The notes under the pieces are model-generated. The model was not told where the DNA came from. It worked only from the letters and a program-made list of their open reading frames with translations, and ran no database searches. A DNA stretch of 50,072 nucleotides, taken from positions 1 through 50,072 of the forward strand of contig NZ_FNZV01000018.1 in NCBI RefSeq assembly GCF_900109555.1, written 5' to 3'. Positions 1-50,072 of the stretch are shown piece by piece. The number at the start of each line of letters is the position of its first letter. Within the stretch, counting starts at the first letter, position 1. The stretch comes from Pacificibacter marinus. GTDB taxonomy: Bacteria; Pseudomonadota; Alphaproteobacteria; Rhodobacterales; Rhodobacteraceae. The translations under genes and the position numbers were made by a program.

Positions 1-83
1 GCATACATCGCATCATAGCCCGCGCGATCAATATGAGCCGAGGCCGTAAATGCCTCATCCGGTGAATAGGTCGTGTCGGTCAT
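1..83 (-). CDS. acs: Acetyl-CoA synthetase, N-terminal fragment (runs off window)
   Basis: Only the first 27 codons lie in the window; the gene continues past the left edge. The N-terminus (MTDTTYSPDEAF, then SAHIDRAGYDAMY) resembles the start of AMP-forming acetyl-CoA synthetases of Rhodobacteraceae, which open with a short tail and an A-x-x-D-x-x-x-Y-D-x-M-Y segment. The family activates acetate to acetyl-CoA in the cytoplasm. The ATG at 83 is supported by a strong Shine-Dalgarno (GGGAGG, 6 nt before the ATG on the minus strand). The catalytic parts are outside the window, so the call rests on a short similarity and could be another acyl-CoA ligase. Confidence 0.6.
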   Translation of the reverse strand, partial: MTDTTYSPDEAFTASAHIDRAGYDAMY

Positions 84-189
84 GGTGTTCCTCCCTTATG
101 CTGCCACCAATTGGGTTGGGGCTACTTAGAGAGTATTTTACAGCTGTTTCTGTCAAATTTCATGTAACTTACTGTCTGTAATCAGTTTT

Positions 190-267
190 TTTGTAAAATA
201 TTTTTCCAATTTAGCGTATTTTTTGTAAACATGTTTTACTATTGGTAAAATATGTTTGATTTACAAA
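190..267. promoter_or_regulatory. Three TTTGTAAA-type sites in AT-rich acs upstream region
   Basis: TTTGTAAA occurs at 190-197 and 222-229, and its reverse complement TTTACAAA at 260-267, inside a markedly AT-rich stretch (about 120-270) upstream of the leftward acs start. Two direct copies and one inverted copy in 78 bp suggest binding sites for a regulator of acs. AT-rich DNA makes such octamers more likely by chance, so the claim is tentative. The regulator is unknown. Confidence 0.3.
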
Positions 268-377
268 AGGTTGCAAGATTGCGCATTTCGTGTGTTGCAC
301 TGGCTGCAATGGGCGGCATTGTAATGGGGGCGCTAACATGGCTCGTGCTGATATTAAGGCGCAGTGTGCATTCCTGA
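252..377 (+). CDS. Possible 41-residue single-pass membrane peptide
   Basis: An open frame between acs and the next gene encodes MFDLQKVARLRI followed by a hydrophobic stretch (about residues 13-35: CVALAAMGGIVMGALTWLVL) and a basic tail (RRSVHS). This is the layout of a small single-span inner-membrane protein with a basic N-terminal segment. There is no convincing Shine-Dalgarno (only GGTAA before the ATG), and the start overlaps the TTTACAAA site. I recognise no family. It overlaps another short frame at 338-448; at most one of the two is likely to be real. Confidence 0.25.
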   Translation: MFDLQKVARLRISCVALAAMGGIVMGALTWLVLILRRSVHS

Positions 378-448
378 AAAAAGCCGCCCAACCTTGCGGT
401 GGAGCGACTCAAGACTGGCGTCGTCATTTGGCCGATTTGGACCTTTAA
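338..448 (+). CDS. Possible 36-residue soluble peptide
   Basis: The frame starts at an ATG preceded by GGGGG at a good distance (7 nt). It encodes MARADIKAQCAFLKKAAQPC followed by GGATQDWRRHLADLDL. Codon choice (GCC, GAT, TTG, GAC, CGT) resembles the surrounding real genes. Its stop overlaps the stop of the leftward SDR gene by a few bases, giving a tight convergent arrangement. It has two cysteines and many charged residues. I recognise no family, and it may be chance; it is incompatible with full use of the 252-377 frame. Confidence 0.25.
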   Translation: MARADIKAQCAFLKKAAQPCGGATQDWRRHLADLDL

Positions 449-1191
449 TAGGTCGCTCGTCCGCCAGAGAGGTCAAAGACCGATGCTGTGGTAAAGGAAT
501 TATCTTTGGTGCACAGCCATGTGATCATGCTGGCCGCTTCGCTGACTTCCAAAAAGCGCCCGCGTGGAATTTTAGACAGCATGTAGTCAATAAACTCTGG
601 TGTGAGTTGATCTAAAATACGGGTTTTGGCAGTCGCTGGGGTTACGCAATTGACTGCGATGTCTTGCCCCGCGTGCTCTTTGCCCAAGGTTTTTGTCAGG
701 CCGATGACGCCAGCTTTAGAGGCCGCATAGGGACCAGCGTTTGGGTTGCCCTCTTTGCCGGCAATGGACGCGACATTCACAACGCGCCCGTAGCCACGTT
801 CAACCATATAGGGCAGTACAGATTTACAGCAGTTGAACACGCCAGTCAGGTTGATTTCCATGACGTCATTCCACGCTTTTGGGTCGTAATCTATGACTGG
901 CGCATTTGGTCCTGCGATGCCTGCGCTGGCAACCAGAACGTCAATCTGTCCCCAGTCTTGGATGACTTGCGCCGCTTGTTTTGCGACTTCATTTAAATCA
1001 CGCACATCGACGCCATATGCGCGGGCATTTTCGCCAAGTTCATGCGCTGTTTTTTCGGCAAGGCTGTGATCCATGTCCCACAGAGCGACCCGTGCACCCG
1101 AGGCAATCATACGTTCCGCCACAGCGCGTCCGATGCCTTGAGCGCCGCCTGTAATAACCGCCACTTGGCCCTCTAAATCATATTGGTTCAC
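445..1191 (-). CDS. SDR-family NAD(P)-dependent dehydrogenase
   Basis: Short-chain dehydrogenase/reductase of 248 residues, the normal length of a classical SDR. Visible motifs are the Rossmann glycine motif TGGAQGIG near residue 16, the NAG-like ASAGI segment, the catalytic Ser in NVASIAG and the Tyr/Lys pair in YAASKAG. It ends in the unusual DLSGGRATY. I start it at the GTG at 1191, because AAAGGA lies 7 nt upstream; an ATG at 1239 lacks a ribosome-binding site. It is divergent from a LysR gene, and a GGTATACC operator lies 117 bp upstream. The likely role is oxidation of a sugar, polyol or sugar acid in the cytoplasm; the exact substrate cannot be read from the sequence. Confidence 0.85.
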   Translation of the reverse strand: MNQYDLEGQVAVITGGAQGIGRAVAERMIASGARVALWDMDHSLAEKTAHELGENARAYGVDVRDLNEVAKQAAQVIQDWGQIDVLVASAGIAGPNAPVIDYDPKAWNDVMEINLTGVFNCCKSVLPYMVERGYGRVVNVASIAGKEGNPNAGPYAASKAGVIGLTKTLGKEHAGQDIAVNCVTPATAKTRILDQLTPEFIDYMLSKIPRGRFLEVSEAASMITWLCTKDNSFTTASVFDLSGGRATY

Positions 1192-1308
1192 ATCAATATC
1201 CTTTGTTTGTTTACTCAATCTTACGCGCCCTAAAATCATGGGCTCAAGGTAAAGCTTGGGCCTGATTGATTAGAGGAGTTGCTCTTATCTTTAAGGTCTG
1301 CTTTAAAA

Positions 1309-1318
1309 TGGTATACCA
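1309..1318. promoter_or_regulatory. GGTATACC operator, lysR/SDR divergent region
   Basis: TGGTATACCA is a 10-bp perfect palindrome centred at 1313.5 and embedded in AATGGTATACCAAA. It sits 14 bp before the LysR start, where bound protein would overlap the lysR promoter or transcript start. It is the weakest-extended of the six copies in the window. Confidence 0.7.
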
Positions 1319-1332
1319 AATTGGAGCACACT

Positions 1333-2331
1333 ATGGCGCGCTTGAACAGCCTAAACAGTTATGTTTTTTTTGAAGCAGTGGCACGACGCAAGTCGGTGAC
1401 GCGGGCCGCAGAAGAGTTGTTGGTGTCGCCTTCTGCGGTCAGCCAACAAGTGAAACTTTTGGAGCAGCAACTTGGGATAAAGCTGTTTCGGCGCGAGGGC
1501 AGAAGTTCAAGTTTGACGCTTGAAGGCGAGCAACTGTTTAAAGCCAGTTCTGCGGCCATTCGGATGCTGAAAGACGCGCAGCGGCATTTGGGCAAACAGC
1601 ATGAAGCGCGTCGTCTTAACTTGCGTGTGACACCAAGCTTTGGCGTGCGTTGGCTTGGGCCACGTTTGGCTGATTTCGTGCAAAGCCAGCCAACATGGGA
1701 TTTGCGGGTCGATGCGGCTCCTGATCCTACTGACTTTGATCGTGAGATCATGGATTTTGACATTCGCTACGGCACCGCTGCATGGGAAGGGTTTGAATGC
1801 CAACCCATTTTGTCTGACCAAGTTTTACCATTGTGTGCGCCTGCAATGCGTGATGATCTGCGGGCGCGTTTTGGCACAGATCCTGCGGCGATGCTGGGCG
1901 GTGCACGATTGATCGACAGTGCGCGAGCGCTGTGCCAATGGGATTTTTGGCTGCACAGAAATGGATTGTCTGTCGAGTCCAACACCAAATCGATCTTACT
2001 GGATCGCTCATCTCTTGCGCTGCAAATGGCCTGCGATGGGGCTGGGGTTGTGCTTGAATCTTTGGCCGTTGCAACGGGTGAGGTTGCGCGTGGTGATCTG
2101 GTGCCCTTGACCCCAACTTTGCCTGTTGTAGAATTTCCAGCCTATTGGGTGGTGTGCCCTGCGCGGCATATGAAACGCCGCGCTGTGGCATCGTTTTTGA
2201 CATGGATTTCTGAGCAAGCGGACCTTCACAAAATCACAACATCAAGCATCATGGAACAATATGATTTGAGTGTTGATGTGTTGCAATCACCTGCGGATGA
2301 GCTTGGCGGGCAGGGCGCAGGCACAACGTAG
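1333..2331 (+). CDS. LysR-family transcriptional regulator (GcvA-like)
   Basis: The protein has 332 residues. An N-terminal winged helix-turn-helix spans about residues 5-65 (FEAVARRKSVTRAAEELLVS, then PSAVSQQVKLLEQQLG, RR..R.LTLEG). A periplasmic-binding-like effector domain follows from about residue 90 (VTPSFGVRWLGPRLADF, DFDIRYG), typical of the GcvA subgroup. The start at 1333 has TTGGAG 7 nt upstream. The C-terminus is about 30 residues longer than usual for the family. It is divergent from an SDR gene, the classical arrangement for a LysR protein controlling its neighbour. A GGTATACC operator just upstream suggests it is itself controlled by the GntR regulator of the island. Its effector is unknown. 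Confidence 0.9.
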   Translation: MARLNSLNSYVFFEAVARRKSVTRAAEELLVSPSAVSQQVKLLEQQLGIKLFRREGRSSSLTLEGEQLFKASSAAIRMLKDAQRHLGKQHEARRLNLRVTPSFGVRWLGPRLADFVQSQPTWDLRVDAAPDPTDFDREIMDFDIRYGTAAWEGFECQPILSDQVLPLCAPAMRDDLRARFGTDPAAMLGGARLIDSARALCQWDFWLHRNGLSVESNTKSILLDRSSLALQMACDGAGVVLESLAVATGEVARGDLVPLTPTLPVVEFPAYWVVCPARHMKRRAVASFLTWISEQADLHKITTSSIMEQYDLSVDVLQSPADELGGQGAGTT

Positions 2332-2337
2332 CTTTGA

Positions 2338-2358
2338 TGCCGCAAGAGTGCTGCGGCA
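2338..2358. terminator. Short hairpin between convergent lysR and SDR genes
   Basis: TGCCGCA (2338-2344) and TGCGGCA (2352-2358) form a perfect 7-bp stem with a 7-nt loop in the 37-bp gap between two convergent stops. There is no T-run on either side, so it may be a weak bidirectional terminator or a transcript 3'-end protector. Confidence 0.4.
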
Positions 2359-2368
2359 CCACATTGGA

Positions 2369-3133
2369 TCAATGTATGAGGGAGCCACCATTGACGTCAA
2401 TTTCCGACCCCGTGACATAGGCCGATAGCTGTGACGCTAAGAACAACGCGCAGCCTGCAACGTCTGATGCTTGGCCAGCGCGCGCCATTGGGATGCCTTC
2501 GACAATTTGCGCTTTGATTTCATCTGTCAGCATTCCGCCTGTGATATCTGTCGCAATGAACCCGGGGCAAATGGCGTTTGAACGCACGCCATCAGGGGCC
2601 AGTTCGCGAGCCATGGCTTTGGTCAGACCCAAGATGCCTGCCTTGGCAGCTGAATAGTGTGGTCCGCCAAAAATACCGCCGCCGCGTTGTGCGGAAACTG
2701 ACGACATATTCACAATCGATCCGGTTGTACGTGACCGCATATGTGGGATGATCGCTTGCGACATGTATAGCGTACCGCGCAGGTTCACATCCAACACTGC
2801 ATCGTAGTTTTCAGGCGCAATATCCATCAGCTTGAGCGGCTGAGTTATGCCCGCATTGTTGACTAAAATATCGACCTGACCAAAGGTTTCGATCACGCTA
2901 TAGGCTGCCGCTTCGCAGTGAGCTTTGTTGGTGACATCGCAGGCCAATCCAATGTGATGTCCCGCCTGATCGCCACCTAAATCGGCTGCTGCATCTTGGG
3001 CTTGGGCTTCATTCAAGTCTAAAATTGCGACACGCGCGCCATGCTCGGCAAACAGTTGAGCTGTGGCTTTGCCAAGCCCCCGCACTGAGGCCGCACCAGT
3101 GATGATTGCGGTTTTTCCATCGAGAAGTTTCAT
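2369..3133 (-). CDS. SDR-family dehydrogenase (FabG-like)
   Basis: A classical SDR of 254 residues. It shows the Rossmann motif TGAASVRGLGKA, with a small insertion between TGAA and the glycines. It also has the NNAG motif (VNNAGITQP), the catalytic Ser in NMSSVSAQRG and the Tyr/Lys pair in YSAAKAG. It starts at the ATG at 3133, 7 bp after the stop of the transketolase C-terminal subunit, so it is the last gene of a leftward three-gene operon. That context suggests it oxidises or reduces the sugar or polyol that feeds the transketolase. The C-terminal SEIDVNGGSLIH is typical of sugar and polyol SDRs. The substrate is not determined. Confidence 0.85.
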   Translation of the reverse strand: MKLLDGKTAIITGAASVRGLGKATAQLFAEHGARVAILDLNEAQAQDAAADLGGDQAGHHIGLACDVTNKAHCEAAAYSVIETFGQVDILVNNAGITQPLKLMDIAPENYDAVLDVNLRGTLYMSQAIIPHMRSRTTGSIVNMSSVSAQRGGGIFGGPHYSAAKAGILGLTKAMARELAPDGVRSNAICPGFIATDITGGMLTDEIKAQIVEGIPMARAGQASDVAGCALFLASQLSAYVTGSEIDVNGGSLIH

Positions 3134-3140
3134 ATCTATT

Positions 3141-4211
3141 TTACATCCATGATTTGACTTGGGCTGCGATAGCATCTGCTGTCAGCCCGTATTGGTGGTG
3201 CAATGTTGGTAATGCGCCCGCATCGAGCATCTCATCGGGCAGGGCGATGGATTTGAATGGCACAAATACGCCGCTGCGCATCAACTCTGCGCCGACCGCT
3301 TCGCCCAAGCCACCGATAATGGTGTGGTTTTCAGCCGTTACCACAAGGCGTCCCGTTTTGGCGGCTTCGCGTTTGATGGTTTCCACATCGAGCGGTTTAA
3401 TGGTGGGGCAATGCAGCACGGCTGCATCGATTCCATCGGCTTTGAGGCGCTTGGCAGCATCAATCGTGCGCATGGTCATAAATCCTGTGGAAATGAACAA
3501 AACATCATTGCCGTCATGGATCATCTTGGCTTTGCCCAATTCGAATTTATAACCGTATTCAGACAAAACATCAGGTACTTTGCCACGCAAAAGGCGCATG
3601 TAAACAGGTCCGTTGTGATCTGCGATGGCGCGGGTGGCTTGGTCGATATCCGTGGCATCACAAGGGTCCACGATGGTCAGGTTTGGCATGCCGCGAAAGA
3701 TCGCCAAATCTTCGGTGGCTTGATGCGAGGGGCCATATCCTGTGGTTAGTCCGGGCAGAGCGCAGACGATTTTGACTGGCAGATTTTCTTCGGCGATTGC
3801 CATGAAGATAAAATCATAGGCGCGTCGCGAGGCAAACACGGCATAGGTGGTTGCGAATGGCGTAAAGCCTTCGCGGGCCAAGCCTGCCGCAGCTGAGATC
3901 ATCACCTGTTCGGCCATGCCCATTTGGTAAAACCGATCTGGGTATTCTTTGGCGAAAACATGCAGGTCGGTGTATTTCGACAAGTCAGCTGTGAGCCCAA
4001 CAATGTCGTCGCGGGTCTTGGCCAAATCGCACAAGGCATGACCAAAGGGCGCAGAAATCGTGTTGCGGCCTTCACTGTCGAGCGAGGCGATCATTGCAGA
4101 TGTTGTCAGTTTTTCACCCCCATCAGAGGCAGGTGTAGAGCGAGGCGCGAATTTCGATTTGCGGCGTGAAAGCGGACCGATGGGGGCTTCATGAGGCACA
4201 GAAAAGGTCAT
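3141..4211 (-). CDS. Transketolase C-terminal (beta) subunit
   Basis: A 356-residue protein covering the pyrimidine-binding and C-terminal domains of transketolase, which in most enzymes are fused to the N-terminal half. Visible parts are RNTISAPFGHALCDLA, the catalytic-Glu segment MGMAEQVMISAAAGLAREGF, then TYAVFASRRAYDFI and a C-terminal transketolase domain (NDVLFISTGFM). It has an extra N-terminal tail of about 45 residues. The ATG at 4211 overlaps the stop of the N-terminal subunit (ATGA), which implies coupled translation and a heteromeric enzyme. The family moves a two-carbon ketol unit with thiamine diphosphate. Split transketolases occur in specialised sugar pathways, for example apulose-4-phosphate transketolase AptAB. 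Confidence 0.85.
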   Translation of the reverse strand: MTFSVPHEAPIGPLSRRKSKFAPRSTPASDGGEKLTTSAMIASLDSEGRNTISAPFGHALCDLAKTRDDIVGLTADLSKYTDLHVFAKEYPDRFYQMGMAEQVMISAAAGLAREGFTPFATTYAVFASRRAYDFIFMAIAEENLPVKIVCALPGLTTGYGPSHQATEDLAIFRGMPNLTIVDPCDATDIDQATRAIADHNGPVYMRLLRGKVPDVLSEYGYKFELGKAKMIHDGNDVLFISTGFMTMRTIDAAKRLKADGIDAAVLHCPTIKPLDVETIKREAAKTGRLVVTAENHTIIGGLGEAVGAELMRSGVFVPFKSIALPDEMLDAGALPTLHHQYGLTADAIAAQVKSWM

Positions 4212-5065
4212 TGGGGCATATCCTTGTCTAGAATGGCGATGGCTTTGTCCCATTCATCGGCTTCGACGCGGATGAAGTGAGTGATGTCGCGCTCTTCCAA
4301 AAAAGGCACGCCTTTGCACATCTTGGTGTTGCAGATGATGACACGGGGGCGGGGGTCTTGCAGGGCGCGGGCTATGTCAAAGGCCGCGACCACAGCGTCC
4401 ATATCGTTGCCATCAATTTCTTGCGCGTGCCATCCGAATGCGGCCCATTTTGCGGCCTCAGTCCCGCGTCCTGTGGCCAAGGCGTTGGTTGTTTTACCGT
4501 CAGCTTGTTGGTCGTTGAAGTCCACTATGCAGATCAGATTATCAAGCTTATGCGACACGGCGGACATCACAGCTTCCCATGTTGATCCTTCGCCGAGTTC
4601 CCCGTCTGACATGAGATTGTAGATAAAAGCAGGGTTGTTTTTGCGTTTGAGGCCAAGGGCCGATCCTACAGCAATTCCCAGCCCGTGGCCCAATGAACCA
4701 CCGGTGATTTCCATGCCGGGTGTGTAGGCTGCCATGCCTGACATGGGCATGCGGCTGTCATCCATGCCGTATGTTTCAAGCTCGTCATCGGGCAAAATGC
4801 CTGCTTCGATCATCGCGGAATACAACGCAATTGCGTAGTGGCCGATGGATAAAAAGAACCGATCGCGGCCTTCCCATTCTGGGTCATCAGGGCGATGTGT
4901 GAGAGCGTGAAAATAGGATACGGCTAAAACATCAGCGACACCAAGAGCTTGGCCGATATAGCCTTGTCCTTGAACTGCGCCCATGCGCAGGGCTGTGCGC
5001 CGAATGTTCCACGCGCGGCGCGCGAGGCTGGTGTTAGAGTGATGTTGGCTTGTTGGGTGGGCCAT
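4208..5065 (-). CDS. Transketolase N-terminal (alpha) subunit
   Basis: A 285-residue protein equal to the thiamine-diphosphate-binding half of transketolase. Motifs include GGSLGHGLGIAVGSALGLKR and the cofactor motif SDGELGEGSTWEA followed about 25 residues later by DFNDQQADG, where Asp and Asn hold the metal and diphosphate. The ATG at 5065 has AAGGGGAT upstream on the minus strand. It is the first gene of the leftward operon tktN-tktC-SDR, and about 100 bp separate it from the gntR stop, enough for its own promoter. No GGTATACC site lies in that gap, so control may come from gntR readthrough or another factor. The substrate is not readable from sequence. Confidence 0.85.
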   Translation of the reverse strand: MAHPTSQHHSNTSLARRAWNIRRTALRMGAVQGQGYIGQALGVADVLAVSYFHALTHRPDDPEWEGRDRFFLSIGHYAIALYSAMIEAGILPDDELETYGMDDSRMPMSGMAAYTPGMEITGGSLGHGLGIAVGSALGLKRKNNPAFIYNLMSDGELGEGSTWEAVMSAVSHKLDNLICIVDFNDQQADGKTTNALATGRGTEAAKWAAFGWHAQEIDGNDMDAVVAAFDIARALQDPRPRVIICNTKMCKGVPFLEERDITHFIRVEADEWDKAIAILDKDMPQ

Positions 5066-5169
5066 GGTGTGATCCCCTTTGAAAATACCGCAACGACAAG
5101 GTTGGGGCATCAAAGGGCAAAGCTTGATTGAGGTCTATCATTTAACCTTAATCATAAATTAAGATGAGC

Positions 5170-5838
5170 TTAATCGTTAGGCGCGCTAACGTCTGCTTCA
5201 CTGGCATATTTATCGCGAATGTTTTCGATCAGCGCATCCAAGTGCTCGTTGATATGTTTATATGTCAGGTCAATATCGCGCGACTGCAGCGCAGCCATTA
5301 TTCCACCATGCTGACGTTTGACCCGATCAGAGCTTTCTTTGCGGCTGGCGGACAAATAGCGGGCACGCCACAGGCGACGTACAAACGCGCTGTGGGTTTC
5401 TGCCAGCACAGCATTGTGTGACGCAGCAGCGATGGCCATGTGGAATTCCATATCAAATTCAAAGAAATCAATCTTGCCAACCTTGCCTTGGACCAGAGCC
5501 ATATTGTCATGCATGGCTTGGAGTTTAGCGATATCTTTGTCCGTGGCGTGTTTGCAGGCTAATGCGCCACACCGCAGTTCCAGAGCCGTAAGAACCTCAA
5601 TAACATCTGAAATTTCTTCAAAGGATGGGTCGGCAACAATCGGGCTGCGCGATGGCCGTAAAAGCACAAGACCTTCTTTGGACAAAATCCGAATAGCTTC
5701 ACGCATAGGGGTGCGCGACACATCCAATTCTATGGCGTGATCGCGCTCTTTGATTTGCTGTCCGGGCGCAAGCGTGCCTTTTAAAATGTCACGGCGCAGC
5801 TTGTCGGCGATTTGTTCCGGCAGTGTTTTGTCAGTCAT
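5170..5838 (-). CDS. GntR-family (FCD) transcriptional repressor
   Basis: The protein has 222 residues. A winged helix domain spans about residues 5-70 (LRRDILKGTLAPGQQI, then SRTPMREAIRILSKEGL). An all-helical FCD effector domain spans about 80-210 and keeps the metal-binding acidic and His positions (FDMEFHMAI, QHGGIM, HINEHL). Such FCD proteins usually bind carboxylates or sugar acids. It is divergent from the TRAP transporter, and two GGTATACC palindromes lie in the shared promoter. In Escherichia coli the related UxuR/ExuR proteins recognise a motif with the same core, so this is the best candidate for controlling all six sites. The ATG at 5838 is chosen; a TTG three codons earlier is possible. 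Confidence 0.9.
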   Translation of the reverse strand: MTDKTLPEQIADKLRRDILKGTLAPGQQIKERDHAIELDVSRTPMREAIRILSKEGLVLLRPSRSPIVADPSFEEISDVIEVLTALELRCGALACKHATDKDIAKLQAMHDNMALVQGKVGKIDFFEFDMEFHMAIAAASHNAVLAETHSAFVRRLWRARYLSASRKESSDRVKRQHGGIMAALQSRDIDLTYKHINEHLDALIENIRDKYASEADVSAPND

Positions 5839-5930
5839 ATGTTTCAAGGCCTAGGTGTTTATGGTGGTTTTGCCAACTTCCTGTTGTTGCGCGATATGGG
5901 GCTGTTGACCAGACTAAAATAATATTTCCA

Positions 5931-5944
5931 TTTGGTATACCAAA
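5931..5944. promoter_or_regulatory. GGTATACC operator 1, gntR/dctP divergent region
   Basis: TTTGGTATACCAAA is a perfect 14-bp palindrome centred at 5937.5, 93 bp from the gntR start and 125 bp from dctP. It is one of two copies in this gap, consistent with autoregulation of gntR. Confidence 0.8.
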
Positions 5945-5986
5945 TTACTGTTGATTGTCGATAGCGACATCGCTAGCGTTATCGGC

Positions 5987-6000
5987 GATGGTATACCATC
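5987..6000. promoter_or_regulatory. GGTATACC operator 2, gntR/dctP divergent region
   Basis: GATGGTATACCATC is a perfect 14-bp palindrome centred at 5993.5, exactly 56 bp from operator 1. Between the two lies a smaller inverted repeat, TAGCG-ACAT-CGCTA (5962-5975). The pair could let two dimers cooperate or loop the promoter. Confidence 0.8.
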
Positions 6001-6068
6001 TAGGCGGCCGAGTGAGGATTCGGCTGATGAAAATAACGCGGCGCAAACGCCGTAAGGGAGGACGACGA

Positions 6069-7082
6069 ATGAAACTTAAAACACTTTTGACTGCGACTGC
6101 TGCAGCTGCTCTGCTGGCCGGAGCTGCAAGTGCACAAACACATTTGCGCATTCAAACACACTACGCCACTGAGCACCCATCCGGTAAGCTCGCGGCACAG
6201 TTTGTTGACGATGTTCAAACAATGTCTGGTGGCGAGATCACCATTGAAATGTTCTATTCTTCATCTGTTGTTGCAACAGTTGAAACATTTGATGCTGCTG
6301 TAAACGGCATTCTTGATTGTGACATGACAGGTGGTGCGTACCAAACTGGTAAAAACCCAGCGTTCCAATTCGTTGGTGACATCATGGGAGGCTACGACAC
6401 ACCTTGGCAGCAGTTGTCTTGGCTCTACTACGGTGACGGTTATGAAGCGGCTCAAAAACTGTACAACGCAGAAGGCATGCAGCTTGTAGGCTGGTGGCTT
6501 TACGGCCAAGAATCATTCGCATCTTCACGCCCGATCGCGGGCCCAGAAGATTTGAAAGGTTGGAAATTCCGCTCACCTCCTGGCCTTGAAACAGAGATTT
6601 TCACCGAAATGGGCGCAACCCCAATCGTGATGGATTTCACTGAAATCTTTACAGCGCTTGAAACTGGCATCATCGACGGCGCTGATGCGTCTGGTCTTGC
6701 CAACAACGTTGGCCTTGGTCTGTACGATATCGTTAAGCACGCCAACTACCCTGGCTTCCACTCTATGCCTTCTGACCACCTTGCGTGTAACAAAGCCGTT
6801 TGGGATGGCATGAGCGAGCAAGAGCGCCGCATCATGGACACAGCGATGCAAAAGCTTTCAATGCACACAGCGCTTTCAAATGAAAAGAAAAACGCTGAAG
6901 CTGCTGCTATGCTGAAAACGCAAGGCGTGACTTTGTACGATTGGTCTGACGCTGACAAAGCTGATTTCCGTGCCGCAGCTCAACGCGCATGGGATAAGTT
7001 TGCTGAAGGTTCGCCCGAAGCTGTTGCTTTGGTTGCAAGCCACCGTTCTTACTTGAAACAACTCGGTTTGATTTCTGAGTAA
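6069..7082 (+). CDS. dctP: TRAP transporter substrate-binding protein DctP
   Basis: A periplasmic solute-binding protein of 337 residues. The signal peptide is clear (MKLKTLLTATAAAALLAGAA, cleavage after SA near residue 22). The mature protein has the DctP signatures: LKGWKFRSPPGLETEIF with the substrate-carboxylate Arg, then ALETGIIDGADASG. The WWLYGQ and PGFHSMPSDHLACN segments are reminiscent of the 2-oxoacid-binding branch (TakP-like), so the ligand may be a 2-oxo or hydroxy acid; this is inference. GGGAGG lies just upstream of the ATG. It is the first gene of dctPQM, behind two GGTATACC operators and divergent from gntR, so uptake is probably induced by the regulon's effector. Confidence 0.92.
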   Translation: MKLKTLLTATAAAALLAGAASAQTHLRIQTHYATEHPSGKLAAQFVDDVQTMSGGEITIEMFYSSSVVATVETFDAAVNGILDCDMTGGAYQTGKNPAFQFVGDIMGGYDTPWQQLSWLYYGDGYEAAQKLYNAEGMQLVGWWLYGQESFASSRPIAGPEDLKGWKFRSPPGLETEIFTEMGATPIVMDFTEIFTALETGIIDGADASGLANNVGLGLYDIVKHANYPGFHSMPSDHLACNKAVWDGMSEQERRIMDTAMQKLSMHTALSNEKKNAEAAAMLKTQGVTLYDWSDADKADFRAAAQRAWDKFAEGSPEAVALVASHRSYLKQLGLISE

Positions 7083-7115
7083 GATGCGTCTCGCTTAAGA
7101 GATCGTGGATATGGG

Positions 7116-7148
7116 GCGAGCCGGATTGAATTTTGGCTCGCCTTTGTA
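7116..7148 (+). terminator. dctP-dctQ intergenic stem-loop
   Basis: GGCGAGCC (7116-7123) pairs with GGCTCGCC (7136-7143) across a 12-nt loop, followed by TTTGTAT. Stem-loops here are common in transporter operons; they protect the 3' end of the abundant binding-protein transcript and let only part of transcription pass to the membrane genes. That role is inferred. Confidence 0.6.
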
Positions 7149-7189
7149 TCCTAAAATTAAAAAACTTATAACAGTGGGGTGTTAAGCAC

Positions 7190-7990
7190 ATGGAAAGCGA
7201 GAGCATATGGCTCGGTCCAATGCGCAAGCCTGTTCGTCTTGGGATGATCGGATTTGCGATAGCGGCGGCCATTACGTTTGCGTGGATGGCGATTCAAACT
7301 TTTGTCGCGACAGAGCCAACGACAATGTACGATATAGTAAGGCCTTCTGGCCATTTCTTGGCGCAGTTGGTTTTATTCACTTTCTCGGGCGCAATTTTAT
7401 TCACGTCGCTTTACATGTCAGACAGTGTCGGTGCGATTGAATCAAAACCGCAGGGGTTCTTTGATACCCTGTCTTTGGTCTGTTCACGTATCGCTATGAT
7501 CGGCATCGTCAGCATCGTTTTGGTGATGTTTTACGAAGTGGTATCGCGCTACGCCTTTGAGGCACCAACTCTTTGGGCCAACGAAATGTCGCTGTGGATT
7601 GCTGCGTTCTTATTCATGCTTGCAGGGCTCTACGCCATGCAACAACGAAGCCACATTCGCATTTATGTCATTTACGACATCATGCCACGTTGGTTTCAAA
7701 AGATGGCTGATATCATTTCAGTGTTCTTGATTTGGGTCTTCTCCTTTGCCCTTGTTTGGGGTGGATATAATGAAGCCCTTCTTAAATTCTCTCGGATGGA
7801 AACTTTTGGTACAGCGTGGGATCCGCCCATTCCTGCCACGATCAAGCCTGCCATTTTGATCATTATCTGTCTTGTTGCGATGCAAGCCTTGTCAAATCTG
7901 ATCGCAGATTGGCACAAAGCCCCCGCCGCACATGACGAGATTGATGAAACGGAAATTGAAAACATCCGCGCTACGCTGAGGGAAGATTAA
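7190..7990 (+). CDS. dctQ: TRAP transporter small permease DctQ (long form)
   Basis: An integral membrane protein of 266 residues, longer than the usual 160-200. It has two extra N-terminal spans (about 18-38 and 57-77) before the classical four-span DctQ domain (from about 95). The DctQ signature is present: VVSRYAFEAPTLWANEMSLW, then FLFMLAGLYAMQQRSHIRI. Long DctQ forms accompany the TakP-type TRAP systems. It ends one base before dctM, showing tight coupling, and is separated from dctP by a 107-bp gap containing a stem-loop. It forms the membrane complex with DctM that uses the sodium gradient to import the DctP ligand. Confidence 0.88.
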   Translation: MESESIWLGPMRKPVRLGMIGFAIAAAITFAWMAIQTFVATEPTTMYDIVRPSGHFLAQLVLFTFSGAILFTSLYMSDSVGAIESKPQGFFDTLSLVCSRIAMIGIVSIVLVMFYEVVSRYAFEAPTLWANEMSLWIAAFLFMLAGLYAMQQRSHIRIYVIYDIMPRWFQKMADIISVFLIWVFSFALVWGGYNEALLKFSRMETFGTAWDPPIPATIKPAILIIICLVAMQALSNLIADWHKAPAAHDEIDETEIENIRATLRED

Positions 7991-7991
7991 T

Positions 7992-9620
7992 ATGGAATTT
8001 TTGGAAGCCTTTGCGTGGATGAAGGTGGCTGACATTGGCACCATCTCTATCCTACTTTTGCTTGGCATGTTTGCGCTCTTGGCGCTTGGTATGCCGCTTG
8101 GGTTTGCATCAGCGTTTTTGGCGGTTGCCACGCTGGTCATGAAGTTCGGTCCTGAACTGATGTTTAGCGATTTTGGACGTGGTCCATTCAACGTTTTGGG
8201 GCAAGCCGTATATAGGCAGCTGACGAACTATGTTTTGATATCGGTACCGCTGTTTATCTTTATGGCATCCTTGCTGGAACGCTCAGGTATTGCGCGTGAC
8301 ATGTATTCATCACTCAATGTGTGGATGGCACGGACACGCGGCGGTATTGCCATCGTGACCTCTATCATGGCGGTCATCATGGCAGCTATGTCAGGGATTA
8401 TTGGCGGCGAAGTTGTGTTGCTTGGTCTGATTGCTCTGCCACAGATGTTGCGTCTTGGCTACAACCAAAACCTTGCGATCGGGACGATCTGTGCTTCAGG
8501 TTCTCTTGGCACCATGATCCCGCCGTCCATTGTTTTGATCATGTACGGTCTCATCACCGAAACTTCGATCAAAGCCTTGTTCACGGCGTCGTTCTTGCCT
8601 GGGTTTATGCTGGCCACGTTCTTTATTCTGTACATTGTCATTCGCACGCGGATGAACCCATCTTTGGCGCCTTTGCCAGAGCCTGATCCCACTGCTCCAC
8701 ACGGATCTGAGAAAAGCTTGATGTTCCTTGGCTTCATGGCAAAATTCGCCATGTGGGTTTCTGGCGTCATCTTTGCCCGTGCCGTATTCTTTACGCTAAT
8801 GGGGTCAAACAAAGTGACCGAAGGCGTTGACCCGATCTTCCTTGGGATGGTCAGTGATCTGCCATACATCGTTGGGGCGTTTGCTCTGTGCTTTGTTGTC
8901 GTGCGCTATATCGTTGGCCCAGAACGTACTGCAACAGGTTGGGAAATGGGCAAAGGTCTAATCGCGCCGATCGTTGTGATTGGTGTTGTGCTTGGGTCCA
9001 TCTATGGTGGCATTACAGGCATTACAGAAGCTGCTGGTATGGGCGTGATCGCTGTGTTTGTGATCAGTGCTATTCGCGGCGAGATGACCTTTGACATCGT
9101 TTACGACAGCTTGATGCGTACATTGAAATCGACAGGTACAATCATCTGGGTGACGATCGGTGCTGCCGCTTTGGCTGCCGCTTACACTCTCTCGGGTGGT
9201 CCGACGTATGTAGCGAACATGATCGTGGGGGCTGAATTGCCGACCATGGGCGTGATCCTTGTGATGATGCTGATCTTCCTTGTGATGGGCATGTTCATGG
9301 ACTGGATCGGGATCGTGCTTTTGATCATGCCGGTATTTTTGCCCATCGTTCTCAAATTGCCTATCGATGAGATCGGCGTCTTGGGTGGGCTAGAATCCAA
9401 ACATGTGGGTATCTGGTTCGGTGTGGTGTTCTGTATGAACATGCAAGTATCGTTCCTGTCTCCTCCCTTTGGTCCTGCAGCGTTCTATTTGAAATCTGTC
9501 GCACCTTCGCACATCACTTTGGTCGATATCTTCAAGGGCTTCTTGCCATTCATCTTGATCCAATTGTGCGCCTTGGGTGTCTTGCTTGTTTGGCCACCGA
9601 TTATTGCGGTGTTCTTGTAA
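7992..9620 (+). CDS. dctM: TRAP transporter large permease DctM
   Basis: A 542-residue polytopic membrane protein with about a dozen hydrophobic spans. DctM signatures are GMPLGFASAFLA near residue 35, GIIGGEVVLLGLIALPQML, SLGTMIPPSIVLIMYGLITE, and a C-terminal FLSPPFGPAAFYLK. It is longer than the common 425-residue form because of a cytoplasmic or extra-span insert around residues 235-310, as seen in TakP-like systems. It starts one base after the dctQ stop. It is the translocation channel of the TRAP importer. A strong terminator follows, so the operon ends here. Confidence 0.92.
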   Translation: MEFLEAFAWMKVADIGTISILLLLGMFALLALGMPLGFASAFLAVATLVMKFGPELMFSDFGRGPFNVLGQAVYRQLTNYVLISVPLFIFMASLLERSGIARDMYSSLNVWMARTRGGIAIVTSIMAVIMAAMSGIIGGEVVLLGLIALPQMLRLGYNQNLAIGTICASGSLGTMIPPSIVLIMYGLITETSIKALFTASFLPGFMLATFFILYIVIRTRMNPSLAPLPEPDPTAPHGSEKSLMFLGFMAKFAMWVSGVIFARAVFFTLMGSNKVTEGVDPIFLGMVSDLPYIVGAFALCFVVVRYIVGPERTATGWEMGKGLIAPIVVIGVVLGSIYGGITGITEAAGMGVIAVFVISAIRGEMTFDIVYDSLMRTLKSTGTIIWVTIGAAALAAAYTLSGGPTYVANMIVGAELPTMGVILVMMLIFLVMGMFMDWIGIVLLIMPVFLPIVLKLPIDEIGVLGGLESKHVGIWFGVVFCMNMQVSFLSPPFGPAAFYLKSVAPSHITLVDIFKGFLPFILIQLCALGVLLVWPPIIAVFL

Positions 9621-9685
9621 GATTATTCTGCGGTTTTGATCGAAGATTAAAGCTGTAATTCTAGTACGTTAAATTTACACCAATT

Positions 9686-9717
9686 GCCGGAGCGATGCGT
9701 TCGCTCCGGCTTTCTCT
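9686..9717 (+). terminator. Rho-independent terminator after dctPQM
   Basis: GCCGGAGCGA (9686-9695) and TCGCTCCGGC (9701-9710) form a perfect 10-bp GC-rich stem with a 5-nt loop, followed by TTTCTCT. It separates the transporter operon from the uxaA operon, which therefore needs its own promoter in the short gap before 9768 or relies on readthrough. Confidence 0.85.
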
Positions 9718-9767
9718 CTAGTCTTGTGCCACACTGAAAAGCTATCAATTCGCGGGTGAATTCCATA

Positions 9768-11258
9768 ATGAACACTGTAAGACTCTCCGAGCGCGACAAT
9801 GTCGTGACTGCCATCCGTTCGCTGCAAGTTGGCGAAAGTGATGCGACCCAACTTATTCCGCGGGGTCATAAACTTGCCTCTGAAAATATCGCCAAAGGCG
9901 CAGCTGTTTACAAGTACGCTCAAATTATCGGGTATGCAGCGGAAGACATCGCCAAGGGCGCGCATGTCCACATACATAACCTAGATTTTCGCAACGTTGA
10001 CCAAGAGCACAGTTTTGGATCAAACTTGCAGAAGCCGGCACCCGCTGCCAAACTTGACACATTCATGGGCTACAAACGCCCCTCCGGTCGTGTTGGGACG
10101 CGCAATTTCATTGCCGTTCTAACATCGGTTAACTGTTCTGCTACGGCTGCAAAACTGATCGCGGCGCATTTCACCGACGAAAAACTGAGCGCCTATCCAA
10201 ATGTCGATGGCGTTGCCGCGTTTTGCCATGGCACAGGCTGCGCGATGGGCGGGGATGGCACTGGATTTGAATTGTTGCAACGCACGCTTTGGGGGTATGC
10301 GAAAAACCCGAATGTGGGCGGTGTGTTGATGGCAGGTCTCGGTTGCGAAATGATGCAAATCGATTGGCTGATCGAGTCCTATGGGCTTGAACCTGGCCCA
10401 CGCTTTCAATCTATGAACATCCAAGACGTCGGTGGTTTGCGTAAAACCGTTGAGCTTGGCATCAAAAAAATCGAAGCCATGTTGCCCGTAGTCAATGCTG
10501 ATACCCGCACCGAATGCCCCGTTTCTGAATTGATGGTGGCGTTGCAATGTGGTGGATCTGACGCGTGGTCTGGCATCACAGCGAACCCTGCGGTTGGCTA
10601 TGCGGTTGATCTTTTGGTGGCCCAAGGCGGGACTGGCGTCTTGGCTGAAACCCCTGAAATTTATGGCGCAGAGCATCTTTTGACAGCGCGTGCCGCAGAT
10701 GAAACTATCGGCACAAAACTGATCGGCCTGATTGATTGGTGGCAAGAATACACGACGATCAACAAGGGCAGCATGGACAACAATCCAAGCCCCGGAAACA
10801 AAAAAGGCGGTCTCACCACCATCTTGGAAAAATCCTTGGGTGCGGCTGCCAAAGGCGGAACAACGCCGCTAAATGGTGTCTATAAATACGCCGAAACAGT
10901 CACCGCGAAAGGCTTTGTCTTTATGGACAGCCCCGGCTACGACCCCGCGTCAGTGACAGGGCAAATCGCATCTGGTTGCAATCTGGTTGTGTTCACAACG
11001 GGACGCGGATCTGCCTTTGGGTCAAAACCTGCTCCGACGCTGAAAGTGGCGTCCAACACCGAAATGTACGCACGTATGTCCGAAGACATGGACATCAACG
11101 CAGGGCGCGTTCTGACCGAAGGTGCTTCGGTTGAAGAGGTGGGGCGCGAAATCTATGAGGCTTGGTTGCATATGGCCTCAGGCGGTCAATCCAAATCCGA
11201 AGCCCAAGGGCTTGGCGATTATGAATTCGTCCCGTGGCAAGTCGGGGCCGTGATGTAA
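9768..11258 (+). CDS. uxaA: UxaA-family sugar-acid dehydratase (altronate dehydratase type), fused form
   Basis: The protein has 496 residues. An N-terminal SAF domain spans about residues 1-85 (LIPRGHKLASENIAKGAAVY, AHVHIHNL). The large catalytic domain follows: GYKRPSGRVGTRNF, FCHGTGCAMGG, VGGVLMAGLGCEMMQ, ALQCGGSDAWSGITANPAVG and near the end FTTGRGSAFGSKPAP. The family removes water from aldonates or aldarates with a metal, as altronate dehydratase, galactarate dehydratase and sulfolactate lyase do. I chose the ATG at 9768; a GTG at 9756 has no ribosome-binding site. It is first in an operon with a Gfo/Idh dehydrogenase (1-bp overlap) and an EamA permease. A second, split member is at 47282-48804. 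The exact substrate is uncertain. Confidence 0.85.
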   Translation: MNTVRLSERDNVVTAIRSLQVGESDATQLIPRGHKLASENIAKGAAVYKYAQIIGYAAEDIAKGAHVHIHNLDFRNVDQEHSFGSNLQKPAPAAKLDTFMGYKRPSGRVGTRNFIAVLTSVNCSATAAKLIAAHFTDEKLSAYPNVDGVAAFCHGTGCAMGGDGTGFELLQRTLWGYAKNPNVGGVLMAGLGCEMMQIDWLIESYGLEPGPRFQSMNIQDVGGLRKTVELGIKKIEAMLPVVNADTRTECPVSELMVALQCGGSDAWSGITANPAVGYAVDLLVAQGGTGVLAETPEIYGAEHLLTARAADETIGTKLIGLIDWWQEYTTINKGSMDNNPSPGNKKGGLTTILEKSLGAAAKGGTTPLNGVYKYAETVTAKGFVFMDSPGYDPASVTGQIASGCNLVVFTTGRGSAFGSKPAPTLKVASNTEMYARMSEDMDINAGRVLTEGASVEEVGREIYEAWLHMASGGQSKSEAQGLGDYEFVPWQVGAVM

Positions 11259-12325
11259 TGACAAAAACACCTCTTTGCGTCATCGGTGGAGGGTCTATCG
11301 GCTTGCGACACATGAGCGTCGCTCAACTGTCAGACCATGTTGATTTGACCGCCGTGGTAGAACCCGTCGCTGAACGACGCAAAGAGCTTTTGTCATTGGG
11401 AATGCCGGCTGTTGCCACGCTGGATGAGGTGCCGAAACATACACGTGGTGCAATTGTTGCGACACCAACAACAGATCACGCGACAACGGCATTGGCTGCG
11501 CTGGATCATGGATGGGCGGTATTGGTTGAAAAGCCTGTGACCAGCACTCTTGGCGAAGGCAAAGCGCTGTGTGAGAGAGCTGAGCGTCTTGATCTGCCAT
11601 TGTTCACGGGCCATCACCGTCGTTGCCATCCGTTTTCTATCGCGGCCAAAGATCATCTACGCGACATTGGCAATATAGTCTCACTGCAAGGGCTATGGTC
11701 GCTGCGCAAACATGACAGCTATTACGATGTGGATTGGCGCAGGCGTGCCGGTGCAGGACCTGTTTTGACCAACCTGAGCCATGAAATCGATCTGCTGCGG
11801 TTCTTCGCTGGCGAGATTTGCGCAGTTTCAGCTATGACGTCAAATGCGACACGTGGATTGGATATCGAAGATACGGCCTCTTTGAGCTTTCGATTTGAAA
11901 ATCACGTACTTGGTTCTTTTTTAATCTCAGATGCGGGTGCATCGCCTTGGTCATTTGAGGCGGCGACGGGGGAAAACCCTGATCTTGCGTATTCAGGTCA
12001 AGACTCGCTGCGGATTATAGGTACCAAAGGCGCGCTGTCCTTTCCATCGTTGACGCGATGGCATGGGCGTGGCACGGACCCTGTGGAGTGGCGCTCTGCC
12101 TTGGTTAAAACCGCGGGGCCTACTTTCGCAAAGGTTGATCCATTGTTGGTGCAAACCGAACGTTTTGCGGCCGTGGTGAACGGGGGCCAAGACGACCTTT
12201 TGGCCACGGGACGCGATGGATTAAAAACGCTTGAACTCACCTTGGCGACGCTTTTGGCGGCGCAACATGGCACGACACTATCCCTTGGCCAAGTGCCAGA
12301 TAATTATAACGGCGGCGCAGTTTAA
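11258..12325 (+). CDS. Gfo/Idh/MocA-family NAD(P)-dependent oxidoreductase
   Basis: A 355-residue protein with an N-terminal Rossmann fold (CVIGGGSIGLRHM), the family motif VLVEKPVTSTLGEG with the catalytic Lys near residue 97, and a C-terminal alpha/beta substrate domain with LTNLSHEIDLLRFFAGE, where the His is typical of the active site. The ATG overlaps the uxaA stop by one base (TAATG), so translation is coupled. Members oxidise cyclic sugars, inositols or sugar acids. Here it probably makes or channels the acid used by the adjacent dehydratase; that is inference from context. Confidence 0.88.
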   Translation: MTKTPLCVIGGGSIGLRHMSVAQLSDHVDLTAVVEPVAERRKELLSLGMPAVATLDEVPKHTRGAIVATPTTDHATTALAALDHGWAVLVEKPVTSTLGEGKALCERAERLDLPLFTGHHRRCHPFSIAAKDHLRDIGNIVSLQGLWSLRKHDSYYDVDWRRRAGAGPVLTNLSHEIDLLRFFAGEICAVSAMTSNATRGLDIEDTASLSFRFENHVLGSFLISDAGASPWSFEAATGENPDLAYSGQDSLRIIGTKGALSFPSLTRWHGRGTDPVEWRSALVKTAGPTFAKVDPLLVQTERFAAVVNGGQDDLLATGRDGLKTLELTLATLLAAQHGTTLSLGQVPDNYNGGAV

Positions 12326-12349
12326 CCGCACCGGTTTAGGACTTCGCAT

Positions 12350-13249
12350 ATGTCTCGATCATATTCTCAAACGATTGCCCCGCGAGAAGACAATGTTGGT
12401 CTGGGCGTGGCCATGATGGCGCTCGCGATCTTGTTTTTCACCTGCATTGATACCTCTGCGAAATGGCTGATCTTGGCGGGGCTTCCCGCTATTCAAGTTG
12501 TTTTCGCGCGATATGCTGTGCATTTTATATTGTCTTTAGTGTTGTTTATCCCAAAAGAGGGGATGAATGCTGTGCGGTCTAAAAAGCCGTGGAAAGAGTT
12601 TTTCCGTGCATTGTTTTTATTCGGATCAACCGTCTGCAACTTTACCGCGCTTAAATATTTACCCATCACAGTGACCACGACCATTATGTTTGCTGTTCCT
12701 GTGGTGGTCACGCTGTTGGCCATCCCTGTGTTGGGTGAAAAGGTTGGTATTCGCCGTGTGCTCGCTGTTTGTGTCGGGTTCTTAGGGGTGATCGTTGTGA
12801 TGCAACCTTGGGGAGTCGGGTTCCATCCTGCGATGTTCTTGAACCTCTGTGCACTTGTGCTGGCGGCGATGTATTTTGTGATGACACGGTTGCTTGCAGG
12901 TGTTGAGCGTAATTCAACTATGCAGCTTTGGTCATCTGGGCTGGCCACATTGTGTCTTGCACCTGTGGCGTTACCTGTATGGGTCTGGCCGACGCAGGTC
13001 ATGGAATTTGTCGTGTTGGTGGCAATTGGTTTGTTCGGCGGATTTGGTCATATTTTTGCGACCTCTGCGCACCGGCTTGCAGATGCGTCTATTCTGTCGC
13101 CTGTCGTATATATCCAACTGTTTTTGGCGGCGCTTGCTGGCGTCTTGGTGTTTGACACTTGGCCAACGATTTGGACCTTGGCGGGTGGTTCGATCATCAT
13201 CGCCTCAGGTATCTATATCTGGCAACGCGAACGCCACAAAGCTGCTTGA
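12350..13249 (+). CDS. EamA/DMT-superfamily transporter
   Basis: A 299-residue membrane protein with about ten hydrophobic spans in two EamA repeats (about residues 18-150 and 160-295). Repeat hallmarks are the inner segment LPAIQVVFARYAVHFI and the end-of-repeat helices that follow PVLGEKVGIRRVLAV and VLVFDTWPTIWTLAGGSIII. EamA proteins export or import small metabolites. It is the last gene of uxaA-Gfo/Idh-eamA, 24 bp behind the dehydrogenase, with AGGA upstream of the ATG. It may release surplus intermediates or provide a second uptake route; the sequence does not say which. A bidirectional terminator follows. Confidence 0.88.
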   Translation: MSRSYSQTIAPREDNVGLGVAMMALAILFFTCIDTSAKWLILAGLPAIQVVFARYAVHFILSLVLFIPKEGMNAVRSKKPWKEFFRALFLFGSTVCNFTALKYLPITVTTTIMFAVPVVVTLLAIPVLGEKVGIRRVLAVCVGFLGVIVVMQPWGVGFHPAMFLNLCALVLAAMYFVMTRLLAGVERNSTMQLWSSGLATLCLAPVALPVWVWPTQVMEFVVLVAIGLFGGFGHIFATSAHRLADASILSPVVYIQLFLAALAGVLVFDTWPTIWTLAGGSIIIASGIYIWQRERHKAA

Positions 13250-13252
13250 TCC

Positions 13253-13290
13253 AAAAACGGGCTGCAAGCATACGCTACGCAGCCCGTTTC
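13253..13290. terminator. Bidirectional terminator between eamA and SDR
   Basis: AAACGGGCTGC (13255-13265) and GCAGCCCGTTT (13279-13289) form an 11-bp perfect stem with a 13-nt loop, flanked by A-rich sequence on the left and T on the right. It sits between two convergent genes and can serve both. Confidence 0.8.
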
Positions 13291-13307
13291 AGGGAGGATA
13301 CCTGTGG

Positions 13308-14042
13308 TTAGCCGCGCCCGATATAGGGCATATTGGTGGCCATAACCGTCATGAATTGTGCGTTTGCACCCTCAGGCAAAGAGGCCATGTGCAGCACTGA
13401 TTTTGCAACATTATCGACATGCATCACGGGTTCGATTTTAGTCGACCCATCTGCTTGCGGCATGCCTGTGGTCATGGATTGCGCCATATCCGTTAGGGCA
13501 TTGCCAATGTCGATTTGCCCACACGCAATGTTAAACGCACGCCCGTCCAGCGACAGGGTTCGGGTGAGCCCAAGCACGGCATGTTTGGATGCTGTATAGG
13601 GCGAGGACCCGATGCGCGGCACATAAGCAGAGACTGAGCCGTTGTTGATGATCCGCCCACCTTGCGGTGTTTGATGGCGCATCAGGCCAAAGGCTGCGCG
13701 CGCAGCGATAAAGGCACCGGTTACATTGACGTTCATCAGATTACGAAATTCATCAACGGACAGCTCATCAATCGGCGCGCCGCCCATGCTGACACCTGCG
13801 TTGTTGAACAGGGCGTCCAGATGCCCCCAAGCTGCATGTGCTTTGCCAAATTGCGCATCGACCTGCGCCTCATCGGTCACATCGCAAGGTAAAACCATTG
13901 CGTGCTCATAACCTTCGGCGGTCTCATTGAGGGGCGCTTCTCGACGCCCAACAAGACCCACTTTCCAGCCTGCTTTTAAAAAGGTGTGCGCCGTGGCACG
14001 TCCAACGCCGCTGCCTGCGCCTGTGACAATAATTGTTTGCAT
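13308..14042 (-). CDS. SDR-family oxidoreductase
   Basis: An SDR of 244 residues. It has VTGAGSGVGRATA at the N-terminus, the NNAG motif (FNNAGVSMG), the catalytic Ser in NNGSVSAYVP and the Tyr/Lys pair in YTASKHA. The C-terminal half is less conserved and contains GQIDIGNALTDMA, giving a shorter, looser substrate loop than FabG. It lies 12 bp after the IlvD-type dehydratase stop, and its ribosome-binding site TAGGAG overlaps that stop, so the two are co-transcribed from the promoter carrying a GGTATACC operator. It probably oxidises a sugar or reduces a sugar-acid intermediate in the dehydratase pathway; the substrate is unknown. Confidence 0.85.
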   Translation of the reverse strand: MQTIIVTGAGSGVGRATAHTFLKAGWKVGLVGRREAPLNETAEGYEHAMVLPCDVTDEAQVDAQFGKAHAAWGHLDALFNNAGVSMGGAPIDELSVDEFRNLMNVNVTGAFIAARAAFGLMRHQTPQGGRIINNGSVSAYVPRIGSSPYTASKHAVLGLTRTLSLDGRAFNIACGQIDIGNALTDMAQSMTTGMPQADGSTKIEPVMHVDNVAKSVLHMASLPEGANAQFMTVMATNMPYIGRG

Positions 14043-14054
14043 GTAAAGGTGCTC

Positions 14055-15836
14055 CTAGTGGTTGTCGCGTGGCAAATCTTGCCCGACTTTTTGATAGGCC
14101 GTGGCCAATTCTAAACAGCCGCCCTCAGACAATTGGCCGACGTTTTTACGGTAAATTTCTTGCCATGGGGTTTGATGGTGCAATTCAGGCTGGACCCATG
14201 CGTCTATGCGGGCTTGCCATTCGGCGTCGTCCACCAGAGCATTCAAAGCACGTGCATTGAGATCCAGTTTGACCCTGTCGCCTGTGTTCAAAAACGCCAA
14301 CCCGCCGCCAATGACGCTTTCAGGCGATGCGTTCAAAATCGAAGGGCTTTCTGAGGTGCCAGATTGCCGCCCGTCGCCCACAGTTGGCAGGTGTTTAATG
14401 CCTTGGCGAATAATGGCATCTGGTGGCTGCATGTTGACCACTTCTGCAGAGCCCGGATAGCCGACGCAGCCGACGCCACGGATGAATAGGATGCTTTTTT
14501 CGTCAATCTCAAGCGCTGGATCGTTGATACGGTCGTGGTAATCTTCGGGCCCTTCAAAGACGACTGCGCGGGCTTCATAGACGCCCTCGTTGCCGGGTTC
14601 TGATAGGAACCGTGCGCGAAAATCGGGTGAGATCACCGAGGTTTTCATCAAGGCGCTGTCAAACAAATTACCGGACAAGACCATAAAGCCTGCGTTTTCA
14701 CGCATGGGTGCGTCATAGGTTTTGATCACCTTGGTGTCGTGCGATTCGCGCCCGTTTAGGTTTTCGCCCATGGTTTTACCGGATGCGGTCATCACATCAG
14801 TGTGGATGCGGCCCGCTTTGTGCAACTCGGCCATCACAGCCGGTACGCCGCCTGCGTGGAAAAAGCTTTCCCCAAGATATTCGCCAGCAGGCTGCATGTT
14901 GACCAAAAGCGGTACATCAAAGCCAACAGTTTCCCAATCTTTCACATTCAACTCGACGCCAATATGGCGTGCGACGGCTTGCAAGTGGGGGGGCGCATTT
15001 GTTGATCCGCCAATGGCAGAGTTCGTGACAATAGCGTTTTCGAAGGCTTCGCGCGTCATGATGTCTGAGGGCTTGAGGTCCTCAATAACCATGCCGACAA
15101 TACGTTTTCCGGTCTCGTAGGCCATGTTCATACGCTCGCGAAACGGCGCTGGAATGGCTGAGTTTCCGGTCAATGTCATGCCCAAAGCTTCGGCCATTGC
15201 GTTCATTGTTGAAGCTGTGCCCATGGTGTTGCAGTGGCCCAAAGAGGGCGCAGACGAACAGGCGCGTTCAATAAATTCATCGTATTCGATCTTGCCTTCG
15301 GCCAGCAATCTGCGGCTTTCCCAGATGATCGTGCCTGACCCAGCACGTTCGCCTTTCCACCAGCCATCCAGCATTGGACCGCCGTTCAAAGCAATGGCTG
15401 GGATGTCGACCGTGGCTGCGCCCATCAACATCGCAGGTGTGGTTTTATCGCAGCCTGTTGTCAAAACAACGCCGTCAAGCGGGTAGCCGTGCAGCACTTC
15501 GACCAAACCCAAATAGGATAGGTTTCTGTCCAACGCTGCCGTGGGCCGTTTGCCTGTTTCTTGGATTGGGTGCACCGGAAATTCCATTGGAATGCCGCCG
15601 CCATCGCGAATACCCGCTTTGATCCGGTCCATCAAAAAGACATGAATTTTATTACAAGGGGCCAAATCTGATCCTGTTTGAGCAATGCCAATAATGGGTC
15701 GCTCGCCTTGCAGTTCTTCAACTGTAAAGGCTTGGTTTTGATAGCGTTCCAGATACAGCGCGGTCATTCCGGGGTTGTTTGGATTGTCAAACCACTCTTG
15801 TGATCGAAACTTTTTTCCGGCCCTTGTATTGCTCAT
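14055..15836 (-). CDS. IlvD/Edd-family sugar-acid dehydratase
   Basis: A 593-residue enzyme of the dihydroxyacid/6-phosphogluconate dehydratase superfamily. Iron-sulfur cysteines are visible in LAPCNKIH, TTGCDKTTPAM and GHCNTMGTASTM. The C-terminal GDGRQSGTSESPSILNASPE and the overall length match the pentonate/hexonate branch (arabinonate, xylonate or gluconate dehydratase) better than IlvD of valine synthesis. It converts an aldonate to a 2-keto-3-deoxy acid in the cytoplasm. The ATG at 15836 has AGGGA 6 nt upstream. The promoter, shared with the divergent small gene at 15975, carries a 16-bp GGTATACC palindrome 73 bp from the start. Its product could feed the XylX-like enzyme at 21241. Confidence 0.88.
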   Translation of the reverse strand: MSNTRAGKKFRSQEWFDNPNNPGMTALYLERYQNQAFTVEELQGERPIIGIAQTGSDLAPCNKIHVFLMDRIKAGIRDGGGIPMEFPVHPIQETGKRPTAALDRNLSYLGLVEVLHGYPLDGVVLTTGCDKTTPAMLMGAATVDIPAIALNGGPMLDGWWKGERAGSGTIIWESRRLLAEGKIEYDEFIERACSSAPSLGHCNTMGTASTMNAMAEALGMTLTGNSAIPAPFRERMNMAYETGKRIVGMVIEDLKPSDIMTREAFENAIVTNSAIGGSTNAPPHLQAVARHIGVELNVKDWETVGFDVPLLVNMQPAGEYLGESFFHAGGVPAVMAELHKAGRIHTDVMTASGKTMGENLNGRESHDTKVIKTYDAPMRENAGFMVLSGNLFDSALMKTSVISPDFRARFLSEPGNEGVYEARAVVFEGPEDYHDRINDPALEIDEKSILFIRGVGCVGYPGSAEVVNMQPPDAIIRQGIKHLPTVGDGRQSGTSESPSILNASPESVIGGGLAFLNTGDRVKLDLNARALNALVDDAEWQARIDAWVQPELHHQTPWQEIYRKNVGQLSEGGCLELATAYQKVGQDLPRDNH

Positions 15837-15909
15837 GTCATGTCCCTGCTTGCTGCCCAAAGGCCATGAATTTGGCTTGGGGAATATTGTTGCTTTGCAC
15901 AGCATCGCG

Positions 15910-15925
15910 ATTTGGTATACCAAAT
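15910..15925. promoter_or_regulatory. GGTATACC operator, ilvD-like/secreted-protein divergent region
   Basis: ATTTGGTATACCAAAT is a perfect 16-bp palindrome centred at 15917.5. It lies 73 bp from the dehydratase start and 49 bp from the start of the gene at 15975, so it can control both directions. Confidence 0.82.
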
Positions 15926-15974
15926 GCAAGAGCAATAATTTGACGTAAGTCATCAATTGAATGAGGGATGTTAT

Positions 15975-16454
15975 ATGAAGCGTTTGGTTTTTATCGGCGT
16001 ACTTGCGTTGATGCCATCTACAGGTTTTGCGGACGACGCAGTTCTGCCCCCGCAAGAACAGGTTGAGACGTGTTTGATGTCGCAAGCGCAAAGTGGCGGA
16101 CCAAGTATTTCTTGTATTAATGAAGCGCAGGGCAGCTGCATTCAGTTCATATCGGATGCACCGCAAGCGGCTTTGCTGTGTTTTTTGGATGCGCAAAAAG
16201 TATGGACCAACTACATCGGCGCGCGTATGGATTTCGTGCTTGAAAAGGGCGGCGATGATTTGGCTGCCGTGGCGGGAATCGAAGTGAAATTCGATTTATT
16301 GCAAAATAAATTACAATGCCAACGGATGAGCGAACTTACGATGTTGCGTGCTGCGCCGACTGAGCAAACTCAAATAACTGCGGCACGGTGCGACGCTACA
16401 GCAAATGGTTTGGTGTTTGCCAAACTTGTTGCGCAGTCCGAAAACTTAAAGTGA
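15975..16454 (+). CDS. Small secreted cysteine-rich protein (possible DUF1311/LprI-like)
   Basis: A 159-residue protein with a clear signal peptide (MKRLVFIGVLALMPSTGFAD, cleavage near residue 20). The mature part has six cysteines (in VETCLMS, ISCINE, GSCIQF, LLCFLD, LQCQRM, ARCDAT), suggesting three disulfides in the periplasm. The spacing and the CFLDAQKVWTNYIGARMD segment are somewhat like the LprI/DUF1311 lysozyme-inhibitor-type domain, but I am not certain of that family. GAGGGATG precedes the ATG. It is the first gene behind a GGTATACC operator, 36 bp upstream of the RraA-like gene, which puts it in the sugar-acid regulon; its role there is unknown. Confidence 0.8.
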   Translation: MKRLVFIGVLALMPSTGFADDAVLPPQEQVETCLMSQAQSGGPSISCINEAQGSCIQFISDAPQAALLCFLDAQKVWTNYIGARMDFVLEKGGDDLAAVAGIEVKFDLLQNKLQCQRMSELTMLRAAPTEQTQITAARCDATANGLVFAKLVAQSENLK

Positions 16455-16490
16455 TATTTCCCTTAACCCATTAAAAATAAGGATAATCCT

Positions 16491-17189
16491 ATGCTTGAAG
16501 AGCCCCCTCTGTTGAAAGTAAAACGCCCTGCCCAAAGACCGACGCAGGCACAGATTGATGCGTTTCAAAACACCCCAACGGGATTTGTTGCGGATGCAAT
16601 GGATGGGCTTGGCGCAATGGATGCTCAAATCCAAGCTCTCGGTGCAGGTTTTGGTTTGCCCTATGCTGCGGCTGGGCCTGCGTTGACAGCCTATAATGGG
16701 CCGGCTGATGTTTTGGCCGCGCTTGCGGCGCTTAAATTTATACAACCGGGCGATATTTTGGTGTCGAGCGTCAATGGATTTCAAGGCTGCGCAACTGTGG
16801 GCGATCGGATCACTGGCATGGCCAAAAATTGCGGTGCAATTGGGTTTGTCACGGATGGTCCGATGCGCGATTTCGAAGGTGTCGCTAAAGTGGGCTTGCC
16901 CAGTTGGTGTACGGGTCTCAACCCAAATTCGCCCTTTACCAAGGGGCCGGGCACAGTCGGATTTGGCGTCAATATTGGTGGGCGTCAGGTGGAAACAGGC
17001 GACATGATTGTTGCGGACCGCGACGGTGTTGTTGTTGTTCCATTCGCCCAAATTGATGCTGTCATTGCACGGCTTGAGCAGGTGAAAACTCTGGAATATG
17101 CGCTTGATAAAGAGGTCGAAGAGGGTCTGAAGGTGCCGCAAAATATTTTGGATTTGCTTGAAAGTGATCAGACCACATATCACGATTGA
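16491..17189 (+). CDS. RraA-like / 4-hydroxy-4-methyl-2-oxoglutarate aldolase family protein
   Basis: A 232-residue protein of the RraA/HMG-aldolase fold (PF03737). Signatures are FVADAMDGLGAMD near residue 30, the CATVGDRITGMAKNCGAIGFV block and TDGPMRDFEG, where Arg and Asp bind the 2-oxoacid and the divalent metal. HMG-aldolase-type members split or decarboxylate 2-oxo acids to pyruvate; RraA itself inhibits RNase E. In a sugar-acid regulon an aldolase or decarboxylase of a keto acid is the more likely role. AAGGA precedes the ATG at 16491. It is transcribed with the secreted protein upstream and ends at a strong bidirectional terminator. Confidence 0.85.
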   Translation: MLEEPPLLKVKRPAQRPTQAQIDAFQNTPTGFVADAMDGLGAMDAQIQALGAGFGLPYAAAGPALTAYNGPADVLAALAALKFIQPGDILVSSVNGFQGCATVGDRITGMAKNCGAIGFVTDGPMRDFEGVAKVGLPSWCTGLNPNSPFTKGPGTVGFGVNIGGRQVETGDMIVADRDGVVVVPFAQIDAVIARLEQVKTLEYALDKEVEEGLKVPQNILDLLESDQTTYHD

Positions 17190-17203
17190 TATGCTTGATT
17201 GAT

Positions 17204-17240
17204 AAAAGGCCACCCGCGCATATTACGCGGGTGGCCTTTT
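17204..17240. terminator. Strong bidirectional terminator
   Basis: A perfect 15-bp stem, AAAAGGCCACCCGCG (17204-17218) with CGCGGGTGGCCTTTT (17226-17240) and a 7-nt loop, sits between the convergent RraA-like and beta-hydroxyacid dehydrogenase genes. It has A4 on one side and T4 on the other, so it can end transcripts from both directions. Confidence 0.9.
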
Positions 17241-17263
17241 GTTTTTTGTTCAAGGGGTTCGGT

Positions 17264-18187
17264 TTATTTCGCGCCTTTTTTGACGGCCTCGGCCAGTTCA
17301 AAGCCATTCATGCGTGCGACGTGATCTGCAAGATGCGGTACATAATCTGCCCCATGACCTGCGGCTTCCACAGCTGTGTAATAAGATTTCACGGCTTCAC
17401 CAACTGGGTTCAAAGCCCGCACATTTGATGCCATCGCTGAGGCGTAGTGAACGTCTTTTGAGGCATTGGTGATCGAGAATTTATGCACCTCCATGTCGCG
17501 CCCAACAGCGCAGGACATAAACGTATCAAAAAAGCCATTGGACAGACGCGACGCGCCAATCACATCGTTAATGACTTGCGGCGTTAGACCTGATTTGACG
17601 CCAACGCTCAGCGCTTCTGCATAAATCGCCGCATATCCCATGGATATGAAATTCATTATGAGTTTCATCTTATGGGCTGAGCCAACCGGCCCCACGTGAT
17701 TGATGATCCCCGCCCAGCATTCGATCAGCGGTAGAACTTTGGCAAAGGTTGCATCGTCCGCGCCGACCATCGCATCAAGCATCCCTGCTTCGGCTTCTTT
17801 TGGTGTACGCCCCAAAGGCGCGTCGACCATATGCATGCCAGCTGCTTCCAATTCTTGCGCCAGCGTGACTGTCGACGTGGGGTTTGCGGTGCTGGAATCC
17901 ACTACAATCAAGCCGGCTTTGCCACCTGCTAAAATGCCGTCATCGCCGCGAATGGTTGCTTCGACAGAATCACTGTTGGGCAAGCAAAGGTGAATGATAT
18001 CGCACAGAGCAGCCATTTCTTTGGGGCTGTCCACTTCTGTTGCGCCTTTTGCCACCAAGTCATCGATAGGCGTGCGGTTGCTGTTGCCTTTTATGTAAAG
18101 TGTGTAGCCGCCTTTGAGGATATTCGCGGCCATGCCGTGCCCCATTAAGCCGACGCCGATAAAGCCGATTATTGGTTTGGTTTTCAT
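17264..18187 (-). CDS. Beta-hydroxyacid dehydrogenase (3-hydroxyisobutyrate/tartronate semialdehyde reductase family)
   Basis: A 307-residue NAD(P)-dependent enzyme. The N-terminal Rossmann motif is GFIGVGLMGHGMAANI. The substrate loop, normally DAPVSGG in this family, reads VDAPLGRTPKEAEAG here. The catalytic Lys is in GSAHKMKLIMNF near residue 170. The altered loop suggests a substrate other than tartronate semialdehyde. The ATG at 18187 has GGGAGGA upstream. It is the second gene of a leftward pair, 32 bp behind an SDR, under the GGTATACC operator at 19048. It probably interconverts a hydroxy acid and its semialdehyde or keto form in the sugar-acid pathway. Confidence 0.87.
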   Translation of the reverse strand: MKTKPIIGFIGVGLMGHGMAANILKGGYTLYIKGNSNRTPIDDLVAKGATEVDSPKEMAALCDIIHLCLPNSDSVEATIRGDDGILAGGKAGLIVVDSSTANPTSTVTLAQELEAAGMHMVDAPLGRTPKEAEAGMLDAMVGADDATFAKVLPLIECWAGIINHVGPVGSAHKMKLIMNFISMGYAAIYAEALSVGVKSGLTPQVINDVIGASRLSNGFFDTFMSCAVGRDMEVHKFSITNASKDVHYASAMASNVRALNPVGEAVKSYYTAVEAAGHGADYVPHLADHVARMNGFELAEAVKKGAK

Positions 18188-18219
18188 TGTGTGTCCTCCC
18201 ACAGGATTTTGAGCAGTGA

Positions 18220-18981
18220 TTAAAGTGAGGCAGTGATGCCGCCGTCGACGAAAAGAGTGTGTCCGTTGACAAAATTCGATGCATTTGAGGCCAAGAACAC
18301 AGCCGCGCCCACCAGCTCTTCGATTTGTCCCCAGCGCCCTGCAGGGGTACGTTTTTCCAGCCAAGCGCTAAACTCAGGATCGGCAACAAGCGCTGCATTC
18401 AGCGGTGTGTCGAAATATCCTGGCGCGATGGCATTACAGTTTAATCCAAGCTGTGCCCAATCAGTCGCCATGCCTTTGGTCAGATTCGCGACAGCGCCTT
18501 TGGTCGCGGTGTAAGGCGCAATACCGGGGCGGGCGAGAGCGGTTTGAACTGACGCGATATTGATGATTTTACCAGTGCCACGTTTGATCATATGTTTGGC
18601 AACAGCTTGTCCAACGTTGAACACCGAAGTTACATTTGTGCGCATCAATTGGTCGAATTTATCAGCAGGAAATTCGTGCAAAGGCGCGCGAAATTGCATG
18701 CCGGCGTTGTTGATCAAAATATCAATCGGACCATGGTTTTTCTCAAATCCATCAATGGACTGCGCAACACCTGCGTGATCTGTAACATCAAAATTTAGGG
18801 TGTGTGCCGTGTATCCTTTGTTGCGCAGTTTTTGTGCCGCAGCCTCAAGAAGGTCTGTGCCGCGTGCGTTGAGAACGACATGCGCCCCCGCTTCGCACAG
18901 CCCGCGTGCTAAAGCGAATCCGATGCCCATAGAAGAGCCAGTGATGAGAGCTGTTTTGCCGCTAAGATCGAACAGTTTCAT
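18220..18981 (-). CDS. SDR-family dehydrogenase, gluconate 5-dehydrogenase-like
   Basis: An SDR of 253 residues beginning MKLFDLSGKTALITGSSMGI, the typical opening of gluconate 5-dehydrogenase (IdnO/Ga5DH) proteins. It has LINNAGMQFRAPL, the catalytic Ser in NIASVQTALARPG and the Tyr/Lys pair in YTATKGA. The C-terminal segment FVNGHTLFVDGGITASL also fits that group. Such enzymes interconvert an aldonate and its 5-keto form with NADP. It leads a two-gene leftward operon with the beta-hydroxyacid dehydrogenase. Its start lies 66 bp from an 18-bp GGTATACC palindrome shared with the rightward lysE-glcD operon. The actual sugar acid is not certain. Confidence 0.87.
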   Translation of the reverse strand: MKLFDLSGKTALITGSSMGIGFALARGLCEAGAHVVLNARGTDLLEAAAQKLRNKGYTAHTLNFDVTDHAGVAQSIDGFEKNHGPIDILINNAGMQFRAPLHEFPADKFDQLMRTNVTSVFNVGQAVAKHMIKRGTGKIINIASVQTALARPGIAPYTATKGAVANLTKGMATDWAQLGLNCNAIAPGYFDTPLNAALVADPEFSAWLEKRTPAGRWGQIEELVGAAVFLASNASNFVNGHTLFVDGGITASL

Positions 18982-19047
18982 AGAGCTTGAACTTCCTTTG
19001 GTTTGGCTTTTTTGCTTCAATCAACAACTTGGTCTTGATGCTTTTTG

Positions 19048-19065
19048 AAAATGGTATACCATTTT
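19048..19065. promoter_or_regulatory. GGTATACC operator, SDR/lysE divergent region
   Basis: AAAATGGTATACCATTTT is a perfect 18-bp palindrome centred at 19056.5 and the most extended of the six copies. It can control the leftward SDR pair and the rightward lysE-glcD-FAH-denD operon together. Confidence 0.85.
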
Positions 19066-19121
19066 GTCGGTTATGCAAGACATGTACGCCGCGCATCGCG
19101 GCGTCGTGCGGGGGGATACAC

Positions 19122-19220
19122 ATGAAAACACAAAACACAAAGACCGCTCTGGCGCAGCGGCAAGATCAACACGTCATTAATGCCTCTAGAGCACATCGCA
19201 CGGGTCGCGCGGTATGTTGA
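19122..19220 (+). CDS. Possible 32-residue leader peptide overlapping lysE
   Basis: The ATG at 19122 is preceded by GGGGGGAT at ideal distance, better than the ribosome-binding site of lysE itself. The frame reads MKTQNTKTALAQRQDQHVIN then ASRAHRTGRAVC and ends in a TGA that overlaps the lysE start by 7 bases. It is basic, rich in Gln, Arg and Thr, with no membrane segment and no family I know. The arrangement suggests a translated leader whose ribosomes reinitiate at lysE. It could also be only a remnant of a longer lysE N-terminus; the lysE frame upstream is closed by a TAG at 19187. Confidence 0.4.
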   Translation: MKTQNTKTALAQRQDQHVINASRAHRTGRAVC

Positions 19221-19813
19221 TATTTATGGCGGCTGTGTTTTTTCTTATCGTGACCCCAGGGCCTGGTGTTTTGTCGACGGCTGGGGTCGGCGCGGCCTAT
19301 GGTTTTAAAGCGGGATTGCGTTATGTCTTGGGTCTATTCATAGGTACCAACCTCGTGGCACTTACGGCGATAACGGGTATCGCAGCGGTTGTTTTGTCTG
19401 TGCCTGTGGTGCGAACCGTTTTGATGGTGCTGTCGGTCGCGTATCTGACCTATCTGGCGGCAAAGATCGCCTTTGCAGGCTCGAAAATGGCGTTTATCGA
19501 AGCGCGCTCTGCCCCAGGTATCAAGCAAGGACTGCTACTTCAGGCGATTAATCCTAAAGCCTATAGTGTGAACATCGCCTTGTTTTCAGGCTTTGCATTT
19601 GCCCCTGAAAACCTGATCGCTGAAGCAGGACTGAAGCTAGTTATCATCGCGCTGATTTGGGCCCCGATTCATCTAGGTTGGCTTTATTTTGGTGTGGCGG
19701 TGCATCGATTGGATTTGGCTGAACGCACACAGCGCAAAATCAACTACGCCATGGCATTGTCCATGATGTTGGTGGTTGGGCTTGCGGTTTTTTCGATGAT
19801 CAGGGGCGTTTAA
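19214..19813 (+). CDS. LysE-family small-molecule exporter
   Basis: A 199-residue membrane protein of the LysE/RhtB family with about six hydrophobic spans. The signature FLIVTPGPGVLS follows directly after the start, then GFKAGLRYVLGLFIGTNL. The conserved INPKAYSVNIALFSGF segment is near residue 110. It is slightly short at the N-terminus compared with relatives that carry a few residues before the first span. The ATG at 19214 has no good ribosome-binding site and overlaps a 32-codon upstream frame, so translation may be coupled. Exporters of this family release amino acids or related hydrophilic metabolites. In this catabolic operon it may relieve accumulation of an intermediate; that is inference. 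Confidence 0.88.
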   Translation: MLIFMAAVFFLIVTPGPGVLSTAGVGAAYGFKAGLRYVLGLFIGTNLVALTAITGIAAVVLSVPVVRTVLMVLSVAYLTYLAAKIAFAGSKMAFIEARSAPGIKQGLLLQAINPKAYSVNIALFSGFAFAPENLIAEAGLKLVIIALIWAPIHLGWLYFGVAVHRLDLAERTQRKINYAMALSMMLVVGLAVFSMIRGV

Positions 19814-19850
19814 TGCCTGCGATATCGTTTCCCATTTCAAGGAATATCAC

Positions 19851-21236
19851 ATGACAATTCAATCAGCTTTGAAAGCGCTCGAGCGGCTTTTGGGGGACCG
19901 TTTGGTGACGTCTGATGCAGTGCTTGCGCAGCACGGCGAGAATGAAACCTATTTTACAAACACACCTCCTGATGCGGTCATTTTCCCTGAAAATACCGAA
20001 GACGTGTCGCAAATCGTTAAGCTCTGTAACATGCACGCTTGCCCCATCGTGGCTTATGGCGCGGGCACGTCGCTTGAGGCGCAACATTTGGCCGTGCAAG
20101 GCGGTGTCGTGCTTGATTTTTCCAATATGAACAGCGTGCTTGAAGTGCGTGACGAAGACCTGACCGCTGTGGTGCAACCCGGACTGACACGTGAAGATCT
20201 GAACACCTATTTGCGCGATACGGGTTTGTTTTTCTCGGTTGATCCGGGGGCGAATGCCTCGATGGGGGGCATGGCTGCCACGCGCGCATCGGGTACAACA
20301 GCAGTGCGATATGGCACGATGAGCGACAATGTTTTAGCGTTTGAGGTCGTGATGGCGGATGGCACGATCATCCGCACCGGCACAGGCGCGCGCAAAACGG
20401 CGTCGGGTTATGATCTCACGCACCTGCTGATCGGGTCCGAGGGCACGCTTGGTATTATCACCGAGCTTACAGTCAAACTACACGGAATTCCCGAAGCGGT
20501 GTCCGCCGCGACCTGTCGATTTGACAGCGTCGAGGATGCTGTGAATACAGTTATTTTGACCATCCAATCGGGTATTCCAATGGCGCGTATCGAGCTGTTG
20601 GATGATGTGATGGTGCGTGGGTTTAATACCTATTCCAAAAGCGATCTGCCGGAAAAACCACATCTGTTTGTCGAATTTCACGGCTCACCCACTGCTGTGG
20701 CTGAACAAGCCGAAAATTTTGGCGATATCGCTGGGGAATTTTCGGCTGAAGACTTTGCATGGACAACAAAACTTGAAGAACGCACAGCGCTTTGGGCCAT
20801 GCGTCACAAGGCACATTACGCGTCTTGGTCGCTCAATCCGGGCAAGAAATTTTTGGCCACAGATGTGTGTGTTCCAATCTCGCGATTGGCCGAAGCTGTT
20901 GTCAAAGCCAAAGAAGACAGCGTTCGTTTGGGGCTGACATCGACCATTGTTGGTCATGTCGGCGACGGAAACTTTCACTGCGGTGTAGGCGTGGACACAG
21001 ACAACCCTGATGAAATCGCGCGGGTCGAAGAGTTCACCGATAACCTATGCAAATTGGCGCTGCGCCTTGGTGGCACGGTCACCGGCGAGCACGGCATTGG
21101 CGTAGGAAAAATAAAATTCATGGATGCCGAACATGGCGCGGCTGTCCCCTTTATGCGTGCGGTGAAAGCCGCGCTTGATCCCAACAATATTTTGAACCCA
21201 GGCAAGGTCATTCCTACAGCCACGGACAAGAGGTAA
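19851..21236 (+). CDS. FAD-linked 2-hydroxyacid dehydrogenase (GlcD/D-lactate dehydrogenase family)
   Basis: A 461-residue flavoprotein of the vanillyl-alcohol-oxidase type. The FAD-binding domain (about residues 35-215) carries YGAGTSLEAQHLA and DPGANASMGGMAATRASGTT. The C-terminal domain has GHVGDGNFH near residue 370 and GEHGIGVGK near 413, matching D-lactate or D-2-hydroxyglutarate dehydrogenases. It oxidises a D-2-hydroxy acid and passes electrons to the respiratory chain or another acceptor. AAGGA precedes the ATG. It lies between lysE and a FAH-family gene in one operon. Its substrate is probably a hydroxy acid from the pathway, such as D-lactate, glycolate or a deoxy-aldonate; the sequence cannot tell which. 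Confidence 0.88.
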   Translation: MTIQSALKALERLLGDRLVTSDAVLAQHGENETYFTNTPPDAVIFPENTEDVSQIVKLCNMHACPIVAYGAGTSLEAQHLAVQGGVVLDFSNMNSVLEVRDEDLTAVVQPGLTREDLNTYLRDTGLFFSVDPGANASMGGMAATRASGTTAVRYGTMSDNVLAFEVVMADGTIIRTGTGARKTASGYDLTHLLIGSEGTLGIITELTVKLHGIPEAVSAATCRFDSVEDAVNTVILTIQSGIPMARIELLDDVMVRGFNTYSKSDLPEKPHLFVEFHGSPTAVAEQAENFGDIAGEFSAEDFAWTTKLEERTALWAMRHKAHYASWSLNPGKKFLATDVCVPISRLAEAVVKAKEDSVRLGLTSTIVGHVGDGNFHCGVGVDTDNPDEIARVEEFTDNLCKLALRLGGTVTGEHGIGVGKIKFMDAEHGAAVPFMRAVKAALDPNNILNPGKVIPTATDKR

Positions 21237-21240
21237 CACA

Positions 21241-22392
21241 ATGATTCCACATTCAAACCCTAACCCAGACGCCACGTTTGTTGGCCGTGTCTGGCGCCCA
21301 AATGTTGGACCCTGTCTTGTGGTCTTGCGCGCAGATCAGGTGATTGACATCACGTCAAAAGACGCGCCCACCATGCGCGATTTGCTAGAACGTGATGATG
21401 TCGTCAACTTTGTGCGAGCCGCGCAAGGCGACGTGATTGGAACCTTGGCTGATGTGACGCGCGGCTCGGTTGAGGGCGCGGGCGAAGATGTGTTGCATTT
21501 CTTGCCACCGACCGATTTGCAAGCGATCAAAGCCTCTGGCGTGACGTTCGCGGAAAGTATGGTTGAACGGGTGATCGAAGAGCAGGCTGCAGGCAACGCA
21601 GACCATGCCGAAGCGATCCGTAAAAAGGTCAAATCCAGCATTGGCGATAGTCTGTCTGGGATCGTTCCTGGATCTGAAAAAGCGATGGAGGTCAAAGCGA
21701 TCCTGCAAGCAGAAGGCCTGTGGTCGCAGTATTTGGAAGTGGGCATTGGCCCCGATGCCGAAGTGTTCACCAAGTCGCAGCCTATGGGCGCGGTGGGGTG
21801 GGGCGCTAGCGTGGGTCTGCATCCGATGTCGAGCTGGAACAACCCCGAACCCGAAGTGGTTTTGGCCGTGACGTCTGCGGGCAAAGTTGTTGGCGCGACC
21901 TTGGGCAATGACGTGAACTTGCGCGATGTGGAAGGGCGCTCTGCGTTGCTGTTGGGCAAAGCCAAAGACAACAACGCATCGTGTTCGATCGGGCCTTTCG
22001 TACGCTTGTTCGATGATAGCTTTGGCATGGAAGATGTGCAAAACGCTGAGCTGGATCTCAAGATCACAGGCGACGACGGCTTTGTGTTGGATGGTCACTC
22101 GTTCATGAATAAAATCAGTCGCACTCCGCAAAGCATCGTCGATCAAACCGTTGGTCGCCATCATCAATACCCTGATGGGTTCTTCTTGTTCCTCGGTACG
22201 CTGTTTGCACCGGTGCAAGACCGCGACGTCAAAGGGCAAGGTTTCACGCACAAACTGGGCGATGTTGTCACGATCTCTGAGCCAAATTTGGGTGCGTTGC
22301 AAAATACGGTGCGCCTATCAACCCAGTGCCCTCCTTGGACGTTTGGCACGGCCGCACTCATGCGCAATCTTGCAGCCCGTGGGCTGATATAA
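21241..22392 (+). CDS. FAH-family 2-keto-3-deoxy-sugar-acid dehydratase (XylX-like)
   Basis: A 383-residue member of the fumarylacetoacetate hydrolase superfamily, longer than the common 280-residue hydrolases. The C-terminal core has NNPEPEVVLAV with metal-binding Glu residues near 200, followed by GATLGNDVNLRDVEGRSALL. This length and core match the branch containing Caulobacter XylX, which dehydrates 2-keto-3-deoxy-xylonate to 2-oxoglutarate semialdehyde. The IlvD-type dehydratase at 14055 would supply such a substrate. It starts 4 bp after the glcD stop and precedes denD by 21 bp, so it belongs to the same operon. No 2-oxoglutarate semialdehyde dehydrogenase was seen in the window, so that step would have to be elsewhere. 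Confidence 0.82.
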   Translation: MIPHSNPNPDATFVGRVWRPNVGPCLVVLRADQVIDITSKDAPTMRDLLERDDVVNFVRAAQGDVIGTLADVTRGSVEGAGEDVLHFLPPTDLQAIKASGVTFAESMVERVIEEQAAGNADHAEAIRKKVKSSIGDSLSGIVPGSEKAMEVKAILQAEGLWSQYLEVGIGPDAEVFTKSQPMGAVGWGASVGLHPMSSWNNPEPEVVLAVTSAGKVVGATLGNDVNLRDVEGRSALLLGKAKDNNASCSIGPFVRLFDDSFGMEDVQNAELDLKITGDDGFVLDGHSFMNKISRTPQSIVDQTVGRHHQYPDGFFLFLGTLFAPVQDRDVKGQGFTHKLGDVVTISEPNLGALQNTVRLSTQCPPWTFGTAALMRNLAARGLI

Positions 22393-22413
22393 TTCAATGA
22401 AGGAAACGACGTT

Positions 22414-23379
22414 ATGAAAGTTCTTATTCTAGGCGGTGGTGGCTTTGTTGGTCAAAAACTGGCGCGCAGTTTGGTGGCTCGTGGCACCTTGCGCGGGGAA
22501 AACATCAAAACGCTTGTGTTGGCAGATGTTGTCGATCCTGCGGTTGTTGAAGCGCCCTTTGGCGTTGAGGTGGCGACATGCGACATTTCTGATCCAGACC
22601 AAGTCAATCAACTGATTTCCGAAGACGTCGATGTCATCTACCTTTTGGCCGCTATCGTGTCAGGCCAAGCCGAAGAAGATCTCGATTTGGGGATGCGCAT
22701 TAATATGATGGGCACGCTCAATGTGTTGGAGCGTTGCCGCGCTTTGCCTCATGCGCCTGTCGTGGTTTTCACCTCGTCTGTTGCGTGTTTTGGTGGCGAT
22801 TTGCCTGACGTGATCACCGATCAAACCTTGCTCAATCCGCAGACGTCTTATGGCGCGCAAAAGGCGATTGGCGAGCTGTTGATCAACGATTATTCCCGTC
22901 GTGGTTTGATTGATGGACGCGGCTTTCGGTTGCCAACGATTTCTGTGCGCCCCGGTAAACCAAATCGCGCGGCTTCTGGGTTTATGTCGTCGATCTTTCG
23001 CGAGCCGCTTAATGGCATGACATCCAACTGCCCTGTAAGCCGTGATTTCCCGCATTTTTACCTGTCACCGCGCAAGTGTATTGAAAACCTTATTAAAGGT
23101 GCTGAAATCTCTGCTGAAGACTTTGGTCAAAATCGTTGCATGACCATGCCGGGACAAAATTTGACCATTGGGGCAATGATCGATGCGATGACGGCTGTCG
23201 CAGGGCCAGAGCCAGAAAAATTGATCACATATGAGACGGATGAGGATGTGTGGGCGATTGCCAAAGGCTGGCAGTTCACTTTCAAAACTGACAAAGCGCG
23301 CGCACTGGGTTTGACCGCTGATGAAAGCTTTGAAGAGAACATTCGGTACTATATCGAAGATGATCAACCAAACGCTTGA
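22414..23379 (+). CDS. denD: D-erythronate dehydrogenase
   Basis: A 321-residue protein of the NAD-dependent epimerase/dehydratase (extended SDR) fold. It has ILGGGGFVGQKLARSL at the N-terminus, the catalytic Ser-Tyr-Lys set in FTSSVACFGG and SYGAQKAIGELL, and then the subgroup hallmark RLPTISVRPGKPNRAASGFM. This matches the DenD group, which oxidises D-erythronate to 2-oxo-D-erythronate with NAD. AAGGAAA lies upstream of the ATG. It is the last gene before a strong terminator and 3.3 kb from ltnD-otnKCI, which would take its product on to dihydroxyacetone phosphate. Confidence 0.88.
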   Translation: MKVLILGGGGFVGQKLARSLVARGTLRGENIKTLVLADVVDPAVVEAPFGVEVATCDISDPDQVNQLISEDVDVIYLLAAIVSGQAEEDLDLGMRINMMGTLNVLERCRALPHAPVVVFTSSVACFGGDLPDVITDQTLLNPQTSYGAQKAIGELLINDYSRRGLIDGRGFRLPTISVRPGKPNRAASGFMSSIFREPLNGMTSNCPVSRDFPHFYLSPRKCIENLIKGAEISAEDFGQNRCMTMPGQNLTIGAMIDAMTAVAGPEPEKLITYETDEDVWAIAKGWQFTFKTDKARALGLTADESFEENIRYYIEDDQPNA

Positions 23380-23397
23380 TTGAGCTAAATATATGTC

Positions 23398-23427
23398 AAA
23401 GGGCGCCCGATTGAGGCGCCCTTTTTC
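23398..23427 (+). terminator. Rho-independent terminator after denD
   Basis: AAAGGGCGCC (23398-23407) pairs with GGCGCCCTTT (23415-23424) across a 7-nt loop, followed by TT, giving T5 at the end. It lies between convergent denD and the D-2-hydroxyacid dehydrogenase and may act in both directions. Confidence 0.88.
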
Positions 23428-23453
23428 GTTTTTTAATGTCGGTAACAGCTAGA

Positions 23454-24401
23454 TTAATTGACTGGGGTCAACAAATCTTTGCCTGCCAAATGAGCTGACA
23501 CATTGGCAAGTTGCAACTCGGCCATAGCGCGGCGCGTTTCAACAGTACCAGAGCCTTGGTGTGGCTGTAGAATAGCCGTTTTCAAGTCGTAAAACCGTTC
23601 ATCAATTTTTGGTTCGTCGTTGAATACATCCAGTCCCGCACCTGCGATGGTGCCATCGGCCAACGCTTTGATCAAAGCGTCTTCGTCAATGGTTGAGCCG
23701 CGTGAAATGTTGATCACAACACCGCGTGGGCCAAGGGCTGCTATGGCTTCTGCTGAGACGTATTTTTCAGTTTCTTTGCCGCCGACAAGCGCGATGACAA
23801 GGTAATCAACTGCAGTGGCCAAAGACACGACATCTGCGTGATAGGTCCAGTTTGGCGTCTCTTTTTCTGATCGTGCGTGGTAGTGAATGTCCATCTTAAA
23901 GGCAGCCAAACGGTCCGCAATGTCGCGCCCGATCCGGCCAAGCCCAACGATCCCAACAGACGATCCAGACATTTTGCGGTTGAGTGGCAGATTTTCTCCA
24001 CCAGCCCATGTGCCAGAGCGCACCCATGCATCGCCCGCCACCATATTGCGCGATTGAGCAATCATCATGCCGACCGCGATATCTGCCACATCGTCGTTGA
24101 GAACGTCTGGCGTGTTGGTGACTTTGATGCCTCGCGCGGAAGCGTCCGTGACATTGATTGCATCATAGCCAACACCGTAGTTTGCGATCAGGCCAAGGTT
24201 GGGCAGCAAGTCCATTGTCGCGGCGTTCAGTGGAGTGTGCCCTTTGAACGCAATGGCTTTGATCGTCGCGCGTGTGGCTTCAGACAGTTCGGAAACAGCA
24301 TCAGGCGCGGCAGAAAAACTGGCGCTGTGCGCGGCTTCAAGGCGTGCGCGCTCCTCGCTAGAAAAGGCGGCGCCGAGGATGAGAAGAGGTGTATTGGTCA
24401 T
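23454..24401 (-). CDS. D-isomer-specific 2-hydroxyacid dehydrogenase (hydroxypyruvate/glyoxylate reductase type)
   Basis: A 315-residue enzyme. It has the NAD-binding motif VGIVGLGRIGRDIADRL, the catalytic Arg in NISRGSTIDEDAL, the Glu in DVFNDEPKID and the His in LQPHQGSGT, all in the expected order. It reduces 2-oxo acids such as hydroxypyruvate or glyoxylate, or oxidises the matching D-hydroxy acid. The ATG at 24401 has AAAGGGC 7 nt upstream. It lies 20 bp behind the aminotransferase, so the pair forms a leftward operon controlled from the promoter that carries the GGTATACC operator at 25665. Together they could link an amino acid, its keto acid and a hydroxy acid. Confidence 0.87.
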   Translation of the reverse strand: MTNTPLLILGAAFSSEERARLEAAHSASFSAAPDAVSELSEATRATIKAIAFKGHTPLNAATMDLLPNLGLIANYGVGYDAINVTDASARGIKVTNTPDVLNDDVADIAVGMMIAQSRNMVAGDAWVRSGTWAGGENLPLNRKMSGSSVGIVGLGRIGRDIADRLAAFKMDIHYHARSEKETPNWTYHADVVSLATAVDYLVIALVGGKETEKYVSAEAIAALGPRGVVINISRGSTIDEDALIKALADGTIAGAGLDVFNDEPKIDERFYDLKTAILQPHQGSGTVETRRAMAELQLANVSAHLAGKDLLTPVN

Positions 24402-24421
24402 TTGGAATGCCCTTTCAAAAA

Positions 24422-25594
24422 TTACAGAATGCCGCGAATGCGGCGGATGGCTTCGATGATGTTTGTTGTCGAATTTGCATATGAAAAGCGCAAATAGCCC
24501 TCCCCCCATGCCCCAAATGATGTGCCCGCGACAGTTGCCACGCCCGCGTCATTTAGAAATTTGTCTTGTGCTTCGGTGGCCGTCATACCTGTGCCTTCGA
24601 TATTGGCAAAGGCGTAAAATGCCCCAGCAGGATCGGGACAGCGCACGCCGGGCAAGCTGTTAAGTTCGCGGCCTATAACCGTACGGCGCGCATCGAATTG
24701 GGCGACCATATCATGAACTGCATCTTGTGGTCCGTTCAATGCTTCAATGGCGGCAAATTGTGTTGCGGCATTTACACACGAATGATCGTTGATGCACAGG
24801 CGCGTGACATGATCCACCAAGCTGTCAGGCCACACAGCATAGCCGATACGCCAACCTGTCATCGCGTATGTTTTCGACCAACCATCAAGCATGATCAGTC
24901 GATCTCTGATCTCAGGATATTGCAATAAGCTCACGTGTTCACGACCACCGTAAAGCATGTTTGAATAAATTTCATCCGACAAAAGCGCCACATGCGGGTG
25001 CTCTAAAAGCCCAGCAACAAGTTTGTCGATTTCGGTTTTCGGCGTCACGCCCCCAGTGGGGTTGGCCGGGCTGTTGATGATGATAAGACGTGTTTTATCA
25101 GTGATTTGCGCCAACACAGCTTCGGCGGAAAAGGCAAAGTCATTTTCCTCTTTCAAGGCAATAGGCACAGGCGTTGCGCCAGTATAGTTGATCATGCTTT
25201 CATAAATAGGGAACCCTGGGTTGGGGTACATAATTTCCACATCAGGCTGCCCAAACATTGTGATCGCGAAAAACATTGTCGGCTTGCCGCCAGGAACGAC
25301 AACAACGTTGTCTGGGTTCACTTCGACATCGTGACGGCGGTGCAAATCCGCACTCACGGCTTGGCGCAGTTGCGGCAAGCCGTTTGCAGGCGTGTAGCCG
25401 TGATGTCCGTCACGCAGCGCTTTGATGCCTGCTTCTACAATGTTTTCGGGCGTTTTAAAATCTGGCTGACCGATCCCAAGATTGATAATATCCTGCCCTT
25501 GCGCTGCCAAGGCTTGCGCCCGTGCCAGCACCATAAAAGCGGATTCAGTACCAAGTCGTGACAGGCTGTCGGCAAGCTGTAGCTGAGCCTTCAT
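24422..25594 (-). CDS. Class I/II PLP-dependent aminotransferase
   Basis: A 390-residue aminotransferase with INLGIGQPDFKTP near the N-terminus, HHGYTPANGLPQLRQAV, the NSPANPTGG loop, the LLSDEIYSNM Asp that holds the pyridine nitrogen, and the PLP-lysine in DGWSKTYAMTGWRIGY near residue 240. The final Arg for the substrate carboxylate is in GYLRFSYA. TAGGAG lies 6 nt from the ATG. It leads a leftward pair with a D-2-hydroxyacid dehydrogenase and is divergent from ltnD, sharing a GGTATACC operator. Resemblance is to aspartate-type aminotransferases; the amino donor and acceptor are unknown. Confidence 0.88.
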   Translation of the reverse strand: MKAQLQLADSLSRLGTESAFMVLARAQALAAQGQDIINLGIGQPDFKTPENIVEAGIKALRDGHHGYTPANGLPQLRQAVSADLHRRHDVEVNPDNVVVVPGGKPTMFFAITMFGQPDVEIMYPNPGFPIYESMINYTGATPVPIALKEENDFAFSAEAVLAQITDKTRLIIINSPANPTGGVTPKTEIDKLVAGLLEHPHVALLSDEIYSNMLYGGREHVSLLQYPEIRDRLIMLDGWSKTYAMTGWRIGYAVWPDSLVDHVTRLCINDHSCVNAATQFAAIEALNGPQDAVHDMVAQFDARRTVIGRELNSLPGVRCPDPAGAFYAFANIEGTGMTATEAQDKFLNDAGVATVAGTSFGAWGEGYLRFSYANSTTNIIEAIRRIRGIL

Positions 25595-25664
25595 GTGGCT
25601 TCTCCTATGATCGCATCACGGTGTCGACGCGAATTTGTATTTCAACGTTGCCACGAATATGCAT

Positions 25665-25678
25665 TTTGGTATACCAAA
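25665..25678. promoter_or_regulatory. GGTATACC operator, aminotransferase/ltnD divergent region
   Basis: TTTGGTATACCAAA is a perfect 14-bp palindrome centred at 25671.5, 70 bp from the aminotransferase start and 35 bp from the earlier ltnD start. A further inverted repeat, TTCGGA-TGG-TCCGAA (25692-25706), lies just downstream and could be a second site or a leader hairpin. Confidence 0.8.
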
Positions 25679-25713
25679 TTCAAGCAATCAGTTCGGATGG
25701 TCCGAATTTGATC

Positions 25714-26664
25714 ATGGAAATTCAAGATTTGGGGCAGGACATGGGCGAACAAAAACAGAAAATTGGTGTGATCGGCCTCGGATCTATGGGATTTGGCGTC
25801 GCGCAATCAGCGTTGCGCGCGGGTCACACGGTTTACGGTTTTGATATCAATCCAAAACAGGTCGAAGCCTTTCAGGCCGTCGGTGGGGCAAAGGGCAGCA
25901 TGGCTGAAGTGGCCGGTGATTTGGATGCCGTTGTCACGATTGTTCTCAATGCGGCACAAACTGAATCTGTTTTGTTTGGTTCTGATGGGATCGCGGGCAA
26001 GCTGCGTAAAGGGGCTGCTATTTTGTCAAGTGCCACAGTTGCGCCGGATTTCGCTCGTGAGATGGAAAAACGTTGTGCCGAGCTTGGCGTATATTATCTT
26101 GATGCACCGGTGTCTGGTGGCACAGTCCGCGCGGCATCTGGCGAACTTTCGGTGATGTCATCGGGAAGTGAGGCGGCCTATACGGCGCTTGCGCCAACGC
26201 TAGATGCCATCGCGTCTAATGTGTTTAAATTGGGCGACAGTGCTGGGGCTGGATCCGCCATGAAAGCCGTAAATCAATTGCTTGTCGGGGTTCATATTGC
26301 AGCGTGTGCCGAGGCCATGACCTTTGGTATTTCCCAAGGCATTGACCCCGAATTGATGATTGATGTGATCAGTAAATCAGCGGGCACCAGTTGGGCGCTT
26401 GAGCATCGCGGCCCCAAAATGGCCACGGCAGATTACAGCCCGTCGAGCATGATCAATATTTGGCCAAAAGACCTAGGTATTGTCCAAGATATTTCACGCG
26501 GCGCACAGTTTGCCACTCCAATCGCGTCTGCCGCTTTGCAGGTGTATTTGACCGCGCAAGGCATGGGGCTTGGGTTTGAAGACGACACTGCCATCACCAA
26601 AGTTTACGAGGCGCAATCAAATATCACACTGCCGCAGCCAAAAACAAAGAGTAGCTCATCATGA
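25714..26664 (+). CDS. ltnD: L-threonate dehydrogenase-like beta-hydroxyacid dehydrogenase
   Basis: The protein has 316 residues from the ATG at 25714, or 307 from an in-frame ATG at 25741, which has GGGGCAGG close upstream; the choice is open. Rossmann motif IGVIGLGSMGFGVAQSALRA, substrate loop LDAPVSGGTVRAASG and catalytic Lys in GSAMKAVNQLLVG are all present. It belongs to the 3-hydroxyisobutyrate dehydrogenase family. It overlaps otnK by 4 bp and heads the operon ltnD-otnK-otnC-otnI, the gene order described for L-threonate use. It would oxidise L-threonate at C2 with NAD to 2-oxo-tetronate. The promoter carries a GGTATACC operator. Confidence 0.85.
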   Translation: MEIQDLGQDMGEQKQKIGVIGLGSMGFGVAQSALRAGHTVYGFDINPKQVEAFQAVGGAKGSMAEVAGDLDAVVTIVLNAAQTESVLFGSDGIAGKLRKGAAILSSATVAPDFAREMEKRCAELGVYYLDAPVSGGTVRAASGELSVMSSGSEAAYTALAPTLDAIASNVFKLGDSAGAGSAMKAVNQLLVGVHIAACAEAMTFGISQGIDPELMIDVISKSAGTSWALEHRGPKMATADYSPSSMINIWPKDLGIVQDISRGAQFATPIASAALQVYLTAQGMGLGFEDDTAITKVYEAQSNITLPQPKTKSSSS

Positions 26665-27929
26665 CGACTTTCTTAGGCTGTATTGCTGATGATTTCACTG
26701 GCGCAACCGACTTGGCTGGTTTGCTATCCCGGTCTGGTGTTGCTGTACGTTTGCGTCTTGGTGTGCCGACTGAGCCCCCCAAAGATACCGAAGCGTTTGA
26801 GGTGATCGCCTTGAAGTGCCGCACATTGCCTGTGGATGAAGCGGTTCAAGAATGCCGCGCAGCATTGGCATGGTTGAAAGCCGCAGGTGCGCAGAGGTTC
26901 TTTTGGAAATATTGCTCGACATTCGACAGTACGGCTGAGGGCAACATTGGCCCTGTGGCCGAAGCTTTGATGGCCGATATTGGCGCAGATCAAACGATAT
27001 ATTGCCCCGCTTTCCCAGAAAATGGGCGTTCGATTTACATGGGTAATTTATTTGTGGGTCAGCAGCCGTTGGCGGAAAGCCCAATGAAAGATCACCCTTT
27101 GACCCCTATGCGTGATAGCAATTTGATGCGGCTTTTGACACCTCAAGTGACGCAACCTGTTGGACTTGTCGCGCAGAGTGTTGTGTCTTCGGGGCCAGAA
27201 ATGCTGCGCAGCGAACTTGCGATGCTGCGCAGTCAAAATGTGGCTCATGTTGTGGTCGATGCCACTGCAAACCGTGACCTGACGACCATTGCGCAAGCGT
27301 GTTGGGACATGAAATTGATGACGGGCGGAAGTGCCGTCGCAATGCCATTGCCGAAAATTTATGTAGAGCAGGGGTTGATGCCTGCCGATGCGCCCACTGC
27401 CATACGCCCAAAATTGTCTAAGCAGGCTATTGTTTTGTCTGGCAGTTGTTCGCAAATGACCCGTGCGCAAGTCGCAGCTTATAGCGCACATGCGCCAAGC
27501 TTGCGACTTGACCCGCTTGAGTTGGCAAAAAACGGAGCGCAAGCGGTGATTGATTGGTTGAAAGATCAAGATTTGACGCAGGCACCACTTATCTACGCGT
27601 CAGCCGAACCCGATCAGGTTCGTGCAGCCCAAGACGTTTTGGGTGCGCAGCGCGCGGGTGCTATTGTTGAAGAGGCATTGGCGCACATCGTTGTGGCTGC
27701 GCGCGACTTTGGGGCGCGGCGTATCATTGCAGCGGGGGGGGAAACCTCTGGGGCCGTTGCCAAAGCATTGGATATTTCTGATCTGGCGATCGGCACTGAA
27801 ATCGCGCCTGGCGTGCCGTGGTGCTATGCGACGTCGGCAGGCCATGATATTGCTATCGCATTGAAATCTGGTAACTTTGGAACCGAAAGCTTCTTTGCTG
27901 ACGCGCTTAACGTATTGGAAAGCACATGA
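26661..27929 (+). CDS. otnK: 3-oxo-tetronate kinase (DUF1537 family)
   Basis: A 422-residue four-carbon acid-sugar kinase. The N-terminal domain opens with LGCIADDFTGATDLAGLLSR, the signature of the former DUF1537. The C-terminal nucleotide-binding half has VLSGSCSQMTRAQVA near residue 255 and AAGGETSGAVAKAL near 355. The family phosphorylates 3-oxo-tetronate at the terminal hydroxyl with ATP. The start overlaps the ltnD stop and the stop overlaps the otnC start, both as ATGA, so the four genes are one translationally coupled unit. Lengths and order agree with the threonate/erythronate pathways. Confidence 0.92.
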   Translation: MTTFLGCIADDFTGATDLAGLLSRSGVAVRLRLGVPTEPPKDTEAFEVIALKCRTLPVDEAVQECRAALAWLKAAGAQRFFWKYCSTFDSTAEGNIGPVAEALMADIGADQTIYCPAFPENGRSIYMGNLFVGQQPLAESPMKDHPLTPMRDSNLMRLLTPQVTQPVGLVAQSVVSSGPEMLRSELAMLRSQNVAHVVVDATANRDLTTIAQACWDMKLMTGGSAVAMPLPKIYVEQGLMPADAPTAIRPKLSKQAIVLSGSCSQMTRAQVAAYSAHAPSLRLDPLELAKNGAQAVIDWLKDQDLTQAPLIYASAEPDQVRAAQDVLGAQRAGAIVEEALAHIVVAARDFGARRIIAAGGETSGAVAKALDISDLAIGTEIAPGVPWCYATSAGHDIAIALKSGNFGTESFFADALNVLEST

Positions 27930-28576
27930 CCACTGAAACGCTGTTGCGCGAACAGATTTGCTTATTGGCTAGATCAATGTTTGATCGTGGTTTGACGGGG
28001 GGCAGCACGGGAAATATTTCGGCGCGCACTGAGGATGGTGGGCTTTTGGTTTCGCCAACGGGCACAAGTTTCGGTCGCCTTGATCCCACTAAGTTGAGCC
28101 GCTTTGATGCAAACGGGCAGTTCATAAGTGGCGATCAACCGACCAAAGAAATGCCGCTGCACAGTGCGTTTTATGACACGCGTTCAACGGCGGGCGCAGT
28201 CGTGCATTTGCATTCTTGTCACTCGGTCGCTTTGTCTATGTTGCCTGATGCCAATGTTGATGATTTCATTCCGCCCGTGACGCCTTATGCGATTATGAAA
28301 CTGGGTAAAGTTAAACTTTTGCCATTCTTTTTGCCGGGTGATTCTGCGATGGGCGAAGCTGTGCGCGGGCTCGCGGGCAAGCGCTCTGCTGTCATGCTTG
28401 CCAATCACGGACCTGTTGTGGCTGGCAAAGATATTGAGGCTGCGTGCAATGCGATTGAAGAACTGGAAGAAAGTGCAAAGCTGGCATTTATGCTGCGCAG
28501 CATGAACGCCAATATTTTGACCGATGCACAGGTAAAATCTGTTGTCGAAAAATTCGATGTGGAGTGGGATGTATGA
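27926..28576 (+). CDS. otnC: 3-oxo-tetronate 4-phosphate decarboxylase (class II aldolase family)
   Basis: A 216-residue class II aldolase/adducin-fold enzyme. It has GGSTGNISARTEDGGLLVSP near the N-terminus, metal-binding His residues in VVHLHSCHS near residue 95 and a third in LANHGPVVAG near 155, with the conserved Glu in PTKEMPLHSAFY. In this operon it would decarboxylate 3-oxo-tetronate 4-phosphate to dihydroxyacetone phosphate and CO2, delivering carbon to glycolysis or gluconeogenesis. It overlaps both neighbours by 4 bp. Related family members act on L-fuculose or L-ribulose phosphates, but the kinase and isomerase next to it support the OtnC call. Confidence 0.9.
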   Translation: MTTETLLREQICLLARSMFDRGLTGGSTGNISARTEDGGLLVSPTGTSFGRLDPTKLSRFDANGQFISGDQPTKEMPLHSAFYDTRSTAGAVVHLHSCHSVALSMLPDANVDDFIPPVTPYAIMKLGKVKLLPFFLPGDSAMGEAVRGLAGKRSAVMLANHGPVVAGKDIEAACNAIEELEESAKLAFMLRSMNANILTDAQVKSVVEKFDVEWDV

Positions 28577-29337
28577 AGCTGTCGGCCAATCTTGGGTTTC
28601 TTTGGGCAGATCGCCCGCTTCCTGATGCGATCCATGCTGCAAAGGCCGCAGGCTTTGATGCAGTTGAATGCCACTGGCCTTATATATTTGATATAAAAGA
28701 AGTATCTATGGCTTTAGCCGAGACAGGCTTGCCGATGCTTGGCTTGAATACGGACCGTGGCGATACGTCAGTGGGCGAAAATGGACTGTCTGCACTTGTT
28801 GGACGCGAAGCTGATGCACGCGCAGCAATTGATCAGGCGATTGCCTATGCTGCAGCGTTGAATGTACCCAATATTCACGTCATGGCGGGCTTTGCGCAGG
28901 GTGATGCAGCTCATGCATGTTTTATCGAAAACCTGATATATGCGTGCGAAAATGCTGCGCAGCATGGAATGACTATTTTGATCGAACCGCTGAATTCATA
29001 TGACGCACCGGGGTACTTTTTGACCACCACAAGGCAAGGTCTTGAGGTCATAAAAGACGTGGGGCGCGCAAACCTGAAGCTGATGTTCGATTGTTACCAT
29101 GTTCAGCTGATGGAAGGGGACGTGTCACACAAGCTCAAAGCACTTTTACCCCATATCGGACATATCCAATTTGCATCGGTGCCAACGCGCGGCACGCCTG
29201 ATCAAGGCGAATTGAACTATGCTCATGTATTTAAAGTGATCAAAGGTCTGAACTATTCCGCACCTTTGGGGGCAGAGTATAAACCAAGCGGCGACACCGA
29301 TGCATCGCTTGGCTGGATGAAAACGCTCGCGGGTTAA
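28573..29337 (+). CDS. otnI: 2-oxo-tetronate isomerase (hydroxypyruvate isomerase family)
   Basis: A 254-residue TIM-barrel enzyme of the Hyi/xylose-isomerase-like family. It has LSANLGFLWADRPLPDAI at the N-terminus, metal-binding Glu in LIEPLNSYDAPGYFL near residue 140, Asp and His in KLMFDCYHVQLMEGD near 175, and the last Glu in GAEYKPSGDT near 235. It moves the keto group from C2 to C3 so that OtnK can phosphorylate. The ATG at 28573 overlaps the otnC stop. It is the last gene of the module; a short hairpin overlaps its stop. Confidence 0.9.
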   Translation: MKLSANLGFLWADRPLPDAIHAAKAAGFDAVECHWPYIFDIKEVSMALAETGLPMLGLNTDRGDTSVGENGLSALVGREADARAAIDQAIAYAAALNVPNIHVMAGFAQGDAAHACFIENLIYACENAAQHGMTILIEPLNSYDAPGYFLTTTRQGLEVIKDVGRANLKLMFDCYHVQLMEGDVSHKLKALLPHIGHIQFASVPTRGTPDQGELNYAHVFKVIKGLNYSAPLGAEYKPSGDTDASLGWMKTLAG

Positions 29338-29350
29338 ACCGCGGCCTTTT
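29328..29350 (+). terminator. Short hairpin with T-run at the end of otnI
   Basis: CGCGG (29328-29332) pairs with CCGCG (29339-29343) across a 6-nt loop, followed by GCC and TTTT. The stem is short and overlaps the otnI stop codon, so it is a weak candidate terminator for the otn operon. Confidence 0.4.
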
Positions 29351-29355
29351 CAATT

Positions 29356-29571
29356 CTAGTACCTCGCGGGCTTGGCGAAATGCGGCGACAGGGCGTCATA
29401 GATCTTAGTCTCTGGATTGACATCATATGCGTGCATTTCAGGGGCAAGATGCAGCATTGCACCGCGCGCTTTGCCCGCCGCCCGAGCATCCGCCGTGTCT
29501 GTGCTTGACGCGGCGGCCTGCACGCAGTTGTATTGCTTTGGCTTTTGGTTTCGAGTTCTATCAAGCTTGCG
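29356..29571 (-). pseudogene. Orphan coding-like frame, possible 3' gene remnant
   Basis: In the roughly 300-bp gap between otnI and the alpha-glucosidase gene, one minus-strand frame is open for 71 codons and ends at a TAG (29356-29358). It has no ATG until late; the only early start is a GTG without a ribosome-binding site. Codon use is strongly gene-like (GCC, GCG, GAC, CTG, GGC). The C-terminal part reads ARGAMLHLAPEMHAYDVNP then ETKIYDALSPHFAKPARY, which looks like a real folded-protein end. A TAA closes it upstream. The simplest reading is the surviving tail of a lost gene. I do not recognise the family. Confidence 0.35.
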
Positions 29572-29642
29572 TTAGATGGCGCTAACATCTGGGGGCGCTT
29601 GAGTCGAGCTAGACCAAGTGCGCATGAAAAGGGATACAGACT

Positions 29643-31259
29643 ATGCGCGAATGGTGGCGGGATGCCGTAATCTATCAGATTTATCCGCGATCCTTTCAAG
29701 ATGACAACGGCGATGGCGTTGGCGATTTAAAAGGGATCACGCGTCGGTTGGACTATGTGGCATCGTTGGGTGTTGATGCCATTTGGTTGTCGCCGTTTTT
29801 CACCTCGCCGGACAAAGACATGGGCTACGATGTGTCCGATTACACCAGCGTGAATGCGCTGTTTGGCACGATTGAAGACTTTGACGCCTTAATGGCAAAA
29901 GCCCATGATTTGGGTCTGAAAGTGATCATCGATCAGGTGTTGTCGCATACCTCTGATCAACACCCGTGGTTCATTGAAAGCCGCACCGATAAAGTGAACC
30001 CGAAAGCAGATTGGTACGTTTGGGCCGATCCACAAAAAGATGGTACGCCGCCCACAAATTGGCCGTCGGTCTTTGGTGGTTCTGCTTGGATGTTTGATGC
30101 GCGGCGTCGCCAATACTACATGCACAATTTTCTTGTGTCGCAACCTGATTTGAATTTTCACAATCCACAAGTCGTTGATGCGTTGATTGAAGCTATGCGG
30201 TTTTGGTTGAAACGCGGTGTGGACGGCTTCCGTTTGGATACGGTGAACTTTTATGTTCATGACAAAAAGCTGCGCGACAACCCTGCGTCCAACTGGGATC
30301 AGTTCCCTGGCAATCCCTATGAAGCGCAAACACATCTTTTTTCAAAAACGCAGCCTGAAAACATAGGTGTTCTCAAACGTATTCGCACTCTGATGAACGA
30401 GTTTGATGATCGCATGTTGATCGGTGAAGTGGGTGAAGACGGCTTGCGCCAAGTCGAGGTGATGGGCGAATACACATCTGGTGGTGACAAGCTGCACATG
30501 GCCTATTCTTTTGCGATGCTCAGCCACGATCACACGCCGGATCATTTCCGCAATTGTATTTCTGAATTTCTGACCAAAGCCCCTGATGGTTGGCCGTGTT
30601 GGTCATTTTCAAATCACGATGTGCAACGCCATGTCACCCGTTGGGCTTCCGCGCCAGAGTTGCAAAACACCGTGGCACGTCAGGCGATCAACATGTTGAT
30701 CAGCTTTCCGGGGGCTTTGGGCCTGTATCAAGGTGAAGAGCTGGGGCAGATCGAAACCGATATCGAATTTCATGAGCTACGCGATCTGGGCTACATTGAT
30801 TTTTGGCCTGACAACAAAGGGCGCGATGGCTGTCGCACGCCAATGGTTTGGGATGCGTCTGAGACCCATGCAGGCTTTTCAACTGGCGAGCCTTGGTTAC
30901 CAGTGAAAGCACCACAAATCACGCGTGCCGTTGCAGGACAAGAGACCAAGCCGGATAGCATTCTGGCCGCCTACCGCACGGCGCTGGAATTTCGAAAGCA
31001 GCGCGACGAACTGCGTTACGGCGACACCAAGTTTCCGTCCGTGCCTGACCCTATTCTTGCGGTCAGCCGTAGTTTAAATGGCACTGTTTTGACGGGTGTG
31101 TTCAATCTATCTGGTGACGTGCAGATCGTGGATTTGGCCGCAAATACCAAACAGATTGGCGAAGCGCATGGAAGCATCAGTGGCACTCAACTGACATTGC
31201 CTGCCTTTGGGTTCGCGTTCTTTGAAACACAAAGGGGTTTATCCGCCGTTGAAGTATAA
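29643..31259 (+). CDS. GH13 alpha-glucosidase (oligo-1,6-/alpha-1,4-glucosidase type)
   Basis: A 538-residue cytoplasmic enzyme; no signal peptide. Family 13 blocks appear in order: AVIYQIYPRSFQDDNGDGVG, the GVDAIWLSPFF region, DQVLSHTSDQHPWF (region I), GVDGFRLDTVNFYVHD with the Asp nucleophile (region II), MLIGEVGEDGL with the acid/base Glu (region III) and FSNHDVQRHVTRW (region IV). The C-terminus is a small beta domain. AAGGGAT lies 8 nt before the ATG. It stands 158 bp upstream of glgB and probably hydrolyses short alpha-glucans or disaccharides released during glycogen turnover or imported. Exact linkage preference cannot be read. Confidence 0.9.
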   Translation: MREWWRDAVIYQIYPRSFQDDNGDGVGDLKGITRRLDYVASLGVDAIWLSPFFTSPDKDMGYDVSDYTSVNALFGTIEDFDALMAKAHDLGLKVIIDQVLSHTSDQHPWFIESRTDKVNPKADWYVWADPQKDGTPPTNWPSVFGGSAWMFDARRRQYYMHNFLVSQPDLNFHNPQVVDALIEAMRFWLKRGVDGFRLDTVNFYVHDKKLRDNPASNWDQFPGNPYEAQTHLFSKTQPENIGVLKRIRTLMNEFDDRMLIGEVGEDGLRQVEVMGEYTSGGDKLHMAYSFAMLSHDHTPDHFRNCISEFLTKAPDGWPCWSFSNHDVQRHVTRWASAPELQNTVARQAINMLISFPGALGLYQGEELGQIETDIEFHELRDLGYIDFWPDNKGRDGCRTPMVWDASETHAGFSTGEPWLPVKAPQITRAVAGQETKPDSILAAYRTALEFRKQRDELRYGDTKFPSVPDPILAVSRSLNGTVLTGVFNLSGDVQIVDLAANTKQIGEAHGSISGTQLTLPAFGFAFFETQRGLSAVEV

Positions 31260-31417
31260 AAAGTAAATATGTGCTGGACGTTTGTCAGTTTGCGCAACAA
31301 AGTTACAAAATGCTATGCGATCCTGTTTCAGTTCATGCAAAAAATGGGATTTGGTTAAAGCTTTGTGCGCCACCTTGGGGTGTAAGAATATAAAATACAC
31401 AGAAAGACAGTCAGTAT

Positions 31418-33634
31418 ATGTCGATATTAAGTGATCGAACAGACGACCTTTTAGCCGCCTTGCCGCATGATGTTGCGCAGGATTTGGTCCATGGGCGCTT
31501 GAATGATCCGTTTCAATATCTTGGCTTACGTCCCTATGCTGACGGGTTTGCGTTGAATGTCTTTGTGCCAGAAGCAGATGCTTTACTGTGTTTGACGGGC
31601 GCAAATGATAAAGTGCAAATGACGCCTGTGCCTTTTGCCCCGGGTCTTTTTTGCGCACGTTTGGCCAAAGAGATGCCCTATAAAATTGAAGCACAATTTT
31701 CCGGTGCGCCTTGGGTTTTTGATGACCCTTATGCGTTTGCTCCAAGCTTGACCGCCGACGATCTTTATTACATTGGCGAAGGCTCGATGAAGCGTATTTG
31801 GGATGCGCTTGGCGCAACGCCTATGGTTCATCAAGGTATCAATGGCGTACGGTTTTCAGTTTGGGCACCAAACGCAGACCGCGTTGCAGTCGTCGGCGAT
31901 TTCAATGCTTGGGATGCGCGCCGTCATGGTATGCGCAGGCTCGGTGCCTCTGGCATTTGGGAAATTTTCATCCCCGAGGTGACCGTGGGAGAAGTCTATA
32001 AATTTGCAATTCGCGGCGCTGGTGGACAAGATTTGCCGTTAAAAGCTGACCCTATTGGGTTTGGGTCTGAACATCCGCCCAAAACGGGGTCCATTGTGCG
32101 CGATATTAAAGGCTTTGAGTGGGCCGATGCAGGGTGGATGGGCACCCGCGCAGAGTTGCAAAATATCGATGCACCGATTTCTATTTATGAGGTCAATCTG
32201 GCCAGCTGGAAACGCGCAGAGGGCAATCGTCCTTTGTCGTACACGGAACTTGCCAGCACTTTGATCGACTATGTCGCAGATATGGGATTTACCCATATTG
32301 AACTGATGCCGATTACGGAACACCCTTTTGATGGATCTTGGGGCTATCAACCGATTGGCATGTTTGCGCCCACTATCCGCCATGGCACGCCAGATGAATT
32401 TCGCGCGCTGGTTACAGCTGCACATGCCAAGGGGCTGGGTGTTTTACTTGATTGGGTGCCCGCACATTTCCCGACGGACATTCACGGTCTGGCACAGTTC
32501 GATGGCACAGCTTTGTACGAACATGCTGATCCGCACGAGGGGTTCCACCAAGATTGGAATACGCTAATTTATAACTTTGGCCGCAAAGAAGTGGCCAATT
32601 ATATGCGGTCTAACGCTTTGTATTGGCTAGAGGAATACCACCTTGATGGGCTGCGCGTTGATGCCGTGGCCTCAATGCTCTACCGCGATTATTCACGTAA
32701 TGATGGCGAATGGGTGCCCAACAAAGATGGCGGGCGCGAAAACTACGAGGCCATCGCATTCTTGCAAGGCGTCAACACTTTGGTCTACGGCGAGGTTGAT
32801 GGTGCCATGACCGTGGCCGAGGAAAGTACCGCCTTTCCGGGCGTGTCCACACCTGTTGATCACGGTGGGCTTGGGTTCGGGTTTAAGTGGAATATGGGGT
32901 GGATGAACGACACTCTGCGCTACATGGAAGAAGACCCGATCAATCGCAAATATCACCACCATTTGCTGACCCATTCGATCAGCTATGCCTATACTGAGAA
33001 CTTTGTTTTGCCGATCAGTCACGACGAAGTTGTGCATGGCAAAGGGTCAATGATCGACAAAATGCCCGGGAATGACTGGGAGCAATTCGCCAATCTGCGC
33101 GCCTATTATGGTTTCATGTGGACGCATCCGGGCAAAAAGCTTTTGTTCATGGGGCAGGAATTCGCACAGCGCGCAGAATGGAACCACAATCAAAGCTTGG
33201 ATTGGCATTTGTTGGATGCGCCTGCCCATGCGGGTATTCAGGCTTTGGTGCGCGATTTAAACCATGTCTACCGCGATACACCTGCATTGCATGTGAACGA
33301 CACGCGCCCCTCTGGCTTTGGCTGGATTGAGGGCGCGGATATCGACAATTCTATCTACGTGTATGTGCGTCACGGCAAAGCGGGCGATCCGCGCGTCGTA
33401 ATAGTTTTGAACATGACGCCGGTTGAACGCACAGGGCACCGTGTTGGTCTGCCTTGTGATGGATTTTGGCGCGAAGCGATCAATACGGATGCCGAAATTT
33501 ACGGAGGAGGCGGGCGTGGAAATCTGGGAGGGGTCCACGCCCAAGATGTTGAATGGATGGGGCAAACTCATTCCGTTGAATTGACAGTGCCACCACTTTC
33601 GGCAGTAATTTTAATTGAAGGGGAGGAGACATGA
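31418..33634 (+). CDS. glgB: 1,4-alpha-glucan branching enzyme
   Basis: A 738-residue branching enzyme, the normal full length. It has an N-terminal CBM48-type module (about 120-220, [20 protein letters not shown]), then the GH13 barrel with [36 protein letters not shown] (Asp nucleophile), [10 protein letters not shown] (acid/base Glu) and [13 protein letters not shown]. It introduces alpha-1,6 branches into glycogen. It overlaps glgC by 4 bp and leads the biosynthetic operon glgBCAX-pgm. The ribosome-binding site before the ATG is poor. The 158-bp gap upstream probably holds the operon promoter, with an AT-rich TATAAA near 31389. Confidence 0.95.
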
Positions 33635-34905
33635 TGAAGCCGACACCAAACATGCGTTTGTCAAACCGCGCTATGGCTTTTGTGCTTGCGGGCGGGCGGG
33701 GCAGCCGTTTGAAAGAGCTGACAGATAACCGTGCCAAGCCTGCGGTTTATTTTGGCGGCAAAACTCGTATCGTCGACTTTGCCTTATCAAATGCGCTCAA
33801 TTCCGGCATTCGCAAAATGGCAATTGCGACACAGTATAAGGCGCACAGTTTGATCCGCCATTGTCAGCGTGGCTGGGGGTTCTTACGGGCCGAGCGCAAC
33901 GAGTTTTTGGACATTCTGCCTGCGTCGCAGCGTATCTCTGAGGAAAAATGGTATTTGGGAACGGCAGATGCTGTGACGCAAAATGTCGACATTATCGACA
34001 GCTATGGTATTGATTTTATTGTTATCCTTGCTGGTGACCATATCTATAAGATGGATTACGAAATCATGTTGCAGCAGCACTTGGATGAGGGCGCAGACGT
34101 GACCATCGGGTGTTTGACTGTCCCACGAATGGAAGCCACGGCGTTTGGTGTGATGCATTGTGACGCCAAAGATCGCATCACTGAGTTCTTGGAAAAACCG
34201 GCCGATCCGCCCTGCATTCCGGGTGATCCCGATCACGCTTTGGCGTCGATGGGCATCTATGTGTTTCGTTGGGAGTTCTTGCGTGAATTACTGCTCAAAG
34301 ACATGAGCGATACCAATTCGAGCCACGATTTTGGCAATGATATTATCCCACAGATCGTCAAAGGTGGTAAAGCCATTGCCCACCGTTTTGAGGACAGTTG
34401 TGTCACCACGGGGCTAGAGGTCGAACCATATTGGCGCGATGTGGGCACGATTGATGCATTTTGGCAGGCCAATATTGACCTGACGCAATTTACACCTCCG
34501 CTGGATTTATACGACAACACTTGGCCGATTTGGACCTATGCCGAAAGCGTGCCGCCCGCAAAATTTATTCATGACGAAGCAGATCGTCGTGGCATGGCGG
34601 TGTCATCGCTGATTTCAGGGGGCTGCATTGTGTCTGGCTCTGAAATTCGTGAATCCTTGCTGTTCACAGGTGTGCGCAGTCATTCCTATTCATCGCTCGA
34701 TCAAGTTGTGGCCTTGCCGTATGTGCAGGTGGGGCGTCAGGCACAGTTGAGCAAATGTGTGGTGGACCGCGGCGTGATTATTCCTGATGGGTTGGTCGTT
34801 GGCCAAGACCCTGTGGACGACGCAAAATGGTTCCGTCGTACTGAGGATGGTGTGGTTTTGATCACCCAAACGATGATCGACAAACGTAATGCCGCGCTGG
34901 AGTGA
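33631..34905 (+). CDS. glgC: Glucose-1-phosphate adenylyltransferase
   Basis: A 424-residue ADP-glucose pyrophosphorylase. The N-terminal nucleotidyl-transfer motif is [20 protein letters not shown], followed by [26 protein letters not shown] near residue 110, HIYKMDYE, the glucose-1-phosphate site EFLEKPADP near 190, and a left-handed beta-helix at the C-terminus. It makes ADP-glucose, the committed and usually allosterically controlled step of glycogen synthesis. Its ATG overlaps the glgB stop, and it is followed by glgA within a few bases. Confidence 0.96.
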
Positions 34906-34910
34906 TAAAG

Positions 34911-36341
34911 ATGCGTAATGTTCTTTCCGTGACCTCTGAATGTGTGCCCCTCGTGAAAACGGGGGGCCTTGCGGATGTGGCGGGGGCTTTGCCCGCTGCT
35001 GTGGCTGACCACGGATGGGACATGCGTACACTTTTGCCAGCGTATACTGGCCTGATCAAAAAAGCCGCCGCGCGTAAAGTGCTGTGGCAATCTGACGATC
35101 TGTTCGGCGGACCTGCACGGGTGTTGATGGGCACGGCAGGTGGCAATGTCATTTTGCTGCTGGATGCGCCGCATTTGTATGACCGCGAAGGCGGGCCTTA
35201 CGGCAATCCGACCGATTTTTCTGACAATCCGCAACGCTTTGCCGCGCTGTCTTTTGTCGCCGCAGAAATTGCGCGCACTGGGTTAAGCGATGGTTGGACG
35301 CCGGAAGTGGTTCATGCGCATGATTGGCAAGCTGGTCTTGTGGCGACCTATTTGAAATATGGCCCCCCTTGTGATGTGGGCACTGTGATGACGGTACATA
35401 ATATCGCGTTTCAAGGCCTTGCACCTGCTGCCATGCTTGGCACTTTGGGTCTGCCGATCGATGCTTTTAATGCTGAGGAATTGGAATACTGGGGGCAGAT
35501 CAGCACGTTAAAAGCGGGTCTGGTGCATGCAGATGCCATCACCACAGTGAGCCCGACCTATGCCGCTGAATTGATGCGGCCTGAGTTCGGTATGGGGCTT
35601 GAAGGCGTCTTGTCCGCGCGTGCTAGCGTGCTGTCTGGCGTTCTCAATGGTATCGATATGGATGTTTGGAACCCTGCATCTGACCCTGAAATCATACCGT
35701 ATTCTGCGAAATCTTTGACGGGTAAAAAGAAAAATCGCACAGCTTTGATGTCGGAATTTGGCTTGTCGTCTGTTGAGGGACCACTTGCGATTGTCGTCAG
35801 CCGTTTGACATCGCAAAAAGGCATGGATTTGATCGCTAATGCTGCCGAAGATTTTGTCGCGAACGGTGGCGCTTTGGCCATTTTGGGCAGTGGTGATCCG
35901 CAGATCGAAGATGCGCTGCGTTTGCTGGCGCGCAACCATCCGGGCAAGGTGGGGTTGCGCATCGGTTATGACGAGGCTTTGTCACACCGTATGTTTGCAG
36001 GTGGAGATGTTGTGTTGGTGCCTTCGCGGTTTGAACCTTGTGGTCTGACCCAACTGTACGGGCTGCGTTATGGCACGGTGCCTGTGGTCGCGGCCACGGG
36101 GGGCTTGGCGGATTCTGTGGTGAACTACAATGTCGCGGCGGCCCAAATGGGTGTCGCAACAGGGTTTCAATTTCATCCAATTGACCAACTTTCATTCACT
36201 CAGTGTTTGCGCGGGGTCATTGATGCCTTTTCTCGCACATCAGACTGGACTCGCTTGCAAAAGCGCGGGATGAACCAGAACCTAGGCTGGGATGCGTCAT
36301 CGGCGACCTATGCCACCCTCTATGAACGAGTGACCAAGTGA
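34911..36341 (+). CDS. glgA: Glycogen synthase (ADP-glucose type)
   Basis: A 476-residue GT5 glycosyltransferase starting MRNVLSVTSECVPLVKTGGL, where KTGG is the ADP-glucose-binding motif. HDWQAGL is near residue 140, and the C-terminal domain has SRLTSQKGMDL and the conserved PSRFEPCGLTQLYGLRYGTV block. I use the ATG at 34911, 9 nt after GGAG; a GTG at 34902 overlaps the glgC stop but lacks family similarity. It elongates glycogen chains from ADP-glucose. It overlaps glgX by 4 bp. Confidence 0.96.
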   Translation: MRNVLSVTSECVPLVKTGGLADVAGALPAAVADHGWDMRTLLPAYTGLIKKAAARKVLWQSDDLFGGPARVLMGTAGGNVILLLDAPHLYDREGGPYGNPTDFSDNPQRFAALSFVAAEIARTGLSDGWTPEVVHAHDWQAGLVATYLKYGPPCDVGTVMTVHNIAFQGLAPAAMLGTLGLPIDAFNAEELEYWGQISTLKAGLVHADAITTVSPTYAAELMRPEFGMGLEGVLSARASVLSGVLNGIDMDVWNPASDPEIIPYSAKSLTGKKKNRTALMSEFGLSSVEGPLAIVVSRLTSQKGMDLIANAAEDFVANGGALAILGSGDPQIEDALRLLARNHPGKVGLRIGYDEALSHRMFAGGDVVLVPSRFEPCGLTQLYGLRYGTVPVVAATGGLADSVVNYNVAAAQMGVATGFQFHPIDQLSFTQCLRGVIDAFSRTSDWTRLQKRGMNQNLGWDASSATYATLYERVTK

Positions 36342-38467
36342 TCTTTGATCTAAAGCACGACTTGCCGACCAAGCTTAAAAACCATTCTCTTTCTGCAGGT
36401 CGCCCTGATCCTATTGGGGCAACATTTGATGGTCAGGGCGTCAATTTTGCGGTCTTTTCAGAGCACGCAGAAAAGGTAGAATTGTGTTTGTTTTCACAAG
36501 ATGGTTCCACTGAAATCGCGCGTATCCCACTGTTGGAACGCCACGGTGATGTGTGGCATATTTATGTTGCGGGGCTGACGCCGGGCACCAGCTACGGGTA
36601 CCGTGTGCATGGGGCGTATGAACCAGAGCAAGGTCACCGGTTTAACCCCAATAAATTGCTGCTTGATCCCTATGCCAAGCGTCTGTCAGGTGCGCTTGAT
36701 TGGAACGATGCAATCATGGGGTACACGATCGGGGCCAAGACCAAGGATTTAAGTTTCGACCCCAGAGATTCCGCCCCCTATGTGCCGCGCAGTATTGTTG
36801 TGGACCCAAGTTTTCAATGGGGCGATGATCGTTCTCCCGAAACGTCTCCGTCTGAAACCGTGATTTACGAGGCCCATGTCAAAGGCATGACGGCTGAGTT
36901 CCCGGGTTTGGATGACACGCAGCGGGGGCATTTTTTGGGAATGTCCTCAGAGCCTGTGCTGGAATACCTAACTAAGCTCGGGGTGACGACGGTGCAATTG
37001 ATGCCCGTACATGCGTTTCTGGATGATAAGTTTTTGCTTGAGGAAAAACTGACCAACTATTGGGGGTATCAATCCATCGGATTTTTTGCGCCAGAGCCAC
37101 GCTATATGACCAAACGGGGCATTTGGGAATTCCAAACCATGGTGCGCCGGTTTCATTCCGCTGGGATCGAAGTGATCTTGGATGTGGTGTATAACCACTC
37201 TGGCGAGGGCAACGAATTTGGCCCAACGCTGTCGTTCAAAGGGCTAGACAACAAATCTTATTACCGTTTGGCTGAGAATGAACGCCACTATATTAATGAT
37301 ACGGGCACTGGAAACACGCTGAATGTGCGACACCCGATGGTGCTGCGTATGATCATGGACAGTCTGCGCTATTGGGTTGAAGTCATGCACGTGGATGGCT
37401 TTCGCTTTGATTTGGCCACTGTATTGGGCCGTGAAGCCGAAGGGTTCAATCGCAAAGGCGGCTTCTTGGATGCGCTGGGACAAGACCCTGTGCTGGGCAA
37501 AGTCAAACTGATCGCAGAGCCGTGGGACCTTGGGCCCGGTGGGTATCAGCTTGGCAACTGGCCGCATCCGTTTTTGGAATACAACGACAAATTTCGCGAT
37601 GATCTGCGCAAATTTTGGCGTGGGGATGAGGGCATGATGGCCAATTTGGGCAAGCGGCTTTTGGGCAGTGCTATGACCTTTGATCATTCCGGTCGCGCCG
37701 CCACATCGTCGATCAACTTTGTCACCTGTCATGATGGTATGACATTGCGCGATGTTGTCAGCTATGATGGCAAACACAATGATGCCAATGGCGAAGACAA
37801 CCGTGATGGTAAAGACGACAATTACTCAGACAATATGGGGTTTGAGGGGGCTACGGATGCCCCTAATGTCAACGCCATCCGCGCGCAACGCCAACGTAAT
37901 TTGCTTGCCTGTTCGTTCTTGTCGCAAGGCACGCCGATGATTTTGGCGGGCGACGAAATTGGTAATACGCAAAACGGCAACAACAATACCTTTGGCCAAG
38001 ACAATCCGATTGGCTGGGTCAATTGGGCAGATGCTGATGAACACCTTTTGGCCTTTGTGCAGAAGCTCACCAAGCTACGCCGTGATCACAATGTGCTGCG
38101 TCAAAAACGGTTTTTGCATTCTCGCCCGCGCCTGAAAGACGGCAAACCTGATGTGTTTTGGCGTATGCCAGATGGCACACCGCCCACGTCTGAAGAGTGG
38201 GAAAGCACACAGACCAAAACCATGTGCACTGAAATTCGTACCTCTTTTGGCACGCCCGAATACCGTGCGTCTGATGATGTGCTGTTTTTGGTGATCAACA
38301 ACGACGGCGATACCAATGTCACTTTGCCGCCATGTGGGGACACTAAGACTTGGGAATTGATCTTGGATACATCCGCACCTGATGCGGGGGCGCAATGTGT
38401 CGCGGGGACGACAACCTTGGTTCGGGCCGCTTCGGTCTGTGTTTTTGCCCAAATGCCTATTGCTTAA
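36338..38467 (+). CDS. glgX: Glycogen debranching enzyme
   Basis: A 709-residue GH13 isoamylase-type enzyme. The N-terminal CBM48 module has GRPDPIGATFDGQGVNFAVF. The barrel carries VVYNHSGEGNEFGPT (region I), HVDGFRFDLATVLGRE (Asp nucleophile), KLIAEPWDLGPGGYQ (acid/base Glu) and NFVTCHDGMTLRDVVSY (region IV). It hydrolyses alpha-1,6 branches of phosphorylase limit dextrin. The only fitting start is a GTG at 36338 whose GTGA overlaps the glgA stop. No glycogen phosphorylase gene was seen in the window, so that degradative partner is elsewhere. Confidence 0.95.
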   Translation: MIFDLKHDLPTKLKNHSLSAGRPDPIGATFDGQGVNFAVFSEHAEKVELCLFSQDGSTEIARIPLLERHGDVWHIYVAGLTPGTSYGYRVHGAYEPEQGHRFNPNKLLLDPYAKRLSGALDWNDAIMGYTIGAKTKDLSFDPRDSAPYVPRSIVVDPSFQWGDDRSPETSPSETVIYEAHVKGMTAEFPGLDDTQRGHFLGMSSEPVLEYLTKLGVTTVQLMPVHAFLDDKFLLEEKLTNYWGYQSIGFFAPEPRYMTKRGIWEFQTMVRRFHSAGIEVILDVVYNHSGEGNEFGPTLSFKGLDNKSYYRLAENERHYINDTGTGNTLNVRHPMVLRMIMDSLRYWVEVMHVDGFRFDLATVLGREAEGFNRKGGFLDALGQDPVLGKVKLIAEPWDLGPGGYQLGNWPHPFLEYNDKFRDDLRKFWRGDEGMMANLGKRLLGSAMTFDHSGRAATSSINFVTCHDGMTLRDVVSYDGKHNDANGEDNRDGKDDNYSDNMGFEGATDAPNVNAIRAQRQRNLLACSFLSQGTPMILAGDEIGNTQNGNNNTFGQDNPIGWVNWADADEHLLAFVQKLTKLRRDHNVLRQKRFLHSRPRLKDGKPDVFWRMPDGTPPTSEEWESTQTKTMCTEIRTSFGTPEYRASDDVLFLVINNDGDTNVTLPPCGDTKTWELILDTSAPDAGAQCVAGTTTLVRAASVCVFAQMPIA

Positions 38468-38479
38468 AGGAATTTTGCT

Positions 38480-40105
38480 ATGACGATGACAACGATCCAA
38501 ACTGCACCAATCGATGGCCAAAAGCCTGGCACCTCTGGTTTGCGCAAAAAAACCCGTGTGTTCATGGGGCAGCATTATTTAGAGAATTTCGTGCAAGCCA
38601 TCTTTGATGGGATTGGCGGGGTTGCAGGCAAAACCTTGATTGTTGGTGGCGATGGGCGGTTTTACAACGACACAGCGACCGAGACAATTCTGCGCATGGC
38701 AGCCGCAAATGGAGCGGCCAAAGTCATTGCTGGCCAAAATGGTTTGTTGTCCACTCCAGCTGCGTCGCATTTGATCCGCTCGATGAAAACAGATGGCGGA
38801 ATTATTTTATCCGCAAGCCACAATCCCGGCGGCATTGATGAAGATTTCGGCATTAAATTCAATATGCCCAACGGTGGTCCCGCCCCTGAAAGCGTCACGA
38901 ACGCTATTTTTGATGTGACAAAAACCATCGAAACTTACCAGATTTATAATGGCGATACCGTTGATCTGTCCACGCTTGGTCACAGCGCATTGGGCGAAAT
39001 GCAGATCGAAATCGTTGATCCCGTCTCAGCCTATGTCGACTTGATGCAGACACTGTTTGATTTTCCCGCCATCAAGGCGATGATTGCCAGCGGTACAAAA
39101 ATCCGCTTTGACGCGATGAATGCCATCACCGGCCCCTATGCTTCTGCCATTATCGAAGACTTGCTGGGCGCCACCAAAGGGTCAGTCGTGCATGGCACGC
39201 CTTTGCCAGACTTTGGCGGTATGCACCCTGATCCCAATCCAACGTGGGCGCATGAGTTGATGGACGAAATGATGGGGTCAGATGCGCCTGCGTTTGGTTG
39301 TGCCTCGGATGGGGATGGCGACCGTAATATGATTGTGGGGCCAAATTGCTATGTCAGCCCATCAGACAGCTTGGCCGTGATCGCTGCCAATGCCACTGTG
39401 GCACCGGGCTATGCGGGCGGTCTCAAAGGCGTGGCGCGCTCTATGCCGACTTCTGCCGCGGTCGACCGTGTGGCGGATGCGCTTGGGATTGAATGTTACG
39501 AGACGCCGACGGGCTGGAAATTCTTTGGGAACTTGATGGACGATGGCCGCGTGTCTTTGTGTGGCGAAGAAAGCTTTGGCACTGGGTCTGACCATGTGCG
39601 CGAGAAAGATGGTGTTTGGGCTGTGTTGATGTGGCTTAATATCATGGCGAGCACCAAAAAATCTGTGCCACAAATCATGCAAGATCACTGGGAAAAATTC
39701 GGTCGCAACTATTATTCTCGCCACGATTTTGAGGCGATTGAAACCGACAAAGCCGACGCGATGATTACCGCTTTGCGTGGTAAATTGGCGGGGCTTTCGG
39801 GGCAAACTTTTGGCACGCTTACAATCGAGACTGCGGATGATTATTCATATCTTGATCCCGTGGATGGCAGCACGTCTGCGCATCAAGGGGTGCGTGTGGT
39901 GTTTAAAGGCGGCGCACGTTTTGTGGTGCGTTTGTCGGGCACGGGCACGTCAGGTGCGACGATGCGGCTATATGCTGAAAAGCTTGATATGACGAATTTC
40001 AACCAAGACCCGCAGGTGGCTTTGGCCGATGTTCTGAGCGTGGCGCATGAAATCATTCAAACCGAAGCTTTTTCAGGCCGAACCGCGCCGGATGTTGTGA
40101 CCTGA
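38480..40105 (+). CDS. pgm: Phosphoglucomutase (alpha-D-glucose phosphate-specific)
   Basis: A 541-residue alpha-D-phosphohexomutase of the eukaryote-like PGM branch found in alphaproteobacteria. The phosphoserine loop is GGIILSASHNPGG near residue 115, the magnesium loop ASDGDGDRNMI near 275, the sugar loop CGEESFGTGSDHVREKDG near 355, and the phosphate-binding RLSGTGTSGATMRLY near 495. It interconverts glucose 6-phosphate and glucose 1-phosphate, the substrate of GlgC. AAGGAAT precedes the ATG, 12 bp behind glgX. It is the last gene of the glycogen operon, 27 bp from a convergent gene with no visible terminator. Confidence 0.95.
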   Translation: MTMTTIQTAPIDGQKPGTSGLRKKTRVFMGQHYLENFVQAIFDGIGGVAGKTLIVGGDGRFYNDTATETILRMAAANGAAKVIAGQNGLLSTPAASHLIRSMKTDGGIILSASHNPGGIDEDFGIKFNMPNGGPAPESVTNAIFDVTKTIETYQIYNGDTVDLSTLGHSALGEMQIEIVDPVSAYVDLMQTLFDFPAIKAMIASGTKIRFDAMNAITGPYASAIIEDLLGATKGSVVHGTPLPDFGGMHPDPNPTWAHELMDEMMGSDAPAFGCASDGDGDRNMIVGPNCYVSPSDSLAVIAANATVAPGYAGGLKGVARSMPTSAAVDRVADALGIECYETPTGWKFFGNLMDDGRVSLCGEESFGTGSDHVREKDGVWAVLMWLNIMASTKKSVPQIMQDHWEKFGRNYYSRHDFEAIETDKADAMITALRGKLAGLSGQTFGTLTIETADDYSYLDPVDGSTSAHQGVRVVFKGGARFVVRLSGTGTSGATMRLYAEKLDMTNFNQDPQVALADVLSVAHEIIQTEAFSGRTAPDVVT

Positions 40106-40132
40106 CGCAGGTCGCTCTTTGATTTCATACCT

Positions 40133-40963
40133 TTACAGGTTCCAAATACGCGTTGCGTTTTGGTTATGGAACTTTGCCAATTCATCGGCGGATGCCCCAA
40201 TGGTCAGCGCATGGGTGACTGCAACCCACTGTTCGAGTGATGCATTTAACGTACATACTGGGCTGTCCGAACCCCATACGACCCTGTCCCAGCCAAAGGC
40301 TTGGATGATGTGTTCCACGTAGGGGCGCAGTGTGTCCAAGGTCCAATTTGGGTTTGCATAAGCTGTAATCCCTGAAATTTTGGCACAAACATTTGGGCGC
40401 CTCGAAAGGTCGGTGATCGCATTGGCCCAGCTTTCAAACTCACCGCTTGCGATGTCTGGAACGCCGCAGTGATCAAGCACAAATCGCGTGTGCTCGGCAG
40501 CGTCAGCAAGAGCGCACGCGATAGGCAGCTGCCTTGCCGCGACGCAGATATCAAAGGGTAGGCCTGCCGCGCCAATCTTGCGTATATTGCTGCGAAAGTT
40601 TTCTGCGCGTGACAGGTCATCGGGCATGACATGCAATACACGGCGCAACCCTTTGACTGTGGTTTTATCTAAGCCTTCGAGAAAGGCGTCAAAGCCTGCA
40701 TCCTCTGGTCGCGCGGATGAAATGGCCCCGCATAGTAAGCTGTCTTTTTGCGTCATCAACTGCGCGACCATGCAGGTTTCGTTATCGATGTCATTGGCCG
40801 CAACATCCACTTCCATATGCAACGCTCGGGTGATGCCCATCCGTTTGGCAAGGGCCGCGTAGGCTGCGTAGGTCCAGTCTTGGTCAAGCGCTGGTGTGCC
40901 CGACAACCACGGATAGCTCAGTCGTGTGCGGTCAATGAGATGAAGATGGGTATCAATGAGCAT
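40133..40963 (-). CDS. Amidohydrolase, L-fuconolactonase-like
   Basis: A 276-residue member of the COG3618 amidohydrolase group. It opens with LIDTHLHLIDRTRLSYPWLS, has the conserved metal or active-site residues in FVLDHCGVPD near residue 165 and VVWGSDSPVC near 245, and lacks the carboxylated Lys of larger amidohydrolases, as usual here. Characterised members open L-fucono-1,5-lactone and related sugar lactones, as does Campylobacter Cj0487 of the fuc locus. AAGGAAAC precedes the ATG. It is divergent from an ABC sugar operon that contains the remaining fucose-type genes, so it probably hydrolyses the lactone made by a sugar 1-dehydrogenase. Confidence 0.85.
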   Translation of the reverse strand: MLIDTHLHLIDRTRLSYPWLSGTPALDQDWTYAAYAALAKRMGITRALHMEVDVAANDIDNETCMVAQLMTQKDSLLCGAISSARPEDAGFDAFLEGLDKTTVKGLRRVLHVMPDDLSRAENFRSNIRKIGAAGLPFDICVAARQLPIACALADAAEHTRFVLDHCGVPDIASGEFESWANAITDLSRRPNVCAKISGITAYANPNWTLDTLRPYVEHIIQAFGWDRVVWGSDSPVCTLNASLEQWVAVTHALTIGASADELAKFHNQNATRIWNL

Positions 40964-41023
40964 TTTTGTTTCCTTGCAGGTCCAGAGTGGCTCAATTTTT
41001 CAGCGAATTTGGCGGGAGTCCAT

Positions 41024-41143
41024 CTTGACTCGGGATAAAAGTCAAGTTTAGATATGAAATGAGCTTCCGAATATAAAATTTATACACTTTGGTGTGCTGA
41101 ATTCAAAAATGGGAGCCTAGGGAATGGGTCAAGGCGAACTTGA
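41024..41143. promoter_or_regulatory. TCAAG/CTTGA inverted repeats in the fucose-locus promoter region
   Basis: The 207-bp divergent gap holds CTTGAC (41024-41029) facing GTCAAG (41041-41046), and further on TCAAG-GCGAA-CTTGA (41129-41143). The first pair overlaps a possible -35 element TTGACT (41025-41030). The recurring half-site suggests a dedicated regulator for the ABC operon and the lactonase. No GGTATACC site occurs here. The regulator gene is not in the window. Confidence 0.45.
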
Positions 41144-41170
41144 TCCGCCTGAGTTCAGGGAGGACTACCA

Positions 41171-42475
41171 ATGACAAAATTCACCAACGGCGCATCAATC
41201 GCTGTTCTGGCTCTTGGGCTTGCGTCTGGCGCGCAGGCTGGCCAATTTGATGGTGTGACCATCGATGCCAAGCTGATTGGCGGCCAACAATATGAAGCGC
41301 TCTATGCGCGCATTCCTGAATGGGAAGCGGCGACGGGTGCGAAAGTGAATATCATTTCAAAGAAAAACCACTTTGAACTGGATAAAGAATTCAAATCTGA
41401 CATCGCGGCAGGCACCACAGGGTGGTGTGTTGGATCGAACCACTCATCCTTTGCTGCGCAATACCCATCGCTTTACACCGATTTGAACGGGTTGATTGCG
41501 CAAGACAGCATTGATGGTTTCGTCGGCGCAAACATTGCAGCGGCTACGCTGGGGGGACGTTTGGTGATGTTACCACGCGCGCAATTTGATGTTTCCGCGC
41601 TGTACTACCAAAAAGATCTGTACACGGATGAGGCCAAATCCACTGCGTTTAAGGCCGAGTATGGCTATGATCTTACTGTGCCAGAAACATGGGCCCAAGT
41701 GAAAGACCAAGCGATTTTCTTTGCAGATGGTCCGAATTTCTATGGCACACAATACGCTGGTAAAGATGAAGCCATCGTTGGGCGTTACTATGAAATGGTC
41801 GTCGCTGAAGGCGGCAAGTTCTTCAACGATGATTTCTCGCCTGCGTTCGATTCAGCTGAGGGCAAACAAGCGCTGCAATGGTTCGTTGACTTGTACGACG
41901 CCAAAGCGGTGCCCGCGGGCACAACCAACTATCTTTGGGACGATTTGGGCAACGGCTTTGCGTCGGGCACCATCGCGCTCAACTTGGATTGGCCAGGCTG
42001 GGCTGGGTTCTTTAGTGATCCATCTGCGTCAAAAGTTGCCGGTAATCTTGGTGTCGCACCTGCGCCCAAAGGGTCAGCTGGTGTGCGCACAGGTTGGTCT
42101 GGGTTCCACGGTTTCTCAGTGACTGAGCAATGTGATGACAAGGCCGCAGCAGCATCGCTTGTAGATTTTTTGACGAACGAAGACAGTCAAAAAATCGAAA
42201 GCGCAGCAGGTCCATTGCCAACGCGTACAGCTGTTTGGGACTATGTGACCGAAGATGCGAAAGGCGATGCGTTCCGGACTGAAGTTTTAGCTGCCTTTAA
42301 AGAGACTGCAAAAACAGCATTTGCTGTGCCTGCAACGCCTTTGTGGATCGAAGCTACAAACTTGATTTACCCAGAACTGCAAGCCGCGATCTTGAGTGAT
42401 AAAACTGTTGACGAAGCACTGGCTGATGCAGCCGAGGCTGTTGACGAAATGATGCGTGAAGAGGGTGTCTACTAA
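41171..42475 (+). CDS. CUT1-type sugar ABC transporter substrate-binding protein
   Basis: A 434-residue periplasmic protein with a signal peptide (about residues 1-23, ending GAQAG). The fold is that of family 1 extracellular binding proteins: EWEAATGAKVNII near residue 52, FDVSALYYQKDLY near 140, TVPETWAQVKDQA near 170, and WPGWAGFF and GPLPTRTAVW in the C-terminal half. GGGAGG lies upstream of the ATG. The gene heads the fucose-type operon and is followed by a stem-loop, then two permeases and an ATPase. The ligand is inferred from the neighbours to be L-fucose or a related deoxyhexose or its glycoside. Confidence 0.9.
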   Translation: MTKFTNGASIAVLALGLASGAQAGQFDGVTIDAKLIGGQQYEALYARIPEWEAATGAKVNIISKKNHFELDKEFKSDIAAGTTGWCVGSNHSSFAAQYPSLYTDLNGLIAQDSIDGFVGANIAAATLGGRLVMLPRAQFDVSALYYQKDLYTDEAKSTAFKAEYGYDLTVPETWAQVKDQAIFFADGPNFYGTQYAGKDEAIVGRYYEMVVAEGGKFFNDDFSPAFDSAEGKQALQWFVDLYDAKAVPAGTTNYLWDDLGNGFASGTIALNLDWPGWAGFFSDPSASKVAGNLGVAPAPKGSAGVRTGWSGFHGFSVTEQCDDKAAAASLVDFLTNEDSQKIESAAGPLPTRTAVWDYVTEDAKGDAFRTEVLAAFKETAKTAFAVPATPLWIEATNLIYPELQAAILSDKTVDEALADAAEAVDEMMREEGVY

Positions 42476-42501
42476 ACACCTTTCGCCCATCCAGCCCTAG
42501 G

Positions 42502-42533
42502 GGATGGCGCGCTTTTGCTGTGCGCCATCCTTT
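42502..42533 (+). terminator. Stem-loop between binding protein and permease genes
   Basis: GGATGGCGC (42502-42510) pairs with GCGCCATCC (42522-42530) across an 11-nt loop, followed by TTTCC. As in many binding-protein operons it probably stabilises the upstream transcript and dampens permease expression. Confidence 0.65.
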
Positions 42534-42578
42534 CCTCGACACAGCGGCCATGTCGTCGCCCTCCCCACGGGAAATCCC

Positions 42579-43475
42579 ATGAAACGCTTTAAAATGCCCC
42601 CATGGCTGGTCTTGTTATTGCCAGCTATCATTATCCTATCGGCTGTTGTGCTGATCCCGCTTGTGCTGTCCTTGTATTCCAGTTTCACCCCCTACAAGCT
42701 GACGCGGCCTGAGAGCCTGTATAAATGGATCGGTACTTTCAACTACGAAAAAGCGCTTGGAGATACCAAGTTTTGGGCGGCATTCGGGCGCACGATTTTG
42801 TTGCTGACGATTGCGTTGAACCTTGAGATGCTGTGCGGGCTTGGCCTTGCTTTGATGGTGTCAAAGGTCACGCGCGGGCAACGTGCTTTGCGCACTGCGA
42901 TGATGTTTCCGATGATGTTTTCACCCATACTGGTTGGGTTTCAATTTAAGTTTATCTTCAACGATAACGTTGGCTTGGTGAACAACGCTCTGCAATCTTT
43001 GGGCATCACAGATATGGCGATCCCATGGCTGGTTGATGGTAAGTTGGCGATGTTTGCCATCATCTTTGCTGAGATGTGGACATCGACGTCGGTCTTTGCC
43101 ATTTTGATCCTTGCTGGTCTGTTTGCCATTCCCCAAGACCCTTTAGAAGCGGCCAAAGTTGATGGTTGCACGCCAATCCAGAGTTTTAGATTTGTGACGC
43201 TGCCGTTTTTGATGCCGTTCATTTACATCGCAATGGCCATCCGGTCGTTGGATGTGGCACGGGCCTATGACATCGTGCAGATCATGACCAATGGTGGTCC
43301 CGCACGGCGTACTGAATTGCTTTGGACGCTGATTGGGCGCACTGGTTATGTCGATGCGAAAATGGGTTACGCCAATGCTATGGGCTATATTTCGATCTTT
43401 CTCGCAATCTTCTTTACCATCTATTTTTTCCGCAAGCTCACCGCCGCACGCGCCGAGCTTGGCATGGGGGTTTGA
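42579..43475 (+). CDS. Sugar ABC transporter permease (MalF/UgpA type)
   Basis: A 298-residue membrane protein with six predicted spans; the first covers about residues 8-30 (WLVLLLPAIIILSAVVLIPL). The EAA loop that docks the ATPase reads DPLEAAKVDGCTPIQSFRFV near residue 190. I start at the ATG at 42579, with GGGAA upstream; an ATG at 42504 lies inside the preceding hairpin and would add an unrelated tail. It pairs with the next permease as the channel of the sugar importer. Confidence 0.9.
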   Translation: MKRFKMPPWLVLLLPAIIILSAVVLIPLVLSLYSSFTPYKLTRPESLYKWIGTFNYEKALGDTKFWAAFGRTILLLTIALNLEMLCGLGLALMVSKVTRGQRALRTAMMFPMMFSPILVGFQFKFIFNDNVGLVNNALQSLGITDMAIPWLVDGKLAMFAIIFAEMWTSTSVFAILILAGLFAIPQDPLEAAKVDGCTPIQSFRFVTLPFLMPFIYIAMAIRSLDVARAYDIVQIMTNGGPARRTELLWTLIGRTGYVDAKMGYANAMGYISIFLAIFFTIYFFRKLTAARAELGMGV

Positions 43476-43478
43476 TCA

Positions 43479-44345
43479 ATGATGCAATCAGTTTCTGCTC
43501 AAAACCGCAAACGGATCGCCAAAACGGCGCATTTCGTTGGGCTTTTCATTGCGATGTCGATCATTTGTATCCCAGGTCTTTGGATCGTGCTCAACTCGTT
43601 TCGTCCCACTGTTGAAATCATGGCTAAGCCGCCGGTTTGGATCCCTAATGAATTAAACCTTGATCACTACCGCGCCATGTTCGGTGGGGCTGGCGAGGGC
43701 GGCGTGCCTGTTTTGACCTATTTTCGCAACTCCATGATCATTTCAATCACCTCGACCGTGATCGCGCTTTTGGTTGGCATGGGGGGCGGGTACGCATTTG
43801 CGCGCTACCATTTCAAAGGCAAATCTGCGATCTTCGTGGGGCTTATGGTGACCCGTGCAGTTCCCGGTGTGGCACTGTCTTTGCCGCTGTTTATTATCTT
43901 TGCGCGCTTGGGCATTATCGACACCCATTTCGGCATCATACTGGCCTATGTGGCGATGAATGTACCCTTTACGATTTGGTTGATCGACGGTTTTATGCGC
44001 CAAATTCCCAAAGAACTTGCCGAGGCCGCCGAAATCGACGGTTGCACACGCTGGCAAGCATTTTGGCGGGTCGAATTTCCTGTCGCGCGCTCTGGGATCG
44101 CTTCGGCAGGGATATTTGCCTTTCTCACCTCGTGGAACGAATACGCTTTGGCATCGCAGCTTTCGCGTTCAACCACGTCTAAAACAATGCCCGTTGGGCT
44201 TTTGGATTTTACATCAGAATTTACGCTCAATTGGGGCGGCATGTGTGCGCTGGCGGTCTTGATGATCTTGCCTGCGCTGGTGCTGACGTTCCTTGTGCAA
44301 AAACACCTCATTGCTGGCCTCACATTTGGCGGCGTGAAAGGATAA
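43479..44345 (+). CDS. Sugar ABC transporter permease (MalG/UgpE type)
   Basis: A 288-residue membrane protein with six spans. The first is about residues 20-42; the EAA loop is KELAEAAEIDGCTRWQAFWR near residue 185. It begins with VGLFIAMSIICIPGLWIVLN and carries the long periplasmic loop with PTVEIMAKPPVWIP typical of the second permease in CUT1 systems. It starts 3 bp after the first permease, with GGGGG upstream, and is followed 3 bp later by the ATPase. Confidence 0.9.
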   Translation: MMQSVSAQNRKRIAKTAHFVGLFIAMSIICIPGLWIVLNSFRPTVEIMAKPPVWIPNELNLDHYRAMFGGAGEGGVPVLTYFRNSMIISITSTVIALLVGMGGGYAFARYHFKGKSAIFVGLMVTRAVPGVALSLPLFIIFARLGIIDTHFGIILAYVAMNVPFTIWLIDGFMRQIPKELAEAAEIDGCTRWQAFWRVEFPVARSGIASAGIFAFLTSWNEYALASQLSRSTTSKTMPVGLLDFTSEFTLNWGGMCALAVLMILPALVLTFLVQKHLIAGLTFGGVKG

Positions 44346-44348
44346 AAT

Positions 44349-45437
44349 ATGGCTCAGGTTCATCTTAAGAATGTCGTTAAAAAATACGGCTCACTCGAAG
44401 TCGTGCATGCGATCAACCTTGATATTGAGGACGGCGAATTTGTTGTGCTTGTTGGCCCATCAGGGTGCGGTAAATCGACAACGCTGCGTATGATTGCAGG
44501 GCTTGAAGATATATCGGGCGGTGACATCGAAATCGGCGACCGCGTGGTGAATGATTTGGCACCTCGGGATCGCAATATTTCGATGGTGTTTCAAAACTAC
44601 GCGCTCTACCCGCATATGACTGTGCAAGAAAACTTGGGATTTTCTCTAAAAATTGCCAAGTTCAGCCAATCCGAAATTGACGCTGCCGTGCAAAACGCTG
44701 CCGAGATTTTATCGTTGACCGACTTGATGGATCGCAAGCCGGGCGCGCTGTCTGGCGGGCAACGTCAACGTGTGGCGATGGGACGTGCGATTGTGCGCCA
44801 TCCTGATGTGTTTTTGTTTGACGAGCCTTTGTCGAATTTGGATGCAAAACTGCGGACACAAATGCGGGTTGAGATCAAAAAACTGCACCAAAAAGTCAAG
44901 TCTACCATCGTTTATGTGACCCATGATCAGATCGAAGCCATGACATTGGCAGACCGTATTGTGATCATGCGTGATGGTCATATCGAACAAATCGGCACGC
45001 CTTTGGATGTGTTTGAACACCCCGTGAATACGTTTGTTGCCAGCTTTATCGGTTCGCCACCAATGAACTTTCTTGAGGCGCAGATCGACGGTGGCAAAAT
45101 CATTTTGCAAGACGGGACAGCTTTGACGATGCCTGCTGGATATGCTGCAAATGAAGGCCAAAAGGTGACGTTTGGTGTACGAGCCGATAACATTATGCCG
45201 CAAAATCATGCCATGCCAGCTGGCAACAATATGGCGTTGGTTGAGATGGAAGTGTCTTTGACTGAACCTTTGGGCACAGAAACACTGTTGTTCGCTGAAC
45301 TCGCGGGTTCTGAGGTGCAGGCTAAAATGCTTAACCCGCGTCCCGTGCAAAATGGTGAACGCCTGACGTTTGAGATCAGTCTCGATAAATGCCACATTTT
45401 TGATGCGCAAACAGGCAATGCTTTGAAAGCGCAGTGA
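44349..45437 (+). CDS. Sugar ABC transporter ATP-binding protein (UgpC/MalK type)
   Basis: A 362-residue ATPase. Walker A GPSGCGKST near residue 38, Q-loop MVFQNYALYPHMTV, signature LSGGQRQRVAMGRAIVR near 135, Walker B VFLFDEPLSNLDA, and H-loop YVTHDQIEAMTLADR. A C-terminal TOBE/regulatory domain follows (about 240-362). It drives import through the two permeases upstream. The C-terminal domain means it may sense regulation or serve more than one transporter. Confidence 0.93.
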   Translation: MAQVHLKNVVKKYGSLEVVHAINLDIEDGEFVVLVGPSGCGKSTTLRMIAGLEDISGGDIEIGDRVVNDLAPRDRNISMVFQNYALYPHMTVQENLGFSLKIAKFSQSEIDAAVQNAAEILSLTDLMDRKPGALSGGQRQRVAMGRAIVRHPDVFLFDEPLSNLDAKLRTQMRVEIKKLHQKVKSTIVYVTHDQIEAMTLADRIVIMRDGHIEQIGTPLDVFEHPVNTFVASFIGSPPMNFLEAQIDGGKIILQDGTALTMPAGYAANEGQKVTFGVRADNIMPQNHAMPAGNNMALVEMEVSLTEPLGTETLLFAELAGSEVQAKMLNPRPVQNGERLTFEISLDKCHIFDAQTGNALKAQ

Positions 45438-45447
45438 GGGGGCTCGC

Positions 45448-45777
45448 ATGAAACGATACGGACAAGTGATTGGGCTAAAGGCCGAGCATATCGAGGCATA
45501 CAAAAAGCTGCATGCGGATGTGTGGCCTAGCGTGCTGGCGAAAATTTCCGAATGCCATATTCGCAACTATGTCATCTATCTGAGAGAGCCGGAAAACCTG
45601 TTATTCGCGTCGTTTGAATATCACGGTGCTGATTTTGCATCTGATATGGCAGCAATGGCGGCAGATCCCGAAACTCAAAAATGGTGGGCGCTGTGCGAAC
45701 CCCTGCAATGCCCGCTAAAGACCCGCACTGATGGATCGTGGTGGGCTGATATGGAAGAGGTATTTTTTCATGATTGA
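45448..45777 (+). CDS. L-rhamnose/L-fucose mutarotase (DUF718 family)
   Basis: A 109-residue protein of the RhaM/DUF718 dimeric alpha-beta-barrel family. It has LHADVWPSVLAKISECHI with the conserved His and Trp near residue 21, HIRNYVIYLREPENLLFASF, the KWWALC segment and a C-terminal EEVFF, all matching RhaM. It speeds the alpha/beta anomer exchange of a 6-deoxyhexose so that the correct anomer reaches the dehydrogenase. A homologue (Cj0488) lies in the Campylobacter fuc locus. GAGGGGG precedes the ATG; it lies 10 bp after the ATPase gene and overlaps the next gene by 8 bp. Confidence 0.88.
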   Translation: MKRYGQVIGLKAEHIEAYKKLHADVWPSVLAKISECHIRNYVIYLREPENLLFASFEYHGADFASDMAAMAADPETQKWWALCEPLQCPLKTRTDGSWWADMEEVFFHD

Positions 45778-46846
45778 TGTACGCAAACTTGTTCAAACTT
45801 TAGACCTTCCTACTGAAGTGAAACCTGTGGTCATCTTCGGCGCGGGATCGATTGTGGTAGATGCGCATCTTCCAGCCTATGCCGCATTGGGTGTGCCTGT
45901 CGCGGGTATTTATGATCCAAATACGGCTAAAGCCGCCGCTGTTTTAGATGGAATTTCGACAGGCACCAAAGCCGTTGCATTTGAGACGATTGAACAGGCC
46001 ACCACGCGCAGTGACGTTATCTATGATTTGGCCGTTCCTCCTGCCGCTTTACCTGCGATTTTGAAGACTTTGCCTGTTGGCGCCACTGTGATTTTGCAGA
46101 AACCTATGGGGGCCAATTTAGATGAGGCCAGCGAGATTTTACAAATTTGCCGCGCAAGAAAGTTAAACGTAGCAGTGAATTTTCAGCTGCGGTTTGCGCC
46201 GATGATGCTGGCACTCAAAGATGCGATCGCACAGGGTGCTTTGGGTGACATTGTCGATATTGATGCATCGATGATTTTGGACACACCGTGGCATCTTTGG
46301 GAATTCTTAGCGGATTTGCCACGTGTCGAAATCTTGCTGCATTCCATTCATTATCTCGATTTTATCCGCGATGTTTTAGGAAACCCTCAAGGGGTGCACG
46401 CTACAACCATGGGCCATCCGTCGTCGAGCATATCGAACACGCGCAGTGCTATGATATTGGACTATGGCACACGAGCGCGATGTAATCTGTCGGTTAATCA
46501 CAACCATAGTTTTGGCCGTAAATTTCAAAGATGCGAGTTCATTATCGGTGGCACCAAAGGTGCTGCACATGTGAAAATGGGTGTGAATCTTGATTATCCA
46601 CGTGGTGAACCCGATACGCTTTGGATCAACCAAGACGGCGATTGGCAAGAAGTGCCGTTGATTGGCAATTGGTTCATTGATGCTTTCAAAGGCCGTTTTG
46701 CACAAGTTCAGCGGTTCGCAGCAGGACTTGATTCCTCGTTGCAAGGCTCTGTCGAAGATGCGTGGCACACGATGGCACTGGTTGAAGCTGCCTATGAAAG
46801 TGCGGCTTTGCCTGCGCATAAAATCAAGGAAATGCCTGATGCTTGA
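45770..46846 (+). CDS. Gfo/Idh/MocA-family dehydrogenase (possible sugar 1-dehydrogenase)
   Basis: A 358-residue enzyme with the Rossmann motif VVIFGAGSIVVDAHLPAY near residue 20, the catalytic-Lys motif VILQKPMGANLDEA near residue 105, and a C-terminal domain with ILLHSIHYLDFIRD. The start at 45770 has AGAGG upstream and overlaps the mutarotase stop. Some family members oxidise the C1 hydroxyl of aldoses to lactones. No classical fucose dehydrogenase was seen in this locus, and this gene sits between the mutarotase and the later pathway steps, so it is the best local candidate for making the lactone. That assignment is inference. Confidence 0.85.
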   Translation: MIDVRKLVQTLDLPTEVKPVVIFGAGSIVVDAHLPAYAALGVPVAGIYDPNTAKAAAVLDGISTGTKAVAFETIEQATTRSDVIYDLAVPPAALPAILKTLPVGATVILQKPMGANLDEASEILQICRARKLNVAVNFQLRFAPMMLALKDAIAQGALGDIVDIDASMILDTPWHLWEFLADLPRVEILLHSIHYLDFIRDVLGNPQGVHATTMGHPSSSISNTRSAMILDYGTRARCNLSVNHNHSFGRKFQRCEFIIGGTKGAAHVKMGVNLDYPRGEPDTLWINQDGDWQEVPLIGNWFIDAFKGRFAQVQRFAAGLDSSLQGSVEDAWHTMALVEAAYESAALPAHKIKEMPDA

Positions 46847-47285
46847 GCAAACAACATATTACGAGGATTTCGTTATTGGCGCGCAGCGTAAAACCGTAGG
46901 ACGTACCATTACGGAAACGGATTTTGTGGTGCACGCGGGCCATTCGGGTGACTTTTTCCCACATCATCTGGATGAAGAATTTTGTAAAACGCTACCCTTT
47001 GGTCAACGTATCGCCCATGGCACCATGGTGTTCACCATCGGTGTGGGGCTGACGGCGACCATTATCAATCCTGTTGCATTTTCATATGGTTATGACCGGA
47101 TGCGCTTTGTCAAACCTGTGTTTATTGGCGACACCATCACGTCTTTGGTCGAAATTATAGGCAAAGAAGTGATGGAAAAACGCCCCGGGTACGGCCGCGT
47201 GACTGAACGCCTGACGGTTAGCAAACAGACCGGAGAGGTCGCTTTAGTTGCAGACCATATCTATATGGTGGAGATGACGCCATGA
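46839..47285 (+). CDS. MaoC-fold hydratase/dehydratase-like protein
   Basis: A 148-residue hot-dog-fold protein of the MaoC/R-hydratase family. The catalytic segment is HSGDFFPHHLDEEFCKTLPF followed by GQRIAHGTMVFTIGVGL, containing the Asp and His of the hydratase motif. The C-terminal half has YGYDRMRFVKPVFIGDTI. The family usually hydrates enoyl-CoA thioesters. Its place between a sugar dehydrogenase and a sugar-acid dehydratase, with 8-bp and 4-bp overlaps on its two sides, points to a role with a deoxy-sugar acid or a derived thioester, but the reaction is unknown. AAGGA precedes the ATG. Confidence 0.87.
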   Translation: MLEQTTYYEDFVIGAQRKTVGRTITETDFVVHAGHSGDFFPHHLDEEFCKTLPFGQRIAHGTMVFTIGVGLTATIINPVAFSYGYDRMRFVKPVFIGDTITSLVEIIGKEVMEKRPGYGRVTERLTVSKQTGEVALVADHIYMVEMTP

Positions 47286-47596
47286 TCGGGCCCTTTTTGC
47301 TGCTGCACGAAAAAGACACCATTTTAGTTGCGCGCGCGACCGTGGCGCAAGGCACTAAGATTGATCTGGAACAGGGACCTGTGGATTTGCCTCAGGCTAT
47401 TCCTTTGGCCCATAAAATCGCCCGCCATGATATTTTGAGCGGCACTAAAATTCTCAAATACGGAATGCCCATCGGGATCGCGACAGCGGATATTCCTGCG
47501 GGTGCGCATGTGCATGTGCACAATATGCGCTCGGCCTATACCCCAACCCATATGCTGCAGGATGCTGATGGTGTTTCATCGGGAGTTTCAAAATGA
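47282..47596 (+). CDS. UxaA-family dehydratase, small (SAF-domain) subunit
   Basis: A 104-residue protein matching the N-terminal SAF domain of altronate dehydratase: DTILVARATVAQGTKID, IPLAHKIARHDILSGTKILK, YGMPIGIATADIPAGAHVHV. In the fused enzyme at 9768 this domain is joined to the catalytic part; here it is separate and overlaps the large subunit by 4 bp. Split pairs are known in sulfolactate lyase SuyAB and in the Campylobacter fuc locus (Cj0482/Cj0483). It would be the small subunit of an L-fuconate-type dehydratase. Confidence 0.88.
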   Translation: MIGPFLLLHEKDTILVARATVAQGTKIDLEQGPVDLPQAIPLAHKIARHDILSGTKILKYGMPIGIATADIPAGAHVHVHNMRSAYTPTHMLQDADGVSSGVSK

Positions 47597-48804
47597 CCAA
47601 CAGCGCCCCTCTTAGTGGTTACCTCCGAGCAGATGGACGTAAAGGCATTCGTAACACAATCTTGGTCGCATATCTGGTTGAATGCGCCCATTTCGTGGCC
47701 TCTAAAATCGTTGCGGGATTTGATGGCGAAGATGTACAACTCATCGGTTTCCCCGGATGTTACCCCAATGAATACGCAGCACAGATGATGGAGAAACTCT
47801 GCACCCACCCGAATGTGGGCGGGGTGCTATTTGTGTCTTTGGGCTGTGAAAGTTTTGATAAAGTACGCGTGTCTGATGCGGTGTCTGCATCGGGACGACC
47901 CGTGAAAACGCTGGTGATTCAAAAGGCGGGTGGTACCGCAGGCACGGTCGATCTTGGTCGCACTTGGGTGCGCGATGTTATGGCCGAAGTTATGGCTGTT
48001 GAGCGTGTGCCCATGGCCATGGATGAGTTGATCATTGGCACGATTTGCGGCGGGTCTGATGGCACGTCTGGTATCTCTGGAAACCCTGCTGCAGGCAAAG
48101 CTTTTGATCTTTTGGTCGCGCAAGGGGCAGCCTGTATTTTCGAAGAAACAGGCGAATTGATTGGCTGTGAAGATATCATGGCCGAGCGCGCTGTGACGCC
48201 CGAATTGGGCCAACTTTTGCGCGAAAGTGTCCACAAAGCCGAACGTTATTATGCCACCTTAGGCTACGGGTCTTTTGCAGCAGGCAATGCCGCAGGCGGT
48301 CTGTCTACAATCGAAGAGAAAAGCCTTGGGGCCTATGTTAAATCGGGCGACAGCCAGATATCGGGCATCTTAAAGCCGGGCGATGTGCCGCCGACGGGCG
48401 GTTTGTATTTGATGGATGTGGTGCCAGACGGCGATGTGCGCTTTGGTTTCCCCAACATTTCGGACAACGCGGAAATCGTCGAAATGATCGCATCAGGCGC
48501 GCATGTGACGCTGTTTGTCACGGGGCGGGGGTCTGTTGTGGGCTCAGCCATTTCACCAGTGATCAAAATTTGCGCTAACCCCGACACCTATCGTGCGTTG
48601 GCGGGCGATATGGATGTCAACGCAGGCGCGATCATCGAAGGCCTCAAAACCATCGACGATATCGGACAAGAAATTCACGATTTGGTCGTGTCTGTCTCAA
48701 ACGGCGCACAGAGCAAATCCGAAGCGCTTGGGCATCGTGAATTTATATTAACTTACAAAACATTCGAACCGGCAGGGCCAGCGTGCTTACCGGCTGCAGG
48801 GTAA
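47593..48804 (+). CDS. UxaA-family dehydratase, large subunit (probable L-fuconate dehydratase)
   Basis: A 403-residue catalytic subunit. Family blocks: GYLRADGRKGIRNTILVAYL at the start, FPGCYPNEYAAQMM, VGGVLFVSLGCESFD, TICGGSDGTSGISGNPAAG near residue 155, and FVTGRGSVVGSAISP near residue 310. The conserved cysteines are FPGC and LGCE. It starts within the small-subunit stop (ATGA). Expected reaction: an aldonate loses water to a 2-keto-3-deoxy acid. Next to a fuconolactonase-like and a KDF-dehydrogenase-like gene the substrate is probably L-fuconate. Sulfolactate lyase (SuyB) is the main alternative by family, but no sulfonate genes are nearby. Confidence 0.83.
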   Translation: MTNSAPLSGYLRADGRKGIRNTILVAYLVECAHFVASKIVAGFDGEDVQLIGFPGCYPNEYAAQMMEKLCTHPNVGGVLFVSLGCESFDKVRVSDAVSASGRPVKTLVIQKAGGTAGTVDLGRTWVRDVMAEVMAVERVPMAMDELIIGTICGGSDGTSGISGNPAAGKAFDLLVAQGAACIFEETGELIGCEDIMAERAVTPELGQLLRESVHKAERYYATLGYGSFAAGNAAGGLSTIEEKSLGAYVKSGDSQISGILKPGDVPPTGGLYLMDVVPDGDVRFGFPNISDNAEIVEMIASGAHVTLFVTGRGSVVGSAISPVIKICANPDTYRALAGDMDVNAGAIIEGLKTIDDIGQEIHDLVVSVSNGAQSKSEALGHREFILTYKTFEPAGPACLPAAG

Positions 48805-48815
48805 AGGAAAAACAC

Positions 48816-49562
48816 ATGGATATGAGCAAACGGTTGCAGGGCAAGGTCGTTGTCATGACGGCTGCGGGTCAGGGGATTGGTCGGGCTTGTGCGGTGCGGA
48901 TGGCAGCGGAAGGCGCGCGGGTTATTGCGACGGATATCAACGCGGATTCTGTGGCGGAATTGAACGCGATTGATGGCATAGAGGCGCGTGTTCTCAATGT
49001 GTTAGATGCCAATGCGATCACGGAATTGGCAACTGATATCGGCGCTGTCGATGTGCTGTTCAACTGCGCAGGCATCGTCCATGCGGGCGATATTTTGCAC
49101 ACGCCAGAAGACGATTGGGACATGGCATTTGCGCTCAACGCCAAGGCGCAATACCGTATGATCCGCGCATTTTTGCCTGCGATGTTGACCAACGGCGGCG
49201 GCTCTATCATCAATATGTCTTCGGTCGCGGGGCCTGTTACGGGGCCTGCAAATCGCTTGGCTTACAGCGCGTCCAAGGCGGCTGTCGCGGGCATGACGCG
49301 GGCAATCGCGACGGATTATGTGACGCAAGGCATCCGCTGTAATTCGATTTGCCCCGGCACGGTCGACAGCCCATCATTGCATCAACGCCTGAAAGATACC
49401 GGCGATTACGAGGGCGCGCTGAGTGCTTTTGTGGCGCGTCAGCCCATGGGGCGCATTGGGCAACCGCATGAAATTGCTGCTCTTGTGGCCTATCTTGCTT
49501 CGGATGAATCTGGTTTCACCACGGGACAAGAACACATCATCGATGGCGGCTGGACAGCTTAA
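48816..49562 (+). CDS. SDR, 2-keto-3-deoxy-L-fuconate dehydrogenase-like
   Basis: A classical SDR of 248 residues. TAAGQGIGRACAV Rossmann motif, FNCAGIVHAGDIL, catalytic Ser in NMSSVAGPVTGP, Tyr/Lys in YSASKAA, and the ending FTTGQEHIIDGGWTA. The overall pattern matches the group that contains 2-keto-3-deoxy-L-fuconate 4-dehydrogenase of Xanthomonas and human BDH2. AAAGGA precedes the ATG at 48816. It would oxidise the dehydratase product at C4 with NAD, giving 2,4-diketo-3-deoxy-L-fuconate for the FAH-family enzyme 27 bp downstream. Confidence 0.85.
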   Translation: MDMSKRLQGKVVVMTAAGQGIGRACAVRMAAEGARVIATDINADSVAELNAIDGIEARVLNVLDANAITELATDIGAVDVLFNCAGIVHAGDILHTPEDDWDMAFALNAKAQYRMIRAFLPAMLTNGGGSIINMSSVAGPVTGPANRLAYSASKAAVAGMTRAIATDYVTQGIRCNSICPGTVDSPSLHQRLKDTGDYEGALSAFVARQPMGRIGQPHEIAALVAYLASDESGFTTGQEHIIDGGWTA

Positions 49563-49589
49563 GAAATTTGATTTTGAGGAAGGAAGACT

Positions 49590-50072
49590 ATGAAACTTGT
49601 ACGCTATGGGGCGCGCGGCGCTGAAAAACCGGGAATGATTGATGCGGATGGCGCGTTGCGCGATTTGTCTGCTCATGTGTCTGATATTGCTGGCGAAGTT
49701 CTGGTGAACTTGAGCGCGCTCAAAGACATTGATCCTGCGACTTTGCCACTGGTTGAGGGCAATCCGCGCTATGGCGCTTGTGTGGGTGGAACCGGAAAAT
49801 TCATCTGTATCGGTCTCAATTACGCCGATCACGCGGCTGAATCCGGTCTGGAAGTGCCGCCTGAGCCAGTGATTTTTGCAAAATACACCTCAGCGATTTG
49901 TGGCCCGAATGATGACATTATCATCCCGCGCGAGTCTGAGAAAACCGACTGGGAAGTCGAGCTTGGGTTTGTGATCGGCAAGAAAGCCAAATACGTGTCT
50001 GAAGCCGACGCGATGGACCACGTTGCTGGCTTTTGCCTGATCAACGATGTGTCTGAGCGGTCGTACCAAATT
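49590..50072 (+). CDS. FAH-family hydrolase, 2,4-diketo-3-deoxy-L-fuconate hydrolase-like (partial)
   Basis: The first 161 codons are in the window and the frame is still open at the edge. The protein starts MKLVRYGARGAEKPGMIDAD and has the family blocks FICIGLNYADHAAESGLEVP near residue 73, PVIFAKYTSAICGP, then the metal-binding TDWEVELGFVIG near residue 120 and AGFCLINDVSER near 147. This matches the roughly 280-residue FAH branch containing the hydrolases of 2,4-diketo-3-deoxy-L-fuconate and L-rhamnonate, which release pyruvate and lactate. GAGGAAGGAAG lies before the ATG. It directly follows the KDF-dehydrogenase-like SDR. Confidence 0.87.
   Translation, partial: MKLVRYGARGAEKPGMIDADGALRDLSAHVSDIAGEVLVNLSALKDIDPATLPLVEGNPRYGACVGGTGKFICIGLNYADHAAESGLEVPPEPVIFAKYTSAICGPNDDIIIPRESEKTDWEVELGFVIGKKAKYVSEADAMDHVAGFCLINDVSERSYQI

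What the first reader, a model, noticed from the sequence alone, without database searches (positions are those of the whole stretch)
1309..25678. Six GGTATACC palindromes define one sugar-acid regulon
Perfect palindromes centred on GGTATACC occur at 1309-1318, 5931-5944, 5987-6000, 15910-15925, 19048-19065 and 25665-25678. All are intergenic and all lie in divergent promoters; I found none inside genes and none in the glycogen or fucose-like regions. They join at least ten transcription units over 25 kb: SDR/lysR, gntR/dctPQM, ilvD-like/secreted protein-rraA, SDR-hydroxyacid dehydrogenase/lysE-glcD-FAH-denD, and aminotransferase pair/ltnD-otnKCI. The core equals that of the UxuR/ExuR motif of Escherichia coli, also bound by GntR/FCD proteins, so the local GntR is the likely owner.
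Basis: partly seen in the sequence, partly recalled or inferred. Interest (0 to 1): 0.75.

Follow-up and report, generated by a model that had tools for sequence, protein, structure and literature searches.

The report
One repressor, six sugar-acid operator sites
Six identical palindromes in this bacterium are very probably the binding sites of one neighbouring repressor that switches a large set of sugar-acid uptake and breakdown genes together; it is a new regulon of a familiar type, conserved in related marine bacteria.

Summary
GGTATACC occurs six times in the window against 0.12 expected; 6 of the genome's 16 copies lie in this 50-kb contig. All six sit in five divergent promoters.

The owner is very probably the local GntR/FCD protein. 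Its 10-mer TGGTATACCA lies within 400 bp upstream of gntR in 67 of 80 related loci. It precedes 66 of 66 dctP and 15 of 16 ilvD genes but 0 of 63 dctM genes. In 149 family genomes it co-occurs with this GntR (Fisher P 1e-12). None of the 28 other FCD genes of the genome has GGTATACC within 1.5 kb.

The UxuR/ExuR label is not supported: E. coli UxuR and ExuR group with another protein of this genome, and the predicted fold is closest to VanR-type regulators.

New here: operators about 56 bp apart enclose a conserved presumed dctP promoter, and the motif also stands beside D-apionate-type genes on another contig.

Binding, repression, looping and inducer are inferred. Verdict: a well-supported, apparently undescribed regulon of a known kind.

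The parts
5170..5838 (-). GntR/FCD transcription regulator, presumed owner of the sites (ORF open to 5847 with TTG; start at 5838 inferred from the alignment)
   Evidence: Pfam GntR + FCD; 80 related loci; invariant E34, R45, T46, R49 and metal-type residues D132, H136, H180, with H202 at 99%
5930..5945 (.). Operator O1, TTTGGTATACCAAA type, gntR side
5951..5956 (+). Presumed -35 of dctP (TTGATT inside conserved TTGATTGTCGA, 5951-5961)
   Evidence: conserved between operator pairs; not listed by the plain consensus scan
5974..5979 (+). Presumed -10 of dctP (TAGCGT), 17 bp after the -35
   Evidence: function inferred
5987..6000 (.). Operator O2, GATGGTATACCATC type, dctP side, 56 bp from O1, over the presumed start of transcription
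1309..1318 (.). Operator between SDR (minus) and lysR (plus), ending 14 bp before the lysR ATG at 1333
15910..15925 (.). Operator between ilvD-type dehydratase (start 15836, minus) and small secreted protein/rraA (start 15975, plus)
   Evidence: 15 of 16 relatives' ilvD genes have it
19048..19065 (.). Operator between SDR (start 18981, minus) and lysE/glcD/FAH/denD (plus)
   Evidence: 3 of 5 relatives' SDR4 genes
25665..25678 (.). Operator between aminotransferase (start 25594, minus) and ltnD-otnKCI (start about 25741, plus)
   Evidence: 5 of 8 relatives' aminotransferase genes, 1 of 6 ltnD
6069..9620 (+). TRAP transporter dctP-dctQ-dctM
   Evidence: Pfam
9756..13249 (+). Galactarate dehydratase/altronate hydrolase-like, Gfo/Idh/MocA oxidoreductase, EamA transporter; presumed continuation of the dct operon
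   Evidence: Pfam
13308..15836 (-). ilvD/edd-type aldonate dehydratase and SDR
   Evidence: Pfam, NCBIfam PRK13017 over cut-off
15975..17189 (+). Small presumed secreted protein and RraA-like protein
17264..18981 (-). 3-hydroxyisobutyrate dehydrogenase-like and gluconate 5-dehydrogenase-like SDR
19214..23379 (+). LysE, GlcD-like FAD oxidase, FAH-family hydrolase, D-erythronate dehydrogenase DenD
   Evidence: DenD over NCBIfam cut-off
23454..25594 (-). D-2-hydroxyacid dehydrogenase and aminotransferase class I/II
25741..29337 (+). L-threonate dehydrogenase, 3-oxo-tetronate kinase, decarboxylase, isomerase (ltnD-otnK-otnC-otnI)
   Evidence: NCBIfam: ltnD, otnK, otnC over cut-off, otnI just below
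445..2331 (.). Divergent SDR (445-1239, minus) and LysR regulator (1333-2331, plus)

Best explanation
The six palindromes are operators of the GntR/FCD protein encoded at 5170-5838. With no inducer a dimer sits on each TGGTATACCA and shuts the divergent promoters. At gntR/dctP two dimers, about 56 bp apart, enclose the dctP promoter: O1 lies just upstream of the -35 and O2 over the start of transcription, so they block it together, perhaps as a tetramer holding a small loop, and O1 also throttles gntR. A sugar acid or a breakdown product binds the metal-containing FCD domain, the protein lets go, and the TRAP importer is made together with the enzymes for C4, C5/C6 and, in this genome, branched D-apionate-type acids. 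Shown by computation: the sites, their promoter-specific conservation, their link to this GntR, the spacing and the conserved promoter-like element. Inferred: binding, repression rather than activation, looping, and the inducer.
For: Chance excluded. In 80 related loci (the best 80 of 119 relatives) TGGTATACCA occurs 182 times; none of the 29 other palindromes made from the same half-site letters exceeds 8. It is upstream of dctP in 66 of 66, gntR 66 of 80, ilvD 15 of 16, aminotransferase 5 of 8, but of interior operon genes in 0 of 63 (dctM), 0 of 63 (dctQ), 0 of 55 (uxaA-like), 0 of 48 (eamA). 149 family genomes, one per genus: both 21, GntR only 6, motif only 11, neither 111 (P 1e-12). 1 of 29 FCD genes of the genome has GGTATACC within 1.5 kb. 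Of 64 neighbouring site pairs under 250 bp, 53 are 54-57 bp apart; of 56 pairs 50-62 bp apart, 49 carry TTGATTGTCGA with at most 2 mismatches (40 exact) and 49 a TAnnnT 17-18 bp on, against 4 of 4000 random windows for the first element. Contact residues named for the VanR-type repressor Atu1419 (passages of PMC7797058), Glu34, Arg45, Thr46, Arg49, are invariant in 79 orthologues.
Against: No binding, expression or growth data. 11 of 149 genomes have the motif without this GntR, and in the 8 of those that I fetched it is not beside genes of this set, so other regulators probably use the same word. 14 of 80 relatives lack the site within 350 bp of gntR, 7 of them Paracoccus, where a pair stands before ilvD in most. 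Several targets are patchy: TktN 4 of 20, DenD 2 of 10, FAH 2 of 9, LtnD 1 of 6, LysR 1 of 15. The contact residues are shared with UxuR and ExuR, so they do not prove the specificity. The promoter has 5 mismatches to the sigma-70 hexamers and the plain scan did not list it. Tetramer and loop rest on a distant relative.
Confidence: 0.85

Rival explanations
1. Another FCD regulator of the genome (28 others exist) or several together bind the sites; the neighbouring gntR is merely one more target.
For: 29 FCD genes. Three paralogues have similar words in their own upstream stretch: own_L027 TGGTATACAA, own_L017 and own_L037 TTGTATACAA. Some genomes hold the motif without this GntR.
Against: None of the 28 has GGTATACC within 1.5 kb; motif and this GntR co-occur strongly and are neighbours in 67 of 80 loci.
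Confidence: 0.08
2. The local LysR protein (1333-2331) is the owner.
For: One site stands directly before lysR.
Against: A LysR relative of at least 45% identity lies in only 15 counted cases of the 80 loci and only 1 has the site upstream, while TGGTATACCA is in 77 of 80 loci. A perfect 10-14 bp palindrome with invariant core is the form of FCD sites (PMC4494728, section 10).
Confidence: 0.02
3. The protein is this lineage's UxuR/ExuR, a hexuronate repressor.
For: FCD family; 33% identity to UxuR over 181 residues; TGGT-NN-ACCA with a 2-nt centre is the UxuR form (PMC4494728, section 10).
Against: UxuR and ExuR group with own_L019, support 100/93, with a long-branch warning; own paralogues score as high as UxuR. 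Relatives of E. coli UxuA/UxuB in the 80 loci: 3 each, none with the site. In Rhodobacter sphaeroides the hexuronate genes answer to another GntR, RSP_0489, whose listed ChIP motifs are not TGGTATACCA (passages of PMC4344238).
Confidence: 0.03
4. The sites are activator sites rather than operators.
For: O1 lies upstream of the presumed -35, where activators can sit.
Against: O2 covers the presumed start, and the site before lysR ends 14 bp before its ATG, places that suit a block; described FCD relatives such as Atu1419 repress (abstract passage of PMC7797058).
Confidence: 0.08

Closest known systems
Atu1419 of Agrobacterium fabrum (VanR-type FCD repressor, PDB 6z74 and others; PMC7797058, abstract and passages seen)
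   Same: FCD repressor; 10-bp palindrome with GTATAC centre (ATGTATACAT there, TGGTATACCA here); several palindromes per region; contact residues Glu34, Arg45, Thr46, Arg49 at the same numbers; predicted fold matches
   Different: Other outer bases in the operator, hydroxycinnamate genes, effector methylenetetrahydrofolate; sites 190 and 109 bp apart there, about 56 bp here; 24% identity in the fold match
UxuR/ExuR of Escherichia coli
   Same: GntR/FCD regulators of sugar-acid genes; UxuR sites have the TGGT-NN-ACCA form with a 2-nt centre
   Different: Different branch of the tree; E. coli uxu-region words have CA, TA or TG in the centre, not AT; different genes
RSP_0489 of Rhodobacter sphaeroides (PMC4344238, passages seen)
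   Same: GntR-family sugar-acid repressor in the same bacterial order
   Different: Controls uxuA, uxaC, uxuB; different motif. Its sequence was not compared here
FadR-subfamily divergons with common double sites (Suvorova 2015, PMC4494728, sections 10, 14 and 17 read)
   Same: Regulator gene divergent from its target operon, two sites at near-constant distance
   Different: That survey is general; this group is not named in the passages seen, and its supplement was not open to me

Membership tests
GntR family, FCD subfamily | N-terminal GntR HTH and C-terminal FCD domain | tested here: met
   PF00392 E 4e-15, PF07729 E 6e-26
GntR family, FCD subfamily | FCD metal-type residues Asp and three His (rule recalled) | tested here: met
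   D132, H136, H180 in all of 79 orthologues, H202 in 99%
GntR family, FCD subfamily | AT-rich palindrome with TKGT/ACMA boxes, 2 or 3 nt apart | tested here: met
   TGGT-AT-ACCA against PMC4494728 section 10
VanR-type FCD regulator | Fold closer to VanR-type than FadR-type structures | tested here: met
   Predicted model: AlkR (VanR) TM 0.84/0.91, McbR 0.78/0.82, FadR about 0.51
VanR-type FCD regulator | Six helices in the FCD domain (rule recalled) | tested here: inconclusive
   Seven helices listed, two of them separated by one residue
VanR-type FCD regulator | Tetramer bridging two palindromes, as in Atu1419 | not testable with these tools
   Only monomer modelled
UxuR/ExuR | Grouping with E. 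coli UxuR and ExuR | tested here: not met
   They join own_L019 (100/93); orthologue clade 99/100 without them; long-branch warning noted
UxuR/ExuR | Hexuronate genes (uxuA, uxuB, uxaC) among the targets | tested here: not met
   In 80 loci UxuA 0 of 3 and UxuB 0 of 3 with the site; genome-wide hexuronate genes not searched
Double-site divergon with common sites | Near-constant distance between two sites in a regulator divergon | tested here: met
   53 of 64 neighbouring pairs under 250 bp at 54-57 bp

The most novel reading that the evidence does not exclude
One repressor acts as a general sugar-acid master switch in many Rhodobacterales: it gathers C4 tetronate, C5/C6 aldonate and branched apionate-type pathways, in varying sets, by carrying the same 10-bp operator from promoter to promoter, senses an intermediate common to them rather than any one substrate, and holds the importer promoter inside a loop between two operators of distinct flank type (AT-flanked O1, GATC-flanked O2).
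Probability: 0.3. Interest if true: 0.6.

Novelty: new member of a known kind. Interest (0 to 1): 0.42.

Why it matters
It gives a ready test set (an invariant 10-mer, 182 sites, 80 loci) for predicting which enzymes act in sugar-acid catabolism of roseobacter-type bacteria, where many such genes lack a substrate. It assigns an operator to a GntR group for which I found none in print, and the two-operator promoter with near-constant spacing is a clean model for repression by FCD proteins. It also corrects a tempting but wrong transfer of the name UxuR.

Tried and rejected
Degenerate sites: with 2 mismatches the genome shows no excess (88 against control 90), so no weak sites are claimed. LysR and UxuR as owners: rejected. 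Plain sigma-70 scan: listed weak words near the sites but not the conserved dctP promoter. First paralogue scan missed frames and was replaced. RNA families: none in the window. The apionate link: of 9 genomes with the PGDH_C protein among 27 searched, 4 show a link (own contig C24 and G027 with a site upstream, G045 inside the dct operon, G070 about 5 kb from gntR) and 5 do not; in the 80 named loci 0 of 5 kinase and 0 of 6 PGDH_C genes have the site upstream. Of 20 regions fetched around isolated sites in family genomes, 5 show the site beside a gene of this set at 45% identity or more and 15 do not. Spacings 23, 34, 56 and 111 bp look like multiples of about 11 bp, but 18, 19, 60 and 173 also occur; I make no claim. 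Solved relatives of DctP, IlvD, FAH and UxaA-like proteins did not settle the substrate.

Rows dropped before counts: the search for related loci kept the best 80 of 119; L133 and the window's duplicate copy left out of the tree and L133 out of the residue table; one search counted only genes at 45% identity or more, half covered, start 350 bp or more from an end; one search used 38 of the 80 related proteins.
Full report
Observation. Five of the six stated palindrome lengths are exact, one is 1 bp short on each side. The genome holds 16 copies, six of them in this contig, P 3e-8. Genome-wide the 8-mer is not frequent; the reversed control has 45 copies. The longer word WWTGGTATACCAWW has 8 exact copies, 5 in the window, control 0. 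With two mismatches there is no excess (88 against 90), so the signal is a small set of near-perfect sites. A matrix from 182 sites in relatives scores the six 20.1-26.6 and nothing else in the window above 5.8.

Surroundings. All six lie in five divergent promoters: SDR/lysR, gntR/dctPQM (two sites), ilvD/secreted protein-rraA, SDR/lysE-glcD-FAH-denD, aminotransferase/ltnD-otnKCI. NCBIfam names DenD, LtnD, OtnK and OtnC over their cut-offs, so C4 tetronate breakdown is firm; the IlvD-type dehydratase is closest to solved galactonate and other sugar-acid dehydratases. The TRAP importer's substrate is open.

Owner. I took the best 80 of 119 loci encoding relatives of the GntR. TGGTATACCA is in 77 of 80 loci, 182 times in all, while none of the other 29 palindromes from the same letters exceeds 8. 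It lies within 400 bp upstream of gntR in 67 of 80, as a pair in 51. It is upstream of 66 of 66 dctP and 15 of 16 ilvD genes and absent before interior operon genes: dctM 0 of 63, dctQ 0 of 63, uxaA-like 0 of 55, eamA 0 of 48. Targets beyond this core are patchy: aminotransferase 5 of 8, SDR4 3 of 5, TktN 4 of 20, DenD 2 of 10, FAH 2 of 9, LtnD 1 of 6, LysR 1 of 15. In 149 family genomes both motif and GntR occur in 21, GntR only in 6, motif only in 11, neither in 111 (P 1e-12; the genomes are relatives, so the P value is generous). Two of the six GntR-only genomes do have TGGTATACCA in the GntR region, with other flanks. Of the 11 motif-only genomes I fetched 8, and none showed the site beside genes of this set, so other proteins probably use the word there. 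In the own genome only 1 of 29 FCD genes has GGTATACC within 1.5 kb, the local one; three others have related words such as TGGTATACAA.

Not UxuR. E. coli UxuR and ExuR join the own-genome protein own_L019 with support 100/93, and the orthologue clade of the window protein stands apart (99/100); the tree warns of long branches around own_L019. UxuR-like words in the E. coli uxu region have other centres. The predicted fold (pLDDT 89.9) is nearest VanR-type FCD proteins: AlkR TM 0.84/0.91, against about 0.51 for FadR. The residues that contact DNA in Atu1419 (Glu34, Arg45, Thr46, Arg49; passages of PMC7797058) are invariant in 79 orthologues, but UxuR and ExuR share them too. R. sphaeroides has a separate GntR, RSP_0489, for hexuronates, with another motif (passages of PMC4344238).

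Operator pair and promoter. Of 64 neighbouring pairs closer than 250 bp, 53 are 54-57 bp apart; in the window it is 56. The two members differ: the dctP-side site is mostly GATGGTATACCATC, the gntR-side one TTTTGGTATACCAAA. Between them lies a conserved stretch. Read towards dctP, 7-8 bp after O1 comes TTGATTGTCGA (40 of 56 pairs exact, 49 with up to 2 mismatches; 4 of 4000 random windows), then TAnnnT 17-18 bp on in 49 of 56, then O2, mostly 9-11 bp further. The seven misses are five Paracoccus pairs before ilvD and L073 and L098. In the own genome TTGATTGTCGA occurs only five times. I read it as the dctP promoter held between two operators; another protein's site is not excluded, and the plain promoter scan did not list it.

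Wider regulon. Outside the window, TGGTATACCA stands before an EamA transporter gene (C18), an SDR gene (C22), an isocitrate dehydrogenase-like gene (C22) and in the C24 divergon between an OiaK-like kinase and a PGDH_C protein. The kinase and the neighbouring ApnL-like lactonase match NCBIfam D-apionate models strongly but below cut-off; the name ApnO for the PGDH_C protein is recalled, not from a call. In G045 the same two proteins follow dctPQM in the gntR region. The link is seen in 4 of 9 genomes with that protein.

Mechanism. Best reading: repression by dimers at single operators, joint block or small loop at dctP, release by a sugar acid or intermediate. The Atu1419 precedent, a tetramer that can loop DNA between palindromes 190 bp apart, makes a loop possible, no more. 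PMC4494728 (sections 10, 14, 17) describes FadR-subfamily divergons with two sites at constant distance as co-operative; this case fits.

Novelty. Searches of the paper library for GGTATACC or TGGTATACCA with GntR or operator, for sugar-acid GntR regulons and for Rhodobacterales regulons gave no account of this regulon; for I saw 20 of 30 titles. Supplements, subscription papers and RegPrecise were out of reach. I call it a new member of a known kind.

Noticed in passing
G000 contig C24, L048 8622-13802: D-apionate-type cluster (OiaK-like kinase, PGDH_C protein, ApnL-like lactonase, Gfo/Idh) with one TGGTATACCA in its divergent promoter; families match below their cut-offs.
   Followed up: partly
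window 5951-5961: TTGATTGTCGA is conserved between the operator pair in many species, beyond what a -35 needs; it might be a site of a second protein.
   Followed up: partly
L075, L082, L084, L085, L103 (Paracoccus), upstream of ilvD: The operator pair, 54 bp apart, stands before ilvD instead of dctP, with a different conserved GC-rich stretch between.
   Followed up: no
L114, L124 and L074: Orthologues with the motif in two Oceanospirillaceae bins (a different class) and in a record labelled Enemella evansiae (Actinomycetota); transfer, mis-binning or mislabelling.
   Followed up: no
window 3141-5113: A transketolase split into two ORFs next to an SDR and gntR; in 4 of 20 counted relatives it has the operator upstream.
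   Followed up: partly
G000 contig C22, 43286 (L047 9990): Overlapping repeat CTTGGTATACCAAGGTATAC upstream of an isocitrate dehydrogenase-like gene.
   Followed up: no
L147 (G100): In a genome without this GntR, the motif lies about 1.4 kb from a gene 34% identical to E. coli UxuR; another FCD protein may use the same word.
   Followed up: no
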